A stretch of 64,000 bases of DNA, from the NCBI RefSeq assembly GCF_000331305.1, contig NZ_KB217478.1, positions 1,533,679 through 1,597,678 on the forward strand, given 5' to 3'. The notes beneath the pieces were generated by a model that was given only the letters and a program-made list of their open reading frames with translations, had not been told where the DNA came from and ran no database searches. Positions 1-64,000 of this stretch are shown here, piece by piece; positions within the stretch are counted from its first letter, which is position 1, and each line of letters opens with the position of its first letter. This stretch comes from Calothrix sp. PCC 7103. GTDB lineage: Bacteria; Cyanobacteriota; Cyanobacteriia; Cyanobacteriales; Nostocaceae. The position numbers and the translations under genes are program-made.

Positions 1-659
1 TACTGAGCAGTAGTAATAAAGCTAATGAAAACCAATCTAATTCAACCGAAACAATAAAAACAGAAAAGCCGCAACAATCACAAATAGAGTTATCTCAACA
101 AAAACAGTGGCGTCAACAATTATCTGTATTACAGCAAAATTTCAAAAAATACCAGCAAGATGGTAATATTACTCAAGAAATATCAACATTAAGTCAAATA
201 GGTGTTATTCATAACGAGCTAAATGAATATTCACAAGCATTGGAATATTTACGATTAGCCCAAACAAAGCTCAACGCATCTAATTTGGCGCCAAGGGAAA
301 AATCTTTTATAGAATCCGAACTACTTGTTAGTTTAGGAACTATTTATGCTGACCAAGGGAATTATCCTCAAGTTTTAGAAATTACAAGAAAAATATCTCA
401 ATCTAGCTCTTTAACTATAGGTGATTTAGGAAACAATGCAAAACCGACACCAGACAAAAAGCAACCACCAGAAGTAGACATAAGAAAAGATGCTTATACA
501 CTTTATAGCATCGCAACCACACAACAAAAACGCGGTAAAGTTCGTGAAGCATTACGCACTGCTGAAGAAGTATTAAAAATGCTCAGAACAGTAAATGAGA
601 AAAACGGCGAACAAGAAGTTACTAATTTTATTAATACTCTGCGTCAGCAATTACAGTAA
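1..659 (+). CDS. TPR-repeat protein, 3' end (partial)
   Basis: The reading frame is open from base 3 to the TAA at 657-659, so this is the C-terminal ~218 residues of a protein that begins outside the window. An internal TTG at 240 should not be taken as the start. Three helical pairs resemble tetratricopeptide repeats: around the segment ISTLSQIGVIHNELNEY, around LGTIYADQGNYPQVLEI, and around AYTLYSIATTQQKRGK. The upstream part is Gln/Ser/Asn-rich and hydrophilic. TPR arrays usually mediate protein-protein contacts; no catalytic domain is visible in this portion, so the role is unknown. The next gene is convergent and about 135 bases away. Confidence 0.75.
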   Translation, partial: LSSSNKANENQSNSTETIKTEKPQQSQIELSQQKQWRQQLSVLQQNFKKYQQDGNITQEISTLSQIGVIHNELNEYSQALEYLRLAQTKLNASNLAPREKSFIESELLVSLGTIYADQGNYPQVLEITRKISQSSSLTIGDLGNNAKPTPDKKQPPEVDIRKDAYTLYSIATTQQKRGKVREALRTAEEVLKMLRTVNEKNGEQEVTNFINTLRQQLQ

Positions 660-793
660 CTCTATTCTCAAAATATAAATAAAAAAGATAGAAGTTGAAA
701 TTTACATCACTCAACTTCTATCAAACCTTTTACGTGCAATATACAAATATAGCTTTCAAGCATTTAACTATCTAGCTAAAAGGATTTTGCACC

Positions 794-1015
794 TTAACCG
801 TTCAACATGACATCAGGGCATCGTTTACGACAAACTTTTTTACCATTAATAATTTCACAGGTTAAAACAGGGTATCCACCTCCGTTACACTGTGCAATTA
901 ACTGTTGAGGTTTTAAGTTTGATGAGGTTTGGGCTACAACTGGAATTACATTTAGTAATAGAGCAGTTGCAGTTGAACCTAACGCAGCAAAACTAAAAAT
1001 TGTTGACTTTTTCAT
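794..1015 (-). CDS. small secreted Cys-rich protein
   Basis: A 73-residue product starting at ATG 1013-1015. An in-frame upstream extension of 22 residues lacks signal-peptide character, so it was not used. Residues 1-28 form a classical signal peptide: MKK, a hydrophobic stretch, then VVA before QT as the likely cleavage site. The mature ~45 residues carry four cysteines in the pattern C-x10-C-x8-C-x3-C, near a basic stretch KKVCRKRC, which would suit two disulfides in the periplasm. No family is recognised. The gene stands alone, convergent with the TPR gene. It could be an extracellular structural or antimicrobial-type peptide, but that is speculation. Confidence 0.55.
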   Translation of the reverse strand: MKKSTIFSFAALGSTATALLLNVIPVVAQTSSNLKPQQLIAQCNGGGYPVLTCEIINGKKVCRKRCPDVMLNG

Positions 1016-1191
1016 GGTCAATCTCACAAACATTGTATGTTGAATAGATTTGTAAGTTGTTATCCTTACCCATCTAAGCATTTACATGTTTGGCTCTTCA
1101 GGTTTATGCAATAATGTAGTACTTACGCTAACTATATTTATAGCGTGTGTTGAAAGCAGATATTGACATTGTGATGTCCCAAAAAGGCGCC

Positions 1192-1230
1192 AATGTTAGA
1201 AAAGCAGGTATCGATGGATATTCTAACATT
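1192..1230. repeat. inverted repeat in the 1016-1355 gap
   Basis: A perfect 10-base inverted repeat, AATGTTAGAA at 1192-1201 and TTCTAACATT at 1221-1230, with a 19-base loop. It has no T-run on either side, so it is not a clear terminator. A short conserved-looking open stretch overlaps it, but I recognise no gene. The rest of the 340-base gap holds a partial GGCAAGGATGCCC-type repeat at about 1308-1320. Confidence 0.4.
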
Positions 1231-1355
1231 AGAATTCAACTTTCAAATTTTTGTTTTGATTAGGTTATCTCAGGAGATATAACAGAACACCATTTAATAG
1301 GAAAAGGCAAGGATGCCCGCTTTACAAGAGTTGAGATTAAGAGATTATAAGGGTT

Positions 1356-2033
1356 TTAATAGCTTTTGAATAATGCATAAATGTAGGCTATGGCTTCTGG
1401 AATTACTGTGCGTATTCCTTCGCTGGAACTCCACCACCTTTTTGCGTCGTAACTGCGGGTTTCTGCGGCAATTACACCTATTTTTGTGTTAGGTAATACT
1501 TTTTTATATAGCATCCAGCTACGTCGCGCGTGTACGTCATCGCTGAATAGGTTCATTGATTCAAGTTTAATTGGAGATGTTGCTAGTTTTTCTTTTAATG
1601 CAATAACTGAAGCATAAGTTCTATCTTTTCTTACGTCTGGTGTTGGTATTGGTATTATTTTATCATCGTCGGCGCCCATTGCTTTTAGTGTGGCTGCGGC
1701 AAGGTTTGCAAAGTCTTTATATTCAGATAGATAATATCCGCGTTGTAGGGGAATGCCTGTAGTTATTATATGAGTATATGAACCCATTTCAAATTCATTT
1801 AATGCTTGTTTTAGTGCTTCGTCAGCAAGCCATCCTTCGACTACTAGTATATCGGCTTTGATGGGAGAGGTAACGGCAAGAAATGGTTGAACTTGAGTGA
1901 TTATAATTGTGATTAAAGCAAGAATCAGCGTACTCGCTATTATCCAGCCTTGCAGTGTTAGAGTCAACATTTCTTGCCGTCTTATTAGTTTAATATCAAA
2001 AGGTTTTTTCCTTTTACGAACTTTACTACGCAT
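1356..2033 (-). CDS. YdcF/ElyC-like (DUF218) membrane-anchored protein
   Basis: A 225-residue protein with a basic N-terminus (KVRKRKKPFDIKLIRR) and one membrane segment at about residues 27-50. A DUF218-like domain follows: the strand ADILVVEGW, the segment HIITTGIP, and an RTYASVIALKEKL region with the charged residues typical of the family. DUF218 proteins (SanA/ElyC/YdcF) are linked to envelope or polysaccharide-carrier metabolism, but their reaction is mostly unknown. The ATG lies 4 bases after the stop of the DUF2301 gene, so the two are almost certainly co-translated. The length is normal for the family. Confidence 0.7.
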   Translation of the reverse strand: MRSKVRKRKKPFDIKLIRRQEMLTLTLQGWIIASTLILALITIIITQVQPFLAVTSPIKADILVVEGWLADEALKQALNEFEMGSYTHIITTGIPLQRGYYLSEYKDFANLAAATLKAMGADDDKIIPIPTPDVRKDRTYASVIALKEKLATSPIKLESMNLFSDDVHARRSWMLYKKVLPNTKIGVIAAETRSYDAKRWWSSSEGIRTVIPEAIAYIYALFKSY

Positions 2034-2037
2034 TTAG

Positions 2038-2676
2038 TTATGTTGAAGGTTGTTCCTTTTGTTGTGCTTTCAAATAAGCAAACACTGATTTGTCTCCAAT
2101 ATCCGGAGGAATTGCTTGGATTAATTTGCGTATTGCGAAGACTACAAAGAAAATAGCCCAAATACTTAGTAACGCGCGCTCCCACTGTAATGGAAGGATT
2201 CGTAGCATGTGTCCTAGTAGTAGTGTGGGTACTATAGGAGTTAAGATTTTTGTTTCTAAGCGATTAAAACAAAATGCTTCTTTAAAGAAAATACCTGTGA
2301 GCGCTGCAAATGTAAAACCTATTCCTAGTATGGTTAATGGTTGGGTGTATACGCTTACTGCAAAGGGTTGGGGGTCTGTATGTGCGACAAATAAAGCTGC
2401 GATACTACCTATTACCCAGAATGCTTGTAACGCTCGATGCAGTGCTGCCATGTATATGTGGATGAATAACAAGCTGACACCTAGGGCTATACTAAAACAT
2501 GTGTATAGGGGTGTTAGGAGTGGGTAGATGGTGGGGTTGTTATTGAATAATACTAAGATGGCGCCTGTTGCAAAGCATGATGCTGCTACTGCTAAACCTG
2601 CTCGGTAAATTATTACTCCTCGACGGTCATCTTTATCTACCGTGAATTCGCCAAATTGTCCTTGATATATTTCCAT
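2038..2676 (-). CDS. DUF2301 multi-pass membrane protein
   Basis: A 212-residue protein with a hydrophilic N-terminal 24 residues, then about six hydrophobic segments: near residues 27-45, 50-74, 84-98, 112-130, 143-158 and 166-183. The tail is charged. It matches my recollection of the DUF2301 family, conserved in cyanobacteria without a known activity. The ATG at 2674-2676 is preceded by AAAGGAAC at good spacing, which fixes the start. It is the first gene of a two-gene operon with the DUF218 protein, which suggests a shared envelope role. Confidence 0.7.
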   Translation of the reverse strand: MEIYQGQFGEFTVDKDDRRGVIIYRAGLAVAASCFATGAILVLFNNNPTIYPLLTPLYTCFSIALGVSLLFIHIYMAALHRALQAFWVIGSIAALFVAHTDPQPFAVSVYTQPLTILGIGFTFAALTGIFFKEAFCFNRLETKILTPIVPTLLLGHMLRILPLQWERALLSIWAIFFVVFAIRKLIQAIPPDIGDKSVFAYLKAQQKEQPST

Positions 2677-2751
2677 ATAATGTTCCTTTGCGGACGGGTT
2701 GGGATGAGAGGGCGGGTTTATGTATATCTTAATAATAATGAAGATTTTGGG

Positions 2752-3540
2752 TTAACCCACCCCTACCTCTACTGTTTGCGCTAATTGTATATTTAATTGT
2801 TGTTGGGCGTTGCCTCTATTAATTGCTATTTCTACCCAACCTTCACTTCCTACTAGTGCAACTGCACTGTCAACGGGTACACTGTTGTATGTTGCCCCTC
2901 CTTTTATCTTTAAGTTACCTACTACGATATGCCAAGTTTTACCTTCTACGTAGCTTCCGGGTATGTTGGTGATTAGATTTCCGAATCTGTCTATATATTG
3001 GATACAACCTACGGCGCCTGTGGTAATGTAACAGCATTTGGGCAAATCAAGTTCTACCAAACTATCTATATCTATTTCTCGACCTAAATTTTCTATTGGA
3101 ACACCACTGGCAAGATGTGCAGCACAAGGAGCAAAGATGTCTCGACCGTGAAAGGTATAGCTAGGGTTTGGAACTCTCCAATATTGTGGGTTTGTTAGTT
3201 CTACTGCTCGAATCGCTCGACTTTGAATTAATACCCCACTAATTATGCCATTATCCGGCGCCACCAAAAACCCATGTGCTAATTCTACGGCAACGGCACG
3301 TCGCGTACTTCCAACACCTGGGTCAACTACTGCCATGTGTACTGTTCCATCAGGAAAATAGGGACAAGCACTCATTAAACAAAACCGCGCAGCAGCTATA
3401 TTTTGCGGTGGAATTTGGTGCGTTAAGTCTATCACCCTGATTTCTGGGTTAATTCGAGCTATTACACCCTTCATTACACCAACATAAATATCACTTAAAC
3501 CAAAATCGCTTAACAAGGTAAGCAGTTGTGGAGAAATCAT
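2752..3540 (-). CDS. SAM hydroxide adenosyltransferase-like (DUF62) protein
   Basis: A 262-residue protein of the SAM-dependent chlorinase/fluorinase superfamily. In its bacterial and archaeal members this family hydrolyses S-adenosylmethionine to adenosine and methionine. Seen in the sequence: N-terminal LLSDFGLSDIYVGVMKG, then HMAVVDPGVGS at about residues 88-98, FLVAPDNGIIS at about 112-122, and HGRDIFAPCAAHLA at about 149-162. The DPGVGS and PDNG segments contain the conserved substrate-binding residues. The small C-terminal domain (GNLITNIPG to the end) is complete. The gene is single, 75 bases downstream of the DUF2301 start and in the same direction. Halogenating members carry extra motifs that I do not see, so hydrolase is the better guess. 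Confidence 0.8.
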   Translation of the reverse strand: MISPQLLTLLSDFGLSDIYVGVMKGVIARINPEIRVIDLTHQIPPQNIAAARFCLMSACPYFPDGTVHMAVVDPGVGSTRRAVAVELAHGFLVAPDNGIISGVLIQSRAIRAVELTNPQYWRVPNPSYTFHGRDIFAPCAAHLASGVPIENLGREIDIDSLVELDLPKCCYITTGAVGCIQYIDRFGNLITNIPGSYVEGKTWHIVVGNLKIKGGATYNSVPVDSAVALVGSEGWVEIAINRGNAQQQLNIQLAQTVEVGVG

Positions 3541-3673
3541 CGTGTTATCACATAGACACTTATCTTGCTTGCTACATTATAAATAATTTGATTTCTGTAA
3601 CAACAGTTACCAAATTTATGCTATATTATGATTACAAGACATAGATATTTATAGATGATAGAGGCAAATTACT

Positions 3674-3829
3674 ATGATTCGTAACAGGTTTGAGGCTGCC
3701 GAAAAAGCGCGCGAAGCACACAAACAAAGCATTAAGAAGAATTTAGAGCATCGTCTACAAGTTGCTAGAACCAAAGGTGATGAGAACTTAATCCGTCAAA
3801 TTGAAGCTGAAATGCAGTATTTCAATTAA
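3674..3829 (+). CDS. 51-aa basic helical protein
   Basis: A short ORF with ATG at 3674 and TAA at 3827-3829, preceded by AGAGG nine bases upstream. The product begins MIRNRFEAAEKAREAH and is a single charged amphipathic helix rich in Lys, Arg and Glu, ending QIEAEMQYFN. It resembles small conserved hypothetical proteins common in Nostocales genomes. No function is known to me. It is the only plus-strand gene in this stretch and is followed at once by a GAAACC-type paired repeat. Confidence 0.6.
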   Translation: MIRNRFEAAEKAREAHKQSIKKNLEHRLQVARTKGDENLIRQIEAEMQYFN

Positions 3830-3840
3830 CCCATCACATA

Positions 3841-3922
3841 AAGAAACCGGGTTTCTACGCATTCATTGTCGCAGACAAATTGTCATTTTATTACAATATC
3901 TCAACAAAGAAACCCGGTTTCT
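3841..3922. repeat. paired GAAACCGGGTTTC element
   Basis: Two near-palindromic arms, AGAAACCGGGTTTCT at 3842-3856 and AGAAACCCGGTTTCT at 3908-3922, flank about 51 bases. The inner sequence (AAATTGTCA..TTTATTAC) is shared with the element at 56743-56808, so these are copies of one dispersed element. It lies between the 51-aa gene and the methyltransferase stop and could also act as a terminator hairpin. Confidence 0.7.
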
Positions 3923-3925
3923 GTT

Positions 3926-4795
3926 TTACACAATAATTCCCAACATCCCCAAAATCTCATTGACAGGAGCTTTGCTAATTTCTAGCTCCAGAATTATATT
4001 GAACAAGTGCTTTGGTATATATGTACTGCGAGAAATTGTTTTGCTTCCCGTATTTAATTCCCAGTCATACCAAGGTTGCTCATACTGCTTACCATTTCTT
4101 TTAGTTACAGTTCTAAAATGAATTCTTCCGGTTCCTTTTCCTCTGCTTCTCCTTTTGGTACTACTGGTTAACTCAACTGGTAGTACTTCATCGTTTGATG
4201 GTTGCTCCGCTTCATCTGACTTCCAAATTGGAAGGTAGACTATACCATGCTGTTCAAATACTTGTTTGAATCTATACTGGTTATTTCCCCAGTAAACAAA
4301 ACAGTGAGACTGTGTTGCTGGTAAATTGGGCTGTGAATTTGCGTCTAAAAATGTAATTCGCTCTTTCCAAAAACAAACTGGTTGAGTTTTTAATACTGAA
4401 TTTAACCAGTCTGTGTCCGTCTGTGCTGGCAAAAGAGCAATCGCTTCACTGACTCTGCCACTTGATACTTCGGCAGTTAATTTTGCTATCCACTTGTCAG
4501 GATGAGAGAATGGTGGGTACAGGAAAAGGCGCCCATTCCACTCATGTTCTAATCCATTATCTATTCTGGTGTAATGGGAACGTGCTGGAATATTCTTATT
4601 ACCCTCTGCACAAGGGTCTAAGTCAATCTCATTTAAAACCTCTAGTACAAGGGAGATAATATTTGGTGGAGTGTACCATTCATCTAAATGTTGTGTATTC
4701 GTTGTATAGTAAGAACTCGGAGTCTCTTGAGTCACAACGCGCGTTGCTCCCAAGTTTTGGTACTTCAAAGAGTACCGATTGATTACATTAACCAT
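3926..4795 (-). CDS. phage Dam-type DNA N6-adenine methyltransferase homologue
   Basis: A 289-residue protein. Residues ~37-165 match the phage DNA N6-adenine methyltransferase family (PF05869): DEWYTPPNI, LDPCAEG, then the position of motif IV, and AIALLPAQTDTDW. Motif IV, normally (D/N/S)PP(Y/F), reads LFLYPPFSH here. The first catalytic position is Tyr, so activity is doubtful unless this subfamily uses it. The C-terminal ~80 residues contain a basic RRSRGKGTGRIHFRTVTKR patch, a plausible DNA-binding module, followed by an aromatic YDWEL segment. Such enzymes come from phages or mobile elements. The stop of a 29-codon ORF lies two bases before its ATG, suggesting coupled translation. Confidence 0.7.
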   Translation of the reverse strand: MVNVINRYSLKYQNLGATRVVTQETPSSYYTTNTQHLDEWYTPPNIISLVLEVLNEIDLDPCAEGNKNIPARSHYTRIDNGLEHEWNGRLFLYPPFSHPDKWIAKLTAEVSSGRVSEAIALLPAQTDTDWLNSVLKTQPVCFWKERITFLDANSQPNLPATQSHCFVYWGNNQYRFKQVFEQHGIVYLPIWKSDEAEQPSNDEVLPVELTSSTKRRSRGKGTGRIHFRTVTKRNGKQYEQPWYDWELNTGSKTISRSTYIPKHLFNIILELEISKAPVNEILGMLGIIV

Positions 4796-4797
4796 TT

Positions 4798-4887
4798 TTA
4801 GCAGCCATTGTTGATTTTTCCGCAGAAATCTCTTTTTACGTGTGTTACCGTTCCCGCTTCACCACCAAAGTGTGCTACTAAAACCAT
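4798..4887 (-). CDS. possible 29-aa ORF coupled to the methyltransferase
   Basis: An ORF from ATG 4885-4887 to TAA 4798-4800 whose stop lies two bases before the methyltransferase ATG. The product (MVLVAHFGGEAGTV...) is unrecognised. The same frame stays open upstream for about 24 more codons without an ATG, so this may be the tail of a decayed longer gene. The close join to the next gene is the only argument that it is real. Confidence 0.25.
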   Translation of the reverse strand: MVLVAHFGGEAGTVTHVKRDFCGKINNGC

Positions 4888-5093
4888 GATTAATTCTGTG
4901 AATGAGCGTGAGATGGTGTACCGGGTTGCAGTATTAAGTTTTGTCTCTTTCGAGAGCTATAGCGTCTGAGTACTTACAAACTGTTACCTCCGCGATTATT
5001 TTGATAGTATTGAGAAGTAAGTTAATTCGCTATTATAAATTAAGCCACTACTGAATATTATATACTAAATTCAGTCATGGCGTAACCAAACTT

Positions 5094-5444
5094 ATGAATT
5101 TTTCACAGGCTTTGGATAGAACCCTCGAAAAGTATGGGATTAGTGCTAAGTGGCTGTCTGAGCAAACAGGTGTTTCTCAGCAGATGATTAGTGGCTTTCG
5201 GCGGGGGCAACAGCGAATTTATTCTGATAGTCTAGAGCGACTATTAGCTGGATTACCCTCGGAAGCTAAGAATTATCTGTTATGCCAATTAGGAGAAGTT
5301 GATACAAATAAGATAGATATACGCTCGTTGGTGCTATCGGCATCACCGACCGAAAAAGCAGAAATTTTAAATACACTCGCTAATTGGGTACTTTTAAGCA
5401 AAGAAGAAATAGCACAAAACGCAGAATTAGTCAAGGTTAGATAA
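5094..5444 (+). CDS. XRE-type helix-turn-helix protein
   Basis: A 116-residue protein. Residues ~5-55 form an XRE/Cro-like helix-turn-helix: LEKYGISAKWLSEQTGVSQ is helix 2 and the turn, and QMISGFRRGQQRI is the recognition helix. The C-terminal half (ASPTEKAEILNTLANWVLL) is helical and may dimerise. The gene is divergent from the methyltransferase across ~300 bases, an arrangement often seen for a regulator and its target in phage-derived modules. What it controls is not visible. The 4888-5093 gap holds no other recognised gene. Confidence 0.7.
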   Translation: MNFSQALDRTLEKYGISAKWLSEQTGVSQQMISGFRRGQQRIYSDSLERLLAGLPSEAKNYLLCQLGEVDTNKIDIRSLVLSASPTEKAEILNTLANWVLLSKEEIAQNAELVKVR

Positions 5445-5606
5445 GTCCAATCAGTTTTTATTTGAGTGGATGAAAGCCAGACTGTTATTTACTGTGTGTG
5501 TAAACGCTCTTGCTCAACTTTTGGCGCCCATATTAAAATAGACTATATTGTTGCTTCTCTATATATTAAGGATTTCCGAAATTCTAAGTTTTTAAATAAC
5601 ATGAAT

Positions 5607-5666
5607 GGTGCGTAACAGCACAAAGTTATTTTGCTTGAATCTAATTTGTTTATGCTGTTACGCACC
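5607..5666. repeat. 14-base perfect inverted repeat abutting the GIY-YIG stop
   Basis: GGTGCGTAACAGCA at 5607-5620 pairs perfectly with TGCTGTTACGCACC at 5653-5666, with a 32-base loop. The stop codon of the GIY-YIG gene (5667-5669 on the minus strand) directly abuts the outer arm. This is a dispersed repeat type known from Nostocales intergenic DNA and could double as a terminator. Confidence 0.65.
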
Positions 5667-6245
5667 CTACTCTTTACCAAAGGGTTGTCCCCAATATTTC
5701 CAGTTTTCTTTGTTGAATGGAGATTTCCATTTCTTAATTAACTCTAATTCTAATCGCTGTCGCGGTCTTGTTGGTACGGGTGCATCCCACCAAAAGCCGA
5801 TGTTTACTGCTGTCTCTAATTTATATTTATGATGCAAGTCTTGGTAGTTTTCAATGTACCGCTTGCAGTCGTGTACTCCTTTCCAACGTTTGTTAGATTT
5901 ACAAGTTTCTCCGATATATAAAAGTAAATTTGCTGTTGAGTCAATTACGAAATATAAACAAGCTTGTCCAGGACTATCTACAGGTAGTCGATAAAAAGAT
6001 AACGCTGATAAATGTAGGGTAAATGGGTCGATAATATTTGGGTCAACGTGCGACTTGGGCACGTCGAATAAACTTACTTCTTCTATTGGTTCTTTTGTTC
6101 TTACCTGTTGTTGATGGATGGCAATTTGTTTTTTCCATTTGGAAAGTGCTATATCATCCATCAATAACACAGGGCTTCTATGAAGTGGCGCCCTTACTAT
6201 ATCAGTTGGTGAGAACAAGTCAAGTTGATTTGTCTCCAATGGCAA
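5667..6245 (-). CDS. GIY-YIG nuclease family protein
   Basis: A 192-residue protein. The N-terminal ~85 residues are polar and unrecognised. From about residue 95 it carries a GIY-YIG-like core: ACLYFVIDS for the first strand, LLYIGET for the second, then NKRWKGVHD with the Arg/His region. It ends with LELELIKKWKSPFNKENW and its conserved Glu and Asn. This family includes homing, restriction and repair nucleases; the target cannot be told. The apparent start is TTG at 6243-6245, just after GGGGA. A second TTG two codons later has better spacing, so the first residues are uncertain. It sits near other mobile-type genes. Confidence 0.7.
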   Translation of the reverse strand: MPLETNQLDLFSPTDIVRAPLHRSPVLLMDDIALSKWKKQIAIHQQQVRTKEPIEEVSLFDVPKSHVDPNIIDPFTLHLSALSFYRLPVDSPGQACLYFVIDSTANLLLYIGETCKSNKRWKGVHDCKRYIENYQDLHHKYKLETAVNIGFWWDAPVPTRPRQRLELELIKKWKSPFNKENWKYWGQPFGKE

Positions 6246-6362
6246 TCCCCAATAAACACAACGCAGGTCATGCTATCACTGGGGTGTTACATTTGTAAAC
6301 AATAAGCAAGTACTATTTTATACTGAAAACGTATATTTGTGGTGTCGAGAAACCTAAATTTA

Positions 6363-6797
6363 GTAAACGGTACTACTTGTTTACTTAACCAGTAGTACTG
6401 CATGGCGCCGATTTAAAAGTTTATAATTTTGTAAATACCAATGTTTAAACAATAAACTTAATGTAAATATTAATACTTATTTTTTAATTAATTACGTATT
6501 ATTCTCCTCCGGAGACACTCCGTGAACGCAAAAATAACGCTATTTTACAGACGAATATTTATAAGAGCGCGTATTTTTATACAGATTTAACACAGAACGT
6601 CAGTGCTATTTATTTCAATTACTGGGGCTGTTTTACTGGTGGTTATGATTTCTATTTTCTTTTTTACTGGGGCTTATTTATTATATCCCTCAGTAAAACA
6701 TTGTCGGCACCTGCATAAACAGTACTACCTGTTTACTTAACCAGTAGTACCGTTCGGGATGCTGATTCCAAAGTTTATAGTTTTGTTAATACCAATC
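6363..6797. repeat. direct duplication of an ~82-base block
   Basis: Copy A (about 6363-6443) and copy B (about 6716-6797) share GTACTAC(T/C)TGTTTACTTAACC, AGTAGTAC and, further on, AAAGTTTATA(A/G)TTTTGT and AATACCAAT. Each copy opens with an inverted repeat GTACTAC / GTAGTAC able to form a hairpin. The copies are diverged by point changes. No ORF spans either copy. Confidence 0.7.
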
Positions 6798-6895
6798 TTC
6801 CTACCTATTAAAACCTCGGACACAGGCTAAAGTGTTCCCGATGTCCGTCACGAATTATAAGGAGTTGGCGCCAATTTAAAAGGTTTTCTTACTCT

Positions 6896-6972
6896 CTGTG
6901 TACGAGCGTGTGTCTGTGGTAAAAATAATGACTAGTATGATTGCACAGGCAAGATGCCTGTGCCACAAGAGC
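6896..6972. repeat. composite CTCTGTGTAC / CACAGGC-GCCTGTG repeat
   Basis: CTCTGTGTAC, then TGTCTGTGGTAAAAA, then a hairpin GCACAGGC (6943-6950) with GCCTGTGC (6956-6963). The same parts in the same order occur at 14671-14741. It lies just beyond the accD stop, so it may help end accD transcripts. Confidence 0.6.
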
Positions 6973-6987
6973 CACAAGGATTTGTAT

Positions 6988-7980
6988 TTATTCAGCGACA
7001 GTAGAACTTAGGCTTCGAGTATCCCACATTACAACGTTGTGATTACTATGTGTAACAGGCTGACTGTTAACGTGACTTAGGAGTATTGGTGATGAGGGTT
7101 GATGCAGAGCGATTAACTGTGCTAGGGTTTTCTTCATTTGGGTGCGGGGAATTATTTCGTCGATAAACCCGTGCTTGAGTAAATCTTCTGCTGTTTGGAA
7201 ATCTTCGGGTAGTTTTTCTCGCAGGGTTTGCTCTATCACGCGCCGACCAGCAAAGCCTATTGTTGCTTTTGGTTCCGCTATTATTATATCTCCTAGCATT
7301 GCGAAGCTTGCCGTTACTCCCCCTGTTGTTGGGTTTGTTAATACGGGTATATATAATAGTCGCTCGTCTTGATGACGTTGTAATGCTCCTGATATTTTTG
7401 CCATCTGCATTAGCGATAGCATTCCTTCTTGCATTCTGGCGCCACCTGATGTACACACAATCACCACGGCACAACGTTTTTGTGTGGCGATTTCTATTAA
7501 ACGAGTTAATTTTTCTCCTACTACTGACCCCATACTGGCGCCAATAAAACGAAAGTCCATTACACCTAATGCAACTGGTAAACCATCTATTTCTCCTAAA
7601 CCTGTTTTTACAGCATCAGTCAAACCTGTTTTTTGCTGCATTTCTCGCAAACGGTCAATATACGGTTTACGGTCACGAAACTGTAACGGGTCTGCTGGAT
7701 GCAAATGCTCGTCTAATGGTTTCCATGTATTCGCGTCGATTAATTGTTTAATGCGTTCATCGCTATCTACCCGGTTGTGATATCCACACTCGGTGCAAAC
7801 CATTTGATTTGCCATTAAATCTTTTGTATAGCTTAATACTCCACATTTAGAACATTTGTGCCAGAGTCCATCAGCTATTTCACGCTCTTGACGTTCTGGT
7901 GTTGTTGACCCTGATTTTCGGCGGTTTGCAAACCAATCTAATAGAGATTTTAAACCGCGTGTTTCTTCGTTGTTTGCCAT
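6988..7980 (-). CDS. accD: acetyl-CoA carboxylase carboxyltransferase subunit beta
   Basis: A 330-residue AccD. With AccA it forms the carboxyltransferase that moves the carboxyl group from carboxybiotin to acetyl-CoA, making malonyl-CoA for fatty acid synthesis. An N-terminal four-Cys zinc ribbon is complete: C43, C46, C62 and C65, with [12 protein letters not shown] and [10 protein letters not shown]. The crotonase-fold core follows, with [15 protein letters not shown] and [16 protein letters not shown], which form the acyl-CoA and biotin sites. Length is normal. The ATG at 7978-7980 is the natural start. It is monocistronic here, with other accessory subunits elsewhere in the genome. Confidence 0.97.
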
Positions 7981-8271
7981 TTTTTTCTTATAGGTCGTGG
8001 GTAGTATGTCGTTATGAAAGTCATCTTGTAAGCAAGACAGACCTTATTACAGTATCTTTGGTTGCCAGCTTAACGAAAATATGTATACGAATTCAAGTAT
8101 TTTGCTCGAATACCACCCCAGACTACCAATATTCGTTGGTATGCATGTTGTAAATGCACAGCACGGCGCCTGTTCTGAAGAGGAATATTTAAGATACAAA
8201 ATAATATTACCAAAATATGAAGAATAGTTGAGGTAATCAAATTGACAGTTGCGGTGTGAGGAAAAATGTGG

Positions 8272-9081
8272 TTAAGAAAATAATCGTAAATAGCCTGATA
8301 TAATCATCTTGCCTCCCAACAGGGTAATCAGCGAACCCAAGGCAAGACATGGCCCAAATGGCATTTTTTTTCCCCATTTCCTCCGCTCAAGTACTACAGC
8401 ACTTCCACCAGCTACTACACCAACTATACAGCTAATAAAAACTGCTAGTAGCAAATGTCTCCATCCTAACCAGGCGCCCATCATCGCAGCAAGTTTGGCA
8501 TCTCCTCCACCCATTGCCTCTTTTTGGAAAATTATCGAGCCAATAAAGGAAATAGCGTCAAAAAGCCATATTCCCAAAACTGCACCAAATATGGCGCCTA
8601 TTAGATGGTTGATACCAGTAGAGCTATTAGACTGCATAAAACCCAAAACCGTTTGATACACAACCCCTAACACTAAACCAGATTTAGTTAATGGGTTTGG
8701 TAGAGTCATTGTATCGAAGTCAATTAGCGATAAAGCGAGTAACCAACTACAAAAAATCCAATATCCTATAGTTTGGGGCGAATATTGAAATACCCAAAAT
8801 ACCAACAAATACAACAACCCTGTAATAGTCTCAACGACAGGGTAACGCATCGAAATTTTACTCTTGCAGTAACGACAACGCCCTTTCAACCATAACCACC
8901 CCAACACAGGAACATTGTCATAAGCTTTTAACTCATTCAAACAACGTGGGCACCGTGATGGTGGATAAACAACCGATAACCCAGCAGGGAGACGGTAGAC
9001 AACTACATTTATAAAACTGCCAATCGATGCACCCAAAGCGAAGACAATAAGACTTGCCGGGACTAACATCAAAACATCCAT
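8272..9081 (-). CDS. pilD: type IV prepilin peptidase
   Basis: A 269-residue A24-family peptidase. It cleaves prepilin leader peptides and N-methylates the new N-terminus in the inner membrane. Seen: a first membrane helix, then a cytoplasmic zinc-binding loop with C44, C47, C69 and C72, needed for the methylase part. The catalytic aspartates sit in LIDFDTMTLP (D121/D123) and in GGGDAKLAAM (D194). About eight hydrophobic segments fit the family. It is the only pilus gene here. A T/G-rich heptamer repeat lies directly upstream of its start. Confidence 0.93.
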   Translation of the reverse strand: MDVLMLVPASLIVFALGASIGSFINVVVYRLPAGLSVVYPPSRCPRCLNELKAYDNVPVLGWLWLKGRCRYCKSKISMRYPVVETITGLLYLLVFWVFQYSPQTIGYWIFCSWLLALSLIDFDTMTLPNPLTKSGLVLGVVYQTVLGFMQSNSSTGINHLIGAIFGAVLGIWLFDAISFIGSIIFQKEAMGGGDAKLAAMMGAWLGWRHLLLAVFISCIVGVVAGGSAVVLERRKWGKKMPFGPCLALGSLITLLGGKMIISGYLRLFS

Positions 9082-9094
9082 ATATCATTTAAGC

Positions 9095-9140
9095 CATTTG
9101 TCCTTTGTCATTTGTACTTTGTACAAGTGTCATTTGTCAC
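9095..9140. repeat. TTTGTCA-type short tandem repeat
   Basis: Imperfect heptamer-like units CATTTGTCCTTTGTCATTTGT, then a GTACTTTGTAC palindrome and another CATTTGTCA. This is a cyanobacterial short tandemly repeated sequence in the 111-base gap upstream of pilD, where it would fall in the leader or promoter. Confidence 0.6.
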
Positions 9141-9192
9141 TTTTTATTTTTATTTACTGAATGACAAATTCAAAGAACGCATGGAACAATGA

Positions 9193-9453
9193 CTAATACA
9201 TATAAGATTCAATTTGACTTATAGGTACAAAGCACTCTTCTGGTAACAATACCGGATGCTGGGTAAAAATAACTTTACCTCGGTGGTTAGAACGATTAAT
9301 CGCTACACCCGAAGCATGTCCTGTAATTTCAGGATGAACTTCGCAATATATATGATATATCTGTCCAGCGGCTCTAATGAGGGCAGGGTCAATCAAAGCT
9401 GGCTGGTTTCTATTATTCGTGTAATTATCGGGTTCTTGTTTTAAAGCGTACAC
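9193..9453 (-). CDS. 86-aa conserved-type hypothetical protein
   Basis: An 86-residue ORF starting MYALKQEPDNYTNN. It has a helical centre ALIRAAGQIYHIYCEVHPEI and a C-terminal strand-rich part (GKVIFTQHPVLLPEECFV). No signal peptide or membrane segment is visible. I do not recognise the family. Codon use and the clean ORF suggest a real gene. It reads toward pilD but with a 110-base gap, so operon membership is uncertain. Confidence 0.5.
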   Translation of the reverse strand: MYALKQEPDNYTNNRNQPALIDPALIRAAGQIYHIYCEVHPEITGHASGVAINRSNHRGKVIFTQHPVLLPEECFVPISQIESYMY

Positions 9454-9546
9454 TGCTTATACTAATTTGTGTCTAGGTTTACTTTTAGTTTATCCGAAAA
9501 TTTAGGCGCCGAAACTACCTAAATTTTCACAGATTGAACCAAACTA

Positions 9547-10632
9547 TTATTCTTCCAAGGCTTGAATTAATGCGTCGCCTATTGCACGACAGCCTAATTG
9601 CTTCATACCCGGAGACATTATATCTCCTGTACGCAACCCCCGCTGTAAAATCAGCGACACACTTTTTTCAATATGGTCAGCGGCTGTGGGTTGATTTAAG
9701 CCGTATCGTAACATCATTGCAGCACTTAAGACCTGTGCTAAAGGATTAGCTTTGTCTTGTCCTGCAATATCAGGTGCAGAACCATGAACTGGCTCAAATA
9801 CTCCTGGTCCGGTTGCACCCAGACTAGCAGATGGTAGCATACCTATACTGCCTGTCAACATGGCTGCGGCATCCGACAGGATGTCACCAAACAAGTTACC
9901 TGTTACAATTGTGTCGAACTGTTTAGGCGCCCGTAGAAGTTGCATCGCGGCATTATCTACATAAAGATGCTCTAGTTCCACAGTAGGATACTCTGCTGCG
10001 AGTTTAGTAATATTTTCGCGCCATAGCTGTGACACATCCAAAACATTAGCTTTATCTACAGAACATAATTTTCCACTACGTTTCTGTGCTGCTTCAAAAG
10101 CAACTCTGCCAATACGATTTATTTCCGACTCTGTATAAACCATCGTATTCACACCACGCCTTTCACCTGTCTCTGTGGCAAAAACTCCTCTCGGTTTGCC
10201 AAAGTAAATACCTCCCGTCAACTCGCGCACCACCATAATATCAACACCTTCAACTACTTCTTTTTTCAACGTCGAAGCATCAATTAACTCAGGAATAATT
10301 TTTGCTGGTCGCAAATTAGCAAATAACTCTAAACCCGCACGCAGTCCTAACAAACCTCCTTCAGGACGTTGCGAGGGTGGTAATGAGTCCCATTTATAAC
10401 CACCGATTGCAGCAAGTAACACCGCATCACTATTACGACATTTTTCTAAACTTTCTTGTGGTAAAGGTTCCCCAGTTAGGTCAATAGCGGCGCCACCAAT
10501 AGGTACTTCTTGAAAATGAAACTCAATATCAAACTTCTTTCCTACAACCTTGAGTACATCCACAGCAACGTTCATGATTTCGGGACCGATGCCATCGCCT
10601 GGTAGAAGGGTTATGCGGAATTGCTGTGTCAT
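9547..10632 (-). CDS. leuB: 3-isopropylmalate dehydrogenase
   Basis: A 361-residue NAD-dependent dehydrogenase that oxidises and decarboxylates 3-isopropylmalate in leucine biosynthesis. Seen: [11 protein letters not shown] at the N-terminus, [13 protein letters not shown] (substrate arginines), [16 protein letters not shown], and [14 protein letters not shown] with the catalytic Lys. The Mg-binding [13 protein letters not shown] and the NAD-site [20 protein letters not shown] are also present. Length and start (ATG 10630-10632) are typical. It is encoded alone. Confidence 0.97.
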
Positions 10633-10895
10633 AAGGTTTATGCAAATATTTTTATAGTGCCAATAAATTAAACATCATACCGAGGAAGTGCATTATTTCA
10701 GATGTAATTTTTAATTTATTTAGAAGTTTGCTGCTTAAACCGAAGGAAAGAAACATTATTTAATAAGCTTTTTAGCTTTTTCTAACTGGATAGTTATTTT
10801 AGCCACGCTGCACTAGTAAATTTCTTGTGGGGTGGACATCCCTGACCGCCTTATTTATATACTTCAAGCGATAACAGCAATAAACGTGATTTTGA

Positions 10896-10913
10896 TGAGG
10901 GCTGAAGCCCTCA
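10896..10913. repeat. TGAGGGCT-GA-AGCCCTCA-type hairpin
   Basis: An inverted repeat with 8-base arms around a 2-base centre, 20 bases past the stop of the 191-aa gene. It is a common Nostocales repeat and may serve as that gene's terminator. The 10633-10932 gap also holds a GGGTGGACATCCC-like repeat at about 10820; no gene was seen. Confidence 0.55.
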
Positions 10914-10932
10914 CAACGAACATACCACAAAT

Positions 10933-11508
10933 TTATGCGCTTCGATATGCTGTGATAAATGCTTTTACGCAATCTCCACAATCACTTAGTGTTGTGTAAT
11001 TTACACTTTCTCGTTCTTTGAATTTGGCAATTAATTTGGCGCCCAATAATTTGTTAATTTCTGCAAATTGATTTCTTGATACCGATTGTAAGGCTTTTTG
11101 TATGGCGGAGGGCGCCTCGGATGTTTCTAGTTGATTTGCTAGTTCTGTAACGCTGACACCTGATGCTGCTGCTAATACAAGCGGATGTGCGGTTGCACGA
11201 ATTGTATCAATTCCATAAATAGTAAAAAGTGTTGACGTAAGTTTGATATGTGAATATAGCAATGCTGCAATTTCTGATGGGATTCCTGCTGTGTTAAAAA
11301 AATCACCACAATATTGTTCATCAATATTATTGTTTCGCAAGGTATAAACTGCTGACTGGCTAATAGCGTGTTTAGCCATTTTAGTTTTATTACCTTTCCA
11401 AGATAGGTCATTTACGAAGAGTTGCCCCCACTCTCTACCATGCTCTATTGCTAGGGCAACTGTCTGTCCAATTACGTGCAACCTGATTCCAGAGATGTCG
11501 AAAAGCAT
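10933..11508 (-). CDS. hypothetical protein, 191 aa
   Basis: A clean 191-residue ORF that I do not recognise. It is mostly alpha-helical, soluble, without a signal peptide. The C-terminus has a CxxC-like pair (SDCGDCVKAF), which could bind a metal or form a disulfide. The central segment LVLAAASGVSVTELANQLETS looks like a helix-turn-helix, but the match is weak. It is divergent from the ABC exporter genes, sharing a 226-base region. Confidence 0.55.
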   Translation of the reverse strand: MLFDISGIRLHVIGQTVALAIEHGREWGQLFVNDLSWKGNKTKMAKHAISQSAVYTLRNNNIDEQYCGDFFNTAGIPSEIAALLYSHIKLTSTLFTIYGIDTIRATAHPLVLAAASGVSVTELANQLETSEAPSAIQKALQSVSRNQFAEINKLLGAKLIAKFKERESVNYTTLSDCGDCVKAFITAYRSA

Positions 11509-11734
11509 AAAATATTTGGTACTGAAACGATTTTTTTTAAAGCCTACAGTTCCATAGTTCCCATTTTTATTATCAAACTAACTACAGAATGTAATGCTTA
11601 AATCAATCTTTATTGTTTTTATCATGAATATATAAAGTTTCAATGAATACAGTTACATTTTCCGTAACAGGTGCAACAAAGCTTGTAATTAGAAGCTAAG
11701 TTAGTATTTACTTACGTGGCTTTCTGGTATAGCT

Positions 11735-12685
11735 ATGGTGACAGATTTATCAATACATACTATTGGTTTAACCAAGCAGTTTGACCGACACATTGCTGTT
11801 AACGAGGTCGAATTGGAAATAGGCGCCGGGGAAGTCTATGGTTTAATCGGCCCAAACGGTGCTGGTAAAACCACCTTAATTAGAATGTTGGCAGCAGTTG
11901 AGGAACCTACACAAGGGGAAATTTATATTGATGGGAACCGATTGACACGTGACAGAAGTAACCCAACTCTCAAGCGTCGTTTAGGATATCTACCTGATGA
12001 TTACCCTTTATACGATGAACTCACTGTTTGGGATTACTTAGAATATTTCGCCAGATTATATAAGTTACGCGAACCACGTCGCACCCAGCGGTTACATGAG
12101 GTGCTAGAACTGATTCAACTGGGAAATAAACGTAATAGTTTAATTTCTACGTTGTCGCGTGGGATGAAACAGCGTTTGAGTTTAGCACGCACTATTATTC
12201 ATGAACCAATAGTGTTGCTACTCGATGAACCTGTTTCTGGACTTGACCCTATTGCACGATTGCAGTTCCGCGAAATTATTAAGGCACTGCAAGAAGCTGG
12301 GATGACGATATTAATTTCTTCACATGTTCTTAGTGATTTAGCTGAACTTTGCACATCTGTAGGAATTATGGAGTTGGGTTGTTTGGTAGAAAGCACATCG
12401 CTTACGGAACTTTACCAACGTCTGTCTCGTCAGCAAATAGAAATTTCTACTCTTGGAAAAATTGATGAGTTGCTAGGGGAATTAAAAAATAACCCATTTG
12501 TACAAGAGTGGGAAGTTATGCCTACTAAAGACAAAGTACGGGTAAATTTTTCTGGTCAACAACAAGACTGCGCCAATTTGCTGCGTTCTTTAATTGATGC
12601 AAGGGTTCCTCTAACTAATTTTCATTGTACTCAGGAAGATTTAGAAACAATTTTCTTGAAAATGGGTCATAAGCAAGCTTCATAA
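11735..12685 (+). CDS. ABC transporter ATP-binding protein
   Basis: A 316-residue ATPase of the ABC-2 exporter type. The Walker A loop GPNGAGKTT is at residues 39-47, the signature LSRGMKQRLSLAR at 140-152, and the Walker B LLLDEP at 161-166, followed by SGLDP and the switch His in ILISSHVLSD. A C-terminal ~100-residue extension is typical of CcmA/NatA-like ATPases. The permease gene follows after 38 bases that consist largely of a heptamer repeat, so the two form one exporter. The substrate cannot be told from sequence. Confidence 0.92.
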   Translation: MVTDLSIHTIGLTKQFDRHIAVNEVELEIGAGEVYGLIGPNGAGKTTLIRMLAAVEEPTQGEIYIDGNRLTRDRSNPTLKRRLGYLPDDYPLYDELTVWDYLEYFARLYKLREPRRTQRLHEVLELIQLGNKRNSLISTLSRGMKQRLSLARTIIHEPIVLLLDEPVSGLDPIARLQFREIIKALQEAGMTILISSHVLSDLAELCTSVGIMELGCLVESTSLTELYQRLSRQQIEISTLGKIDELLGELKNNPFVQEWEVMPTKDKVRVNFSGQQQDCANLLRSLIDARVPLTNFHCTQEDLETIFLKMGHKQAS

Positions 12686-12688
12686 AAG

Positions 12689-12714
12689 TTAGGAGTTAGT
12701 AGTTAGTAGTTAGG
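12689..12714. repeat. AGTTAGT heptamer tandem repeat
   Basis: About three and a half imperfect copies of AGTTAGT between the ABC ATPase stop and the permease start. The last unit (TTAGGA) lies 11 bases before the permease ATG and may act as its ribosome-binding site. Confidence 0.7.
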
Positions 12715-12723
12715 AATAAATAT

Positions 12724-14631
12724 ATGCTTCAATTTCTTGAGAAAATCGGTGAATGGAATCCACAATTTACTAGGGAAATAAAAGGGCGCCTTAAAATCTT
12801 TCCAATTTTGGTTACCAGTGCAATATCTTTAATCGTTCAATCTGTTGTGTTCCTAGCTCAACTCGGACAAATCCCTGGTAAAGAGTATCGGATGAATGAA
12901 CAATACTGCGGTATTGGCAAGTCTTATCAAGAGCAAATTTCCGACCTGGGTCAAGTTCTTAGCAAGCTACAAAAGAATTTTTTCCATTACAGTAGCAAAC
13001 AATATTTTGACGCTGAGAAACTAGAAAATATCCGAACACAATTACAAGAAGTAAAAAATACACGCGCTCATCTACAAGATATTTTGTATCAACAGCCATG
13101 TCCGCGCGGTCAAATTGATATGGCTGAATGGTGGCGCGACCATTGGGAATACATGTTTCAAGCTTTAAGCGTGATTTTTATTTTCACGCTACTAGTTGCA
13201 GGTACTTATTTACTAATTAATAATTTAGCACAAGAAGAACGTAAAGGCACACTCAATTTTATTCGCCTTAGTCCGCAGTCTGAGGTTAGTGTTTTAACTG
13301 GTAAAATACTAGGTGTACCAATTTTAGTTTACTTGTTTATAGCGCTTGCGATTCCTTTTCATATTTTCTCAGGAAAGCTTGCTGGTATTGCTTTAAGTCA
13401 TATTTTCAGTTATTACATTGTTTTAGTAGGCAGTTGTATTTTCTTTTATAGTGCAGCGTGTCTGTTTAGCCTAGTCACGCAATTTTTAGGTGGTTTTCAA
13501 CCTTGGTTAGGTGCTGGTGCAGTTTTAATGTTTTTGACTCTTGTTTTCTCAACTGCTCAGTATAGTAATAATCTTAATAATGGCGCCGCTTGGTTTAGAA
13601 TGTTTAGCCCAATAGATGCAACTAGCTATCTATTTCCTAATTTCTTTAACTCTCGTTATGACAGGTCTTGGGAGAAATATAAAGAACTACAGTTTTTCTA
13701 TATTCCAATTGGCGCCAATATTGGAAGCTTCATCGGGATGCATTTAGCTAATTATGGTCTTTGGACTTATGAAATTTGGCAAGGACTTCTACGACGTTTC
13801 CGCAACCCAAACACACCAGTAATTAGTAAATTACAAAGTTACTTCCTTATCACTTTTGTACAGGTGTTGTCATGGGGATTTACGCTACAAAACGTCAAAA
13901 ACTTCTACCCAAATGTTGGTGGTAAGTCACAACCTTCGTACTATGACATAAATACTCAAATCTTACAAAACTTGCCAATATTCGCACTATTCAACTTTGT
14001 GCTAATGTTTGGCTTGATATTTATTCTCGCGCACGAACGCCAAACAATTCAAGATTGGGCACGTTACCGCCATAAAAACACTTCTACCCATAAAGGTTGG
14101 TGGCATAATTCTCTGCTTAGAGATTTAATCTTTGGTGAAAAAAGCCCTGCATTACTTACATTGGCATTTCACGCGCTAATAATAACTATTCCTATTAGCA
14201 TTTGGATAATTATTTCCCAACAACTTAATGTTCGTAATAACTACGCAATAAACTGGCTAATTCAAGATATTGGCAGATTCAGAGCTATCTTGGGTATTGT
14301 TTTATTGGTTGTTTTATGGGGTATTGGCGCCACTGTTGCTCAACGAATGTTGCTGTTGAAAACATCGAAACGCTATTTATGGGCACTTGGTACAACCAGC
14401 GCGTTATTGTTCGCACCTGCAATAATTTTATCAATTCTCAATAATACAATCTCAAGACGCTCTGTTCTCTGGCTTTTCTCAAGTTACCCTTGGGAAGCTT
14501 TACCAACAACAGACTTACCAATTGTATTTATGGGACTGTTTACTGAGGTGATGGTGTTGGGATTCTTAAATATTCACATGGCAAAACAAATTAAGCTAGC
14601 TGGTGAATCTGCAACCCAAGCGTTAAAGTAA
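12724..14631 (+). CDS. ABC-2 type exporter permease
   Basis: A 635-residue membrane protein. A first helix at about residues 27-49 is followed by a ~90-residue soluble loop (residues ~50-140) with several charged helices. The typical ABC-2 core then starts near residue 143: several helices, with the coupling-helix region EERKGTLNFIRLSPQS after the second. Five to six more helices follow, up to the C-terminus, so about 12 in all, roughly twice a minimal permease. It is co-transcribed with the upstream ATPase, and both belong to one exporter of unknown substrate. Confidence 0.85.
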   Translation: MLQFLEKIGEWNPQFTREIKGRLKIFPILVTSAISLIVQSVVFLAQLGQIPGKEYRMNEQYCGIGKSYQEQISDLGQVLSKLQKNFFHYSSKQYFDAEKLENIRTQLQEVKNTRAHLQDILYQQPCPRGQIDMAEWWRDHWEYMFQALSVIFIFTLLVAGTYLLINNLAQEERKGTLNFIRLSPQSEVSVLTGKILGVPILVYLFIALAIPFHIFSGKLAGIALSHIFSYYIVLVGSCIFFYSAACLFSLVTQFLGGFQPWLGAGAVLMFLTLVFSTAQYSNNLNNGAAWFRMFSPIDATSYLFPNFFNSRYDRSWEKYKELQFFYIPIGANIGSFIGMHLANYGLWTYEIWQGLLRRFRNPNTPVISKLQSYFLITFVQVLSWGFTLQNVKNFYPNVGGKSQPSYYDINTQILQNLPIFALFNFVLMFGLIFILAHERQTIQDWARYRHKNTSTHKGWWHNSLLRDLIFGEKSPALLTLAFHALIITIPISIWIIISQQLNVRNNYAINWLIQDIGRFRAILGIVLLVVLWGIGATVAQRMLLLKTSKRYLWALGTTSALLFAPAIILSILNNTISRRSVLWLFSSYPWEALPTTDLPIVFMGLFTEVMVLGFLNIHMAKQIKLAGESATQALK

Positions 14632-14649
14632 AACCCTTTACATGTGTGG

Positions 14650-14741
14650 AGACGTGACATGTCACGTCTTCTCTCTGTGTACTCTATGTCTCTGTGGTAA
14701 AAAATTATATCACGGCACAGGCATCATTGCCTGTGCCACAG
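14650..14741. terminator. palindromes between convergent genes
   Basis: A 20-base perfect palindrome AGACGTGACATGTCACGTCT at 14650-14669 is followed by CTCTGTGTAC and TGTCTCTGTGG, then the hairpin GGCACAGGC (14715-14723) with GCCTGTGCC (14730-14738). It sits between the 3' ends of the permease and the SucD-like gene and would suit termination in both directions, although T-runs are weak. Confidence 0.5.
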
Positions 14742-14752
14742 ATTAATACAGG

Positions 14753-15643
14753 TTAATGAGTGATTTTTATGACTTTTTTGAGTAGTTCTGGTATTTGAGA
14801 TGGACGTTCGGCAATTGGAATGTCAGCTTCGGTAAATGCTGCTAGTTTATTTTTCGCAGTGCCAAAGTCGGAGTCACGTCCAATTACAGCAGCTAGTGTT
14901 CCTGTTTGGCGCCAGTGTTTACCACGCGGCGCCTCTTTTCCTGCTATATAACCTATAACAGGTGTATCTATAACTTCTGTAATGTAACGTGCTGCTGCTT
15001 CTTCACTACCTCCACCAGGTTGACCAACTAGCACTATTGCTTCGGTTGCTTCGTCTTCGTCAAGAATTTGTAACCACTGCATAAACGACGAACCAACTAT
15101 CGCGTCGCTACCAATGCTTACACTTATAGATTGACCTATACCTGCTTGCGTTAATTCTCTCGCTATTTCATAAGTAAGAGTTGTGCTTCGACTCAATATT
15201 GCTACTGAGCCTGGAGTATAAAATTCACTAGGCTGTGTACCTAGTAAAATTTTCCCTGGCACAATAATACCAGGACTATTTGGTCCAATTACTAAAGTTT
15301 CTGTGGCTTCTGCTGTACGCAATAACTGCACCATGTCCAAAGGTGGAACCCCAGGTGAAATTATCACGATTTGACGAATACCTGATGCAATCGCTTCTAA
15401 CGCTGCATCCAAAACTTCGTAAGGATATACATTTAAAATCGTTGTGTCTATTATTCCATATTGCTCTGTAGCTTCTTCAACTAAATCAAATATCGGCAAA
15501 TCGTGTAACGTCATACCACCACATCCAGGATTCACCCCAGCAATTAAATTGGTGCCATACGCTTTCATCTGCGCGATTTGCATTGGCGATATAAATTCAC
15601 AAAAGCCTTGAATTATAACTTTGCTATTAGGCGTTAAGTTCAT
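14753..15643 (-). CDS. SucD-like (succinyl-CoA synthetase alpha-like), catalytic residues changed
   Basis: A 296-residue protein from ATG 15641-15643, colinear with SucD; a 30-residue upstream extension has no counterpart in SucD. Shared segments: SKVIIQGF, NPGCGGMTLHDLPIF, GPNSPGI, SVAILSRS, DTPVIGYIAG and APRGK. Two key sites differ. The phosphohistidine motif GHAGA of SucD aligns with RQTGT, so the His is missing (the nearest His is in GKHWRQ). The glutamate of the GEIGG segment aligns with Gln in GQPGG. The N-terminal CoA loop GFTGSQG reads GFCEFIS. It is probably not a normal succinyl-CoA synthetase subunit. The SucC-like partner lies upstream, 285 bases away. Confidence 0.8.
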   Translation of the reverse strand: MNLTPNSKVIIQGFCEFISPMQIAQMKAYGTNLIAGVNPGCGGMTLHDLPIFDLVEEATEQYGIIDTTILNVYPYEVLDAALEAIASGIRQIVIISPGVPPLDMVQLLRTAEATETLVIGPNSPGIIVPGKILLGTQPSEFYTPGSVAILSRSTTLTYEIARELTQAGIGQSISVSIGSDAIVGSSFMQWLQILDEDEATEAIVLVGQPGGGSEEAAARYITEVIDTPVIGYIAGKEAPRGKHWRQTGTLAAVIGRDSDFGTAKNKLAAFTEADIPIAERPSQIPELLKKVIKITH

Positions 15644-15928
15644 AAAATACGTAGTAAATTTTCCACTCAGCATGTAGTCATAACTGAGATGTGACACTTT
15701 ATAAAGTGTCCTGTTTATTTGATTGTTATTCAATTTTGTGCTTAGTTTCTACTGAACACTCACTTTTGCCGAATCATATTATTGATATCTAGAAATTGCC
15801 TATAAAGACAATTGACCTATAATAAATAATAAACTTTTTCGGATTTGTTTTAAAATTGAATTTCGATTTCGTCAATACCTCCTGTTACATCTGCTGGATA
15901 ATATAATTTCTACTTGGTTGACAACTTA

Positions 15929-17155
15929 TTATTTTTTATACACAATCGGTTGAGCAAGGCGTACTGCTTCACTTACTGCCTCATCTAAGCTTTCTGTCAT
16001 GACTATAGATATATCGCTTTCGTGTTTTAACGCTGTTAGCTCTTTTTTGGCGTCATCTAAGTCTGAACCAGCTAGTCTCACAACTAAACGTGGGAAGTTA
16101 TTATCACGTTTGTGTTTGTTACCGTTACGTATACCGTTTGATTTATGCTCGCTGTTATAATTATGCACAAATTCAGTAATAACTTCTGCAATTTCAATCG
16201 CTTGAGGTATACTGCCCAAAAGATTAATCAGAATTACCTGAATACTTTTGTCAGCGCTCATTACTCTCAAAGCTTTTTCTAGACGAGTTTTAAATGTCGT
16301 CGGAGAAGCATCAAGGGGAGATGCATGACGCAAGTTCAGACAATATCCAGGTTTTCCACCTACTAAAGTAACTAAGTCCATCGTGGTTAATACCGAACCG
16401 GCACCATTACCCATAATACCGATTTTGCCGTGCAACTCTAATCCCTCCCATTCTTTAAAATCTTGATTTTTACCATTGCCGTTATACCGATTAGACATTT
16501 TAGTTGCCATTAAAGCAATGTCAGGATGACGCGAGATTGCACGCTCATTGACACTAATGCTACCGTTCAACGCCATCGCTTCACCTTGCGAATTTATACC
16601 AAGCGGATTAATTTCGACTAAATCTAAATCTTTCTCGATTAGTAGATAATACATTTTTTCAATAACACTGCTAACAGTTTGCATTCGCTTTCCCTGCAAT
16701 CCCATTTTCAACGCTAACCGTCGAGCATAAAACGGTGAAAATTCATGCTCAACAACGACATGCTGCATCTTATCTCCATACGAGTCCAAATCTATATCTG
16801 GTTCTTGACAACCCAGTAAAATTGGACGACAAACGGCTGTATCAATTACAACAGCTAAATATAATTCCTGTTCAGCGTCATATTTTGATTCCGCTAACAG
16901 CACTTCTGGTAATTCACCCATTATTGGTAAATTAAAGATATTTTGGGCTGCTGCTATAGCATCAATTGTTGTCTGTACAAATCTAACTCCACCAACTTTT
17001 AACCTAGCTCCCCCACTGACTTGCGACTTCAGAACAATTGGGTAAGGTATTTTTAACCTTTTTAAGTCTGTTGGATGGTCTATTCGCTGTGATGGCAGTA
17101 CTGGAATGCCAATCTGCCCGAACCATTCTTTAACCTGATACTCTAGTAAATCCAT
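15929..17155 (-). CDS. SucC-like (succinyl-CoA synthetase beta-like) ATP-grasp protein
   Basis: A 408-residue protein from ATG 17153-17155, which is preceded by AAAGG at eight bases and gives the family-typical MDLLEYQ start. An upstream in-frame GTG lacks this. The ATP-grasp half has IPYPIVLKSQ and the loop GGARLKVGGVRFV, then LVEINPLGI, where the conserved Glu is present. The Mg-binding Asp of LDGK is Asn here (ALNGS). In the C-terminal half, the usual GGxPANFLDVGGGA reads GGKPGYCLNLRHAS, and IFGGI reads LLGSI. A His/Asn/Lys-rich insertion (about residues 341-359) is also present. It pairs with the SucD-like gene, with parallel loss of catalytic features. Confidence 0.8.
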   Translation of the reverse strand: MDLLEYQVKEWFGQIGIPVLPSQRIDHPTDLKRLKIPYPIVLKSQVSGGARLKVGGVRFVQTTIDAIAAAQNIFNLPIMGELPEVLLAESKYDAEQELYLAVVIDTAVCRPILLGCQEPDIDLDSYGDKMQHVVVEHEFSPFYARRLALKMGLQGKRMQTVSSVIEKMYYLLIEKDLDLVEINPLGINSQGEAMALNGSISVNERAISRHPDIALMATKMSNRYNGNGKNQDFKEWEGLELHGKIGIMGNGAGSVLTTMDLVTLVGGKPGYCLNLRHASPLDASPTTFKTRLEKALRVMSADKSIQVILINLLGSIPQAIEIAEVITEFVHNYNSEHKSNGIRNGNKHKRDNNFPRLVVRLAGSDLDDAKKELTALKHESDISIVMTESLDEAVSEAVRLAQPIVYKK

Positions 17156-17750
17156 ACCACGCACCTTTGAAATACCATTTCACGCTTGTTGGAGTTGCCA
17201 TCAAATTTTTAAGTTGCTGCATCCCCAAAGCAATAGTCGGCTTTTAATTAACTATAATTTCTTTCTCCATCATTAATTCTATCCAATTCGGTTGATGCGG
17301 TAAATAACATGCGATTTGAATTTACTTACATACATCAAAATTGGCATTCAATTTCAGTAAAACCGCTTACGTACTACATAACAGGCATTTTTTTTAACAA
17401 TTCAATTAGTATTTTTACAATGTATATATTTTCTAACTGCTCAAGTATTTAGATATGTAAAATTGGCATAGTAAAAAACAAGAAACCAGGTTTCTAGTAT
17501 AAGTGGTTCGTATTCCAACAACATGGTAGTTACATTTGTAACCTAATTTATAAGTTTTTGTCATCTGCTTAACTATCTTTAGATAGATGAAATTCGTGAC
17601 AAAGAGCCATAATAAAATTCTGTGATTAGAAATTTATTGCTTTATTAGCGTTTTTTCTAAATCTGTGCTAGAACATTTGGCTGGTTGTATAGGAAAATAG
17701 TAACTGGTCAAACTGTGTCTTTGTTAACAAACCCCAGCCTGTCATCACCA
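17156..17750. other. ~600-base gap between divergent genes
   Basis: I see no gene here. It must hold the promoters of the SucC-like gene (leftward) and the coiled-coil protein (rightward). A single AGAAACCAGGTTTCT arm, a solo copy of the GAAACC element, lies at 17481-17495. An in-frame TTG at 17685 is an alternative start for the downstream gene. Confidence 0.6.
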
Positions 17751-19571
17751 ATGAAATCAGCAGCACAGCAGGAAGACTTAGATTTTCTATCGTCCATTTT
17801 GGAAGAAAGCTTGCTCGAAATTGGTCAGCGCAATACCTTTGAAGTTAAGTGTGCTGTTAAAGACCAGCTTATGGTTTTAATACAGCACCCTAAAACTATC
17901 ACCGTCGATACCGAGCATGTTTTTGCAGTCGTAGCAAAAACCCTCCAATCAAATACCTCATATCAAACACAAGAAGTACAGATGTTTGTGCGTCATACTG
18001 GAATCAAGCTCCCGTATGCTCAGAAAACACTGTATATTGTTCCAAACATATCAATTAATAGTGAGCAAGCTGCAAATTCATCAGATTTCTCAGATTATGA
18101 TGTTTTTTCAGATTTTGTTCTTCCCGAACTCAATCAAGAACCTTTACCTCAGTCATCATCGTCCTCTGAAGGAATGTTTGACTCTTCTGCTTCACTATTG
18201 ACTATAAATGCATCTGTTGTTGAAGAAAAATTTGACCCCTTTGAGTCGGCGCCTCCCAACAGTCAAACTAAAAAAAGCCAGCACAACTTCAAGCCATTAC
18301 TAATTGGAGCATGTGTTCTAGCTGTTACGACAATATTCGGCGCCAGTGGTTACTTCCTAATGAGTCCCTGTATCTTATCTACATGTAAAGAATTACAAAC
18401 GGCAAAACAATTACAAAATTCATTTCCCCAATTAGCTAACAACGTTAAAACCGAAGAAGATTTATCAAAGCTACAACAACAGCTAGATGTAACAATTGCA
18501 TTACTACAAAGAATACCTGGTTGGTCGCCAAATCATCAGGATGCTGTACAAGCGGCAACTGCTTTATCGAGCGAGTCGCAACAAATTAAACTGTTGACAC
18601 AAGCTTTGCAATTAGGTGCCACAGCTTTGCGTTCTTCACAAAGCTTAACAAATGATATTAACGAGTTACAGGCACGTTCAAAATTATGGCGCCAAGCAAT
18701 TGCCCCATTAGAAGCAATTCGTACAGATAGTAAATTTTACGGTTTTTCCCAGTCAAAATTATCACTATTTCGTAGCGGTTTACAGTCGGTTAATGTTCAA
18801 ACATTAGCTCAAAGCAGATGGCAGAAAAAAGTAAACGATGCTCAAGCAGCAGCAAAAGTGGCACGTGAGCGTGAAACAACCGCAAAATCACTCCCAGATT
18901 TACAACGTGCGCTCTCAACTTGGCAAATAGTCGTCAATGCCTTAATTGCAGTACCTCAAACCAGTCCAGCTTATGCCGAAGCACGGACACTTTTGAACGA
19001 TTACCAACCAAGACTATTAACACTTCGCGACCGCGTTTCAAAACAAGAACAAGCGGCAACAAGTTTAGCCCAAGCAGTAGCTACCGCGAAACAAGCTGAA
19101 CAATACGAACAGCAAAACCAGTGGCAAGCAGCAACTGTTCGCTGGCAACAAGCAATAAACACAATTAAGCAAATTCCACCTGAAAGTCCACTATATAATC
19201 AAGTGCAACCTTTATTACAAGCGTATGCAGTTGCATTTGAACAAGCTCAAACTAAATCACAAACAATGATGGTGACTGGTGCGACAGCTAGTACAACTTT
19301 AACTCGTGCTGATTTAGAAAAAACTTGTAAAGGTAGCGTTGAGATTTGTAATTTCACTGTAGATGAGAGATTTATAACAGTTCGCATTACCCCAGAATAT
19401 GAAAAAACGTTAGAAAGCAACGCTCCCCAAGATGTTAAGAGTGTTCAAAAGCATCTAGAAACTTTACAAAAAGCACTAGAAGTAATTGGAGATAATGCCA
19501 ATACAGCAGTCTTGGTATTTGACGCACAAGGACAGCAAATTTTTACCCACATTCCACGACAACAAAGTTAG
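17751..19571 (+). CDS. membrane-anchored coiled-coil protein, unknown function
   Basis: A 606-residue protein from ATG 17751; an earlier TTG at 17685 would add 22 residues. Residues ~1-100 form a compact alpha/beta domain (DFLSSILEESLLEIGQRN, then FEVKCAVKDQLMVLIQHP). A disordered acidic Ser-rich linker follows, then one transmembrane helix at about residues 181-203 (LLIGACVLAVTTIFGAS). Beyond it lies a long Ala/Gln-rich helical region, likely a coiled coil or TPR-like stalk, and a small C-terminal domain (CNFTVDERFITVRITPEYEK). The function is unknown to me. The stop codon TAG falls inside an AGTTAGC tandem repeat. Confidence 0.65.
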   Translation: MKSAAQQEDLDFLSSILEESLLEIGQRNTFEVKCAVKDQLMVLIQHPKTITVDTEHVFAVVAKTLQSNTSYQTQEVQMFVRHTGIKLPYAQKTLYIVPNISINSEQAANSSDFSDYDVFSDFVLPELNQEPLPQSSSSSEGMFDSSASLLTINASVVEEKFDPFESAPPNSQTKKSQHNFKPLLIGACVLAVTTIFGASGYFLMSPCILSTCKELQTAKQLQNSFPQLANNVKTEEDLSKLQQQLDVTIALLQRIPGWSPNHQDAVQAATALSSESQQIKLLTQALQLGATALRSSQSLTNDINELQARSKLWRQAIAPLEAIRTDSKFYGFSQSKLSLFRSGLQSVNVQTLAQSRWQKKVNDAQAAAKVARERETTAKSLPDLQRALSTWQIVVNALIAVPQTSPAYAEARTLLNDYQPRLLTLRDRVSKQEQAATSLAQAVATAKQAEQYEQQNQWQAATVRWQQAINTIKQIPPESPLYNQVQPLLQAYAVAFEQAQTKSQTMMVTGATASTTLTRADLEKTCKGSVEICNFTVDERFITVRITPEYEKTLESNAPQDVKSVQKHLETLQKALEVIGDNANTAVLVFDAQGQQIFTHIPRQQS

Positions 19572-19593
19572 CAGTTAGCAGTTAGCAGTTAAC
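19566..19593. repeat. AGTTAGC heptamer array holding two stop codons
   Basis: Four units: AGTTAGC three times, then AGTTAAC. The TAG of the plus-strand gene is at 19569-19571, and the TAA of the convergent FetB-like gene is at 19589-19591. Both coding regions therefore end within the array. Confidence 0.8.
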
Positions 19594-20365
19594 GAATTAG
19601 TTGTGCATTGGAGTTGAAAAACTGCCGTGATAGTCCACGTGTGATTAATATTGTTGTGACTAGGTTGGCAAAGGCAATCATAAATAAAACCACAATTTGA
19701 TATGAAATTGCTTCGTCAGCTTTGACACCACCGAGTAACTGTCCTGTGAAAAAGCTAGGTATTGTTACCATACCTACTAACGTCATTTGGTTGATAGTAG
19801 GTATTATTCCCGCACGTATTGCCTCTTTACGATATTCTGCCACTGCTTGAGTTGGTGTGGCGCCTAAACTTAAGTGGGTTTCAATTTCTAAGTGACTCGA
19901 ATCTATGGTTTTAACTAACCTCTCCCCCGCTATCGCTGCTGCATTCATGGCGCCTGCTATAACCATCAGCGCTAAAGGTATCACATAACGTGGCTCAAAC
20001 CAACGTTGAGGCTGAATTATTAAATAATTTGTATAAATAATAGATACTGAGGTACTAATAAACATTGCCCCCCACACCAACGGTAAAACAAGGGGAATTT
20101 TTTGACTAATACGATTTCTTGTAATAATTGCCGCAATCGTGATTATTACTGCTAAAATCGCCAAAACTGCAATTACATTATCAACGGCGAAGATAAAATC
20201 TAGCACATATCCCAAAACCATCAGTTGAAGGATAGTTCTCCCTGTTGCCATAAGCAACTTAATCTCAATTCCTAGTTTTTCCCAAGCTGACAACCCAATG
20301 GTTATAGCCATCAGCGCGACAGCAATACCTAAGTCTGTAAAATCTAACTTGATGATTTCTGGCAT
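19589..20365 (-). CDS. FetB/UPF0014-family ABC permease
   Basis: A 258-residue membrane protein of the UPF0014 family, which includes the E. coli iron-export permease FetB and the plant protein STAR2. Seven or so hydrophobic segments are visible. The conserved block LSLGATPTQAVAEYRKEAIRAGIIPTINQ and MVTIPSFFTGQLLGG lies at about residues 166-210. The usual partner ATPase (FetA) is not adjacent. The substrate (iron or another) is inferred from family only. Confidence 0.85.
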   Translation of the reverse strand: MPEIIKLDFTDLGIAVALMAITIGLSAWEKLGIEIKLLMATGRTILQLMVLGYVLDFIFAVDNVIAVLAILAVIITIAAIITRNRISQKIPLVLPLVWGAMFISTSVSIIYTNYLIIQPQRWFEPRYVIPLALMVIAGAMNAAAIAGERLVKTIDSSHLEIETHLSLGATPTQAVAEYRKEAIRAGIIPTINQMTLVGMVTIPSFFTGQLLGGVKADEAISYQIVVLFMIAFANLVTTILITRGLSRQFFNSNAQLIR

Positions 20366-20487
20366 AAGCAGGAGTGGGAACTTTGATTGTAACGATTTAT
20401 TCTTGATGGATATCTATATATATGTGTACATTTATCACTAATGATAATCTAATTAATTGACCAATAAGTAAAAATACTTAAAAATTC

Positions 20488-20502
20488 AGAAACCGGGTTT
20501 CT
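20488..20502. repeat. solo GAAACCGGGTTTC arm
   Basis: AGAAACCGGGTTTCT, followed at once by a partial TCGGTTTCTC. It lies upstream of the aminotransferase gene in the leader/promoter region. Confidence 0.6.
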
Positions 20503-20548
20503 TCGGTTTCTCGTCCAAATTATACTTCCATAAACCTTCATACAAACT

Positions 20549-21673
20549 ATGATACAGAGTGTAAAATCTGTTCCTGCATTTGACAATAAACAACAATACG
20601 CTGCAATTGAGGCAGAAGTTAGTACTGCTGTCCTCGAAGTTTTATCATCAGGACGTTATATTGGTGGACCCGTTATTGATGGGTTTGAGCAAGCGTTTGC
20701 TGCATACCACGGTGTATCTAACTGTATAGCGTGTAATTCTGGTACTGATGCTCTTTATTTAGCTTTACGCGCGTTGGATATTGGTGCAGGTGATGAAGTC
20801 ATTACCACTGCGTTTACTTTTATTGCTACTTCTGAAGTTGTTAGTGCTGTTGGCGCCAAACCTATATTTGTCGATATAGATGCGAATACATATAATCTCA
20901 ATTTACAACAAGTAGAAGCCGCAATTACTCCCAATACAAAAGCAATTATTCCGGTACATTTGTTCGGTCAACCTGTAGATATGACTGAGTTGATGGAAAT
21001 TGCTTCTTCTCATAAAATCGCAGTAATTGAAGATTGCGCTCAATCAACGGGAGCAACTTGGAATGACCGAAAAGTTGGTAGCATTGGACATATAGGCGCC
21101 TTTAGCTTCTATCCCACAAAAAATTTAGGTGGTTGTGGTGATGGAGGAGCAATAACGACAAATGACCCCGAAATTGCCCAAAGAATGCGAGTCATTAAAA
21201 ATCACGGACAAACAAATCAATATTATTACAACGAAGTTGGTGTAAATAGCCGTTTAGACAGTATCCAAGCGGTTATTCTGCAAATTAAGCTCAAATATTT
21301 AGATGATTGGAACACTCAAAGAAAAGCTATAGCATCTCGTTATCATCAGCTTCTTTCTAAAGTACCTGGTATTATTATTCCCCAAGAACTGCTAGGTGGC
21401 GCCAGCGTTTGGAACCAATATACAATTCGGATTCTAGACAATCAACGTGAAGCAGTGCGTAAAAACCTACAAGACATGGGAGTAAATACAATGATTTACT
21501 ATCCCATGCCTTTGCACTTACAACCTGTATATAAAGATTTAGGGTATAAAGAGGGACAATTACCCGTTTGTGAGCAACTAAGTAAGGAAGTCACATCATT
21601 ACCGATGTTTCCCGAACTTTCATCTGAACAGCAAGACCAAGTAATTTACTCAATAAAAGAAGCAATGATGTAG
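20549..21673 (+). CDS. DegT/DnrJ/EryC1/StrS aminotransferase
   Basis: A 374-residue PLP enzyme that aminates nucleotide-linked keto-sugars for surface polysaccharides or glycosides. Seen: NSGTDALYLALRAL (cofactor phosphate site), TFIATSEVV, IEDCAQSTGATW (Asp binding the pyridine N), and SFYPTKNLGG with the Schiff-base Lys. The segment GVNSRLDSIQAVIL and a YPMPLHLQ C-terminal segment are also present. Length is normal. It is 15 kb from the exopolysaccharide cluster but could serve it. The stop TAG at 21671-21673 is part of a 28-base palindrome. Confidence 0.92.
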   Translation: MIQSVKSVPAFDNKQQYAAIEAEVSTAVLEVLSSGRYIGGPVIDGFEQAFAAYHGVSNCIACNSGTDALYLALRALDIGAGDEVITTAFTFIATSEVVSAVGAKPIFVDIDANTYNLNLQQVEAAITPNTKAIIPVHLFGQPVDMTELMEIASSHKIAVIEDCAQSTGATWNDRKVGSIGHIGAFSFYPTKNLGGCGDGGAITTNDPEIAQRMRVIKNHGQTNQYYYNEVGVNSRLDSIQAVILQIKLKYLDDWNTQRKAIASRYHQLLSKVPGIIIPQELLGGASVWNQYTIRILDNQREAVRKNLQDMGVNTMIYYPMPLHLQPVYKDLGYKEGQLPVCEQLSKEVTSLPMFPELSSEQQDQVIYSIKEAMM

Positions 21674-21697
21674 AGACGTGATTAATCACGTCTCTAC
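21670..21697. terminator. 28-base perfect palindrome holding two stop codons
   Basis: GTAGAGACGTGATT and its exact complement AATCACGTCTCTAC meet at 21683/21684. The plus-strand aminotransferase stop (TAG 21671-21673) and the minus-strand ycf23 stop (TAG 21694-21696) occupy mirror positions in it. A stable hairpin on either transcript would suit bidirectional termination. A near copy is at 63286-63311. Confidence 0.7.
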
Positions 21698-22446
21698 CTA
21701 AAATTGTGAGCGGAAGTGCTAGTAGTTGCTAGCGCTTCTACAATACCGCGAACCGCAGCAATCATGGCGATTTCGCTGTTAAGTTGATTAATCGCAGAAC
21801 CAACACCAACACCTGCGGCGCCTGCTGCTGTAGCAAGTGGTGCGGTAACATTAGAAATACCAGAAGCACAGAGTACAGGTATAGAAACCGCGCGTGAAAT
21901 TTCGTAAGCTGCGGCTAAAGTGGGAGCAGCTTTTTCGATTAAACCAACCGTACCACCATGTGCTGGCTTAGTATTGACACCACCTTCGGTTTGAATAATA
22001 TCAGCACCTGCTTGTACAAGTTCTTCTGCAAGCTGAACTTGTTTGTCGAGCGTCAAAATATGTGGAACTGTTACCGACAGAGTAACTTCAGGAAGCAACT
22101 CACGAGTTTGGTATGTTAGGGCCAATACTTCAAGAGCTTCAAATCTTCGTCCTTGAGCATAAAACGCATCAAAGTTACCGATTTCGATTAAATCTGCACC
22201 TGCTGCTACTGCTTTTCTGAACTTTTCTGGTTCAACAGCAGATACGCAAACAGGTAATTTTGTCAATTTTTTAGCTAATTTTACCAGTTCTGGGTCAGCA
22301 GCGATGTCAACAAAAGTGGCGCCACCGAGTTCCGCAGCTCTTACAACCGCAGCGACATTATCTCTGTCATAATTATTCAAACCGCTAATGACTTTTAAAG
22401 CGCGGCGAATAGTGAACGCACGTTGAAGAGTAGAATGCATCGTCAT
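21694..22446 (-). CDS. ycf23: Ycf23/DUF561 TIM-barrel protein
   Basis: About 250 residues from ATG 22444-22446, chosen because AAGAA precedes it; ATG 22438-22440 is also possible. The protein matches DUF561, the family of chloroplast-encoded Ycf23 and its cyanobacterial relatives. The pattern is of a TIM barrel: KVISGLNNYD, ATFVDIAAD, LPVCVSAVEP, GADLIEIGNFDAFYAQGRRF, GADIIQTEGG and IPVLCASGISN. It resembles thiazole or indole-glycerol phosphate barrels, but the reaction is unknown. Confidence 0.85.
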   Translation of the reverse strand: MTMHSTLQRAFTIRRALKVISGLNNYDRDNVAAVVRAAELGGATFVDIAADPELVKLAKKLTKLPVCVSAVEPEKFRKAVAAGADLIEIGNFDAFYAQGRRFEALEVLALTYQTRELLPEVTLSVTVPHILTLDKQVQLAEELVQAGADIIQTEGGVNTKPAHGGTVGLIEKAAPTLAAAYEISRAVSIPVLCASGISNVTAPLATAAGAAGVGVGSAINQLNSEIAMIAAVRGIVEALATTSTSAHNFR

Positions 22447-22726
22447 GGTTCTTGTGTATAGCAATTAAGTAAAACTATTGTCACATTATAGGTAACTATT
22501 CGCTAGTAGCTTTAGGTATAATGCAATATTTTCCGTTTGGAATAAGTGTACTGGTTTTATCTACACCTAGAGGTTGGTTGATATTTGAAATTCTGAATAA
22601 ACCCAGTTTCAGTCAACAATCTCAATTTTCGTATTGTGCTGTGCATGACATCAAACTTAGGGTAGATGTAGAATTAAGGACGCAGCTTGAGCAAAGTTAA
22701 AAAATTGGGATAGCATTCCTCTACTT

Positions 22727-25700
22727 ATGCCTGAAATCAGCAGTGTAGCTAGTACCATTGCCTTTTTTGGTACAATAATCGGCATTTTTGCAGCTTCGTT
22801 TCAAGTGTTAGACCAAATTGAAAAGCGACGCGATAAATGGTTTCAAAAACTACAAAATCATAATTCAAAGTCTGATACAGACTTACATCAGGATCAAATC
22901 TCAAATATACTACCAAACATCGAGTCCCGTGTCGATTGGGGCGAAGCTGTTGATGTTTCAGTTTTTTATGGACGCACGCAGGAACTCGCGACTTTAGAGG
23001 AATGGATAATTAATGACAATTGTCGTTTGATAGCGCTGTTGGGGATGGGGGGTATAGGTAAAACCTCACTTTCGGTGAAATTAGCGCAAAAAATTGTCGA
23101 AACAAAAACTTTTGAATTTGTAATTTGGCGTAGCTTGGGTAATGCTCCACCATTGCCAGATATATTAGCAGAATTAATTAGATTTGTTTCTTTAGAACAA
23201 GAAACAAATTTACCACTTGACATTGGCGCCCTTATTACTCTACTTAAAAAATATTTGCGTGCGTCGCGTTGTTTTTTAATACTCGATAATTTTGAATCTA
23301 TATTGACAGAAGGTGATAAAGCCGGAGAATATCGGGAGGGGTATGAGGACTATGGTATACTTCTTAAACGCATTGGTGAAGAACTTCATAACAGTTGTTT
23401 AATTATTACCAGTAGAGAAAAACCTAGAGAAGTTGCAGCGAGTGAAGGTGAAACACTTCCAGTTCGCTCATTACAGTTAAGCGGTTTACCTGCGTCAGAT
23501 TCTGGAGTCATTTTTCAAGAGAAGGGAATTAGTGGAACTCAAGACGAACAAATTCGACTTGTAGATTCTTATCAAGGTAATCCTTTAGCACTCAAAATTA
23601 TTTCTACTACAATTAAAGATATATTTCATGGTAGCATTTCGGAGTTTTTAGCACAAGAGTCTATTGTATTTGGCACAATTAGAACTTTGCTCGAAACCCA
23701 ATTTAATCGCTTATCTGATTTAGAAAAAGAAGTCATGTATTGGTTAGCGATTAATCGTGAACCCGTAACGATGCTGGAATTACTTGATGATATAATTACA
23801 CTTGAAAAGGCGCCGAAATTAATTGAGACCCTCGAATCATTAATACAACGTTCTCTAATTGAAAAAGCTAGAGATGCAACATCCGACGCTTCCACATTTA
23901 CACTTCAAAATGTGGTCATGGAGTATATCACAGATAGATTCATCGAGCAAATAATTACTGAAATCAATCAGGGAGAGTTTGCGCTATTTAATACTCATGC
24001 GATTATTAAAGCAACTACAAGTGATTATATTCGTTCTTCCCAAATTCGCTTAATTCTCAATCCAATACTTTATGCACTCAGTTCCGAAATTAAACGTGGT
24101 AGTGATTTATTAGAGATATTACGTAATCAACCAGAACTTAAATCAGGATATGCAACGGGCAATATTATTAATTTATTGGTTAATCTAAAAATAAATCTAA
24201 ATGGATATGATTTTTCGGAACTAGTAATAAAACAAGCGTACTTGCAGGGTGTAAATTTACGCTCGTGTAATTTTAGTAACTCTAGTTTTGACAAATGTAT
24301 TTTTACTCAACCATTTGGTAGTATTCAATCAGTTGCATTTAGTCCTAATGGTCAACTTGCCGCAAGCGATACAAATGGGCAAATTATATTATGGCAAGTC
24401 GCAGATAGTAAACATTTTCTGAGCTTGAAAGCACATTTAAGCTGGGTTTGGTCGGTTGGTTTTAGCCGTGATGGTAGTATATTTGCTAGCGGTAGCTCTG
24501 ATCATACTATCTGTTTGTGGCGCCTATCAGACGGTCAGCTAATTAAAACTTTACAAGGACACACAAGTGAGGTAAGGTCGGTTACTTTTAGCTGCGATGG
24601 TACTATTATTGCAAGTGGAAGTTCTGACCATACTATACGTATTTGGAATATAAGCACAACTCAAAGCCTAAAAATTTTGCGTGGACATACCAATGTAGTC
24701 AGTGCAGTTGCGTTTAGTCCAGATGGAGAAACTATTGTTAGTGGTAGTTACGACCAAACTATAGGGTTATGGGATGTAGTTACAGGTAAATGTATAAAAG
24801 TGATATACGGACATACTAACCAAATACGCTCGGTAGCATTTTCACCTGATGGTACTATTATTGCAAGTGGTAGCTATGACCGCACTATTCGTATATGGAG
24901 TACACAGACAGGAGAATGTCTAAGTATTTTGCAAGGACACTCTAGTCAAGTGCGTACAGTTGCTTTTAGTCACGATGGACTTTTACTTGCGAGTGCGGGT
25001 AGAGATTTAACAATTAAACTATGGTTTATCTTATATAACGAATATTCCATCGAAACACAATTAATATCCTCTCTTGCAGGACACACTCAGTCGATTGAAT
25101 CAGTAGCTTTTAGCCCTGATGATAAAATGTTAGTGAGTGGAAGTTTTGACCAAACGGTAAGATTATGGGACGTAGACAACGAAAAATGTCTAAAAACACT
25201 CCAGGGATATGCAAATTCCATCTGGTCAGTAGCTTTTAGTCAAGATGGTCAAATTCTTGCTACTGCCAGCGATGATTTTGCTGTGAGATTTTGGAGTGTT
25301 GCAACTGGTGAACTTTTACGTACCTTCAATAAACATACAAACCGGGTTTGGTCTGTTGCTTTTAGTCCTTCTGGGCAAATAATTGCTAGTGGTAGTGACG
25401 ATAAAACGATTCGACTTTGGGAAGTTAATACAGGTGAACTGATTAAAACTATAATTGTACATACATATCATATTCGGTCGCTTGAATTTAGTCCCGATGG
25501 AAAAATGCTTGCAAGTACAGGCGCCGATGAAACAATATGTATATGGGACGTTGCTTCATGTAAATGTCTAAGAATATTACATCAACATTTACGACGTGTA
25601 GAATCAGTAGCTTTTAGTAGTGATGGAAAAATTTTAGCTAGTGGTAGTAGTGACAGCACTATAAAATTATGGGTTCCAGAAACAGGGGAATGCGTGCAAA

Positions 25701-26215
25701 CCTTACCAGGACATACAGCAGAAGTAAATTCAGTTATATTTAGTCCGAATGGAAAAACTCTTGCAAGTGCCAGCAATGACGGAACATTAAAATTATGGTC
25801 TACAAATAAAGGAGAATGTATTAAAACTTTACGAGGTCATACTTATGCAGTTCAGTCGGTTGTGTTTAGTCCCGATGGTAGATATTTAATTAGTGCTGGA
25901 ACCGATGAAACAATCAAGTTATGGAATATTAGAACAGGCGAATGCGTTAAAACTTTAGAGGGACATATTGGTGTAATATGGTCTGTGGCAATTAATCAGT
26001 TAGGCGCCATAATTGCCAGTGGTAGTCAAGATGAGACAATTAAACTTTGGGATATCAACACAGGTGAATGTCTCAACACCCTTAGAGCAAAACGTCCCTA
26101 CGAAGAAATGAATATAACCGGAGTCAAAGGATTAACTGAAGCTACCATTTCTACTTTACTAGCTTTAGGCGCGGTAGAACTGGCAACGGATACAACGGAT
26201 GTAACGGATGTATAA
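22727..26215 (+). CDS. STAND NTPase: NB-ARC domain plus 14 WD40 repeats
   Basis: A 1162-residue signalling-type protein. An N-terminal hydrophobic helix (residues ~9-27) may anchor it to membrane. The signature VFYGRTQELATLEEW leads to an NB-ARC NTPase with Walker A GMGGIGKTSL at about residues 105-114, Walker B CFLILDNFES and LIITSREKP. A helical arm follows to ~residue 500, with a short pentapeptide-like stretch (FSELVIKQAYLQGVNLRSCNF). Residues ~531-1125 hold 14 WD40 repeats, enough for two seven-bladed propellers. STAND proteins of this layout act as ligand-sensing switches; partner and output are unknown. The last codons (ATDTTDVTDV) are encoded by a dispersed ACGGATGTA repeat. Confidence 0.9.
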   Translation: MPEISSVASTIAFFGTIIGIFAASFQVLDQIEKRRDKWFQKLQNHNSKSDTDLHQDQISNILPNIESRVDWGEAVDVSVFYGRTQELATLEEWIINDNCRLIALLGMGGIGKTSLSVKLAQKIVETKTFEFVIWRSLGNAPPLPDILAELIRFVSLEQETNLPLDIGALITLLKKYLRASRCFLILDNFESILTEGDKAGEYREGYEDYGILLKRIGEELHNSCLIITSREKPREVAASEGETLPVRSLQLSGLPASDSGVIFQEKGISGTQDEQIRLVDSYQGNPLALKIISTTIKDIFHGSISEFLAQESIVFGTIRTLLETQFNRLSDLEKEVMYWLAINREPVTMLELLDDIITLEKAPKLIETLESLIQRSLIEKARDATSDASTFTLQNVVMEYITDRFIEQIITEINQGEFALFNTHAIIKATTSDYIRSSQIRLILNPILYALSSEIKRGSDLLEILRNQPELKSGYATGNIINLLVNLKINLNGYDFSELVIKQAYLQGVNLRSCNFSNSSFDKCIFTQPFGSIQSVAFSPNGQLAASDTNGQIILWQVADSKHFLSLKAHLSWVWSVGFSRDGSIFASGSSDHTICLWRLSDGQLIKTLQGHTSEVRSVTFSCDGTIIASGSSDHTIRIWNISTTQSLKILRGHTNVVSAVAFSPDGETIVSGSYDQTIGLWDVVTGKCIKVIYGHTNQIRSVAFSPDGTIIASGSYDRTIRIWSTQTGECLSILQGHSSQVRTVAFSHDGLLLASAGRDLTIKLWFILYNEYSIETQLISSLAGHTQSIESVAFSPDDKMLVSGSFDQTVRLWDVDNEKCLKTLQGYANSIWSVAFSQDGQILATASDDFAVRFWSVATGELLRTFNKHTNRVWSVAFSPSGQIIASGSDDKTIRLWEVNTGELIKTIIVHTYHIRSLEFSPDGKMLASTGADETICIWDVASCKCLRILHQHLRRVESVAFSSDGKILASGSSDSTIKLWVPETGECVQTLPGHTAEVNSVIFSPNGKTLASASNDGTLKLWSTNKGECIKTLRGHTYAVQSVVFSPDGRYLISAGTDETIKLWNIRTGECVKTLEGHIGVIWSVAINQLGAIIASGSQDETIKLWDINTGECLNTLRAKRPYEEMNITGVKGLTEATISTLLALGAVELATDTTDVTDV
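26185..26213. repeat. ACGGATGTA nonamer array in the WD40 gene end
   Basis: TGGCAACGGATACAACGGA, then TGTAACGGATGTA: three units of a 9-base repeat that encode the last residues of the STAND protein and run into its stop. The complementary arrays lie at the ends of uvrB (54612-54644) and bioD (60274-60294). Confidence 0.75.
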
Positions 26216-26235
26216 ATCATATTATAATATAATAT

Positions 26236-26495
26236 AATGTCATACTGAACGCAGTGAAGTATTTAATTTCCAAAATGTCATACTGAACGCAGTGAAGTAT
26301 TTATACTGCTAATGGGTAGAATATAAACTTTGTCATGCTGAACGAAACGTAGTGCAGTGAAGCATCTTAGAGATTCTTCGCTACGCTCAGAATGACATTT
26401 CTTACCCGTGTTAAGTATAATTTCCAAAATGTCATACTGAACACAGTGAAGTATTTAATTTCCAAAATGTCATACTGAACGCAGTGAAGTATCTA
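26236..26495. repeat. five-copy TGTCATACTGAACGCAGTGAAGTAT array
   Basis: Copies begin near 26236, 26274, 26331, 26428 and 26466. Four read TGTCATACTGAAC(G/A)CAGTG and then AAGTAT. The third (26331-26397) is longer and forms a hairpin: TGTCATGCTGAACG at one end is complementary to CGCTCAGAATGACA at the other. TAATTTCCAAAA separates several units. This is a dispersed Nostocales repeat expanded locally downstream of the WD40 gene. A CACAGAG-rich repeat (26523-26548) follows. Confidence 0.8.
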
Positions 26496-26615
26496 ATTAT
26501 TATTTTGATGGTAAAGAAAATTACCACAGAGCCACAGAGTACACAGAGGAGTTGAAGAGATTTAAAATGGCGCCACTGTTTTGATGCGTTACATAGAAAT
26601 CAACTATATACTTAA

Positions 26616-26867
26616 TCAGTTCATCCGTTCTTGTACCCAAAGGCGAAACGCTTTAAGTGTTGCATTCCTACCAGCAGTTTTACTTTGCTTAAGATACTGA
26701 GGAATAATATCAGTTACAGGTAAGTTTGGAAAATTCAAGCTTTGCTGAGATTCGACGTAAGAACCTGCTTGCAGTAAACTAATTTGCAGTATACCTTTTT
26801 CAAAGCGCCAAAGTTCAGGGACTTTTAACGCTTCGTAAATACGTGGATGAGTTCGTGAAGGTTTACT
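26616..26867 (-). pseudogene. Uma2-family (DUF820) nuclease C-terminal remnant
   Basis: The minus strand encodes THPRIYEALKVPELWRFE, then GILQISLLQAGSYVESQQS and FRLWVQERMN before TGA 26616-26618. This is the typical C-terminal half of a Uma2 family PD-(D/E)XK protein (IYxALxVPELWR, FRxWV). The frame is closed by a TGA at 26868-26870 and the N-terminal catalytic half is missing, so it is a decayed gene. Confidence 0.6.
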
Positions 26868-26898
26868 TCAGTATTTGGAGAGTGATGGATATGCTGTT

Positions 26899-27528
26899 TT
26901 ATCGTACTAGTAACTTTCCTTGCCTTGCAGCTTCTTGAATAATGTATCGTCTACTTGTAAAAACTTGAATACCTGGAACAACAACATAATCAATATCATC
27001 TGTAATTATTTTTATATCTCCTGCACCTGCCCGACTAATTGCTTCAAGTATTAATAAATCGTATCCATCAATAGCTTGAGTTTTAAATCTGTTCAAAGCT
27101 AAGTCAGTTGTTTCATCATTAACATTCAAATTTACAGGAACAGCGGTATCTTTAACTTGCTCCCAGGAAGATTCAACTGCCGCAACAACCTTCAGTCGTT
27201 CTGTAGGATAATTATGACGGTATTCTTTTAATGTGATATTAGAATGAGATTGTTTGTAAATTTCGTACTCGTTTTTTTCAATAATATGAGCTAGCTCTGC
27301 CAGAGTTAATCCTGAATAGGCTAACGTTGCTTCATTTCTAAAAGCTTGTATAAGATAATTAGAGTAATCAATTAGTTTGTAGCGGTCTCGGCTTCTAATA
27401 CTAAAAGCGGCATCATTATACGTTTCCCAAAACCAAACGTTTGTATCAACAATGAAAATATCTTGTTTTTGTGGAATATCATTTTGAATATCAATAACGC
27501 TTGCTTCAAAATTAAGATTTACTGGCAT
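26899..27528 (-). CDS. PIN-domain protein
   Basis: A 209-residue protein. The PIN-like RNase fold is shown by the N-terminal DIFIVDTNVWFWE (first catalytic Asp), a central acidic Glu in LTLAELAHIIEKNEYE, and C-terminal IDGYDLLILEAIS with GDIKIITDDIDY, which carries further metal-binding Asps. Its ATG follows the stop of the STAS-like gene by three bases, so the two are translated together. PIN proteins are often toxins of toxin-antitoxin modules, but the partner here is not a usual antitoxin. It could instead act in a signalling or defence pair. All acidic positions look intact. Confidence 0.75.
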   Translation of the reverse strand: MPVNLNFEASVIDIQNDIPQKQDIFIVDTNVWFWETYNDAAFSIRSRDRYKLIDYSNYLIQAFRNEATLAYSGLTLAELAHIIEKNEYEIYKQSHSNITLKEYRHNYPTERLKVVAAVESSWEQVKDTAVPVNLNVNDETTDLALNRFKTQAIDGYDLLILEAISRAGAGDIKIITDDIDYVVVPGIQVFTSRRYIIQEAARQGKLLVR

Positions 27529-27531
27529 AAA

Positions 27532-27879
27532 TTATAATGCTGATGCTTTTTCTGACATAACAGTATCTACTGCTTCACGATATTCCTCATCAGAATAATA
27601 ATGTTCAGCGTTATCTATCACATAAGCGATAAGTTTTTGATGTTTTTGTGACAGTCCTGTAAATTCCGCAAGCTCATAAAGTTTTTCACGTGCAATATTT
27701 TTTAATAGCTGACCTATTGCAACACTTAAAAATGAAGATGTAAAAATCTTTACACCTGTAAAATCTAAACTTATATTTTTACCTTCCAGTAATTTTGGAT
27801 ATATTTCTTCATAAAGTTTTTCTCCTCTGTCGGCTCCCATTCCGTATTCTCCAACAATATCATAGACTTTTACTACCAT
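27532..27879 (-). CDS. STAS-like domain (DUF4325-type) protein
   Basis: A 115-residue protein that resembles DUF4325/STAS-like proteins: LYEEIYPKLLEGKNISLDFTG, then FTSSFLSVAIGQLL, the conserved Ser-Ser region that in STAS antisigma antagonists lies near the phosphorylation site. AGAGG ten bases upstream supports the ATG at 27877-27879. It is operonic with the downstream PIN gene. A partial, mutated second copy lies 200 bases upstream, so the locus has been duplicated. A role as the regulator or neutraliser of the PIN protein is inference. Confidence 0.65.
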   Translation of the reverse strand: MVVKVYDIVGEYGMGADRGEKLYEEIYPKLLEGKNISLDFTGVKIFTSSFLSVAIGQLLKNIAREKLYELAEFTGLSQKHQKLIAYVIDNAEHYYSDEEYREAVDTVMSEKASAL

Positions 27880-28072
27880 TTTAGTTTACCTCTTCTAATG
27901 ATTTACAAACATCGGCACCTGCGGAAAGTGGTGCAATTTACTCTTCCATCGATACAGTAATTTTAACATAGTCGCACGTTGCTTGTACTATTTATTTTAT
28001 TTTAATCGGTATTGATGTTGTTTAGGTTCAAGATGTATCGTTTTGCACATACCATTTTATGGGTAATGCTAA

Positions 28073-28331
28073 TCAATTATAATTCTGATGCTTTTTGGAC
28101 ATAACAGTATCAACAGCATTGCGATAATTCTCGTCAGAGTAGTAACGTTCAGCATTTTCTATTACATAAGCGAGAAGTTTTTGGTGTTTTTGTGACAGTC
28201 CTGTAAATTCTATAAGTACATACAGTTTTTCACGCACAATATCTTTCAAAAGCTGTCCTATTGCAATATTTCAAAAGCAAGATGTAAAAATATTTACGCC
28301 TGTGAAATCTAAGCTAATACTTTTACTTTGC
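28073..28331 (-). pseudogene. decayed duplicate of the STAS-like gene
   Basis: On the minus strand this copies the last ~80 codons of the STAS-like gene at high identity (shared FTGLSQKHQKL and YVI.NAE.YYSDE). It has an in-frame TGA replacing a Leu codon after FTSCF. A one-base loss near the end shifts the frame after VDTVMS. The N-terminal ~33 codons are missing. It cannot encode the full protein. Confidence 0.8.
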
Positions 28332-28394
28332 TGCAATTATACAAACTTTCTATATATGTTTTACTATTTATAATCATGGTGCTGGGGTATTACA

Positions 28395-29727
28395 GTGAAC
28401 TACGAAAAACTTATCAGCGATATTAGTAACGTTAACGACACAACTTTAGCTACAGCTGCACGCGCGGTTAATCAACTTTTGACTATTCGTAACTGGGTTG
28501 TTGGCGCCTATATTGTCGAGTACGAGCAAAACGGGTTTGATAGAGCAGCTTACGGCACACAATTACTTAAAAAACTTGCCAATGACTTAAAACGTAGAAA
28601 TATTGAAGGTTAGTCTGAGCGCAACTTAAAAAACTTTCGGCAGTTCGCGCTGGCTTATCCTGGTTTGGCAAAAAAAGAAAATATATCTACTTTTTTACCA
28701 GTACTTAGTATATCAGGAAACGCTATTCAAATTCGGCAGGCACTGCCTGCCGAATTTCAAAACACTGACCATGACTTCTTTCCAGCTTTAAAAGCTCTTG
28801 AATTACAGAACCCCTCTCTCTCGTGGCAAGATAGCAATTATTACCAACGCTTGATTGCTACTCTCTCATGGACACATATAGTTGAATTGACTCGTATAGA
28901 CGACAAAACGAAACGAGCTTTTTACGAATTGGAGTGTATGAAAAGTAACTGGTCTTACCGTGAATTAATGCGTCAAATCAGTAGTAAGTACCTACGCAAA
29001 AATATTTATGCAGGAGAGCGAGAAATTATGATTTAGCTCAAACCCTTGCCAATAATAGATTTTAGCTTATTTCGTTTATGAGAGCAGATACATAATTAAT
29101 TTTGCACAACTACTTATGCTTTATGAGCGGGTAGGGTTATCTAAGGATAAAGAAGCTATTTTGACACTTGCGAATGAAGGACAGATTATTGATAACCCTA
29201 AAAACGTATTACGCGACCCTTATATTCTAGAGTTTTTGAGGCTAGAGGAACGAGCAAGTTACTCAGAGTCTGACCTTGAAGAGGCTTTAATAAACCATTT
29301 GCAAGACTTTATGCGCGAGTTAGGGCGAGATTTTTGTTTTGTTGACCGTCAATTTAGAGTTACAGTTGGCGCCGAGCATTATTTTCTTGACCTGTTATTC
29401 TATCATCGCTCTTTGCAATGCCTGATTGCTATCGATTTAAAACTAGGCAAGTTTAAACATGATTATGCTGGGCAAATGAACTTTTATCTTAATTATTTGA
29501 AGGAGAATGTCGCATATCCTCACGAAAATCCCCCTGTTGGTATTCTTCTTTGTGCAGAAAAGGATGCGGAAGCTGTCCATTATGCTACGGCAGGACTTGA
29601 TAATCAATTGTTTGTGTCGCGTTATATGGTCGCGCTTCCTTCTGAAGATATGCTTAAACAATGGTTGATAGATGAGCAAGATAGACTAAAGCAAAAGTTT
29701 GATATTACTTCAAGAGATGAGAGTTGA
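28395..29727 (+). pseudogene. DUF1016/YhcG-type PD-(D/E)XK nuclease, broken by a stop codon and a MITE
   Basis: Three open stretches form one DUF1016 gene. The N-terminal part (INQ..NWVVGAYIVEYEQ, then LLKKLANDLKRR) runs to an amber TAG at 28611-28613. The same frame continues at once with SERNLKNFRQFALAYPGL to 28986. A 130-base insertion follows (28987-29116). Its removal joins QISS to MLYERVGLSKDKE in frame. The C-terminal nuclease domain has FLDLLFYHRSLQCLIAIDLK and DYAGQMNFYLNYL. Without stop and insertion it would encode about 400 residues. Family members sit near restriction or toxin genes; this copy is dead unless the parts work alone. Confidence 0.85.
28987..29114. mobile_element. 128-base MITE with TA target duplication
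   Basis: It is bounded by TA at 28985-28986 and 29115-29116. The ends are inverted: AGTACCTACGCAAAA on the left and TTTTGCACAACTACT on the right, alike at about three quarters of positions over ~24 bases. There is no coding capacity. Removing it with one TA restores the DUF1016 frame exactly. A TA duplication is typical of elements moved by IS630/Tc1-type transposases. Confidence 0.8.
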
Positions 29728-29782
29728 CACACTGGAACGGGCAAGGATGCCCATTCCACTATTCCACTCTTATAGGAAGATT

Positions 29783-31942
29783 TTATTGTTTTGCGGCTTT
29801 CATTGATAAACCGATGCGTTTGAGTTTTTCGTTGACTTCCATGACTCGGACTTTAACGACTTGTCCGACTTTGACTATTTTTTTGGGGTCGTCTACAAAT
29901 CTGTCGGCTAGTTGGGATATATGTACTAACCCATCTTGGTGAACACCGACATCGACAAAGGCACCAAAGTTAGCGACATTAGTAACAACACCTTCTAATT
30001 CCATTCCAACTTTGAGGTCGGTAATTTCTTTGATACCTTCTTTAAAGGTGGCATATTTAAATTCAGCACGTGGGTCACGTCCTGGTTTCTCTAATTCGCT
30101 AAGGATATCACGCAGCGTTGGTTCTCCAATAGTATCAGTAACGTATTTTTTCAAACCTGTTTTTTTCAGGTTTTCGGCAATTTGTGTTACCTGGTTTATT
30201 GGAACTTTGAGGTCAGATGCTATATTCTCTACCAATTTGTAACTTTCTGGGTGTACAGCAGTATTATCTAAAGGATTTTCACCACCCCTAATTCGTAAAA
30301 AACCTGCTGCTTGTTCAAAAGCTTTTGGCCCCAGTTTAGGAACTTTCAATAACTGGCGCCGATTTTTAAATGTACCGTTAGCATCACGATAAGCGACTAT
30401 ATTATTAGCTACTATTGATGTAATGCCCGAAACAAAAGTTAATAGTTGACTCGAAGCAGTGTTTAAGTCTACACCAACGTAGTTTACACAGCTTTCGACA
30501 GTTTCTTCGAGCTTTTTCTTTAATAGTTTCTGGTCTACATCGTGTTGATATTGTCCCACCCCTATCGACTTGGGGTCAATTTTTACTAGTTCTGCGAGTG
30601 GGTCTTGCAGGCGCCGACCTATACTAATGGCGCCGCGCACGGTAACATCAAGGTCGGGGAACTCTTGCCCAGCTAGTTTACTGGCCGAATATATAGATGC
30701 TCCCGATTCGTTTACTATAACTTTGACGGGTTTACGGTCAATTGTTTTGAGTACATCACCAATAAATTCGTCGGTTTCCCGTGATGCTGTACCGTTACCA
30801 ATAGCTATCAACTCTATTTTGTATTTCTCAATCAAATTTTTGACCGACTGGGCAGCTTTCACACGTCCATCGGCACCTGTATGGGGGAAAATAGCCTGAT
30901 ATTCCAAAAACTTACCCGTTTGGTCAAGAATCGCGACTTTACAACCAGTTCTAAAACCTGGGTCTACCGCCATTGTTGGTTTCATACCCGCAGGCGCCGA
31001 TAGTAACAACTCGCGTAAGTTTGTTTCAAAGGTCTTTATCGACTCAATATCAGCATAAAGCTTTTTCTCGGCAATAACTTCATTTATCAACGAAGTTTTC
31101 ATCAAGCGGTTAAATGCGTCTTTGAGCATTTCTTGATAAAACACTCGTATTGGACGGTGCTTTGTCTTGCAAACTTGAGATTCTATATACGAAAGTACTG
31201 TATCTTCGTCATAAGATATTTCAAAACTCAATATCCCCTCATTTTCACCGCGACACAGCGCTAGTAAGTTATGAGGTACAATATTTCTAACTTTTGCGCT
31301 AAAGCTACGATACATCTCAAACTTTGTCGTTCCTTCGGGGTGTTCGTCTTTGATGTGCGAGACAAAAGTACCTTCGTCTAACAAATAATCGCGTAAATAT
31401 GCCCGCAATTCTGCTAATTCGGCAACTTCCTCTGCTAAAATATCAGCGGCTCCTTTGAGCGCATCGTCACCACTCTTTACACCTTTTTCTTCTGAAACAT
31501 ATTTAACTGCTTCTTGTTCAAGAGGAACAAGTGGTCCATTTTTGACGTTTAAAGACTTAATAAATTCAGCCAAAGGTTCTAGACCTTTTTCACGGGCAAT
31601 AGTCGCACGTGTACGACGCTTAGGACGATAAGGTAAATATAAATCTTCTAACTCATTTTTTTGCAAACAAGTCTCTATTTTCGCTTTTAACTCAGGTGTT
31701 AGCTTACCTTGCTCGTTAATTGAATTAAGTATCGCCGCTTTTCGCTCTTCTAACTCTGTTAAATAGCTATATCTATCTGATAAGTCCCGTAACTGCACTT
31801 CGTCCATCTCACCAGTGCGTTCCTTACGGTAGCGTGCAATAAAGGGAATCGTCGCACCTTCAGCGAAAAGTTCAAGCGCACTCTCAATTTGAAAGGGTTT
31901 AAGATTAAGTTCGCTTGCTAGAGTCTGTGGAATATTAAGCAT
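29783..31942 (-). CDS. tex: Tex-family RNA-binding transcription accessory protein
   Basis: A 719-residue protein from ATG 31940-31942; the ORF continues 25 codons upstream into a repeat, but family length favours this ATG. Seen in order: the helical N-terminal Tex domain (FIARYRKERTGEMDEVQLRDL), a YqgF-like RNase H fold (MAVDPGFRTGCKVAILDQ), helix-hairpin-helix motifs (YVGVDLNTASSQLL, LLKVPKLGPKAFEQAAGF), and a C-terminal S1 domain (GMELEGVVTNVANFGAFVDVG). Tex binds RNA and polymerase and influences transcription termination and stress survival. It is monocistronic. A dispersed GGGCAAGGATGCCC hairpin is at 29737-29750 downstream. Confidence 0.95.
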   Translation of the reverse strand: MLNIPQTLASELNLKPFQIESALELFAEGATIPFIARYRKERTGEMDEVQLRDLSDRYSYLTELEERKAAILNSINEQGKLTPELKAKIETCLQKNELEDLYLPYRPKRRTRATIAREKGLEPLAEFIKSLNVKNGPLVPLEQEAVKYVSEEKGVKSGDDALKGAADILAEEVAELAELRAYLRDYLLDEGTFVSHIKDEHPEGTTKFEMYRSFSAKVRNIVPHNLLALCRGENEGILSFEISYDEDTVLSYIESQVCKTKHRPIRVFYQEMLKDAFNRLMKTSLINEVIAEKKLYADIESIKTFETNLRELLLSAPAGMKPTMAVDPGFRTGCKVAILDQTGKFLEYQAIFPHTGADGRVKAAQSVKNLIEKYKIELIAIGNGTASRETDEFIGDVLKTIDRKPVKVIVNESGASIYSASKLAGQEFPDLDVTVRGAISIGRRLQDPLAELVKIDPKSIGVGQYQHDVDQKLLKKKLEETVESCVNYVGVDLNTASSQLLTFVSGITSIVANNIVAYRDANGTFKNRRQLLKVPKLGPKAFEQAAGFLRIRGGENPLDNTAVHPESYKLVENIASDLKVPINQVTQIAENLKKTGLKKYVTDTIGEPTLRDILSELEKPGRDPRAEFKYATFKEGIKEITDLKVGMELEGVVTNVANFGAFVDVGVHQDGLVHISQLADRFVDDPKKIVKVGQVVKVRVMEVNEKLKRIGLSMKAAKQ

Positions 31943-31996
31943 CGGATGTTTTAAGCTGCTATTCAAACCGAAGTTACTATAACCTACTTTCACAAG

Positions 31997-32063
31997 AGAA
32001 ACCGGGCTTCTGGTCAAAATTTTGCATAGAAACTCTAGTTTATCGTGAAGAAGCCCGGTTTCT
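31997..32063. repeat. paired GAAACCGGGCTTC element
   Basis: Arms AGAAACCGGGCTTCT (31997-32011) and AGAAGCCCGGTTTCT (32049-32063) are near-perfect complements of each other, flanking 37 bases. It belongs to the same dispersed class as 3841-3922 and 56743-56808. It lies in the leader of tex. Confidence 0.7.
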
Positions 32064-32447
32064 TACCTTGGATATAGTTAAAAAAAATCAAAATTTGTTA
32101 AGTAAATATACTTATATACTTTTAAATCTTATCAAAATATAAAATTATCACATATGTTAAGAAATATTAACGCATTTATACTTATGACTCATAATAGAAT
32201 AACGATTTGACATGGTTCACAGGTTTTTTATTTTTTATTCCTTTATAAGTATTAATATTCTCATAATCAGATGTTAAGATAACATACCAAATGGATTCGG
32301 AATTTAACTCCCCATCCTTGTTATCTTAAGCAGGGTGCAGTAACGAAAGTTGAAAGTAAGTGTAAAATTTACTACTTTTGCTATATTAGAAGGTCGCAAG
32401 ATTTATATCTATGCGCTTCTGCTTGTGAATTCAGAGGTTTTAAAGAG
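32064..32447. other. ~380-base gap upstream of a small membrane protein
   Basis: Very AT-rich sequence between the divergent tex and 78-aa genes. I see no gene, repeat or convincing operator. It must hold both promoters. Confidence 0.5.
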
Positions 32448-32684
32448 ATGGTCTTAGCATTTTTATTACCGCTTCTGACTGCTTTAGTTAGCGGCTACTT
32501 ATTTCAAAAAAGCACTGACGAGATAGGTTATCTCGCTGGTGGTATTGCTATTATTAGTTTCGTTATAAGCTTGATACTGGCGCCTTGGGAAATCCAGCTT
32601 TTGCTACTGGTGGTTGTTTTGGTTTCTACCCAAAAGCTGATCCAGCAAAACGACTACAAATTTGACAGGAGGGGTAAAGGCTAA
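32448..32684 (+). CDS. small two-helix membrane protein
   Basis: A 78-residue protein with two or three hydrophobic segments: residues ~2-19, then 26-45 and 47-61. A short basic C-terminus (YKFDRRGKG) follows. GAGG lies about 12 bases before the ATG. It resembles conserved small cyanobacterial membrane proteins, with no function known to me. The final GKG-stop is encoded by the first unit of an AAAGGGT repeat tract, which then forms a GGGTAAAGG (32693-32701) / CCTTTACCC (32713-32721) hairpin that may terminate it. Confidence 0.6.
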   Translation: MVLAFLLPLLTALVSGYLFQKSTDEIGYLAGGIAIISFVISLILAPWEIQLLLLVVVLVSTQKLIQQNDYKFDRRGKG

Positions 32685-32692
32685 GGAATAAA

Positions 32693-32721
32693 GGGTAAAG
32701 GGTAAAAACTTTCCTTTACCC
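32693..32721 (+). terminator. AAAGGGT repeat hairpin
   Basis: A nine-base stem, GGGTAAAGG with CCTTTACCC, and an 11-base loop, just past the small membrane protein gene. There is no clear T-run afterwards, so termination is only likely. Confidence 0.45.
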
Positions 32722-32922
32722 CTAATGGTTAAGATTTTTGATCAAGATTAAACTGTAAATTGTTTGACATATTTAACTACAGCAGGTGTGAGTAAAGTTT
32801 CAACTGAATAGTTGTTCGGCTTTTGATTCATCGTGGCAACAACTAATATCTACAACATTGTTCTAGCGATACAGATAGTTTAAGTTTAGGGCTATATAAT
32901 CATAATCATTTTTATATTGATT

Positions 32923-33426
32923 TTAGGTTAGTGTCAGATTTAGCTGTTCGTATTCAAGTGCATCAAGCGGTGAAAATGGTTTACGAAACGAGAAAGCATA
33001 AGGTGTAGAGCCATATTGCTGTAAATGTTCCAGTCTTTTCTTCGCCTCGTTAACCGTTGGTGTGTAACCTGCACATATCCACCACATTGCTAAAATAGGC
33101 TGTTCTACCTTTTCAAACCAACGGCGCCTTTGACGCATGATATCACTATGGGCGCCGTGATAAACATAATTAGACAAAGCTTCGAGCGATTTCCATACAG
33201 TCAAAGTAATCAAAATACTCTCATCATCAAAAACTCGAATACTGGTAGCATCTTCAGCACCTTCACCACGTAATCGCCAAACAAAACCAGGGTCATCATC
33301 AGCAACGGCATTAACACTATTAATTTGTGCAACAAAATCAGCCATTTCTGGAGCATCGAGCGAATAGCGCATTTTTGCTGTATTCACCTGAGCTAAATGG
33401 TATTGTTCTATGTTGACTGATTGCAT
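32923..33426 (-). CDS. DUF3291-type protein
   Basis: A 167-residue protein that fits DUF3291, a ferredoxin-like ABM-related fold: YHLAQVNTAKMRYSL, then MADFVAQINSVNAVADDDPGFVWRL, a VWKSLEALSNYVY segment and HSDIMRQRRRWFEK, ending in WWICAGYTPTVNEAKKRL. Its relatives include heme- or quinone-linked monooxygenase-like proteins, but the activity of this family is unknown. It is a single gene. Confidence 0.75.
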   Translation of the reverse strand: MQSVNIEQYHLAQVNTAKMRYSLDAPEMADFVAQINSVNAVADDDPGFVWRLRGEGAEDATSIRVFDDESILITLTVWKSLEALSNYVYHGAHSDIMRQRRRWFEKVEQPILAMWWICAGYTPTVNEAKKRLEHLQQYGSTPYAFSFRKPFSPLDALEYEQLNLTLT

Positions 33427-33557
33427 TATTTCTAACTCCCGATAGATGTTTTGAATACGTTGGCATACTTCATCTATCTTGAGAGGTATATTATCTATAA
33501 AGTTACAAAAGTTAATATTTCTTAATAGTGCTGAGTCTTAACTACTCATTCCACTCA

Positions 33558-34049
33558 TCAGGACTCATAACTTTTTTTGTGTTGATTCAAAAGCTGAAGA
33601 TACTTAGGGTCGGTTTTTGCAATTTGCCACTTTTGTTTAAAAATTGCCGCCGACTCAGCTTTGATAGGGTCTTCTTCATAAGGTAAAATTAATTGCCTTG
33701 CTTGTTGCTGCTTTAAGCGTGACAATTCTTTTTGGGGATTGCTTTTATATTTCCTACCGCTTTTGTGATTTGCATAGCGACGCGCACGGGTGTATCCCAT
33801 TTGCAGGAATTTTCTTGCCATATCTGCACCCACAAAATCATCTTGCTCCAAATAAGCAAGAAACAATTCATATATTTTTTCGCTTGATTCTCTGGCTATT
33901 TCTGGAGACTTAAATCGCCAATACGGCAAAATCTCAGATTTATATGGCTCAACCAGTAATACACCTTGTTCACCTTTGCCAACGCGGTAAAGTTCAGGAT
34001 GTGCGCGAAAGTCTATATTTTTAAAATCTAAAGAATAATCAAATGCCAT
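33558..34049 (-). CDS. DUF4385 protein
   Basis: A 163-residue protein starting with FDYSLDFKNIDFRAHPELYRVG, GEQGVLLVEPYKSEILP and WRFKSPEIARESSEKI. These are the conserved blocks of DUF4385, a family of unknown function also found in eukaryotes and phages. ADMARKFLQMGYTRARRY is the second conserved helix pair. It is basic at the C-terminus. There is no signal peptide. It is followed by the DUF3291 gene in the same direction with a 130-base gap. Confidence 0.75.
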   Translation of the reverse strand: MAFDYSLDFKNIDFRAHPELYRVGKGEQGVLLVEPYKSEILPYWRFKSPEIARESSEKIYELFLAYLEQDDFVGADMARKFLQMGYTRARRYANHKSGRKYKSNPQKELSRLKQQQARQLILPYEEDPIKAESAAIFKQKWQIAKTDPKYLQLLNQHKKSYES

Positions 34050-34126
34050 AGCAGAAGTTTATTTTTCATCTTAAGATTTAAGAGTAAAGTCTCGCTTCCG
34101 TCTTAGTAAATAACTTTGGTGCAGTT

Positions 34127-34588
34127 ATGCTATTAAGTTCTCCTCATTTGAACAGTACTCTTATGCGCGGTGATTTACGACGAGTTCACCATATTGCGCT
34201 AAATGTTAAAGATATGCAAGCTTCGCGGAAGTTTTACGGTAATCTTTTGGGGTTACATGAGCTAATAGGTGATGAAATACCCGAAACCTTAGCAAAATTA
34301 GTAGCTGAAGGAAAAGTGGCTAACTTTGAAACACCCGACGGTACTATACTTGATTTATTCTGGGAACCCGATTTACAACCACCCGACCCAAATCCAGAAC
34401 ATACCTTTACAAGAGCTTATCATCTCGCATTCGACATATCACCCGAATTATTCGACCGCGCGGTAGAGGTTTTACAAGAAAATAGTATAACAATTGCACA
34501 TGGCCCAGTCAGTCGTCCTACAGGTAGAGGTGTATATTTCTATGACCCTGACGGGTTTATGGTAGAAATTCGCTGTGACCCAGTATAA
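34127..34588 (+). CDS. VOC-family (glyoxalase/dioxygenase-like) protein
   Basis: A 153-residue protein with two beta-alpha-beta-beta-beta modules. The first metal-ligand region is VHHIALNVKDMQASRKFYGNLLG (His near residue 22) and the second is YHLAFDIS. The C-terminal YFYDPDGFMVEIRCDP carries the conserved Glu. Members include glyoxalase I, fosfomycin-resistance proteins and ring-cleaving dioxygenases; the substrate cannot be told. It may start at ATG 34154 instead, which would remove a 9-residue tail. It is divergent from the DUF4385 gene. Confidence 0.8.
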   Translation: MLLSSPHLNSTLMRGDLRRVHHIALNVKDMQASRKFYGNLLGLHELIGDEIPETLAKLVAEGKVANFETPDGTILDLFWEPDLQPPDPNPEHTFTRAYHLAFDISPELFDRAVEVLQENSITIAHGPVSRPTGRGVYFYDPDGFMVEIRCDPV

Positions 34589-34593
34589 ATAAT

Positions 34594-34629
34594 GCATGTA
34601 GAAACTACACATTTTTAGTCTCTACATGC
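34594..34629 (+). terminator. hairpin after the VOC gene
   Basis: GCATGTAGA at 34594-34602 pairs with TCTACATGC at 34621-34629, with an inner AACTA/TAGT match. It lies directly past the VOC stop and is probably its terminator or another dispersed palindrome. Confidence 0.5.
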
Positions 34630-34842
34630 CGAATTAGCATCAATAGGTTGAACTTTTGATACAAAATACTCAATAAAAATCAATAATAGCCGAGACACAG
34701 AGTTAACAAGTAAAAATTAAGACAAAACATATATTTTCATACTGAGAGGGATGATAACTATTTTTTATAACAATGGCGCCGGAAGTTAAAATTAAAGGCA
34801 ATAATTATTTAAAATAAGTAAAAAGCGTTTTAATGTAAAAAA

Positions 34843-35148
34843 ATGTCAGAACAAGCTAAGTTGTATAGTGTTATCGAAGATGCCATCAGAAGACCTTTAA
34901 TTTCTTATGATCCGACAAGACAGTCTTTAAAACAGTGGACAATGTTTGTCTTACGTGATAAGGGGTTTAAAGTTGTGTATGCACAAAATGCAGATTTTGC
35001 AATTGAAAGAGGTGGTGAAAAGCTTTACTTTAATGTTTCTGATACCGACCATGAGTTAGATGGAAAGTTTGGATGGGTTGTGTGGAATAGTGCGACAAAA
35101 ACTCTGAGTGTGATTCCTAAAAACACTGACTCAAAAGCGCCAAATTAA
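34843..35148 (+). CDS. hypothetical protein, 101 aa
   Basis: A 101-residue protein that I do not recognise. A helical N-terminus (LYSVIEDAIRRPLISYDP) is followed by three or four strands: MFVLRDKGFKVVYAQNADFAIERGGEKLYFNV and GWVVWNSATKTLSVIP. The strand pattern FAIERGGEKLYFNV looks like a small nuclease-like core but lacks a clear catalytic motif. There is no signal peptide. It is a single gene in an AT-rich stretch. Confidence 0.55.
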   Translation: MSEQAKLYSVIEDAIRRPLISYDPTRQSLKQWTMFVLRDKGFKVVYAQNADFAIERGGEKLYFNVSDTDHELDGKFGWVVWNSATKTLSVIPKNTDSKAPN

Positions 35149-35210
35149 AATACTCAAATTTATCTCTTGTGGAGTGGGCATCCTTGCCCGCCCATGTTAT
35201 TTAAGTAAAT

Positions 35211-35981
35211 CTAGGCTTTTGTGAATAACATTAAATGCTGTTGTGGTAGTAAGTTTTTTGTTTCTTGCCATGTTAAACCTACGGCTTGCATTTCTTTTTT
35301 GACTTGCTTTTGTGTCATCTTGTGCAACCCTTTAATCATAATGAAAGGGTTTTCACCTCGATATTCAACAAGTGCGACTCGACCACCTGGTTTTAATGCT
35401 TTAGCAATACCAAACATAACTTCATAAGGATATTCAAATTCGTGATATGCATCGACCATAACAGCTAAATCAATACTTTCTGATGGTAAATTTGGACTAT
35501 TGAGAGTTGCTAAGATGGGTTCTACGTTATTAATGTGCTTTTCTTCTTTGAAAAAATTAATGATGTCGAGCATTTCTGGCTGAATATCGACGGCTAAAAC
35601 TTTACCTTGTGTAAGGGTCGGCGCCATCAAAAAACTTAAATAACCTGTCCCGGCGCCTATGTCGGCAACTACATTATTGGGTTTTAGTTCTAGTGCATTG
35701 ACTATTTTACTAGGTTGTTCTTCAGCCTCTCGACTTGGACGCTCTAACCACATGGCGCCTGTATGTCCCATTACATGGGCAATTTCACGACCCATATAGA
35801 ATTTACCAATACCATCGGGGTTATGGTTTGTACGTTGTTCGTAGTTAGTGCTTGTAGTAGTGCTAGCATTCACCGTGTCAGGGCAAAGTAACAAGCTACA
35901 TATAAAGATAACTACGATTGCAAAAAAAAACTTCAACTTGCCAAAGCTAGTTGAGCATTTATAGTAATTTTGAGCTTTCAC
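35211..35981 (-). CDS. exported class I SAM-dependent methyltransferase-like protein
   Basis: A 256-residue protein. Residues ~15-40 form a signal peptide: a basic KLKF, the hydrophobic FAIVVIFICSLLL, then a VNA site. The mature part has NNVVADIGAGTGYLSFLM (motif I), VLAVDIQPEML (motif II), IDLAVMVDAYHEF and LKPGGRVALVEYRG. These are classical methyltransferase motifs, so a SAM-binding fold is placed outside the cytoplasm or at the membrane. A conserved front segment HVMGHTGAMWLERPSREAEE is typical of a bacterial exported group. The methylated molecule is unknown. It follows the exopolysaccharide cluster after a 36-base perfect palindrome. Confidence 0.8.
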   Translation of the reverse strand: MKAQNYYKCSTSFGKLKFFFAIVVIFICSLLLCPDTVNASTTTSTNYEQRTNHNPDGIGKFYMGREIAHVMGHTGAMWLERPSREAEEQPSKIVNALELKPNNVVADIGAGTGYLSFLMAPTLTQGKVLAVDIQPEMLDIINFFKEEKHINNVEPILATLNSPNLPSESIDLAVMVDAYHEFEYPYEVMFGIAKALKPGGRVALVEYRGENPFIMIKGLHKMTQKQVKKEMQAVGLTWQETKNLLPQQHLMLFTKA

Positions 35982-36018
35982 GATTATTAGGTTAAAAACC
36001 AGAACTTAAATAATTTTA

Positions 36019-36054
36019 CCTTGTCCTGACGTTACATGTAACGTCAGGACAAGG
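36019..36054. terminator. 36-base perfect palindrome at the end of the EPS cluster
   Basis: CCTTGTCCTGACGTTACA at 36019-36036 is followed by its exact complement at 36037-36054. It lies six bases past the last gene of the polysaccharide cluster. It can form an 18-pair hairpin on either strand. No U-tract follows, so it may be a dispersed palindrome reused as a terminator. Confidence 0.6.
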
Positions 36055-36060
36055 GAGGGA

Positions 36061-37488
36061 TTAATAGGCGCCTGTTTTACGTAAAACAACTTTTACAGTT
36101 CGCAGTAAGATTCTAAAATCGAGCCATATAGACCAATTTTCGATGTAATATAAATCCAATTTTACAGCATCTTCAAAGTTATCAATATTAGAGCGTCCAG
36201 AAACCTGCCATAAACCAGTAATTCCAGGAAGCACATCTTGGCGAATGAAGTGACGGTTTGTGAACTTCTCTACATCGCGAAGAGGTAAAGGACGAGGACC
36301 AACAAGGCTCATTTCTCCAGCTAGTACATTAAAGATTTGCGGTAACTCATCTAAACTGTAGGCACGTAAAAACTTACCAATCTTGGTTACACGTGGGTCA
36401 TCTTTAAGCTTGAACAATACACCATCTTTAACTTCATTCTTTGCCTCTAGCTCTTTTTGTAACTTTTCAGCATTTGTTACCATTGTTCGGAATTTCCAAA
36501 TTTTGAACTCCTTGCTGTTCAGACCAACTCGCTTTTGTCTAAAGAACACCGGTCCAGGAGAATCCAATTTGATTAAGATGGCAATTAAAAGATATACGGG
36601 TGAAAGTAAGCACACTAAAACCGTTGAAAACACTATATCCAAAAGTCGCTTCATCCAAAAATCACTGCCAACAATAATTGGCGCCGAAATAGTTGGACAG
36701 TGAATATCACCAACCATGCATAACGTTGAATTAGGATGGCGAGATTCATACTCAGATGGAAGCATTTTGAGCGTAATTCCAGCAGTTGAGAAATGCCAGG
36801 AAATATATAGACGGTTTTTAATCGCACTCCAAGAAACAAAAGCTTCTGTAATACCTTGCGAGCGGAGATATTCAAAAGTCTTATCTCGCGAAGCTAAATC
36901 TAAACAACTAGAATCTGCAATACCTTGTATGTTGTAGCAATCTTCCTTTTTGACTAACCTTAAATGATAGTCTCTTTCTTCAGGAGGAGTAATTAGAAAA
37001 ATAGGATGACGTATCATTCCTTTTCGACGTACAAATTTGGTAGATAAATCAAATATCAAACGAGACGTACAGACGAAAACAATAGACAATGACCAATACA
37101 GCAGTAGAGAAGAGCGCGAAATATAGCGGTTTGGTTCGTAAAGAAATGCGATAAATGACAATAGTAGTACAGATATAGATACTGCTTGAATAATACCCCA
37201 ATTATTACGGCGATGAAAACCTGGTCTGTAAAGCCCAATTGTACTAAAAATTACAAGTTGTACACTGATATTCAATAGTATAAAAGATGGATTTTGCACC
37301 CAAGGAGAGTCAATTGGAGTACCATATGCAAGTGCTAAAATCCAAGCTGCTATTGAAGAAAGAGTATCTATAAAAAACAATGTAAATACTCGTGCTATCT
37401 TTATCAATAATCCTTTTTGTATCGATGTGCCTTTAGCCGAGCGTAAGTCAGAATCATAACTTCCCAAGGCTATATTTTTACCAACCAC
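36061..37488 (-). CDS. priming sugar-phosphate transferase (polyisoprenyl-phosphate type)
   Basis: A 475-residue membrane enzyme that starts repeat-unit synthesis by moving a sugar phosphate to undecaprenyl phosphate. N-terminal: about four membrane helices (residues ~30-140), then a CoA-binding-like domain. C-terminal catalytic part: KRLLDIVFSTVLVCLLSPV with one helix, GPVFFRQKRVGLNSKEFKIWKFRTM, and DPRVTKIGKFLRAYSLDELPQ. LAGEMSLVGPRPLP and LPGITGLWQVSGRSN complete the WbaP/WcaJ signature. Which sugar it uses is unknown. Being last in the cluster, it is furthest from the assumed promoter. Confidence 0.92.
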   Translation of the reverse strand: MVGKNIALGSYDSDLRSAKGTSIQKGLLIKIARVFTLFFIDTLSSIAAWILALAYGTPIDSPWVQNPSFILLNISVQLVIFSTIGLYRPGFHRRNNWGIIQAVSISVLLLSFIAFLYEPNRYISRSSLLLYWSLSIVFVCTSRLIFDLSTKFVRRKGMIRHPIFLITPPEERDYHLRLVKKEDCYNIQGIADSSCLDLASRDKTFEYLRSQGITEAFVSWSAIKNRLYISWHFSTAGITLKMLPSEYESRHPNSTLCMVGDIHCPTISAPIIVGSDFWMKRLLDIVFSTVLVCLLSPVYLLIAILIKLDSPGPVFFRQKRVGLNSKEFKIWKFRTMVTNAEKLQKELEAKNEVKDGVLFKLKDDPRVTKIGKFLRAYSLDELPQIFNVLAGEMSLVGPRPLPLRDVEKFTNRHFIRQDVLPGITGLWQVSGRSNIDNFEDAVKLDLYYIENWSIWLDFRILLRTVKVVLRKTGAY

Positions 37489-37521
37489 AATTTTGTGTTC
37501 TCCTTAATATAATTTAGTAAT

Positions 37522-38322
37522 CTAATAACGACCTTTAGAAACAGCGTTTTGCTGTGCTTGATTTGGAATATTTAAAATTTCTAGCAGTAATAACTTGCTT
37601 AAGAACCAAGGCTCCACTAAATAGCGTTTCCACAACCTTTTTGGTTCACTCGATAAACGGTATAACCATTCCAAACCAACTTTACCCATCCAACGAGGAG
37701 GAGTCGGAACGGCGCCAGCTACATAGTCAAGACAAGCTCCACTAGTCAGAATCGAGTTGACACTCAGACGGTCTAAATTATCAAGAATCCAATGCTCTTG
37801 ACGTGGCATACTCATTCCGACCATTAAGATATGAGGTTGGTAAGCGTTTATAGCGTCGATAGTGGCAAGATTCTCTTTACTGTTTTTACGAACGTCGATA
37901 TAGCCATCTGTACAAGCTATCTGTAATCCAGGGTATTTTTGACGCAGTATATCGGCGCCTTTTTCTGCAACTCCTGGTTTGGAACCCAAGTAGAACACTC
38001 GCCAGTTATGCTTTGAAGCTTCTTCCATTAGAGGCCATACCCAGTCAGCATATGTAACTCTTTGTTCGCGTTTGAGTGGAAAACCTAAAAGTTTACCAAC
38101 CAAAACTAAAGGCATACTATCAATATGTGTGTATTCTGCCTTCGCGTAAAAAGCTCGCATTTTTGGGTCATTGTGGTATATGTAAAGACTATGCAAGTTA
38201 TGATTGGCGATAATCCATTTGCGATTTTGTTGAACAGCTTCATCAATCAAAGAATTCAATTCGGGGATACTAAGAGCATTTAGCTGAACACCAAGAAATT
38301 GGTAGGCTGAATTGGTAATCAT
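37522..38322 (-). CDS. WecG/TagA/CpsF-family glycosyltransferase
   Basis: A 266-residue GT26 enzyme that adds an N-acetylmannosamine-type or related residue to a lipid-linked sugar. Typical segments: NHNLHSLYIYHNDPKMRAFY, VLVGKLLGFPLKREQRV, VFYLGSKPGVAEKGADILR and ILMVGMSMPRQEHWI. It closes with GACLDYVAGAVPTPPRWM and GLEWLYRLSSEPKRLWKRYL. It acts on the cytoplasmic membrane face. It is followed 33 bases downstream by the priming transferase, so they probably act one after the other. Confidence 0.92.
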   Translation of the reverse strand: MITNSAYQFLGVQLNALSIPELNSLIDEAVQQNRKWIIANHNLHSLYIYHNDPKMRAFYAKAEYTHIDSMPLVLVGKLLGFPLKREQRVTYADWVWPLMEEASKHNWRVFYLGSKPGVAEKGADILRQKYPGLQIACTDGYIDVRKNSKENLATIDAINAYQPHILMVGMSMPRQEHWILDNLDRLSVNSILTSGACLDYVAGAVPTPPRWMGKVGLEWLYRLSSEPKRLWKRYLVEPWFLSKLLLLEILNIPNQAQQNAVSKGRY

Positions 38323-38340
38323 GGATTTAATATTTTCGTA

Positions 38341-39555
38341 CTAGATTGTTTGAGTAATTTCAGATAATGAGGGTTTTTCTAATATTTTTTCAGCGCCTGC
38401 AATTAGAGTCTGTACTCTTGCAGTCCAACTATGGTGATTAACTATTTCTGTACGAGCAAGGCGCCCCATTTCTGGTAGCATTTCCCTATTTTGATAAGCT
38501 TCTATTAGAGCTAGCTTCAAATCTTTTTTATTGCCTGGTTGAAACAGAAAACCAGTTTTTCTATCTGCTATCAATCGTTGAGCATCTTCAAAAGCTGATG
38601 CAACAACGGGTTTAGCCATCGCCATGTATTCATAGAGCTTCATCGGAGATAAATACATTTTGCCCATTTGTAACTGAACCTGTCCTGAATAGGCAATATC
38701 AAAGCCAGCTAGATATTGTGGAACTTCCTGCCAAGAGACTTGCCCTCTAAAAGATACATACTTTGAAATCCCTAAATCTTGAGCGAGATTTTGCCAGGTA
38801 GCTCTCATCGCACCATCACCAACTACAGCTAGTGATATATCAAATCCTTCGTTACGCAATTCGGACATTGTTTCAAGCAATAAATCTAAGCCAGCCCAAG
38901 CGTATAAGCTTCCAACAAAACCAATCGTAAAGCCAGAAAATATTCGCTTTGGTGTATGAATTTTTGGATTAATAAAGTCAATATCAACACCATTTGGTAC
39001 TAAAACAATTTTTTCTTTAGGAATATCATAGTCGCGAACTAAAATTTCTTTTAATGTCTCGCTAACACATGCTAAAACATCACATTGCTGATATGCTCTA
39101 ATTTCCATCCACCGAGCTAGCTTATCTAATACTAACGCTTTTCGCTCTGCTTTTGCCTCATAAAATAGCAAAGCCTCAGCTTGTAATATCCAAGGTATTC
39201 CTTGATGCTGAAAAATCCATCCTAAGCATTGTAATGTTGCAGCATATTCATAAACCCAATCTACTTTGTTTTTGAGTTCTACTGAACTTTTAAAAGAATT
39301 AAGAATACCTAGTCCAATACGTACTATATCTACTGCTAAGGTACGAAGAAAACCTTTACTAATTAGTTCTGCAGAACCTTTAGCAGACCATTTTTTTGAC
39401 ACTCTGTCGCCAACAATGAAGGTGTCAACATCCCAGTTTAATGTCTTAAAGCCTTTGATAATTCCTAAAACGCGAGAACGTGGCCCAGCCATTTCTGCAT
39501 CGGGATGAGTTGAAATTCTAGGTGCTGCTGCTAAAAAACCAAGATGTCGCTGCAT
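38341..39555 (-). CDS. GT4-family glycosyltransferase
   Basis: A 404-residue GT-B enzyme. The N-terminal domain has PRSRVLGIIKGFKTLNWDVDTF. The hinge and C-terminal domain show IVLVPNGVDIDFINP, GFTIGFVGSLYAWAGLDLLL and SPMKLYEYMAMAKPVVASA, with the conserved Glu of the donor site, then RLIADRKTGFLF. The donor and acceptor are unknown. 18 bases separate it from the WecG-like gene. Confidence 0.88.
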   Translation of the reverse strand: MQRHLGFLAAAPRISTHPDAEMAGPRSRVLGIIKGFKTLNWDVDTFIVGDRVSKKWSAKGSAELISKGFLRTLAVDIVRIGLGILNSFKSSVELKNKVDWVYEYAATLQCLGWIFQHQGIPWILQAEALLFYEAKAERKALVLDKLARWMEIRAYQQCDVLACVSETLKEILVRDYDIPKEKIVLVPNGVDIDFINPKIHTPKRIFSGFTIGFVGSLYAWAGLDLLLETMSELRNEGFDISLAVVGDGAMRATWQNLAQDLGISKYVSFRGQVSWQEVPQYLAGFDIAYSGQVQLQMGKMYLSPMKLYEYMAMAKPVVASAFEDAQRLIADRKTGFLFQPGNKKDLKLALIEAYQNREMLPEMGRLARTEIVNHHSWTARVQTLIAGAEKILEKPSLSEITQTI

Positions 39556-39573
39556 TGTAGTATCTTCTTTATC

Positions 39574-40467
39574 TTAAACTTGTGAACTTGTTTGGGTAAT
39601 CTCTTCTGCAAATGTTGGGGAAGTGGCTAAGTTTTTATAACCAACAATGGCGCGGAGATAAGGTAAGCACCAGTACATAAACCACAATTTGCCAGAATGA
39701 CGATGACAAAATATGCTCCAAGGTTTGACCGGAAACGCTTTAACTTGAGTAACTTTTTTAAGACGTTCTATAACTGATAGTTTTGTGTCTACCCAGCTAT
39801 TATGAATAGAATTTTTACTGCAAGTACCGATGTATCCAGGTGCCACCCATACTGAGCAACCATTTTTCCTTGCTCTTAACCCATAATCTATATCACCTAA
39901 AGTATGGATAAATGCTGCATCGATATTTCCGACTTTTTTGGCAACACTACGAGGAATAAGCACGCAATTGCCAAACATCGTGTCACATTCTTGGAGAGTT
40001 TGACTGGCGCCTAAAAAGTTATATTTGTTTGAGTACCATTGTTGAGATTTTACTGCACCACCATAAGAAGCTTTTCCTGTCAGTGCATCTTTGGTTGAAC
40101 CAACTACTATTGAATTTTCATGACCTCGCTTTGATAGTTCTTGATGGTTAATTAACAAGCGTTCAAAAGCATCTGATTCGATGATTGTGTCATCATTCAA
40201 CCAAATATAATACTCATAATCTCTTTTTAGTGCTTCAGCAAACGCTAGTCTCATTCCTCCAACCCAAAACAAATTTCCATTTCCTTGAAGAATGTTAACT
40301 TGTGGGTAAAAAGCTTTAACTGCATTACTTGTACCATCAGAGCTTCCATCATCAGTTAAGTAAACATCAAAGGGTATTGCTTGTTGATATAATGCGCGTA
40401 AACAACCCTTAGTTATCTCTCGCCTGTTAAAACAAGTCATAATTACAGCTATATGAGATTGCTTCAT
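39574..40467 (-). CDS. GT2-family glycosyltransferase
   Basis: A 297-residue inverting GT-A enzyme. Seen: IAVIMTCFNRREITKGCL, VYLTDDGSSDGTSNAV, GNLFWVGGMRLAF, and the DXD-like region YYIWLNDDTIIESDAF. HTLGDIDYGLRARKNGCSVWV contains the probable catalytic base region. It is like rhamnosyl- or galactofuranosyl-type GT2 members, but specificity is uncertain. Confidence 0.88.
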   Translation of the reverse strand: MKQSHIAVIMTCFNRREITKGCLRALYQQAIPFDVYLTDDGSSDGTSNAVKAFYPQVNILQGNGNLFWVGGMRLAFAEALKRDYEYYIWLNDDTIIESDAFERLLINHQELSKRGHENSIVVGSTKDALTGKASYGGAVKSQQWYSNKYNFLGASQTLQECDTMFGNCVLIPRSVAKKVGNIDAAFIHTLGDIDYGLRARKNGCSVWVAPGYIGTCSKNSIHNSWVDTKLSVIERLKKVTQVKAFPVKPWSIFCHRHSGKLWFMYWCLPYLRAIVGYKNLATSPTFAEEITQTSSQV

Positions 40468-40497
40468 AGATTATCTTCCTTATTAATTACTTAGTAT

Positions 40498-40514
40498 GGT
40501 GGGCAGTGCCCACC
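40498..40514. repeat. GGTGGGC-AGT-GCCCACC hairpin
   Basis: A seven-base inverted repeat in the 50-base gap between two glycosyltransferase genes of the cluster. It is a common Nostocales repeat. If folded in mRNA it could lower expression of the downstream genes. Confidence 0.5.
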
Positions 40515-40517
40515 CTA

Positions 40518-41498
40518 CTATATAGAGAAATTTTTATTCAAATCTTCCAAACTAATTTGATGTAATTCTTCCCACTTTAAATAGCGAGATTGAATACCAT
40601 TCGGCGCCGCAAAAAGTTTTTCTACCATCATTTCTGGATTTTTCTTTTCGCCTGTTTGTTTTTCAACTAAACGCGCAATATATTCGCAATACTGTAACCT
40701 CCATTCGTGCATTCTTTTCAGAGTTGAAGCGCGAATTGTTTGGGGGTCTGGTGCTAGTTTTTTCCAAGTTTTTACTGCTTGAGCAACAGCTTCTGCTTCT
40801 GGTGGTACAATAATGGTATTTTCAGGAGTAAAGAATTCATCTCGTCCACCTTTACTCGGTGTGCTAACAACAGGAATCCCACAAAGTAGGTATTCGCTAG
40901 AAGCTAAATTAGCTCCTTCCATTGCTGAAAGAATTAAGCCAACACTCGATTGGTTATATTTTTTAGCTAGCTCGGTACGTGGAAGAAAACTTCTATTAAA
41001 GTCAGCATGCTTTAGTTCTGGACAGTAAGCGTGTAAATCACCACCGTAGGAAACAACCATTAATTTCTCTATATCTTTTGCTAACCCAAGACGTTTTGAT
41101 GAATTAAGTTGCGCGGTATAAATTGCATCATAAATTTTTGGCTCATCGATTACCTGATACAAATATTCGTTGATGTAAAAGTTCTGGTTAAAATGTCCTC
41201 CACGAATAAAAAAACGTTTTCTTAGTTGTTCTTCATCTGAAGCATTAACCATTAGGTGATGTGTTCTACCCTCTAAATTATGTAAGCTTGCTTTGAGCTT
41301 ACGTGACAACATTTGTTTGGGTGTTGCACACCATCCAGGAATATGTTCTAAGACATGTTTGGGACGAAACCATTTTGGTAAAGGTTTGTATTGAATTTTC
41401 TTCTGCTCGTAAACGACTCCGCCAAAAAAAGGATAACTGCCAAGAAATGAAACAATTAAAGGCTGAGTATTCAGAATATAGAAACCATGAAACAACAT
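40518..41498 (-). CDS. GT4-like glycosyltransferase
   Basis: A 326-residue GT-B-like protein. The C-terminal domain is clear: KLMVVSYGGDLHAYCPELKH, YNQSSVGLILSAMEGANLASSEYLLCGIPVVSTPSKGG, where Glu residues and GIPVV mark the donor site. The N-terminal half is short and less typical, containing HNLEGRTHHLMVN and FIRGGHFNQNF. The last ~60 residues are unusual for the family. The sugar is unknown. Confidence 0.75.
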   Translation of the reverse strand: MLFHGFYILNTQPLIVSFLGSYPFFGGVVYEQKKIQYKPLPKWFRPKHVLEHIPGWCATPKQMLSRKLKASLHNLEGRTHHLMVNASDEEQLRKRFFIRGGHFNQNFYINEYLYQVIDEPKIYDAIYTAQLNSSKRLGLAKDIEKLMVVSYGGDLHAYCPELKHADFNRSFLPRTELAKKYNQSSVGLILSAMEGANLASSEYLLCGIPVVSTPSKGGRDEFFTPENTIIVPPEAEAVAQAVKTWKKLAPDPQTIRASTLKRMHEWRLQYCEYIARLVEKQTGEKKNPEMMVEKLFAAPNGIQSRYLKWEELHQISLEDLNKNFSI

Positions 41499-41532
41499 AT
41501 ATTACTCGCTCTAGATTTTCATCGACAGTTTT

Positions 41533-42549
41533 TTAGACATTTGCAAGTTTTTCTATCCAAGAACTCAAATTAATATTTACATTCCTCGCTCGTAGTTTTT
41601 GCTCGATTTTTCTGATAGTTAACATATACCGATGTACTACTGATGTACGTGGCATCGCATGTCTCGTTACTCCTTCACATAACCACAAGTATTTTTCTGA
41701 ATTAAGATTAAAATTATTTAGTCTTTTGATTTGAGCATTCCAATCACGATAGTAAAATAAGTTGAAATAATGAATGGAAACTAGTTCCTGCCAATGCTTA
41801 AGCTTTGATGACTTGGATAATCGGTTATGTAAAGGAAGCGGATAGCTATAAGAGTCTGAAAAGTGCGAGACGTTTTCTTGTAGCGCGCATAAAGTTACAG
41901 ATAACACCGACTGTTCGACAAAATAAATTCCTTGGGGAGGATTAATATTTAGATGCATTACTTTTGTAAAATTGTCTTTCCAAGCAGTAAAAATGCCAGC
42001 GCTTCTTCTGACCGCGACCAACCCAGAATTCCAGTAAGCTCTAATTTTTTTATTGCCGATTGGTGTATTCACGAAAACCTCGCGCTTTACTCCTAAAACC
42101 TCGTACAGCTTTTGCCAGTACCACTCGTTTGGGTCTTGACCACCTACGGAACCTACTCCTCGACCGTATTCAGGACGCATCCGAACGTTACAGTCTGCTG
42201 GAAGTAAAAATTCTTTGGGTTCAGAGAAAAAACACTTATCGCTATCTAGAAAAACTAAAATCTCAGCGTCAATGTTTTGTTCTGCATAGGCACAAACTAA
42301 AGGTTTGTTTGCCAAATAATAATCGTGGAACTCTTCATTTATCGGTAGCTGCTGGTGAATAACGTTTAAATCCTCAAACGCTTTTCGAGTTTGGAGAGCA
42401 ATCGGTTCGCCGACTCTAGGATGAAAGCTGTATATAGGTGTATCTTTGAGGTTGCCGCAAAACTTGCGAATACTTTCTGCGAGCATCAAAGATTGAGCTT
42501 CCAAGCGACCTGGTTCTGTACAAATTATAAAAGCAATAGGTACTTTCAT
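41533..42549 (-). CDS. GT-A-fold glycosyltransferase-like protein
   Basis: A 338-residue protein. IAFIICTEPGRLEAQSLMLAES is a nucleotide-sugar binding start, and ILVFLDSDKCFFSEP holds a DXD motif (DSD). AYWNSGLVAVRR is the kind of acceptor-side segment seen in GT8-like enzymes. AAAGGAG precedes the ATG at good distance. I could not assign a CAZy family with certainty. Confidence 0.65.
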   Translation of the reverse strand: MKVPIAFIICTEPGRLEAQSLMLAESIRKFCGNLKDTPIYSFHPRVGEPIALQTRKAFEDLNVIHQQLPINEEFHDYYLANKPLVCAYAEQNIDAEILVFLDSDKCFFSEPKEFLLPADCNVRMRPEYGRGVGSVGGQDPNEWYWQKLYEVLGVKREVFVNTPIGNKKIRAYWNSGLVAVRRSAGIFTAWKDNFTKVMHLNINPPQGIYFVEQSVLSVTLCALQENVSHFSDSYSYPLPLHNRLSKSSKLKHWQELVSIHYFNLFYYRDWNAQIKRLNNFNLNSEKYLWLCEGVTRHAMPRTSVVHRYMLTIRKIEQKLRARNVNINLSSWIEKLANV

Positions 42550-42652
42550 CTAGTATATTCTCCTTTCTTGTCAAAAACTTTACTCAAGGGTCGTGATAAT
42601 TGCTGTACGGTGCTACTTATGCAGCTTTTTTATAAATTTATCGATAAGAAAC

Positions 42653-43975
42653 TCAGTTTCTTATTTCATCGAACGGCGCCAATGGAGCAGTTGTTTGTAA
42701 TTCTTGTTGAAGCACAGATGAATTATTTTTCGGTTCAATTATTTCTTGGTACAGAGAAAAATAACGTTGAGCTTGAAGTTCTAATGTAAAAACTCGTTCT
42801 GCTTTCTCGCGCGCATAAAATGAAAGTTTTTGAAGTCTTTCGTTGTCTTCAAGTACCCAGTTGATTCCCTTTGCAAAATCTTCCACTTCATATGGTTTAG
42901 CTAAATAACCATTTTGCTGGTGGTCAACGATATCTTTTAAACCTGTTGCGTTAAAAGCAACCACTGGAGTCCCACAAGCTAAAGACTCAGAAGCTGTTTG
43001 TCCAAAAGACTCTTGCAGCGATGGTACAAGCATTACATCTGCTGCCGAATAAACACTTACGAGAGATATATCATCATATAGATGTCCTAAATAGTGTGTC
43101 TTGAAACCCAAGTCATGAGGATTATCTGGTTTCGAGGCGCCGAAAATCACGACCTCCCAATCTTTACTATATCCAGACTTACTTAACTCATGCAGTGCTG
43201 GTAATAATAAATGAAATCCTTTATTCCTATCGCTCGTTGCTTCGATAGCTCCAAATACAATAAGTTTTTTATCTTGAGGTAGGTTAAGTATTTCTCGCGC
43301 CAGATGTTGATTAACGGGGTGAAATTTTTGTGTATCTAATCCGTGTGGAATAACTTCGATTCGTGAGTCTCGGAAAATTGAACTCAACTTTGCTGTAGAA
43401 GCTAACCAGCTACTTGGTGTAATCAAAGTTAAATTTAAATTTTTCCAAGCTTTGATTTTACGCTGCCATACCCAACGAGATAAATCTTTTTCTTTATTAC
43501 TACCTAGCTGAGGACAGGCGCCGCAAGATGCTTTGTAACGTTCGCATTCTCCAGTCACATGACAACCCCCAGTAAACCCCCACATATCATGAAGAGTCCA
43601 AACAAGAGGACGCTGTAATTTTGCAAAAGTTTCGATTTGCATAAAAGCAGCGCTAACCCAATGTAGATTTATTATGTCTGGATTTATTTTGGCTACGTTA
43701 GAAGCTACTGTATCGGGCAACCATTGAGTATAAAAGGGAGTTTTATTGTGCTTAGAATATAATTTTAGCGGTAAAACTTCAAATGTTAGCTTGCTTTTAG
43801 CAATACCTTGAAATAATCTCATATTAGGTGCAATTACAGTTTTATCACTACTGTGTTTTTCTTGCACTAACATTTGTGATTGTACACCAATATTCTGTAA
43901 CCCTTTATGTAATCGGTATGTTGCTCGTGCGGCACCACCACTAGTGTCGTGTGTGCTAATATGTAAGAGTTTCAT
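42653..43975 (-). CDS. GT4-family glycosyltransferase
   Basis: A 440-residue GT-B enzyme. Seen: LLHISTHDTSGGAARATYRLHKGL, INLHWVSAAFM, LVWTLHDMWGFTGGCHV with CxxC-type CGACPQLG, ITPSSWLA, VIPHGLDTQKF and VFGAIEA. The donor site is MLVPSLQESFGQTASESLACGTPVVAF. The HDMWxFTGGCHY..C..C..CPQ block is typical of the WcaC/WbpX-like subgroup. It is a plausible fucosyl- or mannosyl-type enzyme, but this is a guess. Confidence 0.88.
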   Translation of the reverse strand: MKLLHISTHDTSGGAARATYRLHKGLQNIGVQSQMLVQEKHSSDKTVIAPNMRLFQGIAKSKLTFEVLPLKLYSKHNKTPFYTQWLPDTVASNVAKINPDIINLHWVSAAFMQIETFAKLQRPLVWTLHDMWGFTGGCHVTGECERYKASCGACPQLGSNKEKDLSRWVWQRKIKAWKNLNLTLITPSSWLASTAKLSSIFRDSRIEVIPHGLDTQKFHPVNQHLAREILNLPQDKKLIVFGAIEATSDRNKGFHLLLPALHELSKSGYSKDWEVVIFGASKPDNPHDLGFKTHYLGHLYDDISLVSVYSAADVMLVPSLQESFGQTASESLACGTPVVAFNATGLKDIVDHQQNGYLAKPYEVEDFAKGINWVLEDNERLQKLSFYAREKAERVFTLELQAQRYFSLYQEIIEPKNNSSVLQQELQTTAPLAPFDEIRN

Positions 43976-44014
43976 ATTTATTCATCTCTAATTAACTGGT
44001 CTTTAAATTGTCTC

Positions 44015-45274
44015 TTAAGAATTCGTTTGAGCTATTAATTGAGTTTGTCTAATAGCTTGCTTCTTGTTCATATATTCGCTAACATTTAAAGAAAGCGACA
44101 TCGTAATATACATAAACCAATTCCAACTTGGAGCTAATAATCTAGCTTCTGAAAAATTAATGATGATGATAATTACTAGCATTTGCATACACCAATAATC
44201 TTCTGGTTTTCTTGCTATTGATGTAATTCGCTTGAGTGCCATCATCACAAATTGAACTAATCCAGCAGCAAAAAGGAAAAAACCTACCAATCCTAATTCC
44301 AAGACTAATTCCAAAAAACCGTTATGAGCATTACTTGCCCAAGGATGCTGTACACGTATACTAGCGGCAACTTCACTATCCCAAAAACCATAAAACCCGT
44401 AACCGAACCAAGGTCTTTCAATGATTTTTGCAAATATAAAGTCCCACAAGTCAGTACGTCCATTTAACGTCAAATCCTTACCCGATGCACCGACTAAACT
44501 ATCAATGTTATTTGCAATTAGCATTGATATAGTAACTAGCAATATTATTGCTGAACCAACCATTACAACTTGCAGCTTATAGTTAGTCTTTTTTAAACTT
44601 TCGTAAAAAGGTAAAAGTAAAATCATTGTTAGTAAAATTACTAACGAAGTTGTAGAGCGCGACAAAATAATTAAACATACAGAAATGCCAAATATTATCC
44701 ACAAGAACCATCGAAACCGATTAACGCTAAGAGCAAGGTGTATACAAACCCCTGCACTCCAAGCCATCATGTACCCCAATTCATTCTTGTGACCGAATAT
44801 ACCACTCCACATTCCTAATAATTCTGGTGCTGTATGAATTCCGCCAAAACTAGGTATCGATGAACAAATGATTGATAAAACTGCTGAGACGGAGAGTGCA
44901 AAGGTTATAAATCTCATTTGCTCTCGAATGGTGTAGCGCATCGCAAGGTAAATTGCCAGCAAATAGATTCTAATTAAACCTCTCAAGAAAGTTAAGCTTG
45001 AAGCTATATCTCCTGACCATAAAACAGAAAATAAAATAAGTCCAAGTAATGTAATTTGAAGTACACCTTTTGTACCTACAAAGAAAAATCCTCGCCAGTG
45101 ACGCAGTATTAAATAAAATAAAATTGCGTATGACAGCGCATTTAGCAGTGTATCAACAATGGCGCCTCCAAGCGGAGTCGGAGAAACTTCTTGTGCTGGT
45201 TTTATTGCTAAAGCTCCTACAGTGATTAGCAATAAGATAATAGTTAATATTTTTTCGGATAATTTAACTTTCAC
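44015..45274 (-). CDS. O-antigen ligase/Wzy-type polymerase
   Basis: A 419-residue membrane protein with about 11 hydrophobic segments and a large loop. It starts with GTG at 45272-45274. The loop has GRTDLWDFIFAKIIERPWFGYGF and HPWASNAHNGFLELVLELG, the conserved blocks of the PF04932 polymerase/ligase family. In this setting it should polymerise lipid-linked repeat units in the periplasm. Confidence 0.88.
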   Translation of the reverse strand: MKVKLSEKILTIILLLITVGALAIKPAQEVSPTPLGGAIVDTLLNALSYAILFYLILRHWRGFFFVGTKGVLQITLLGLILFSVLWSGDIASSLTFLRGLIRIYLLAIYLAMRYTIREQMRFITFALSVSAVLSIICSSIPSFGGIHTAPELLGMWSGIFGHKNELGYMMAWSAGVCIHLALSVNRFRWFLWIIFGISVCLIILSRSTTSLVILLTMILLLPFYESLKKTNYKLQVVMVGSAIILLVTISMLIANNIDSLVGASGKDLTLNGRTDLWDFIFAKIIERPWFGYGFYGFWDSEVAASIRVQHPWASNAHNGFLELVLELGLVGFFLFAAGLVQFVMMALKRITSIARKPEDYWCMQMLVIIIIINFSEARLLAPSWNWFMYITMSLSLNVSEYMNKKQAIRQTQLIAQTNS

Positions 45275-45293
45275 TTTTCTACCTTAGATGAAG

Positions 45294-46256
45294 TCAGGTT
45301 GAAGTACTGAGGTACTTATTACGGGTGGGGGTGGAGTTGAGTTTAAGATATGCCCGCAATTTCTTGAATCTTTGCTGCATCATTTGGATTTGGTTGTTTG
45401 TATATACTGTGTTTTGAATGAAGTTATCTGCTTTTGAGTTACGAACTATAAAGGGTGGATGCTTTAATGGAAATTCCATTGTCTGTGTTGGCATGTTGAT
45501 GTACGAGAAGTTTTCACCTGATGTAAAATGCGTAGAGTCGGCGCCTACACCAACATTTGAAACTAAATTCACATCCGGTATTATGCTCAAACCTCCTTGC
45601 ATCCAACAAGCAAATGTCCACTGATAGTCCCAAGTTATACCTGTTGGATTCTCATAAATTGAATCAAATACCTTAGTCCAATAACCCACAGCTTTTGAGT
45701 TGTTTAAAATATCGCTCAAGATATTATTTGCTTTGACTTCTTTCCAAAGCTTGATATGCAAATCATAAGATTGCCACGCACGTTTCCAAGTTGCCCATCC
45801 CCAACAGTGACTATAACGAGAGTAGTAATAACTGTAATTGCTACGTTTACGTCCTAACTGAGCGTTTTGTGCTGTGATTGATGCAATTCTTGTGTCATAT
45901 TTATATTTTTCGAGTAATTCTTCGGCAAATCTAAAAAAACTTGGGTTCGGAATACAATCATCTTCTAAAATAATACTTTCTTCGACATTATCAAAAACCC
46001 AACTAATACCGCTAGAGACTCGTTTGGCACATCCTAAATTTACATCAGAATAATTTTTGATAACTTCACAGTCCCAATCAACTTTTTCAAGAATTGTACG
46101 AGTGGCTTCACATTTTTCCGCTTCGCCATCGCGGTCAGCACGAGGACCATCTGCAACCACAAAAAGCTTTGCTGGTTTAGCTTGACGAATTACATCAAAA
46201 ACCTTCTGTGTTGTTTCTGGTCGTTTAAAAATAATAAAAGTAACTGGTGTCTTCAT
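45294..46256 (-). CDS. GT-A (GT2-like) glycosyltransferase
   Basis: A 320-residue protein: VTFIIFKRPETTQKVFDVI, LFVVADGPRADRDGE, NLGCAKRVSSGISWVFDN, and EESIILEDDCIPNPSFFRF with the EDD metal site. WGWATWKRAWQSYD is a conserved motif of this group, often annotated as a nucleotide-diphospho-sugar transferase. The specificity is unknown. Confidence 0.82.
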   Translation of the reverse strand: MKTPVTFIIFKRPETTQKVFDVIRQAKPAKLFVVADGPRADRDGEAEKCEATRTILEKVDWDCEVIKNYSDVNLGCAKRVSSGISWVFDNVEESIILEDDCIPNPSFFRFAEELLEKYKYDTRIASITAQNAQLGRKRSNYSYYYSRYSHCWGWATWKRAWQSYDLHIKLWKEVKANNILSDILNNSKAVGYWTKVFDSIYENPTGITWDYQWTFACWMQGGLSIIPDVNLVSNVGVGADSTHFTSGENFSYINMPTQTMEFPLKHPPFIVRNSKADNFIQNTVYTNNQIQMMQQRFKKLRAYLKLNSTPTRNKYLSTST

Positions 46257-46342
46257 ATTGAATTACTCAAAATTTTCTATGTTTTTAGTTTTTTATAATC
46301 TTTCTATAGTCATTAATTTTCCCTTTTTCATACTGAAAGTAA

Positions 46343-47653
46343 TTAATTTATTGGAAAAGGTAGCATCGATTTGACTTGAATAATAAAAAGCTTTTGAGTT
46401 CTTTTATCAAATGCATTACTTACAAAAGCGGCAACAGCTTGGGAGATTATTGTTGCAATTGCAGTTCCAAGTCCAGAGTATTCAGGAATTAATAGGTAGT
46501 TGAGAATAACATTTAAGACAGCCCCCAGTACAGTCTTACCTAGAGAAACATTGTTTAAACCTTCTGCAATAAACCAGGGTGTTGTGGCAATACCCATAAA
46601 CACAAACAAAGAAGTCCAAATATGAACTGCTAATATTGGCCCAGCTTCTGCAAAATTACTTCCAAACATCACCGTGATTATGGTGTTGGATAAAAATGTC
46701 ATGGGTAGAGCTATTGCAATTGAAATACCAGCCATTAACTGTAGTAGCTGCCCTAAACGTTTATAATAATGTTCTTCCGATTTTTCCTTTGCTGCGTATA
46801 TAGAAGGGGTAACAGAGGCAACAATAGCTGACGGGATAAAATACCAAACTTCAGAAATACGCACAGCAGCAGAGTAAATACCAACTTCTCTATTGCCAAG
46901 CATTTGACCTAACATGATCTGGTCAATTTTCATGAAAATCAGAATAGCAAACCCCGAAAAAATTAAAGGTAAACTCTCTCTTAAAAGATTCTTCGCAGTA
47001 ATGTAACTCCATTTCCAACGCCATAACGAAGAGACTTTTCTGTGGTAAACGATTGCTAAACTAATTGCCATCATTGCAAATTCTGCTAACGTTACCCAAG
47101 CAAAAGCCAAAAGTGGCGCCTTAGTTAATATAAGCACGACTTTAATTAAAGTGTTAACTACATATGCCGCATTTTTAGCGACTACAGTATACTTTGATAG
47201 CACTTGCGATTGAAACCAAATTTCAACAGTATCGCTAGCTCTGAAAATTCCACCCATTGACAAAATCACAACTAACCATATCTTTAATGCTTCAACCTCA
47301 CCAGATAAAAATGTAAAGCCAACAGCTAGTAATACCGAAACAACTCCACCTAGGAACTTCAACCAAAAAGTAGTTCCTAAAATTTCCAGTTTGTCGGATG
47401 ATTCACGTACAAGATAGCGAACTACTACATCATCTAAACCAAGGGTGAAAACAGGAGTAAACAAAGTCACGAAAGCCAAAGCATAGTTAAAAAGACCATA
47501 TTGCTGTACTCCTAAATAGCGTGCAACCCATACTCCCACAACCAAGCTTGTACCCATACGCAAAATGCGGTCGCCAAACAACCAACTTGTATTTGCGATA
47601 GCGGCACGTAGCTTTGAGTGAGATTTAAATTTTGATAAGTTGTGAATTTTCAT
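46343..47653 (-). CDS. Wzx-type oligosaccharide flippase
   Basis: A 436-residue MOP-superfamily membrane protein with about 12 helices. Conserved pieces: NTSWLFGDRILRMGTSLVVGVWVARYLGVQQYGLFNYALAF near the N-terminus, GFAILIFMKIDQIMLGQMLGN in the middle, and later AVHIWTSLFVFMG. It would flip undecaprenyl-linked repeat units across the inner membrane before polymerisation. Confidence 0.9.
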   Translation of the reverse strand: MKIHNLSKFKSHSKLRAAIANTSWLFGDRILRMGTSLVVGVWVARYLGVQQYGLFNYALAFVTLFTPVFTLGLDDVVVRYLVRESSDKLEILGTTFWLKFLGGVVSVLLAVGFTFLSGEVEALKIWLVVILSMGGIFRASDTVEIWFQSQVLSKYTVVAKNAAYVVNTLIKVVLILTKAPLLAFAWVTLAEFAMMAISLAIVYHRKVSSLWRWKWSYITAKNLLRESLPLIFSGFAILIFMKIDQIMLGQMLGNREVGIYSAAVRISEVWYFIPSAIVASVTPSIYAAKEKSEEHYYKRLGQLLQLMAGISIAIALPMTFLSNTIITVMFGSNFAEAGPILAVHIWTSLFVFMGIATTPWFIAEGLNNVSLGKTVLGAVLNVILNYLLIPEYSGLGTAIATIISQAVAAFVSNAFDKRTQKLFIIQVKSMLPFPIN

Positions 47654-47690
47654 TGATTTAAGATTTACTTTGTACTGCCATCAGCATTAC

Positions 47691-48632
47691 TTATTTATTG
47701 AGTTTACCGTTAATCTTCATTATTATGAAATAACCGAACAATTGAATAACACCTTTAATTTTCCAGTAAAGATTTTGTTCAAATAAGAAGACTATTTTTA
47801 AATACACAAAAAAATCTTTAGATTCCGGACATGGTATTGTTTTTAATTCATTTAAACATGTATAAGCTAGCATTAAAGGTAAACTAGTATTATTTTTTTG
47901 ACAAATATAATTAAATAAAGATTGACATTTCCAGAATCTTTTATATTCATAACTTTTATCAATATCAAGAATTTTACTTTTACTGTTATGATAGTTATTA
48001 GATTGGTGAATACGATATTGAACCAAAGGTTTAGACATGTAAAACTTTTTGGCGCCAACTAAAGACGAACCCCATACTAAACAATCATCAGCCCTAACAC
48101 GCCAATCTTCGGTATGCATTATCGGCAAAACTTTCTGTAGTATATTTTTACGCATTGAGATAGTTGAGGTAATAGACCCAATCCACTCACTAGCGCATAA
48201 AGTTTTGAGTACAGAATATCCTAAATCTAAATCAAATTCATAAGCTTTAAACACTCCTGAAGCAGCTCCAAATTTTTCATAAGCACAGAACATAAAGTCA
48301 CATTCGGTATGTCTCTTATAAAAAATCAAAGCTTCTTCTAGATATTCCTTATGATAGATATCGTCAGCATCTAGAAAAAATACAATATCACCAGTTGCAG
48401 CAAGAAAAGCATCATTAAAAGATGATAACTGTCCTTGGTTTTGTTTTTTAAAAATACACTGTATATTTGCTTCTTGAGCAAACGTAGAGATTACATCAAC
48501 AGAATTATCTGTAGAGGCATCATCTACAATAATAATTTCATCGAATTTTACAGTTTGATTGACTGCGCTAGAAATTGCCTCTTCCAAATATTTCGCATAG
48601 TTATAGTTACTAATCAAACAAGATGTTTTCAT
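47691..48632 (-). CDS. GT2-family glycosyltransferase
   Basis: A 313-residue enzyme: CLISNYNYAKYLEEAISSAV, EIIIVDDASTDNSVDVI, GQLSSFNDAF, and DIVFFLDADDIYHKEYL with the DXD (DADD). A C-terminal helical region follows. The codon use is more AT-rich than in the neighbours, which may hint at separate acquisition. It is the first glycosyltransferase after the Wzc-type gene. Confidence 0.86.
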   Translation of the reverse strand: MKTSCLISNYNYAKYLEEAISSAVNQTVKFDEIIIVDDASTDNSVDVISTFAQEANIQCIFKKQNQGQLSSFNDAFLAATGDIVFFLDADDIYHKEYLEEALIFYKRHTECDFMFCAYEKFGAASGVFKAYEFDLDLGYSVLKTLCASEWIGSITSTISMRKNILQKVLPIMHTEDWRVRADDCLVWGSSLVGAKKFYMSKPLVQYRIHQSNNYHNSKSKILDIDKSYEYKRFWKCQSLFNYICQKNNTSLPLMLAYTCLNELKTIPCPESKDFFVYLKIVFLFEQNLYWKIKGVIQLFGYFIIMKINGKLNK

Positions 48633-48665
48633 AGCTTCTCCTCCTAATTATAAAGTTACTCGTCT

Positions 48666-48730
48666 TAAAACCGAGTTGATGCTAGCAGAAAATAAAGATA
48701 TTTTCTTTATTCACAAAAATCTCGGTTTTA
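48666..48730. repeat. nested inverted repeat downstream of the Wzc-type gene
   Basis: Outer arms TAAAACCGAG (48666-48675) and CTCGGTTTTA (48721-48730) enclose a second perfect pair, AATAAAGA and TCTTTATT. It lies 14 bases past the Wzc-type stop and before the next gene of the cluster. It could be a partial terminator setting the ratio of kinase to transferases. Confidence 0.55.
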
Positions 48731-48743
48731 TTTTGTTCAACTA

Positions 48744-50966
48744 TTAATATTCTTCATTACTTGAACGAGAAGCTGATAGCTTTTCATTTATTCGTGACAA
48801 ACTATTAGATGTGGGAACCGTTTCAAGTTGTCGTGCTTTGGTGTAATAGAAATAGCTATCGGGTTCTTTTTTCACATTTACACCGTTGATTACTATACCT
48901 AAAACTTTTTGACCTGACTGAGTTAAAAACTCTTTAGTAGCATTTGCGCTGTCCAAGTCAACCACTCCAGGACGAACAACTAATAGCATTCCGTCAGCAA
49001 GCTTACTTAAAACTCCAGCGTCAGCGGTTCCTGACATGGAAGGGGTATCAAATATGACAAAATCATACCTTTCATTAAAATCTTCAACTAATGAAGTCAT
49101 GCGCTGAGAATCAAGCAGTGCCATTGGATTTGGAGGTAAAACTCCGCAGGGGAGAACATCTAAATTAGGCAATACTTTTTGTGCTGCTGAACTTAAAGCA
49201 ATTTGGTCTACTATTACGTTTGTTAGTCCGATTGCATTTGTTAAGTTCCAGATATGATGCTGTATTGGTTGACGCATATCGGCATCAACTAGCAACACAC
49301 GGCGCCCAACTTCAGCCATTGCAACAGCTAAATTAGCAGCAACTTCAGATTTACCTTCTTTAGCAACCGCACTAGTAACAACAATACTTTTGAGCGGTTT
49401 GTCAGAACAAAGGAACTTTAAGTTAGCTTGCAGTATTTGATAGGCATCACCTAGAGGATAGTGAGGTAAGTCTCTACCAATAATTTTTGGAACAATTCGC
49501 TCTATACCAGCAGAAGAATGAACCTTGCTTCTGCTGATACTTGGAATTACACCCAAAAGAGTGTACTTCATTACTTCTTTAGCTTCCCTGACAGTTTTTA
49601 TTGAGCGGTCTACCAAATCTAAACTAAATGCAGCAATTAACCCTAACACAAGACCAGCCGCGCCGGAACCAATCACAAATATAGTTTTCTTTGGTCCTTC
49701 TGGTCTACCAGGTTCTAAAGCATATGAAACAACACGAGCATTTGCAATCTTCTGATTTTCAGCAACACCAATTTCCTGAACTTTGGTCAAAAGAGTTTCA
49801 TAAGTTGTTTGAGCAGCTTTAAGGTTTCGCTCTAAATCTCTCTGCATCTGCTCAAGTCTTGGCAAAGACTTCGCTCGCTCTTTATAATCTTTCCACTGTT
49901 GTGTCAGAGTGGCGATTTGCATCTTTAAACCAATACGCTGGGCTTTAGCACGGGTAATCTCTGCGATTAAGCTTTGTCGTAATTGTCCAATCTGCAAATT
50001 TCCCTGAGCTACCTGCTGTCCACCAGAAACCTCTTGTGTACGTTCTTGAACAATCGTTTTAAGACTAGCTACTTTTTCCTCCAAGTTAATAACAGTGGGA
50101 TGTCCAGACGAAAAACGAGTACGCTCAAGCGCTAGTTGGGTCTCAGTTTCCTGAAGTTTTGCCAGTGCCGTTTGAATACCAGGTGTTTGACTCAAATCGG
50201 AAGCAATTACAGCTTGTGAGGAGTCAACTTTAGCTTGATTGTTTAACTCTTGTAAACGACCTTCGACATCAACAAGTTGAGCTTGAGCTTGAGAAATTTG
50301 GCTTTCCAACTTGGTAATTGTGTCTACAGCAGCAGCAGCTTCTTGTTGAAGTACAACAACCTTATTTCTTTCTTTAAATACTCGCAGGCTAAATTCGGCT
50401 TTTCTAACTTTTTCTTCTGATACTGGTAATTGCTGTACAATAAAAGCTTTAGCGCTCGTTGCCTCACTGCGATTTGCGTCTACATTTAACCTAATATAGG
50501 TATCAATGACTGTATTAACGACTTTTGCCGCAACTTCAGCTTTGCCGTGCTTATAAGAAACTTGAATGACATCGCTACCTTTAAGACCTTCTACTTTGAG
50601 ATTAGCTGCAAAGTCTGGAATTGCTAGCGGTTTGCCCTTGCCGTCTTCTAATTTTAGCGCACGAATCGTTTCTTGAATTACTGGGTTAGAGGCAATAACT
50701 TTGACTTGAGTTTCTAACGGGTTTTCGTTTTGACCCAAAGCTTCCAACCGTCCTAAATCTTGCGTCAACCCAGTTAAGGAAGAAGTTCGGTTTGACTTGA
50801 CCATCAAACTTCCTTCTGCTTTGTATGAAGGTTTTAGCGATAACGCATACAGAGTCCCTGAACTAACGCATACTCCAAGTATTCCCACTAAAGGCAGCCA
50901 ACGTCGTTGCAAGACCTGTAAGTATTTCTGAAAATCTACCTCTTCAAAGGTTGGTAAAGATTCCAT
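48744..50966 (-). CDS. Wzc-type chain-length regulator and tyrosine autokinase
   Basis: A 740-residue fused protein. The N-terminal Wzz domain (residues ~10-110) follows a helix at about 28-48. A long periplasmic coiled coil (about 170-420) leads to a second helix at ~430-450 (VIGSGAAGLVLGLIAAF), preceded by the Pro-rich PGRPEGPKK. The cytoplasmic BY-kinase has Walker A KEGKSEVAAN at about residues 530-540, Walker A' LLVDADMRQP, and Walker B FVIFDTPS. The C-terminal tail has a short tyrosine cluster (SYFYYT) and a terminal Tyr. It controls assembly and export of the polysaccharide. It is the promoter-proximal gene of the cluster. Confidence 0.93.
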   Translation of the reverse strand: MESLPTFEEVDFQKYLQVLQRRWLPLVGILGVCVSSGTLYALSLKPSYKAEGSLMVKSNRTSSLTGLTQDLGRLEALGQNENPLETQVKVIASNPVIQETIRALKLEDGKGKPLAIPDFAANLKVEGLKGSDVIQVSYKHGKAEVAAKVVNTVIDTYIRLNVDANRSEATSAKAFIVQQLPVSEEKVRKAEFSLRVFKERNKVVVLQQEAAAAVDTITKLESQISQAQAQLVDVEGRLQELNNQAKVDSSQAVIASDLSQTPGIQTALAKLQETETQLALERTRFSSGHPTVINLEEKVASLKTIVQERTQEVSGGQQVAQGNLQIGQLRQSLIAEITRAKAQRIGLKMQIATLTQQWKDYKERAKSLPRLEQMQRDLERNLKAAQTTYETLLTKVQEIGVAENQKIANARVVSYALEPGRPEGPKKTIFVIGSGAAGLVLGLIAAFSLDLVDRSIKTVREAKEVMKYTLLGVIPSISRSKVHSSAGIERIVPKIIGRDLPHYPLGDAYQILQANLKFLCSDKPLKSIVVTSAVAKEGKSEVAANLAVAMAEVGRRVLLVDADMRQPIQHHIWNLTNAIGLTNVIVDQIALSSAAQKVLPNLDVLPCGVLPPNPMALLDSQRMTSLVEDFNERYDFVIFDTPSMSGTADAGVLSKLADGMLLVVRPGVVDLDSANATKEFLTQSGQKVLGIVINGVNVKKEPDSYFYYTKARQLETVPTSNSLSRINEKLSASRSSNEEY

Positions 50967-51573
50967 AGCAACTCACATGCACAAATTTAATATATATAAA
51001 CAATGGTCGATACAGCGCCTAGTGGTAGATGCGATTAAATAGATTAATACATCTGTAACCATATTTCCTGTAGCTGTATTAACCCAAGAAGTACTGTACC
51101 CTTAGTGCTTCTTGTGTAACTACAGGCACAAGTTGGTTTAGATTAAGCATAATAAACTATTCTTTTTCTTTTACCACTAAAAAACAAATTTGTAAAATCT
51201 TTACAATCATCCTCGGTACAATTATCACATACCTACGTAGCATTTCAGCTATTCATCGTCCAAATAAAAAATGTCATCAAAAAGCTGAAACCTTTATACT
51301 GAAAAGATTTAAAGCGTCAAGCCAGTTTTTAACACGTCAAATCTAACTCTTTACTGTACTGCAAGTATTACATTTAGATTCATGAAGTTTGTGGAATCTT
51401 CTTAAGTACAATTTAGTGTAAATTAATACGTCAATTTATATATCAATTCCAGTGCAGGTAGTTGGTCTTAGAGAATTATCAATGCAGCGTTTTTAGTATG
51501 CACTATAACAGTATTAACAATGACATTCTTTATGCGTCAGTAGTTACAGATGGACGCAGATGCAACAGATGAG
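50967..51573. other. ~600-base gap upstream of the EPS cluster
   Basis: No gene was found. It should hold the cluster promoter. The structured element 51067-51126 is listed separately. A TTTCAGCT (51243-51250) / AGCTGAAA (51283-51290) pair lies further upstream. Confidence 0.55.
51067..51126. promoter_or_regulatory. nested stem-loop upstream of the EPS cluster
   Basis: Outer arms CCTGTAG (51067-51073) and CTACAGG (51120-51126) enclose inner arms AAGAAGTAC (51086-51094) and GTGCTTCTT (51105-51113). It sits 100-160 bases before the Wzc-type ATG, in what should be the leader. A regulatory RNA structure or an operator is possible. Confidence 0.4.
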
Positions 51574-51909
51574 TTATCGGCGCCAGTTATTTTCAGCCTG
51601 TTGTAGTACATAATTTGCAACATCCTGAATTTCTGGCACCGTCAATCTGTCTTTATAAGCAGGCATATTATTGTTACCATTAATTACCAACTCAGTAATA
51701 GCTTCTATCGAATCCATTCGATTTCGTTTCAGAGCCTTCTTAAACAGATTCTTACCACGTCGCACAATATTACCACCATTAATATGGCATCCTGCACAAT
51801 TGGCTTCAAATATTTTACTCCCGGCGCCTATATCTCCAGCGTATACGGGTTGAATAGTAATAACTATCAATAACAATTCTAGAACTACTAACTTCTTCAA
51901 TTTATTCAC
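51574..51909 (-). CDS. petJ: cytochrome c6-like protein
   Basis: A 111-residue protein with a signal peptide (LKKLVVLELLLIVITIQPVYA), then GDIGAGSKIFEANCAGCHINGGN with the CxxCH heme site. The Met ligand is in NGNNNMPAYKDRLT, followed by EIQDVANYVLQQAENNW. It carries electrons in the thylakoid lumen between cytochrome b6f and photosystem I or the terminal oxidase. It is more basic and more divergent than typical PetJ (KKALKRNRMDS), so it could be one of the c6-like paralogues. The gene symbol is therefore tentative. Confidence 0.8.
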   Translation of the reverse strand: MNKLKKLVVLELLLIVITIQPVYAGDIGAGSKIFEANCAGCHINGGNIVRRGKNLFKKALKRNRMDSIEAITELVINGNNNMPAYKDRLTVPEIQDVANYVLQQAENNWRR

Positions 51910-52087
51910 CTCATAATTACTGGTATCTATAATTTTACTATACTTGAGAACTATATCTAAAGATAGATGCTATTAAAAATGTACTGATTATCTACCTAAA
52001 GGAAGTAACGAATTTTAAGTTATTGCGGCAATAATAAAAATAATATCACATGTCAATTAATTAGTGCGGTAAGAACCGTAGTAGCAT

Positions 52088-52891
52088 ATGGCTGATAACA
52101 TAAAAGAACAAATTAAAGCGGATTTAGATTTAGCGAAACAAACTGGGCAACTGCGAGTTGAACGAGTTAGAGAAATCGTGAAATCTGCCGTTTCAGGGGT
52201 AGTTGGAGAATTTAAAGAAGGTTCAAAAGATTTACGTATACTGATACGTGAAGCAGTTTCTGCGGTAACTGAAAACCTAACTGAACGCGGTACTGAAATT
52301 AAAGAAGAAGTTACTGCATCTATTGAAGGCGCCCTCGAAGCTGTAAACGCCAAAAGACACGAAACAATTGCACAAAAACAAGCTCAAGTTAAGCAATTGC
52401 AAGCGCAGGTAGACGAAGAAGAAGAAAAAATTCAACAAGAAGTAGACGGAATCTTGGCAGAAATTAAAGACACAAGCACAGAAAATTCTTCACACATCAA
52501 AACTTCTATCGAATCTGCTGTAAACACAATTCAAAATAGTGACGAAGCAGCATTATTAAGAAAACGCTACGCTCAGTTACAAGCACAACTGGCAATTGTT
52601 AGAGCAAACTTAGCCGCGCGTTATGGTGGACGTGGTGAAGAAGTAACTAATTACCTTGAAGAAGCCAAAAAATGGTACAATGATTCACGTCCACAAGCTG
52701 AATCCATGATTGGACAAGTCAAAGAAAAACATGGGCAACTTGATGTTAAATTGGGTGAAGCTGGAGGCGCCATTGCACGCCGTGAACATCAAGTAAAACA
52801 AGTATTAAAAGACTTACTTGTAGCAGCGACAAGCTTATTTAAAGACAAAGACGCTGTAGACAACGGTAAGGAACCAGCAATTCGCAAGTAA
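52088..52891 (+). CDS. coiled-coil / LEA-like conserved hypothetical protein
   Basis: A 267-residue, highly charged, nearly all-helical protein without a signal peptide. Segments such as VKQLQAQVDEEEEKIQQEVDG and RKRYAQLQAQLAIVRANLAARYG form a coiled coil. The N-terminal ADNIKEQIKADLDLAKQTGQLRVERVREIV repeats an amphipathic helix like those of LEA or apolipoprotein-like proteins. Homologues are common in cyanobacteria without a function known to me. It may bind membranes or act in desiccation or salt stress. Confidence 0.6.
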   Translation: MADNIKEQIKADLDLAKQTGQLRVERVREIVKSAVSGVVGEFKEGSKDLRILIREAVSAVTENLTERGTEIKEEVTASIEGALEAVNAKRHETIAQKQAQVKQLQAQVDEEEEKIQQEVDGILAEIKDTSTENSSHIKTSIESAVNTIQNSDEAALLRKRYAQLQAQLAIVRANLAARYGGRGEEVTNYLEEAKKWYNDSRPQAESMIGQVKEKHGQLDVKLGEAGGAIARREHQVKQVLKDLLVAATSLFKDKDAVDNGKEPAIRK

Positions 52892-52965
52892 ATTAAATTG
52901 TAGATAGAATCCCCCTTCCGCCCTGCCTCCCTTATTAAGGGGGGTAAATTTATGGTAAGACAAAA

Positions 52966-53002
52966 AAAAATAAGGTGTAAGCTTAACTTACACCTTTTGA
53001 AA
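52966..53002. terminator. bidirectional terminator
   Basis: AAGGTGTAAG and its complement CTTACACCTT are separated by CTTAA, with A-run on the left and TTTT on the right. It lies between the convergent coiled-coil gene and YqaE gene and can end both. A CCCCCTT..AAGGGGG repeat is at 52910-52945. Confidence 0.75.
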
Positions 53003-53035
53003 ACCACTCTTATCCTTACTTACCTAGATAAACTG

Positions 53036-53224
53036 TTAAATACTTCTGCGGGGGTCAAGAGCTTCTTCATACTTGGAAATAGCCCAAAGCGCATGAATAC
53101 TACCAGGAAGCCAACCTAACAAAGTCAACAGAACATTGATAATTAGAGTTTGACCTACACCGTATGTGAGGAAAATACCTAAAGGAGGTATTGCAATACC
53201 GAGAATGTAACGAAGTGCTTTCAT
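53036..53224 (-). CDS. YqaE/Pmp3-family membrane protein
   Basis: A 62-residue protein with two membrane helices (residues ~5-22 and 28-48): YILGIAIPPLGIFLTYGVGQTLIINVLLTLLGWLPGSIHALW. This is the PF01679 pattern. Plant and yeast members (RCI2, Pmp3) help control membrane potential under salt and cold stress. It lies 42 bases after the holin-like gene in the same direction, so the two may be one operon. Confidence 0.9.
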   Translation of the reverse strand: MKALRYILGIAIPPLGIFLTYGVGQTLIINVLLTLLGWLPGSIHALWAISKYEEALDPRRSI

Positions 53225-53265
53225 AGTTTTGTTAGTTGTTTGTACAGATTGATTTATTTGAATAA

Positions 53266-53658
53266 TTAGCTAGAAGGCAATTGAGCTTTATCGTCACTAC
53301 CCTTGATGGCAACATTCTTTTCAACGAAGTAGTTGTTAATAAATGTGTTAGCTAGCGACAGAATTACAGGCCCCAAAATAAATGCTGCAATTCCATGTAC
53401 GCCAAATCCAGGAACTAATGCTGCTGCCAACCAAAAACAGAATCCGTTGACAATTAATGAGAAACCGCCGAAAGTCGCAAAATTCAATGGTAAAGACAAT
53501 GCTGATAAAACTGGCTTAAGCGAACCATTAAGAAAACCGATTACGGCACCAGCGATTAAAGCTGCTGGGAAGTTGGCGATAACAACGCCACGAAATAGAA
53601 TATCTACAATCAATAAGCTTAATGTGGTAGCCAAGACTGTTAAAAAGGTGGGTAACAT
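53266..53658 (-). CDS. phage holin family-like four-helix membrane protein
   Basis: A 130-residue protein from ATG 53656-53658, which has AGG eight bases upstream; the frame extends to a TTG five codons earlier. Four hydrophobic helices alternate with short loops: AALIAGAVIGFLNGSLKPVLSALSLPLNF and FGGFSLIVNGFCFWLAAALVPGFGV. This is the pattern of the PF04020 family, annotated as phage holin but widespread in bacteria that carry no adjacent phage. It probably has a general membrane role. Confidence 0.85.
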   Translation of the reverse strand: MLPTFLTVLATTLSLLIVDILFRGVVIANFPAALIAGAVIGFLNGSLKPVLSALSLPLNFATFGGFSLIVNGFCFWLAAALVPGFGVHGIAAFILGPVILSLANTFINNYFVEKNVAIKGSDDKAQLPSS

Positions 53659-53775
53659 CACTTTCACCTGCAATGAATATTTGTTTGTTATGTTCTTTTT
53701 ATATATTTATCGATTTACCAATTCTTTACCTCTTTAACAAGGATGATAACGGTTATATCGTGAGATAGAGATTAA

Positions 53776-54499
<724 letters not shown>

Positions 54500-54611
54500 A
54501 TATTTTGGCGCCTGAATATTAATTTTATTTGATATTAATTTTATCTGATATTGTAAATTGAATTCCGCAAAGCAGAACCCAATTTACAATATAACACTAT
54601 AATATTAATAA

Positions 54612-54644
54612 ACCATCCGTTACATCCGTTACATCCGTTGCCAG
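54612..54644. repeat. TCCGTTACA nonamer array after uvrB
   Basis: Three units of TCCGTTACA ending in TCCGTTGCCAG, directly next to the uvrB stop (54645-54647). It is the reverse complement of the WD40-end array and the same as at bioD. Confidence 0.75.
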
Positions 54645-56645
54645 TTATCGTCCTACTAACTTGTCGCGTAAGGTTTTAATCTTGTCGCGAAACTTAGCTG
54701 CTTCTTCAAATTCTAAGTTCTTGGCAGCATCTTTCATTTGCACTTCTAATTTTGTAATTAAATCAGGAATACTTTCTAACGGTATTTCGTCGATGTGTTC
54801 TTCGACTATCTGTAACTCTTGGGAATTCAGGCGCCGCGAAACTTCTAAGAATGATAAAATTGCATTACTCGATTTTTTCTTGGCTATTGGTTGCGGTGTA
54901 ATGCCGTGCATCTTATTATGTGCCATTTGAATACCACGGCGCCGTTCGGTTTCTTCGATGGTTTTTAACATGCTGTTAGTAAGGTTATCAGCGTACATTA
55001 TCGCTTGCCCACGTATGTGACGCGCAGCTCGACCTACTGTTTGAATTAAAGAACGTTCCGCACGAAGGAATCCTTCCTTATCAGCATCCAAAATTGCCAC
55101 TAACGAAACTTCAGGTAAATCTAAACCTTCCCGCAATAAGTTTACACCTACCAATACATCAAACTTTCCATCACGTAAGTCCTGGATAATTTCAATACGT
55201 TCAATGGAATTAATTTCTGAGTGTAAATATCTAACCCGAATGCTATTGTCTTGCAAATACTCGGTTAAATCCTCAGCCATTCGTTTAGTTAAAGTCGTAA
55301 CTAATACCCGTTCAGCTAGGTCTACACGGTCTTTAATTTCGCCTAATAAATCATCAATTTGACCATTACTAGGACGAACAACAATTTCTGGGTCAAGCAC
55401 TCCAGTCGGACGAATAATTTGTTCAGCGACATTATCTTCAGAAATTCCTAACTCCCAATCCCCAGGAGTTGCTGAGACAAAAATACACTGGTTGACTTTC
55501 TGCCAAAATTCCTCTGATTTTAAAGGACGGTTATCAGCAGCACTCGGTAAACGAAACCCGTGTTCGATTAGTACTTTTTTACGCGTTTGGTCCCCATTAT
55601 ACATACCGCGAATCTGAGGTACTGTAACGTGAGACTCATCTATTACTAGCAACCAATCTTTAGGAAAATAATCAATTAAACATTCAGGTGGTTCTCCTGC
55701 AAGTCTCCCAGCTAAATGACGTGAGTAATTTTCGACACCGTTACAATAACCAACTTCGCGCAACATTTCTAAATCATAACGAGTACGCTGGTCAATGCGC
55801 TGTGCTTCTAACAACTTATTTTGTTCTTCTAGTTCCAGTTTACGTGCTTTGAGTTCAGCCGCTATATCATTAATAGCTACCTCTAATCTGTCTTCGGGTG
55901 TAACGAAGTGACGTGCTGGATACAAATTTACTGCTTGTAAACTCTGTAATATTTCCCCTGTTACTGGGTCAACATAACGAATAGCGTCAACTTCATCCCC
56001 AAAAAACTCTATGCGAATAATTCTATCTTCGTATGCAGGCCCAATTTCGAGAACATCACCCCGAACCCTAAACTTACCCCGACCCATTTCAATATCATTA
56101 CGGGTATATTGAACAGACACAAGGTCTTTCAAAATTTCTCGTTGGTCTACTTCCATCCCGACTTGAAACGGAATTGCAGCTTTGAGATATTCGTTGGGGA
56201 TACCCAAACCATATATACAGCTAATCGAAGCCACAACGATAACATCGTTCCGTTCAAACAACGAGCGAGTCGCTGAGTGTCGTAACATATCTATTTCGTC
56301 ATTAATCGAAGCTGTCTTTTCTATAAACGTATCGCTGACAGGAATATAAGCTTCTGGCTGATAATAATCGTAATAACTAACAAAATATTCAACAGCGTTA
56401 TTCGGGAAAAACTCTCGTAATTCGTTACATAACTGCGCTGCCAACGTCTTATTGTGTGCTAAAACTAACGTTGGTTTACCTACCTTTTCTATTACTGACG
56501 CGATTGAGAACGTTTTACCAGTCCCAGTGGCGCCAAGCAACGTTTGGTACATATTACCAGCATTTACAGATTTAACCAATCGCTCAATAGCGTGCGGTTG
56601 GTCACCAGTTGGTTGAAAGGGTGCTTGAAGATTAAACTCTTTCAT
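54645..56645 (-). CDS. uvrB: excinuclease ABC subunit UvrB
   Basis: A 666-residue protein from ATG 56643-56645 ([20 protein letters not shown]); the upstream in-frame extension of 19 residues is not family-like. UvrB verifies DNA damage with UvrA and then loads UvrC for nucleotide-excision repair. Seen: Walker A GATGTGKT, the beta-hairpin region [52 protein letters not shown], and VGRAARH motif VI. The C-terminal UvrC-binding helix pair [17 protein letters not shown] is present. Confidence 0.97.
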
Positions 56646-56742
56646 ATATTCGTACTTAAGTACTATGAATACCCTACATAATAGTAGCGAATGTACCACC
56701 AAGAGCGCTTGCTAAAAATACGGTATTTTCCTACGGATAACC

Positions 56743-56808
56743 AGAAACCCTGTTTCTATGCTAAATTGTCACTTTTATTACCATCTTTAATAAAGAAACC
56801 CGGTTTCT
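56743..56808. repeat. paired GAAACCC element
   Basis: Arms AGAAACCCTGTTTCT (56743-56757) and AGAAACCCGGTTTCT (56794-56808) surround an AAATTGTCAC..TTTATTAC inner part like that of the element at 3841-3922. It lies upstream of uvrB. Confidence 0.7.
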
Positions 56809-56986
56809 AGGGTTTCTACTTCGTAATTAAATTTTACCAATCGTAACGATTAATGTTTACTTATATGTATATGATGAAGATAATTATACCTATGCAAGCC
56901 CTTTTGAAGTTAAACTCTCATATAGAGGGAAATTTTTCATACTCCTAAGTATCGTAAAATTCAATTAAGAAGTGAGGGTATAATAC

Positions 56987-57550
56987 ATGGGCATCAGCAG
57001 CACTGGCAAACCAACCAGTCCTCGGCAGCGACGTGCCAAGCTCAAAGGGGAAGCCACAGTGGATGTTGAAAACAGCCAAGGTCAAGCTGAAACCACACCT
57101 GAAACCAACAATTCAGTTGAAACAGAAGAAACAAAAGTAGAAAACAAAGTCGAGTTAACAAAGGATAAGCCAGTGCCAGCAGAATCATCCAACGGAAAAG
57201 AAAAATCGAGCAAGCTTGAGCTTCGTGAAGAAAAACCCAGTTCACTTGCAGTTTCCGGTGAACGTCCAATTGCCGCAAGTGATTTAGAAATTGCCGAAAC
57301 AATATCAATTTCAGGTATTCGTCCAATTGGGGTTAGCCATCTACATGTTGTAGACACAGTGAATATCATGGGTATTCGTCCAATTGGTGCAAATACAATA
57401 GATGTAGTAGACAGCATCAACCTTTCTGGTATTCGTCCTATCGCTTCCAGTGCGCTTGTTGTTTCAGAAACCTATTCAGTAATGGGCAATCGTCCTGTCG
57501 CTTCAAACAGCATCGACGATTCCGACATGATAATGGGCTTTTTAGATTAG
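56987..57550 (+). CDS. 19-residue repeat protein
   Basis: A 187-residue protein. The N-terminal ~85 residues are Lys/Glu/Ser-rich and disordered (SPRQRRAKLKGEATVDVEN). The rest is five tandem 19-residue units with consensus SGIRPIGxSxLxVVDTVNI, where RPI or RPV is invariant. GAGG precedes the ATG by eight bases, and a clear terminator follows at 57593-57620. I recall related proteins in cyanobacteria but no function. The repeats may form a small beta-solenoid. Confidence 0.7.
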   Translation: MGISSTGKPTSPRQRRAKLKGEATVDVENSQGQAETTPETNNSVETEETKVENKVELTKDKPVPAESSNGKEKSSKLELREEKPSSLAVSGERPIAASDLEIAETISISGIRPIGVSHLHVVDTVNIMGIRPIGANTIDVVDSINLSGIRPIASSALVVSETYSVMGNRPVASNSIDDSDMIMGFLD

Positions 57551-57592
57551 TAATTTAAATTAATTCAATAAGTAAAACTTATTTATTTTCTC

Positions 57593-57620
57593 AACCCGAT
57601 TGTTTAAAATCGGGTTTTTT
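57593..57620 (+). terminator. intrinsic terminator of the repeat-protein gene
   Basis: AACCCGAT and ATCGGGTT enclose TGTTTAAA and are followed by TTTTTT. This is a standard Rho-independent terminator 43 bases past the stop. Confidence 0.85.
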
Positions 57621-57629
57621 AGTTTAAAT

Positions 57630-57842
57630 AGGGCTTGCTGAATAGAACTATAACCTTTACCATGTAATGGTTTCAAGCATTTTAAGTCCAAGTAGATGCA
57701 AGCTTAGGGCGCCTACAGGCTCAAAATCCGTGCATTTGGGTGGAAAAATTAGGGCTGGATTTGTAAGTCAACCTCCGAAACAACCATTTTTTGTACTGCA
57801 AGCGCGTCCAGATTCGTTTTGTGGAGTTTTTCAGCAAACCCT
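57630..57842. mobile_element. 213-base MITE with terminal inverted repeats
   Basis: The left end is AGGGCTTGCTGAAT and the right end complements AGGGTTTGCTGAAA: 12 of 14 bases match. TAAATA flanks both sides (57625-57630 and 57842-57847), giving a 4- to 6-base target duplication depending on where the edge is set. No real ORF lies inside. It is non-autonomous; the ends are like those of cyanobacterial IS elements, but the family is not certain. Confidence 0.7.
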
Positions 57843-57964
57843 AAATATTTTTACTATCAGGATATCTATCTTAAAGTAGACCATCGCTTATCCCAATAGA
57901 GAGAAGGTATGATCTGAGGTATCAAGTTAAAATTCATCAATACATAAACAAAATATAAATAAGG

Positions 57965-58067
57965 TTTAAATTTTTTACCAGTCCCAGAGCTTCAATAATA
58001 GGCTTGCTGGTATTGAAGTGTTTACTGTGGTTGAATTTTAGGTGAGTATTAATGCTCACCTTTTTTT
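57965..58067 (+). ncRNA. candidate small RNA with its own terminator
   Basis: A region without ORF ends with GGTGAGTATT..AATGCTCACC (58041-58060) and seven Ts, a strong plus-strand terminator that no plus-strand gene needs. Upstream is a second hairpin, CTTCAATA (57990-57997) with TATTGAAG (58011-58018) and a 13-base loop. The 5' end is a guess near an AT-rich TATAAAT-like box at about 57953. It matches no RNA family that I know. Confidence 0.4.
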
Positions 58068-58129
58068 ATTGGAAGTAAGCACGCTCGGAAAGCACTGAAG
58101 TGCTTATTACGTGGGGCAGCAGCGTTTTG

Positions 58130-58927
58130 TTAACTTCCAATTACGACACCCCAGAAATAATCCTCGAAAGGCGCCTCATCTAAATTGATATGATATTGTC
58201 TAGCCCAAGAATACACGTCCATACTAATACGCCCGTTCTCGTCACTAAACCAGTCGCCTCCTTTTATTGAGATATTACCTAAAATGCTAATCCAATGGGT
58301 GGGAAGTGGAAGGAATGGTGTTTTTCCGCGTAACAAACCATCAGCAGTAATTAAAGCAAAGGCAATTCCACCTGCTGCAATAGCTTTGGATGCTTCTTGC
58401 AGTGCGTCAAATTCTCCATATAAATATGTGTGGCGGTAAGTGCAGGTGCGATAGCCTAATATTTCTTTTGTCCAACCTTTCATTTCCCAAGATTTTGTCA
58501 TCCCAGCTAAGTTACGCACAATCTCTGGCGCCTCTGCTTCAATATTGAATATAGAGTTTTCAGATTCTCGCAACGTCGCTAAAACCATCCAGTCAGACTG
58601 ATTCATCCGCAGGCGCCCATTGCTACGTTGTAAAGTCCGTGATGCCTCTATTTTGGTTGTTAAACCAGTGTAAGCACCTGTTTCAAACAAACTACGACAA
58701 ATTTGGACATACCGTAAAGGCTGCTTGCGAACCAATTCAAATACAATAGCAGCAGGTCCACAAAAAGGTTGGGCGCCTTGGTTGATTTGAAACGGGTCAT
58801 TCAGACGCAACCGCATTTCTGCAACTAACTGCTTTTTCTCAACGCTTGCCCATACACCGGGAGCTTTGGAATTTTCAAAGTCTGTTAAGGCGCCGAGAAC
58901 TGTAGGATTCAATAGCTGGGAATTCAT
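58130..58927 (-). CDS. hypothetical protein with papain-like Cys/His segments
   Basis: A 265-residue soluble protein that I do not recognise. QPFCGPAAIVFELV at about residues 53-66 looks like the nucleophile helix of a C39/papain-like peptidase, and LPTHWISILGNI at about 214-225 looks like the His strand. An Asp in GGDWFSDENG follows. These would form a triad. No signal peptide is present. It could be a peptidase, amidase or transglutaminase-like enzyme, or an effector. It is a single gene, downstream of the M20 gene by 66 bases. Confidence 0.55.
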   Translation of the reverse strand: MNSQLLNPTVLGALTDFENSKAPGVWASVEKKQLVAEMRLRLNDPFQINQGAQPFCGPAAIVFELVRKQPLRYVQICRSLFETGAYTGLTTKIEASRTLQRSNGRLRMNQSDWMVLATLRESENSIFNIEAEAPEIVRNLAGMTKSWEMKGWTKEILGYRTCTYRHTYLYGEFDALQEASKAIAAGGIAFALITADGLLRGKTPFLPLPTHWISILGNISIKGGDWFSDENGRISMDVYSWARQYHINLDEAPFEDYFWGVVIGS

Positions 58928-58993
58928 AATTAGCTGGTATAAATAAAATTAGTTAAAAATAAACTTATACTCATTTATACCTGCTCGAATAAA

Positions 58994-60217
58994 CTAATTA
59001 CAGAATTTCTCTACACATCGCACAAAAATTTCCACACCCATTGCCAAAGCAGTTTCGTCAAAATCGAATCGTGGGTGATGGTGCGGATATGCTAAACCCT
59101 TCTCAGGATTTGCCGAACCCAAGAAAAAGTAACAGCCAGGAACTTCCTGTAAGAAAAATGACATATCCTCGGCGCCCATAGTTTGACATTCGGGCACTAT
59201 ACCAAGCGGAGTCTCCACAACATCCTCGGCAACAGAACGTACAAGTTCCGCTATGGCTATATTATTAATCACTGCTGGATACAATGACCAATAATTCAAG
59301 TCATATTTAGCACCCTGCGCTTCACAAATACCACTAATAACTTGCTCGATACGATTCTTAAAAAACCCTACTAAAGCTGGGTTAAAGTACCTAACAGTCC
59401 CGCTCATGTCAGCAGTATCAGCAATGACATTACGCTTAGTGCCCGCATGAAGTTTACCAATGGTAACAACGGCGGAATCAATCGGGTTAACGTTACGTGA
59501 AACAATAGTTTGTAGTGCATTAACAACTTGGGCAGCAACAACAACCGAATCTACAGTTTGATGTGGCATGGCCCCATGTCCACCTCGACCAGAAATCGTG
59601 CAATCAAAAGATTCTACAGCAGCCATTAAGGCGCCGGGTCGAACACCTACAGTTCCAACAGACAAGTTATTCCACAAATGTAAGCCAATAATCGCATCAA
59701 CATTGGGATTTTTAAGAACCCCCGCTTCTATCATTGGTTTGGCGCCACCAGGTCCTTCTTCAGCAGGTTGAAAAATGATCTTAACAATGCCAGCAAAATC
59801 ATGACGATGTTGATGTAAATAATACGCTGTACCAAGAGCAATAGCAGTGTGCCCATCATGTCCACAAGCGTGCATCAACCCGTCGTGCTGCGAACGGTAA
59901 CTTACTTTATTAAGCTCCTGAACAGGTAATGCATCCATATCCGCACGAATTGCTAATACTTTTGAGTGCTGAGTTGGAAGTTTTTCGCCTTTGATAATGG
60001 CAACAATACCTGTTTGGGCAATACCTGTTTGATGTTCAATGCCCCATTCTTGCAGCTTACTCGCAATAAACAAAGAAGTAAGTTTTTCTTGAAAACCTAA
60101 TTCAGGCTTTTGATGGAGTCGGCGCCGCCATTCGATTATTTGCGGATGAAGATTGCGAATAGACAGGCGAATTCGAGATAAATCAACTGAAGTTAAACTT
60201 GGAAAAGCAGAAATCAT
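58994..60217 (-). CDS. M20-family amidohydrolase (N-acyl amino acid hydrolase)
   Basis: A 407-residue metalloenzyme, like hippurate hydrolase/IAA-amino acid hydrolase. Seen: RRRLHQKPELGFQE, LAIRADMDALPVQE, HACGHDGHTAIALG (metal ligands), IFQPAEEGPGGAKPMIEAG (catalytic Glu), GLHLWNNL, and the dimerisation domain GRGGHGAMPHQTVD. The C-terminus has MGAEDMSFF and YPHHHPRFDFDE. The physiological substrate is unknown. It starts at ATG 60215-60217. Confidence 0.92.
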   Translation of the reverse strand: MISAFPSLTSVDLSRIRLSIRNLHPQIIEWRRRLHQKPELGFQEKLTSLFIASKLQEWGIEHQTGIAQTGIVAIIKGEKLPTQHSKVLAIRADMDALPVQELNKVSYRSQHDGLMHACGHDGHTAIALGTAYYLHQHRHDFAGIVKIIFQPAEEGPGGAKPMIEAGVLKNPNVDAIIGLHLWNNLSVGTVGVRPGALMAAVESFDCTISGRGGHGAMPHQTVDSVVVAAQVVNALQTIVSRNVNPIDSAVVTIGKLHAGTKRNVIADTADMSGTVRYFNPALVGFFKNRIEQVISGICEAQGAKYDLNYWSLYPAVINNIAIAELVRSVAEDVVETPLGIVPECQTMGAEDMSFFLQEVPGCYFFLGSANPEKGLAYPHHHPRFDFDETALAMGVEIFVRCVEKFCN

Positions 60218-60273
60218 CTTAAATCTCTAATTTAGTAACAGTAATGCACTTCTATTCCTATTATGCTTTGGTT

Positions 60274-60294
60274 TATCCGTTACATCCGTTGCCA
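60274..60294. repeat. TCCGTTACA nonamer array at the bioD end
   Basis: ATCCGTTACATCCGTTGCCAG. The bioD stop TAA (60280-60282, minus strand) lies inside the first unit, and the last codons (WQRM) are repeat-encoded. Confidence 0.75.
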
Positions 60295-60963
60295 GAGGTG
60301 TTCTAAATCTAAATTAGATACTGAAGCCGCTAACTTTTCTAAATCACTAGGGTTTTCAAAATATGGTAAATAGCCAAAAACTCGAATATTAGTAAGTGAT
60401 TGTATCAAATCGGCTGGTGCCAAATCTTCAATTTCTGCTTCGCTATATGGTTGAGAACAGTTTAGAACAATTCCCAATAAGTTAACTTTGCTTAATTTAG
60501 CGAGCGCGACATTTGCGACAGCTTGAGAAATGGCGCCTAGTTTCACAGGCACAACTAATATAGTAGGTAAACGCCATTCGGCAGCTAAGTCAGCTACTGT
60601 TAACTCAAAAGTGACAGGAGAACCTAGTCCTCCTAATGCTTCGACAAACACAAAATCTTTATTTTGCTGTAACTTCGTCAGAGTTTGCCATACTAAGCCC
60701 AAATCTACATTTCTATTTTCTTTGGCAGCAGCAATTGGTGGCGCCAGTGGTGCCTGAAAATATAGCGGTGTGATTTCGGATGGTGACTGCTGTAACGAAA
60801 ATAGCTTTTGGTAAGTTTCGCGGTCTCCTTCTCCTGATTGTATTGGCTTCAGGATGCCAAAGCTATGAGATGCACGATATTTTTGCCAATAAGCTGCAAG
60901 CGCAGTTGTCAAAACTGTTTTACCTGCTTCGGTATCAGTGGCTGTAATTAATAGTGAATTCAA
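60280..60963 (-). CDS. bioD: dethiobiotin synthetase
   Basis: A 227-residue P-loop enzyme that closes the ureido ring of dethiobiotin using CO2 and ATP in biotin synthesis. [13 protein letters not shown] is the P-loop at about residues 7-19, followed by [24 protein letters not shown] is the second conserved block, and [17 protein letters not shown] and [10 protein letters not shown] follow. The start codon is TTG at 60961-60963. No other biotin gene is near. The terminal residues come from a dispersed repeat, so the true ancestral end may have been different. Confidence 0.92.
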
Positions 60964-61011
60964 CTTTAATTTCTTTTTTAAGGTTTTTGCTTACTTATTA
61001 TCTTATAAATT

Positions 61012-62811
61012 TTATCGATTATTTCGACCTGACGACTCAGTAGGAGCAGCATTTTCTAGTTGAGTGCTATCTGGTGTTGGAGTCGGAAAAGTACCAGGTG
61101 CAATTCTCTTGAAAATGCCTTCTGCTGGTTGTGTTGGGTCAATAGTTGGGGTTGGTGTTGGAAAAATCTCTGTTGTAGTAGGTGTTGGTTCGGGAGTTGG
61201 TTCAAGCGTTGCTGTTGGTGTGGGTGTTGGAACGTCTTGAGATGGTGTTGGTGTAGAAATTAAAGGTTTAGCTAACCCAACTGTTAAACTATAGTCACTT
61301 TCTGTAACTCCAGGTGCCGGACTAAGTTGAATTGTATATCTACCTGTAAATGGAAGCGTGCCTTGATATGATGCAACATTTCTTGCTGCCCCATCTACTG
61401 CTTCGCGGTTTGGCGCCAGTACCGTTAGCTCGATTTGACCTTGTTGAGCCAACGATGCAGTTAGTTGCTGTCCCTCTTCACCTTGAAATGTATATAAAAC
61501 AGTTTGATTGGCGCCTAATTTACCTTGAACAGTAGCAAGACCAGAAGCATCAAATCTCAACCGTTTACTAAATACAGCAGGTTCCGACGTTGACGTAGGT
61601 GTTGGAGTTGCCGTTGCGCTTTCACTAATTACAGGAGAAGGAAAAGTTTGCGGTGGTGTTTCTACTGGCGTTTGTGGTTTAGGCTGGTTACGAATTGAAC
61701 TAACTAATGCCCAAGAACCAAATCCAGCTAGCACAACGACCGCAGCACCAATAGCTCCAACTGCCAAAGGATTATCTAATACCGAATTATTGCTATTAAC
61801 AGGAGGAATAACTGGGTCGGGTCTGTTAGAAGCGCGTCCTTGGTATTCTTGTTCAATAGGTTGGGGTACTGGGTCTGGGCGCCGACCCACAGCAACAGTT
61901 TGTACGTTAGATAGATTATTAGCTCTGGGGTCTGGTTGGGTTAAACCATTTGTTAAACCATTTGTTAAACCATTTATAGAATCTAATGCTTGCTCAACAT
62001 CGCGCGCGCTTTGATAACGTTCCCCAGGAATGTAATTGAGCATTCGATTCAAAACTTGGGAAAAACGAGGATTAACTTTAGCAAAACGCTGCCAATTCCA
62101 CAACGTCAAATTTTCATCATATAAATCTGCTGGTTCTTTGCCAGTTAACAAAACAATTGCGGTTACAGCTAAAGCATATAAATCACTATTAGGGTATGCT
62201 CTGCCAGTTTGCATTTGTTCACCAGGCGCATAACCCAACTTACCAACTGATGTCGCGTTAATAGTTCCACTTGGTGACTGTAACTTAGTTGCCAATTCTT
62301 TAACTACACCAAAATCTATTAGTACTGGCTTATTATCTATTTGACGTTGAATAATATTTTCTGGGGAAATATCGCGATGAATAATACCGCGATTGTGTAA
62401 ATGTTCGAGTACAGGTAATAAAGAGCGTATAATATAGACAACTTCCGAATGTGTAAAAGTACTTCCTGTAGCTTTACGTTCTTCGAGTAAATCGCGATAA
62501 GTTTTACCAGCAACGTAATCTTGCACCAAAAATAGCCGCTGGTCTTGCTCGAATCGTTCGCGAAATTGGGGAATTTGGGGATGCTGAATTTGATAGAGAA
62601 TTTCGGCTTCGCGTTGAAAAAGCTCTTGTGCTTTCTCCCAAGCGGAAGTTGTGCCTGTAGCATTGGGAATTAATTCTTTTATTGCACAAGGTTCATTAAA
62701 ACGTCGCTGGTCTTCTGCCAGATAGGTTCTACCAAACCCGCCCTGACCCAAAATATTGATTATGCGATAGCGATTTTGTAGGATAGTGCCAGCTGGAATG
62801 GGTGGTTGCAT
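61012..62811 (-). CDS. Ser/Thr protein kinase with C-terminal sensor-like domain
   Basis: A 599-residue protein. The kinase domain (residues ~14-280) is complete: ILGQGGFGRTYLAE P-loop, CAIKELIP with the ATP Lys, IIHRDISPENII catalytic loop, and VLIDFGVVKEL. A linker follows, then one transmembrane helix at ~350-370 (GAIGAAVVVLAGFGSWALV) and a Thr/Pro-rich stretch. A PPC-like beta domain (FDASGLATVQGKL, TLPFTGRYTIQL) and another PTPTPT tail end it. Cyanobacterial Hanks kinases of this type sense envelope conditions. The target is unknown. Confidence 0.9.
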   Translation of the reverse strand: MQPPIPAGTILQNRYRIINILGQGGFGRTYLAEDQRRFNEPCAIKELIPNATGTTSAWEKAQELFQREAEILYQIQHPQIPQFRERFEQDQRLFLVQDYVAGKTYRDLLEERKATGSTFTHSEVVYIIRSLLPVLEHLHNRGIIHRDISPENIIQRQIDNKPVLIDFGVVKELATKLQSPSGTINATSVGKLGYAPGEQMQTGRAYPNSDLYALAVTAIVLLTGKEPADLYDENLTLWNWQRFAKVNPRFSQVLNRMLNYIPGERYQSARDVEQALDSINGLTNGLTNGLTQPDPRANNLSNVQTVAVGRRPDPVPQPIEQEYQGRASNRPDPVIPPVNSNNSVLDNPLAVGAIGAAVVVLAGFGSWALVSSIRNQPKPQTPVETPPQTFPSPVISESATATPTPTSTSEPAVFSKRLRFDASGLATVQGKLGANQTVLYTFQGEEGQQLTASLAQQGQIELTVLAPNREAVDGAARNVASYQGTLPFTGRYTIQLSPAPGVTESDYSLTVGLAKPLISTPTPSQDVPTPTPTATLEPTPEPTPTTTEIFPTPTPTIDPTQPAEGIFKRIAPGTFPTPTPDSTQLENAAPTESSGRNNR

Positions 62812-63520
62812 GGTGATGTTAATTTAAGAACGCCAATAAAAGCTTTATACGAGGATAAGCTATAAAGACAGACAGACGCACAACATAGTAAGTGCCGTAG
62901 ACTTTAAACGGCTTGTGTAACTCTATTTTGACAATTTTTACACTTACCATGAGTGTACTTCAGCAGAAAAATATGGTTTTCCGCACTTCTTGGATATATT
63001 GTTAGATTTGCAACCCGAAATCAAGTCTGTTGCGTCATCAATATTAGTCCTTGATACAAAATACGCCCTCAGTAACTCTCAAGCAAAGTGATTTGCATCA
63101 CATCTAAAAATCAGGATTGTATTTTATACGAGGAGTTACAATAGTGTAAACAATTTGCGACAAATCGCATAGAATATTGTACTGCCCCTATCTGCACTCC
63201 TCATAAGTGCTTTTGTGATTGCCGAAATAAAAACTGTACACAAAATTAATCCAACACTGATTCACTTAGGTATAAATGAGAAGGATAGAGACGCAATTAA
63301 TCGCGTCTCTACCAAAAAAAACAAAAATAGGTCTTATATCCAGACTTCATGTCTGTTAAGCTGTCAAAAAGGTAGTTTTACTATTTTAAGACTGAAAAAC
63401 TTAATAGTTATGTTTTGTGGAGTCATACGTGAAAGTTTTCATCAAAACTTCAAACAACAAACTATTCATTTTTCAGGGACTTCCGCGTAGAAAAGCCAAA
63501 TCTCTGATGATAAGATTGCC
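62812..63520. other. ~700-base gap upstream of prs
   Basis: No convincing gene is seen; the plus-strand ORF at 63215-63490 has no protein-like features. The region must carry the divergent promoters of the kinase and prs genes. It includes an imperfect 26-base palindrome TAGAGACGCAATT..TCTCTA at 63286-63311, a relative of the one at 21670-21697. Confidence 0.55.
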
Positions 63521-64000
63521 ATGAATGCACATCGAGGAACTGCTGTGCTTAGTTCTGCAACTTTAAAAATGCAGCCAGCGCCAACGGGATTTACCGAAAG
63601 TAATCGTCTGCGGCTATTTTCTGGCTCTGCTAATTTACAACTTTCCCAAGAAGTTGCCCGCTATTTGGGCATGGATTTGGGACCGATGATTCGCAAACGT
63701 TTTGCGGATGGAGAACTATATGTCCAAATACAGGAATCGATACGGGGTTGTGATGTTTACCTAATCCAGCCTTGTTGCAATCCTGTCAACGACAACTTGA
63801 TGGAACTCCTAATTATGATTGATGCTTGTCGTCGTGCTTCCGCGCGGCAAGTTACGGCAGTAATTCCGTACTATGGGTATGCACGCGCCGACCGTAAAAC
63901 GGCAGGACGCGAATCAATCACTGCCAAATTGATTGCAAACCTAATTACGGAAGCAGGCGCCAATCGGGTTTTGGCGATGGACTTGCACTCTGCTCAAATT
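63521..64000 (+). CDS. prs: ribose-phosphate pyrophosphokinase, 5' part
   Basis: The first 160 residues of PRPP synthase, cut by the window edge. The enzyme makes PRPP for nucleotides, histidine, tryptophan and NAD. Seen: LRLFSGSANLQLSQEVARYLG, MIRKRFADGELYVQIQES, IRGCDVYLIQPC, VTAVIPYYGYARADRK (flexible-loop and ATP region) and LAMDLHSAQ at the edge. ATG 63521 gives an N-terminus MNAHRGTAVLSSATLK, like other cyanobacterial homologues. Confidence 0.96.
   Translation, partial: MNAHRGTAVLSSATLKMQPAPTGFTESNRLRLFSGSANLQLSQEVARYLGMDLGPMIRKRFADGELYVQIQESIRGCDVYLIQPCCNPVNDNLMELLIMIDACRRASARQVTAVIPYYGYARADRKTAGRESITAKLIANLITEAGANRVLAMDLHSAQI

Follow-up and report, generated by a model that had tools for sequence, protein, structure and literature searches.

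The window, the whole stretch of 64,000 bases analyzed here (contig C7:1533679-1597678 of the 11.58 Mb genome of Calothrix PCC 7103), contains 96 GGCGCC sites (1..64000; the first at 287 and the last at 63961), which lie in both coding and noncoding DNA. For example, a cluster of three sites (54507, 54830 and 54938; 54507..54943) lies in and beside the uvrB ORF (54645-56702, minus strand), recognized by its UvrB domains, and a dense stretch on the minus strand (58130..62811), part of which was aligned to six congeners, has 14 sites (58170 to 61878) over several ORFs including a protein kinase gene (61012-62811, kinase domain). Because GGCGCC is palindromic, each site counts for both strands. 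An earlier note on this DNA had counted about 96 sites by hand against about 3 expected; the count is exact and base composition predicts 3.0. In 100 dinucleotide-preserving shuffles of the window the word occurred 4.8 times on average and 12 times at most, and its order-1 Markov ratio in a 264 kb sample (the window plus 200 kb of flank) was 19.3, the highest among the hexamers that passed the count filter. The maximal-order Markov expectation for the window, 53, is inflated because the five-base parts of GGCGCC are themselves raised by the motif. HIP1 (GCGATCGC), of which the note had found no copy in this DNA, has indeed no exact match in the 64,000-base window, and 14 matches with at most one mismatch were found where 8.8 are expected.

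The same holds for the whole genome (11.58 Mb), in which we counted 17,704 GGCGCC and 8 copies of its reversed control CCGCGG, and 163 HIP1 and 58 copies of the HIP1 reversed control, so neither a normal genome-wide frequency of GGCGCC nor an abundance of HIP1 outside the window, the two outcomes that the note had named as fatal to its proposal of an alternate HIP, was observed. In all seven genomes of the genus that holds Dulcicalothrix desertica, whose six other members have 81-95% DNA identity to this genome, GGCGCC is present at 1.15-1.71 per kb (1,150-1,711 per Mb, computed from counts and rounded genome sizes) with 1-8 copies of the reversed control each, and HIP1 numbers 0-9 per sample of 120-444 kb (the six congeners were counted in samples, and the genome-wide HIP1 count is that of the present genome). 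All 28 other sampled members of the family have 1,285-6,835 HIP1 and 0-283 GGCGCC. GGCGCC stands in for HIP1 throughout the genome and throughout the genus, in seven of seven genomes, and it shows three properties of an alternate HIP: a palindrome over-represented genome-wide, about 1000-2000 sites per Mb and low HIP1. The proposal made from the window alone is thus supported.

That GGCGCC is the alternate HIP of Calothrix PCC 7103 is already published: Elhai 2015 (PMC4390886) reports it for this strain and Calothrix D253, from one genome and 19 kb of the second strain, and states that the base methylated by GRCGYC enzymes was then not known. The word, the near-absence of HIP1 and the predicted GRCGYC methyltransferase are the same there as here. 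What we add is the genus-wide replacement in seven genomes, a single lone methyltransferase in synteny, a footprint at the level of single bases, and data on persistence down to 81% DNA identity. Among the matches listed in searches on GGCGCC with Calothrix, HIP1 and methylation since 2016, GRCGYC and Dulcicalothrix, we found no other paper on a GGCGCC HIP by title or abstract. Compared with HIP1, GGCGCC is likewise a GC-rich palindrome found about once per kb in coding and noncoding DNA and tied to lone methyltransferases, but the word and the enzyme differ, and HIP1 itself is all but lost here.

To place the sites relative to genes, we used 444 kb of this genome with 659 sites. Of these, 560 fall in coding DNA (1.57 per kb) and 98 in noncoding DNA (1.12 per kb; 0.84 per kb in noncoding DNA without any ORF of at least 40 amino acids), in agreement with the note, which had placed the word in both kinds of DNA. 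The Gly-Ala frame holds the largest share of the coding sites (323), which is what an effect of codon use or base composition, without a cause at the DNA level, would have in its favor. However, GGC GCC encodes 323 of the 630 Gly-Ala pairs while codon usage predicts 15, the other two frames hold 106 and 131 sites, noncoding DNA has the word as well, and the reversed control CCGCGG is nearly absent genome-wide. From the shuffles, the reversed control, and the frame and codon-pair counts, we reject composition and codon effects, to which we give practically no chance.

A C5-methyltransferase of 313-335 amino acids, 82-99% identical, lies at the same locus in all seven genus genomes, flanked on one side by a RuBisCO-like gene and on the other by a GHL10/SLH gene (in one draft genome it is split across two contig ends), and its reading frame is open in the six full-length orthologues aligned. 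It matches PF00145 (E 5.9e-66), with M.HaeIII as the nearest solved sequence, and shares the recognition stretch RR(G/A)IFSIDEPSPT(I/V) with HindVP-linked homologues. By eye, it also has the trait of M.BsaHI homologues, in which an R precedes a TI dipeptide of the recognition domain by eleven residues (PMC2413257). For M.BsaHI, the methylated base of GRCGYC is the central C (PMC2413257), and GRCGYC is given as a 5-methylcytosine motif in a table row of PMC8565308 for the strain that yields HindVP. The enzyme is predicted to be of the BsaHI/HindVP type with GRCGYC specificity. Unlike in those systems, to which it is related by homology and by the shared recognition stretch, no endonuclease partner was found for it in the seven genomes, and its sites are enriched rather than avoided: the cognate RE_HindVP (PF09519) was found in 0 of 7 genus genomes, with the built-in controls silent, while the same search recovered it from 52 of 291 genomes drawn from the order. 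In all three HIP1-bearing relatives whose neighboring genes were scanned, RE_HindVP adjoins the homologue, and in two of these it is split or has stops. The lone methyltransferase looks left over from a restriction system.

Across the order, the median of GGCGCC per Mb is 2.2 in the 48 genomes with both the homologue and HindVP and 31.2 in the 20 with the homologue alone (Mann-Whitney p 7e-6, with kinship ignored). The methyltransferase alone is not sufficient, because 18 further genomes of the order that have the homologue (a few of them only fragments) without HindVP contain just 4-872 GGCGCC. Moreover, the other GRCGYC words are rare (GACGTC is seen 4 times against 58 expected in 444 kb, and GACGCC and GGCGTC are also scarce) although the predicted site is wider, which means that the choice of GGCGCC depends on more than the enzyme. 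The earlier note had looked to a lone methyltransferase specific for GGCGCC, and this stands in part: the enzyme is there in seven of seven genomes and its predicted site includes GGCGCC, but that site, GRCGYC, is broader than the word. An enzyme matching GGCGCC exactly was identified neither in our survey, which covered the C5 type (PF00145), nor by Elhai 2015 (PMC4390886). The same paper suggests that a second GRCGYC enzyme may have been critical. Among the 59 PF00145 loci of the genus that we examined, extra homologues (56-83%) beyond the syntenic copy occur in five of the seven genomes and none in G291 and G294, and we reject a second copy as a requirement.

The inner C of the motif carries a footprint. 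At sites where the outgroup has GGCGCC, C-to-T changes of the inner C in one species were seen at 31 of 245 positions, compared with 59 of 1,317 at other GCG sites (p 7e-6), about three times the controls. The excess shows on terminal branches or in single-species variants: the ratio of terminal to internal branches is 93:18 for the inner C and 284:234 for other GCG (p 5e-9), and over all branches the inner C changes only 1.09 times as often as in other GCG contexts. This pattern resembles that left by methylation, and we infer from it and from the homology to M.BsaHI that the inner C is probably methylated. The inner C would also be the methylated base under the model of Elhai, which fits the footprint. 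In this model, a mismatch repair that reads the strand from G-methyl-C retains mutations giving rise to GGmCGCC during replication, and the motif builds up as an unselected by-product. The model further predicts GGCGCC over other GRCGYC words, which fits the scarcity of GACGCC, GGCGTC and GACGTC.

The fate of the changes bears on this model. Outer-base changes in single species are as frequent as in controls (21/500 vs 1,411/30,663), whereas those shared by part of the ingroup are scarce (8/500 vs 1,493/30,663, p 2e-4, with any outgroup); single and shared changes of the inner C stand at 31:7, compared with 59:56 in controls (p 0.001), and shared inner C-to-T changes taken alone are not significantly rarer (7/245 vs 56/1,317, p 0.38). 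When both outgroups were required, neither the shortage of shared outer-base changes (2/260 vs 346/13,879, p 0.10) nor the synonymous inner-C contrast (22:5 vs 11:7, p 0.18) was significant. Earlier contrasts of this kind gave larger effects but were judged confounded, because a gain in the outgroup mimics a shared loss, and were replaced; the final contrast treats variants fixed throughout the ingroup as a class of their own and keeps the main signals at a smaller size. At the third base of GCC, synonymous C-to-T changes number 13 of 2,354 after GGC and 117 of 4,822 after non-Gly codons that end in a base other than C; GCC after other Gly codons, which does not form the motif, is also low (1/161). 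New losses at the outer bases thus arise at the control rate while few older ones are seen, and the outer C is seldom lost through synonymous change. This suggests that the word is maintained by selection or biased conversion, a case that weakens when both outgroups are required.

Losses and gains of the whole word were inferred by parsimony on a tree assumed from distances. With losses of every class counted, 193 were seen for GGCGCC where 354 are expected (ratio 0.55, compared with a control median of 0.82; the word takes rank 32 of 625), so that its protection is only moderate. Outside CpG transitions the protection is stronger, with 55 losses where 275 are expected (0.20, compared with a control median of 0.64; rank 4 of 629), and outer-base changes are suppressed, transversions included. 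Inferred losses outnumber gains by 193:58, and by 153:22 on five terminal branches, which could alternatively reflect a slow decay of the word. A strict polarized count with few sites has losses besides inner C-to-T below expectation and no gains. As for conservation in close relatives, which the note had suggested examining, the word as a whole ranks 5/575, 1/492, 35/226, 11/313, 2/418 and 8/246 among GC-rich hexamers in the six congeners. For noncoding sites, in samples of 4-34, conservation is higher than the flanks predict in five congeners; the exception is G292 (5/10 sites).

In favor of Elhai's model, GGCGCC comes first among 719 hexamers compared for inferred gains (30 seen, 6.2 expected), a rate that mispolarized C-to-T losses may inflate. 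The model acts on supply at replication, however, while outer-base changes arise normally and, with any outgroup, are scarce only when older, which points to removal after mutation; the second enzyme that the paper holds to be perhaps critical was not seen in two of the seven genomes among the loci examined; and a density saturated near one site per kb should give evenly spaced sites, whereas the spacing is near random (CV 1.05). Regular spacing is rejected, the sites being near-Poisson up to 2 kb and mildly clumped beyond (variance/mean 1.02 in 1- and 2-kb bins, 1.26 in 5-kb and 1.54 in 10-kb bins), with pairs at most 50 bases apart as the sole spacing class in deficit (23 vs 47). We regard the model as unlikely, though not negligible. 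A T:G-specific repair of the very-short-patch kind or GC-biased gene conversion, turning GGTGCC into GGCGCC and raising a functionless motif, would account for the poor persistence of losses and for the rate at which GGT|GCC changes synonymously into GGC|GCC (14/132, vs 79/5,974 for GGT before other G-codons; the former may hold mispolarized losses). But Vsr (PF03852) was found in 0 of 7 genus genomes by a search positive in 5 of 14 controls, GGTGCC shows no depletion in 264 kb (its ratio is 1.16, vs 0.11-0.68 for words off by one elsewhere), the opposite of what Vsr-type repair would leave, and T:G repair cannot suppress the outer-base changes. We reject Vsr-type repair, and find the functionless reading as a whole improbable; a general biased conversion toward the motif may still be an alternative to selection. 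A DNA uptake or recombination signal is very improbable in our judgment. The uptake sequences of Haemophilus and Neisseria have comparable density, the retention is selection-like, and sites with a neighbor within 150 bases are lost more often (90/1,630 vs 103/2,841, p 0.004), all of which would suit such a signal. On the other hand, the tie to one methyltransferase and the different word in sister genera would be atypical of known uptake signals.

We consider it somewhat probable that GGCGCC is the resident HIP of the genus and serves a domesticated DNA methyltransferase as its address mark. On this reading, an ancestor would have had a BsaHI/HindVP-type restriction-modification system for GRCGYC and lost the endonuclease, a history and specificity suggested by homology, and the C5-methyltransferase, whose position and lack of a partner are observed, would have stayed as a lone core gene. 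Its target within GGCGCC would be the inner C of either strand, as M.BsaHI homology and the footprint suggest, and 5-methylcytosine would deaminate to GGTGCC or GGCACC, which may explain the raised single-species rate. Most contrasts, though not all, indicate that losses tend to be short-lived and that the motif is retained, synonymous positions included, so that the force would act on the DNA word itself. As this force we favor weak selection for methylated marks spaced 0.6 to 0.9 kb apart, in place of HIP1; repair or gene conversion biased toward the motif would leave the same pattern. The mark may serve in repair strand choice, chromosome upkeep or some other role. The retention data lean to selection or biased conversion over a mutational by-product. 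Selection for HIP1 is the subject of Xu, Lawrence and Durand 2018, as cited in PMC6604393. The role of HIP sequences has long been an open question, and the genus offers a handle on it, with a single locus that holds one lone methyltransferase, seven genomes having 81-95% identity to this one and a clean word, making testable whether the inner C is methylated, whether the mark depends on one gene and whether its loss affects the cell. The genus-wide GGCGCC also counters the argument of Elhai 2015 (PMC4390886) against a persistence of alternate HIPs in clades.

More tentatively, and with slightly more doubt than belief, we suggest that HIP words are interchangeable methylated marks: a 5-methylcytosine in a GC-rich palindrome per kb or so would be selected, the resident lone methyltransferase would set the word, and an orphaned HindVP-type enzyme would have taken over at the base of this clade, selection holding GGCGCC against deamination. 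G059, of another family, may be a parallel switch; it has a word with a GGCGCC core, CGGCGCCG, a homologue of the methyltransferase without HindVP, and 74 HIP1, compared with about 3,100-3,400 in three of its congeners and 134 in the fourth. In a class-wide draw of 291 genomes, partly overlapping the order draw, no other genome combined GGCGCC near 1 per kb with a near-zero control; genomes above 1 GGCGCC per kb also have CCGCGG in hundreds or thousands. Of the GGCGCC-rich genomes in the order survey, G170 (3,403 sites) and G037 (1,031) are HIP1 genomes with 8 sites against 5.1 expected in 20 kb sampled and 1 against 3.7 in 40 kb sampled, respectively, the sampled stretch of G008 (2,493) reads N, and G136 is an RCCGGY genome. 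RCCGGY is the alternate HIP of Oscillatoria PCC 10802 in Elhai 2015, and there, as in the present genus, HIP1 is low and a methyltransferase-linked palindrome is enriched, with another word and another predicted enzyme.

We counted 96 exact GGCGCC sites and no GCGATCGC in the window, where base composition predicts 3.0 GGCGCC and 100 dinucleotide-preserving shuffles contain 4.8 on average (largest, 12), so the hand count of about 96 against about 3 in the earlier note, and its remark that HIP1 is missing, are both exact. In the whole assembly of Calothrix sp. PCC 7103 (12 contigs, 11,584,393 bases), GGCGCC occurs 17,704 times against 8 for the reversed control word CCGCGG, and HIP1 occurs 163 times in 11.58 Mb (14.07 per Mb); the genome-wide frequency of GGCGCC is therefore not normal, and HIP1 is not abundant outside the window either. 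These counts agree with Elhai 2015 (PMC4390886), whose Table 2 gives 14 HIP1 per Mb for PCC 7103, and which names GGCGCC as this strain's alternate HIP and as by far the most over-represented hexamer among 97 cyanobacterial genomes, with two predicted GRCGYC methyltransferases. GGCGCC of PCC 7103 is a real, strong and already published alternate HIP; a function for it, of any kind, we can only infer. The replacement of HIP1 extends to all seven genomes of the genus, which comprise PCC 7103 and six congeners (Dulcicalothrix desertica PCC 7102, Calothrix sp. PCC 7716, NIES-4105, HK-06 (NIES-2101), and the metagenome assemblies C42_A2020_038 and FI2-JRJ7) and would take the name Dulcicalothrix after D. 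desertica. Their GGCGCC density is 1.15-1.71 per kb with 1-8 CCGCGG per genome, and samples of 120-444 kb per genome contain 0-9 HIP1. Other members of the family in the order sample, 28 in all, carry 1,285-6,835 HIP1 and 0-283 GGCGCC, and in a class-wide draw of 291 genomes, partly overlapping the order sample, about 1 GGCGCC per kb with a near-zero control was seen only in PCC 7103. While the argument set out in Elhai 2015 (PMC4390886) is that alternate HIPs turn up sporadically and fail to last within clades, the one studied here is kept in a clade down to 81% identity of aligned DNA. Going by the literature searched, this clade-wide persistence is new, as are the lone syntenic enzyme together with its probable descent from a restriction system, the footprint at the inner C, and the retention of GGCGCC at synonymous sites.

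The orphan methyltransferase that the earlier note proposed to look for was found in part: a lone C5 enzyme occupies one locus in all seven genomes, and its predicted target is GRCGYC, not GGCGCC alone. The survey of the genus covered C5-type methyltransferases (PF00145; 9-17 matches per genome). The enzyme (L013, 313-335 aa; genus orthologues 82-99% identical) has a RuBisCO-like gene on one side and a GHL10/SLH gene on the other in 7/7 genomes, with the G292 copy broken between two contig ends (C29, C207); in PCC 7103 it is 313 aa long and lies at C7:8004469-8005407. A second methyltransferase of 658 aa lies near this locus only in PCC 7103, G291, and G292, with a remnant in G295, and extra L013 homologues of 56-83% identity occur in five of the seven genomes, none being seen in G291 and G294 among the 59 PF00145 loci compared. 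Elsewhere in PCC 7103, a C5-methyltransferase gene (L012, C7:7848143-7849318) has an in-frame stop, and in G291, G292, and G293 its relatives have an uninterrupted frame of 411 aa.

Of 291 order genomes, 68 carry homologues of L013, and in three HIP1-bearing relatives (L174, L175, L176) the homologue adjoins an endonuclease gene of the RE_HindVP family (PF09519), which is intact in G220 and either split or interrupted by stops in G235 and G278. RE_HindVP was found in 52 of the 291 order genomes, 48 of which by hand tally also carry an L013 homologue, and in 0/7 genus genomes by profile search; as the built-in controls of the genus search were silent, the order-wide search served as the positive control. 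Vsr was not found in the seven genomes either. HindVP is described as homologous to BsaHI, whose target is GRCGYC, with the central C methylated by M.BsaHI (PMC2413257); in the same study, a GGCGCC site methylated by M.BsaHI was protected from HhaI. In the recognition stretch the genus enzymes match the HindVP-linked ones; from its sequence, the lone enzyme is predicted to recognize GRCGYC, and it likely derives from a restriction system. The median GGCGCC density is 2.2 per Mb in genomes with both homologue and HindVP (n = 48) and 31.2 in those with the methyltransferase alone (n = 20, including PCC 7103 and G059; p = 7e-6, a value that ignores kinship), as expected if the target of the pair includes GGCGCC. 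The other 18 genomes with a homologue and no HindVP have 4-872 GGCGCC sites, so the enzyme on its own makes no HIP.

Alignment of 444 kb of PCC 7103 to the six congeners covered 105-264 kb per congener at 81-95% identity. In the first 264 kb, one-base differences at GGCGCC are mainly GGTGCC or GGCACC (22/27 in G296, 6/8 in G291, 15/22 in G292, 8/12 in G295, 12/15 in G293, and 19/26 in G294). Conditioned on an outgroup state of GGCGCC, the inner C is changed to T in exactly one of five close species at 31/245 sites, compared with 59/1,317 other GCG sites (p = 7e-6), and requiring both outgroups gives 15/129 versus 24/607 (p = 0.002); such variants occur across all five species. Deamination at a methylated inner C would leave such a pattern, which hints at methylation of GGCGCC. 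Counted over all branches, 111 such changes were seen where 102 were expected, only 1.09x the GCG background, because inner C to T is scarce on internal branches (93 terminal and 18 internal, versus 284 and 234 in the control).

At the four outer bases, changes in a single species occur at the rate of other G/C bases (21/500 versus 1,411/30,663), and those common to part of the ingroup are rarer (8/500 versus 1,493/30,663; p = 2e-4). This shortage of shared outer-base changes, one form of the site conservation in close relatives that the earlier note proposed to test, loses significance when both outgroups are required (2/260 versus 346/13,879, p = 0.10). For the inner C, the frequency of shared changes is not significantly below that of controls (7/245 versus 56/1,317, p = 0.38), and the single-to-shared ratio is 31:7 against 59:56 in controls (p = 0.001). 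At the synonymous third base, GCC becomes GCT after GGC in 13/2,354 branch-codons; the main control has 117/4,822 (p = 1e-9), and GCC after other C-ending codons has 21/741. The rate after other Gly codons is likewise low in a small sample (1/161), and shared changes at this base number 1/83 versus 20/125 (p = 3e-4). As the third base of GGC, the inner C goes to T at the control rate (65/2,371 versus 25/1,062 before other G-codons), its transversions are 3.7x rarer (7/2,371 versus 51/4,618; p = 2e-4), and its synonymous single-to-shared contrast is not significant (22:5 versus 11:7, p = 0.18). With all change classes taken together, GGCGCC shows 193 losses where 354 were expected, which places it 32nd among 625 hexamers. 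Going by loss and gain counts alone, GGCGCC could be in slow decay, since the inferred losses exceed the gains, 193 to 58. We read the data as mutation at GGCGCC that is normal or raised, with losses that tend to disappear later; selection gives such a disappearance, and so does conversion toward the motif, and we favor selection as the probable holding force.

In coding DNA, GGC GCC encodes 323 of 630 Gly-Ala pairs (15 expected). Sites are spaced almost at random (CV 1.05), although they clump mildly at 5-10 kb and form fewer pairs at ≤50 bases (23 versus 47). Words that differ from GGCGCC at one base are depleted to 0.11-0.68 of expectation, apart from GGTGCC (1.16). In 264 kb of PCC 7103 (the window and L126-L135), CGCGCG is another over-represented word, with an order-1 ratio of 5.6 and second place for inferred gains, GGCC and GATC are at 0.12 and 0.20 of expectation, and CCATGG, CTCGAG, GTGCAC, TGCGCA, CGTACG, and GTCGAC are absent. 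A repeat of ~220 bases at window positions 57625-57848, which looks like a small mobile repeat, has at least four further copies in PCC 7103 at 99-100% and at least one at 90%, and, among the matches listed, copies in congeners at 81-92%.

A genome of a different family, G059 (f8 g22), contains 9,489 GGCGCC in 3.8 Mb and 74 HIP1; three of its congeners have ~3,100-3,400 HIP1 and one more has 134. In 187 kb of it, order-1 over-representation is 25x for CGGCGCCG, 5.9x for AGCGCC/GGCGCT, and 4.0x for GGCGCC, with CCGCGG at expectation (0.96) and a GC content of 0.54. It holds a 53% homologue of the lone enzyme, and no HindVP was found in it. A parallel switch linked to a homologue without HindVP is suggestive only, because this is one genome and 20/291 genomes have a homologue without HindVP. 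G059 as a genome has nearly lost HIP1, and in its stretches L089-L092 and L179-L185 it has CGGCGCCG and raised CGGCGC, AGCGCC, and CAGCGC words instead; we know of no report of this word switch.

Unusual words were also seen in other genomes. GGCGCC is well above the reversed control genome-wide in G170 and G037, and also in G060 and G193 (3,403 versus 13 in G170, ~1,000 versus 10-21 in the rest); short samples of G170 and G037 contain no GGCGCC excess, and their sites may be clustered. G007 (L103) has 134 HIP1 genome-wide and raised GGCC-centred palindromes, TGGCCA and AGGCCT, in 20 kb. G159 (L238) has 59 HIP1, against ~2,000 in three near-complete congeners, and a 20-kb sample of it is enriched in AGCGCCC/GGGCGCT and CAGCGCCC/GGGCGCTG, which may mark another alternate word. 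G136 (L093-L096) has 81 HIP1 genome-wide, and 80 kb of it contain raised numbers of GCCGGT (146 versus 11) and GCCGGC (84 versus 8); its alternate HIP is RCCGGY, like that of Oscillatoria PCC 10802.
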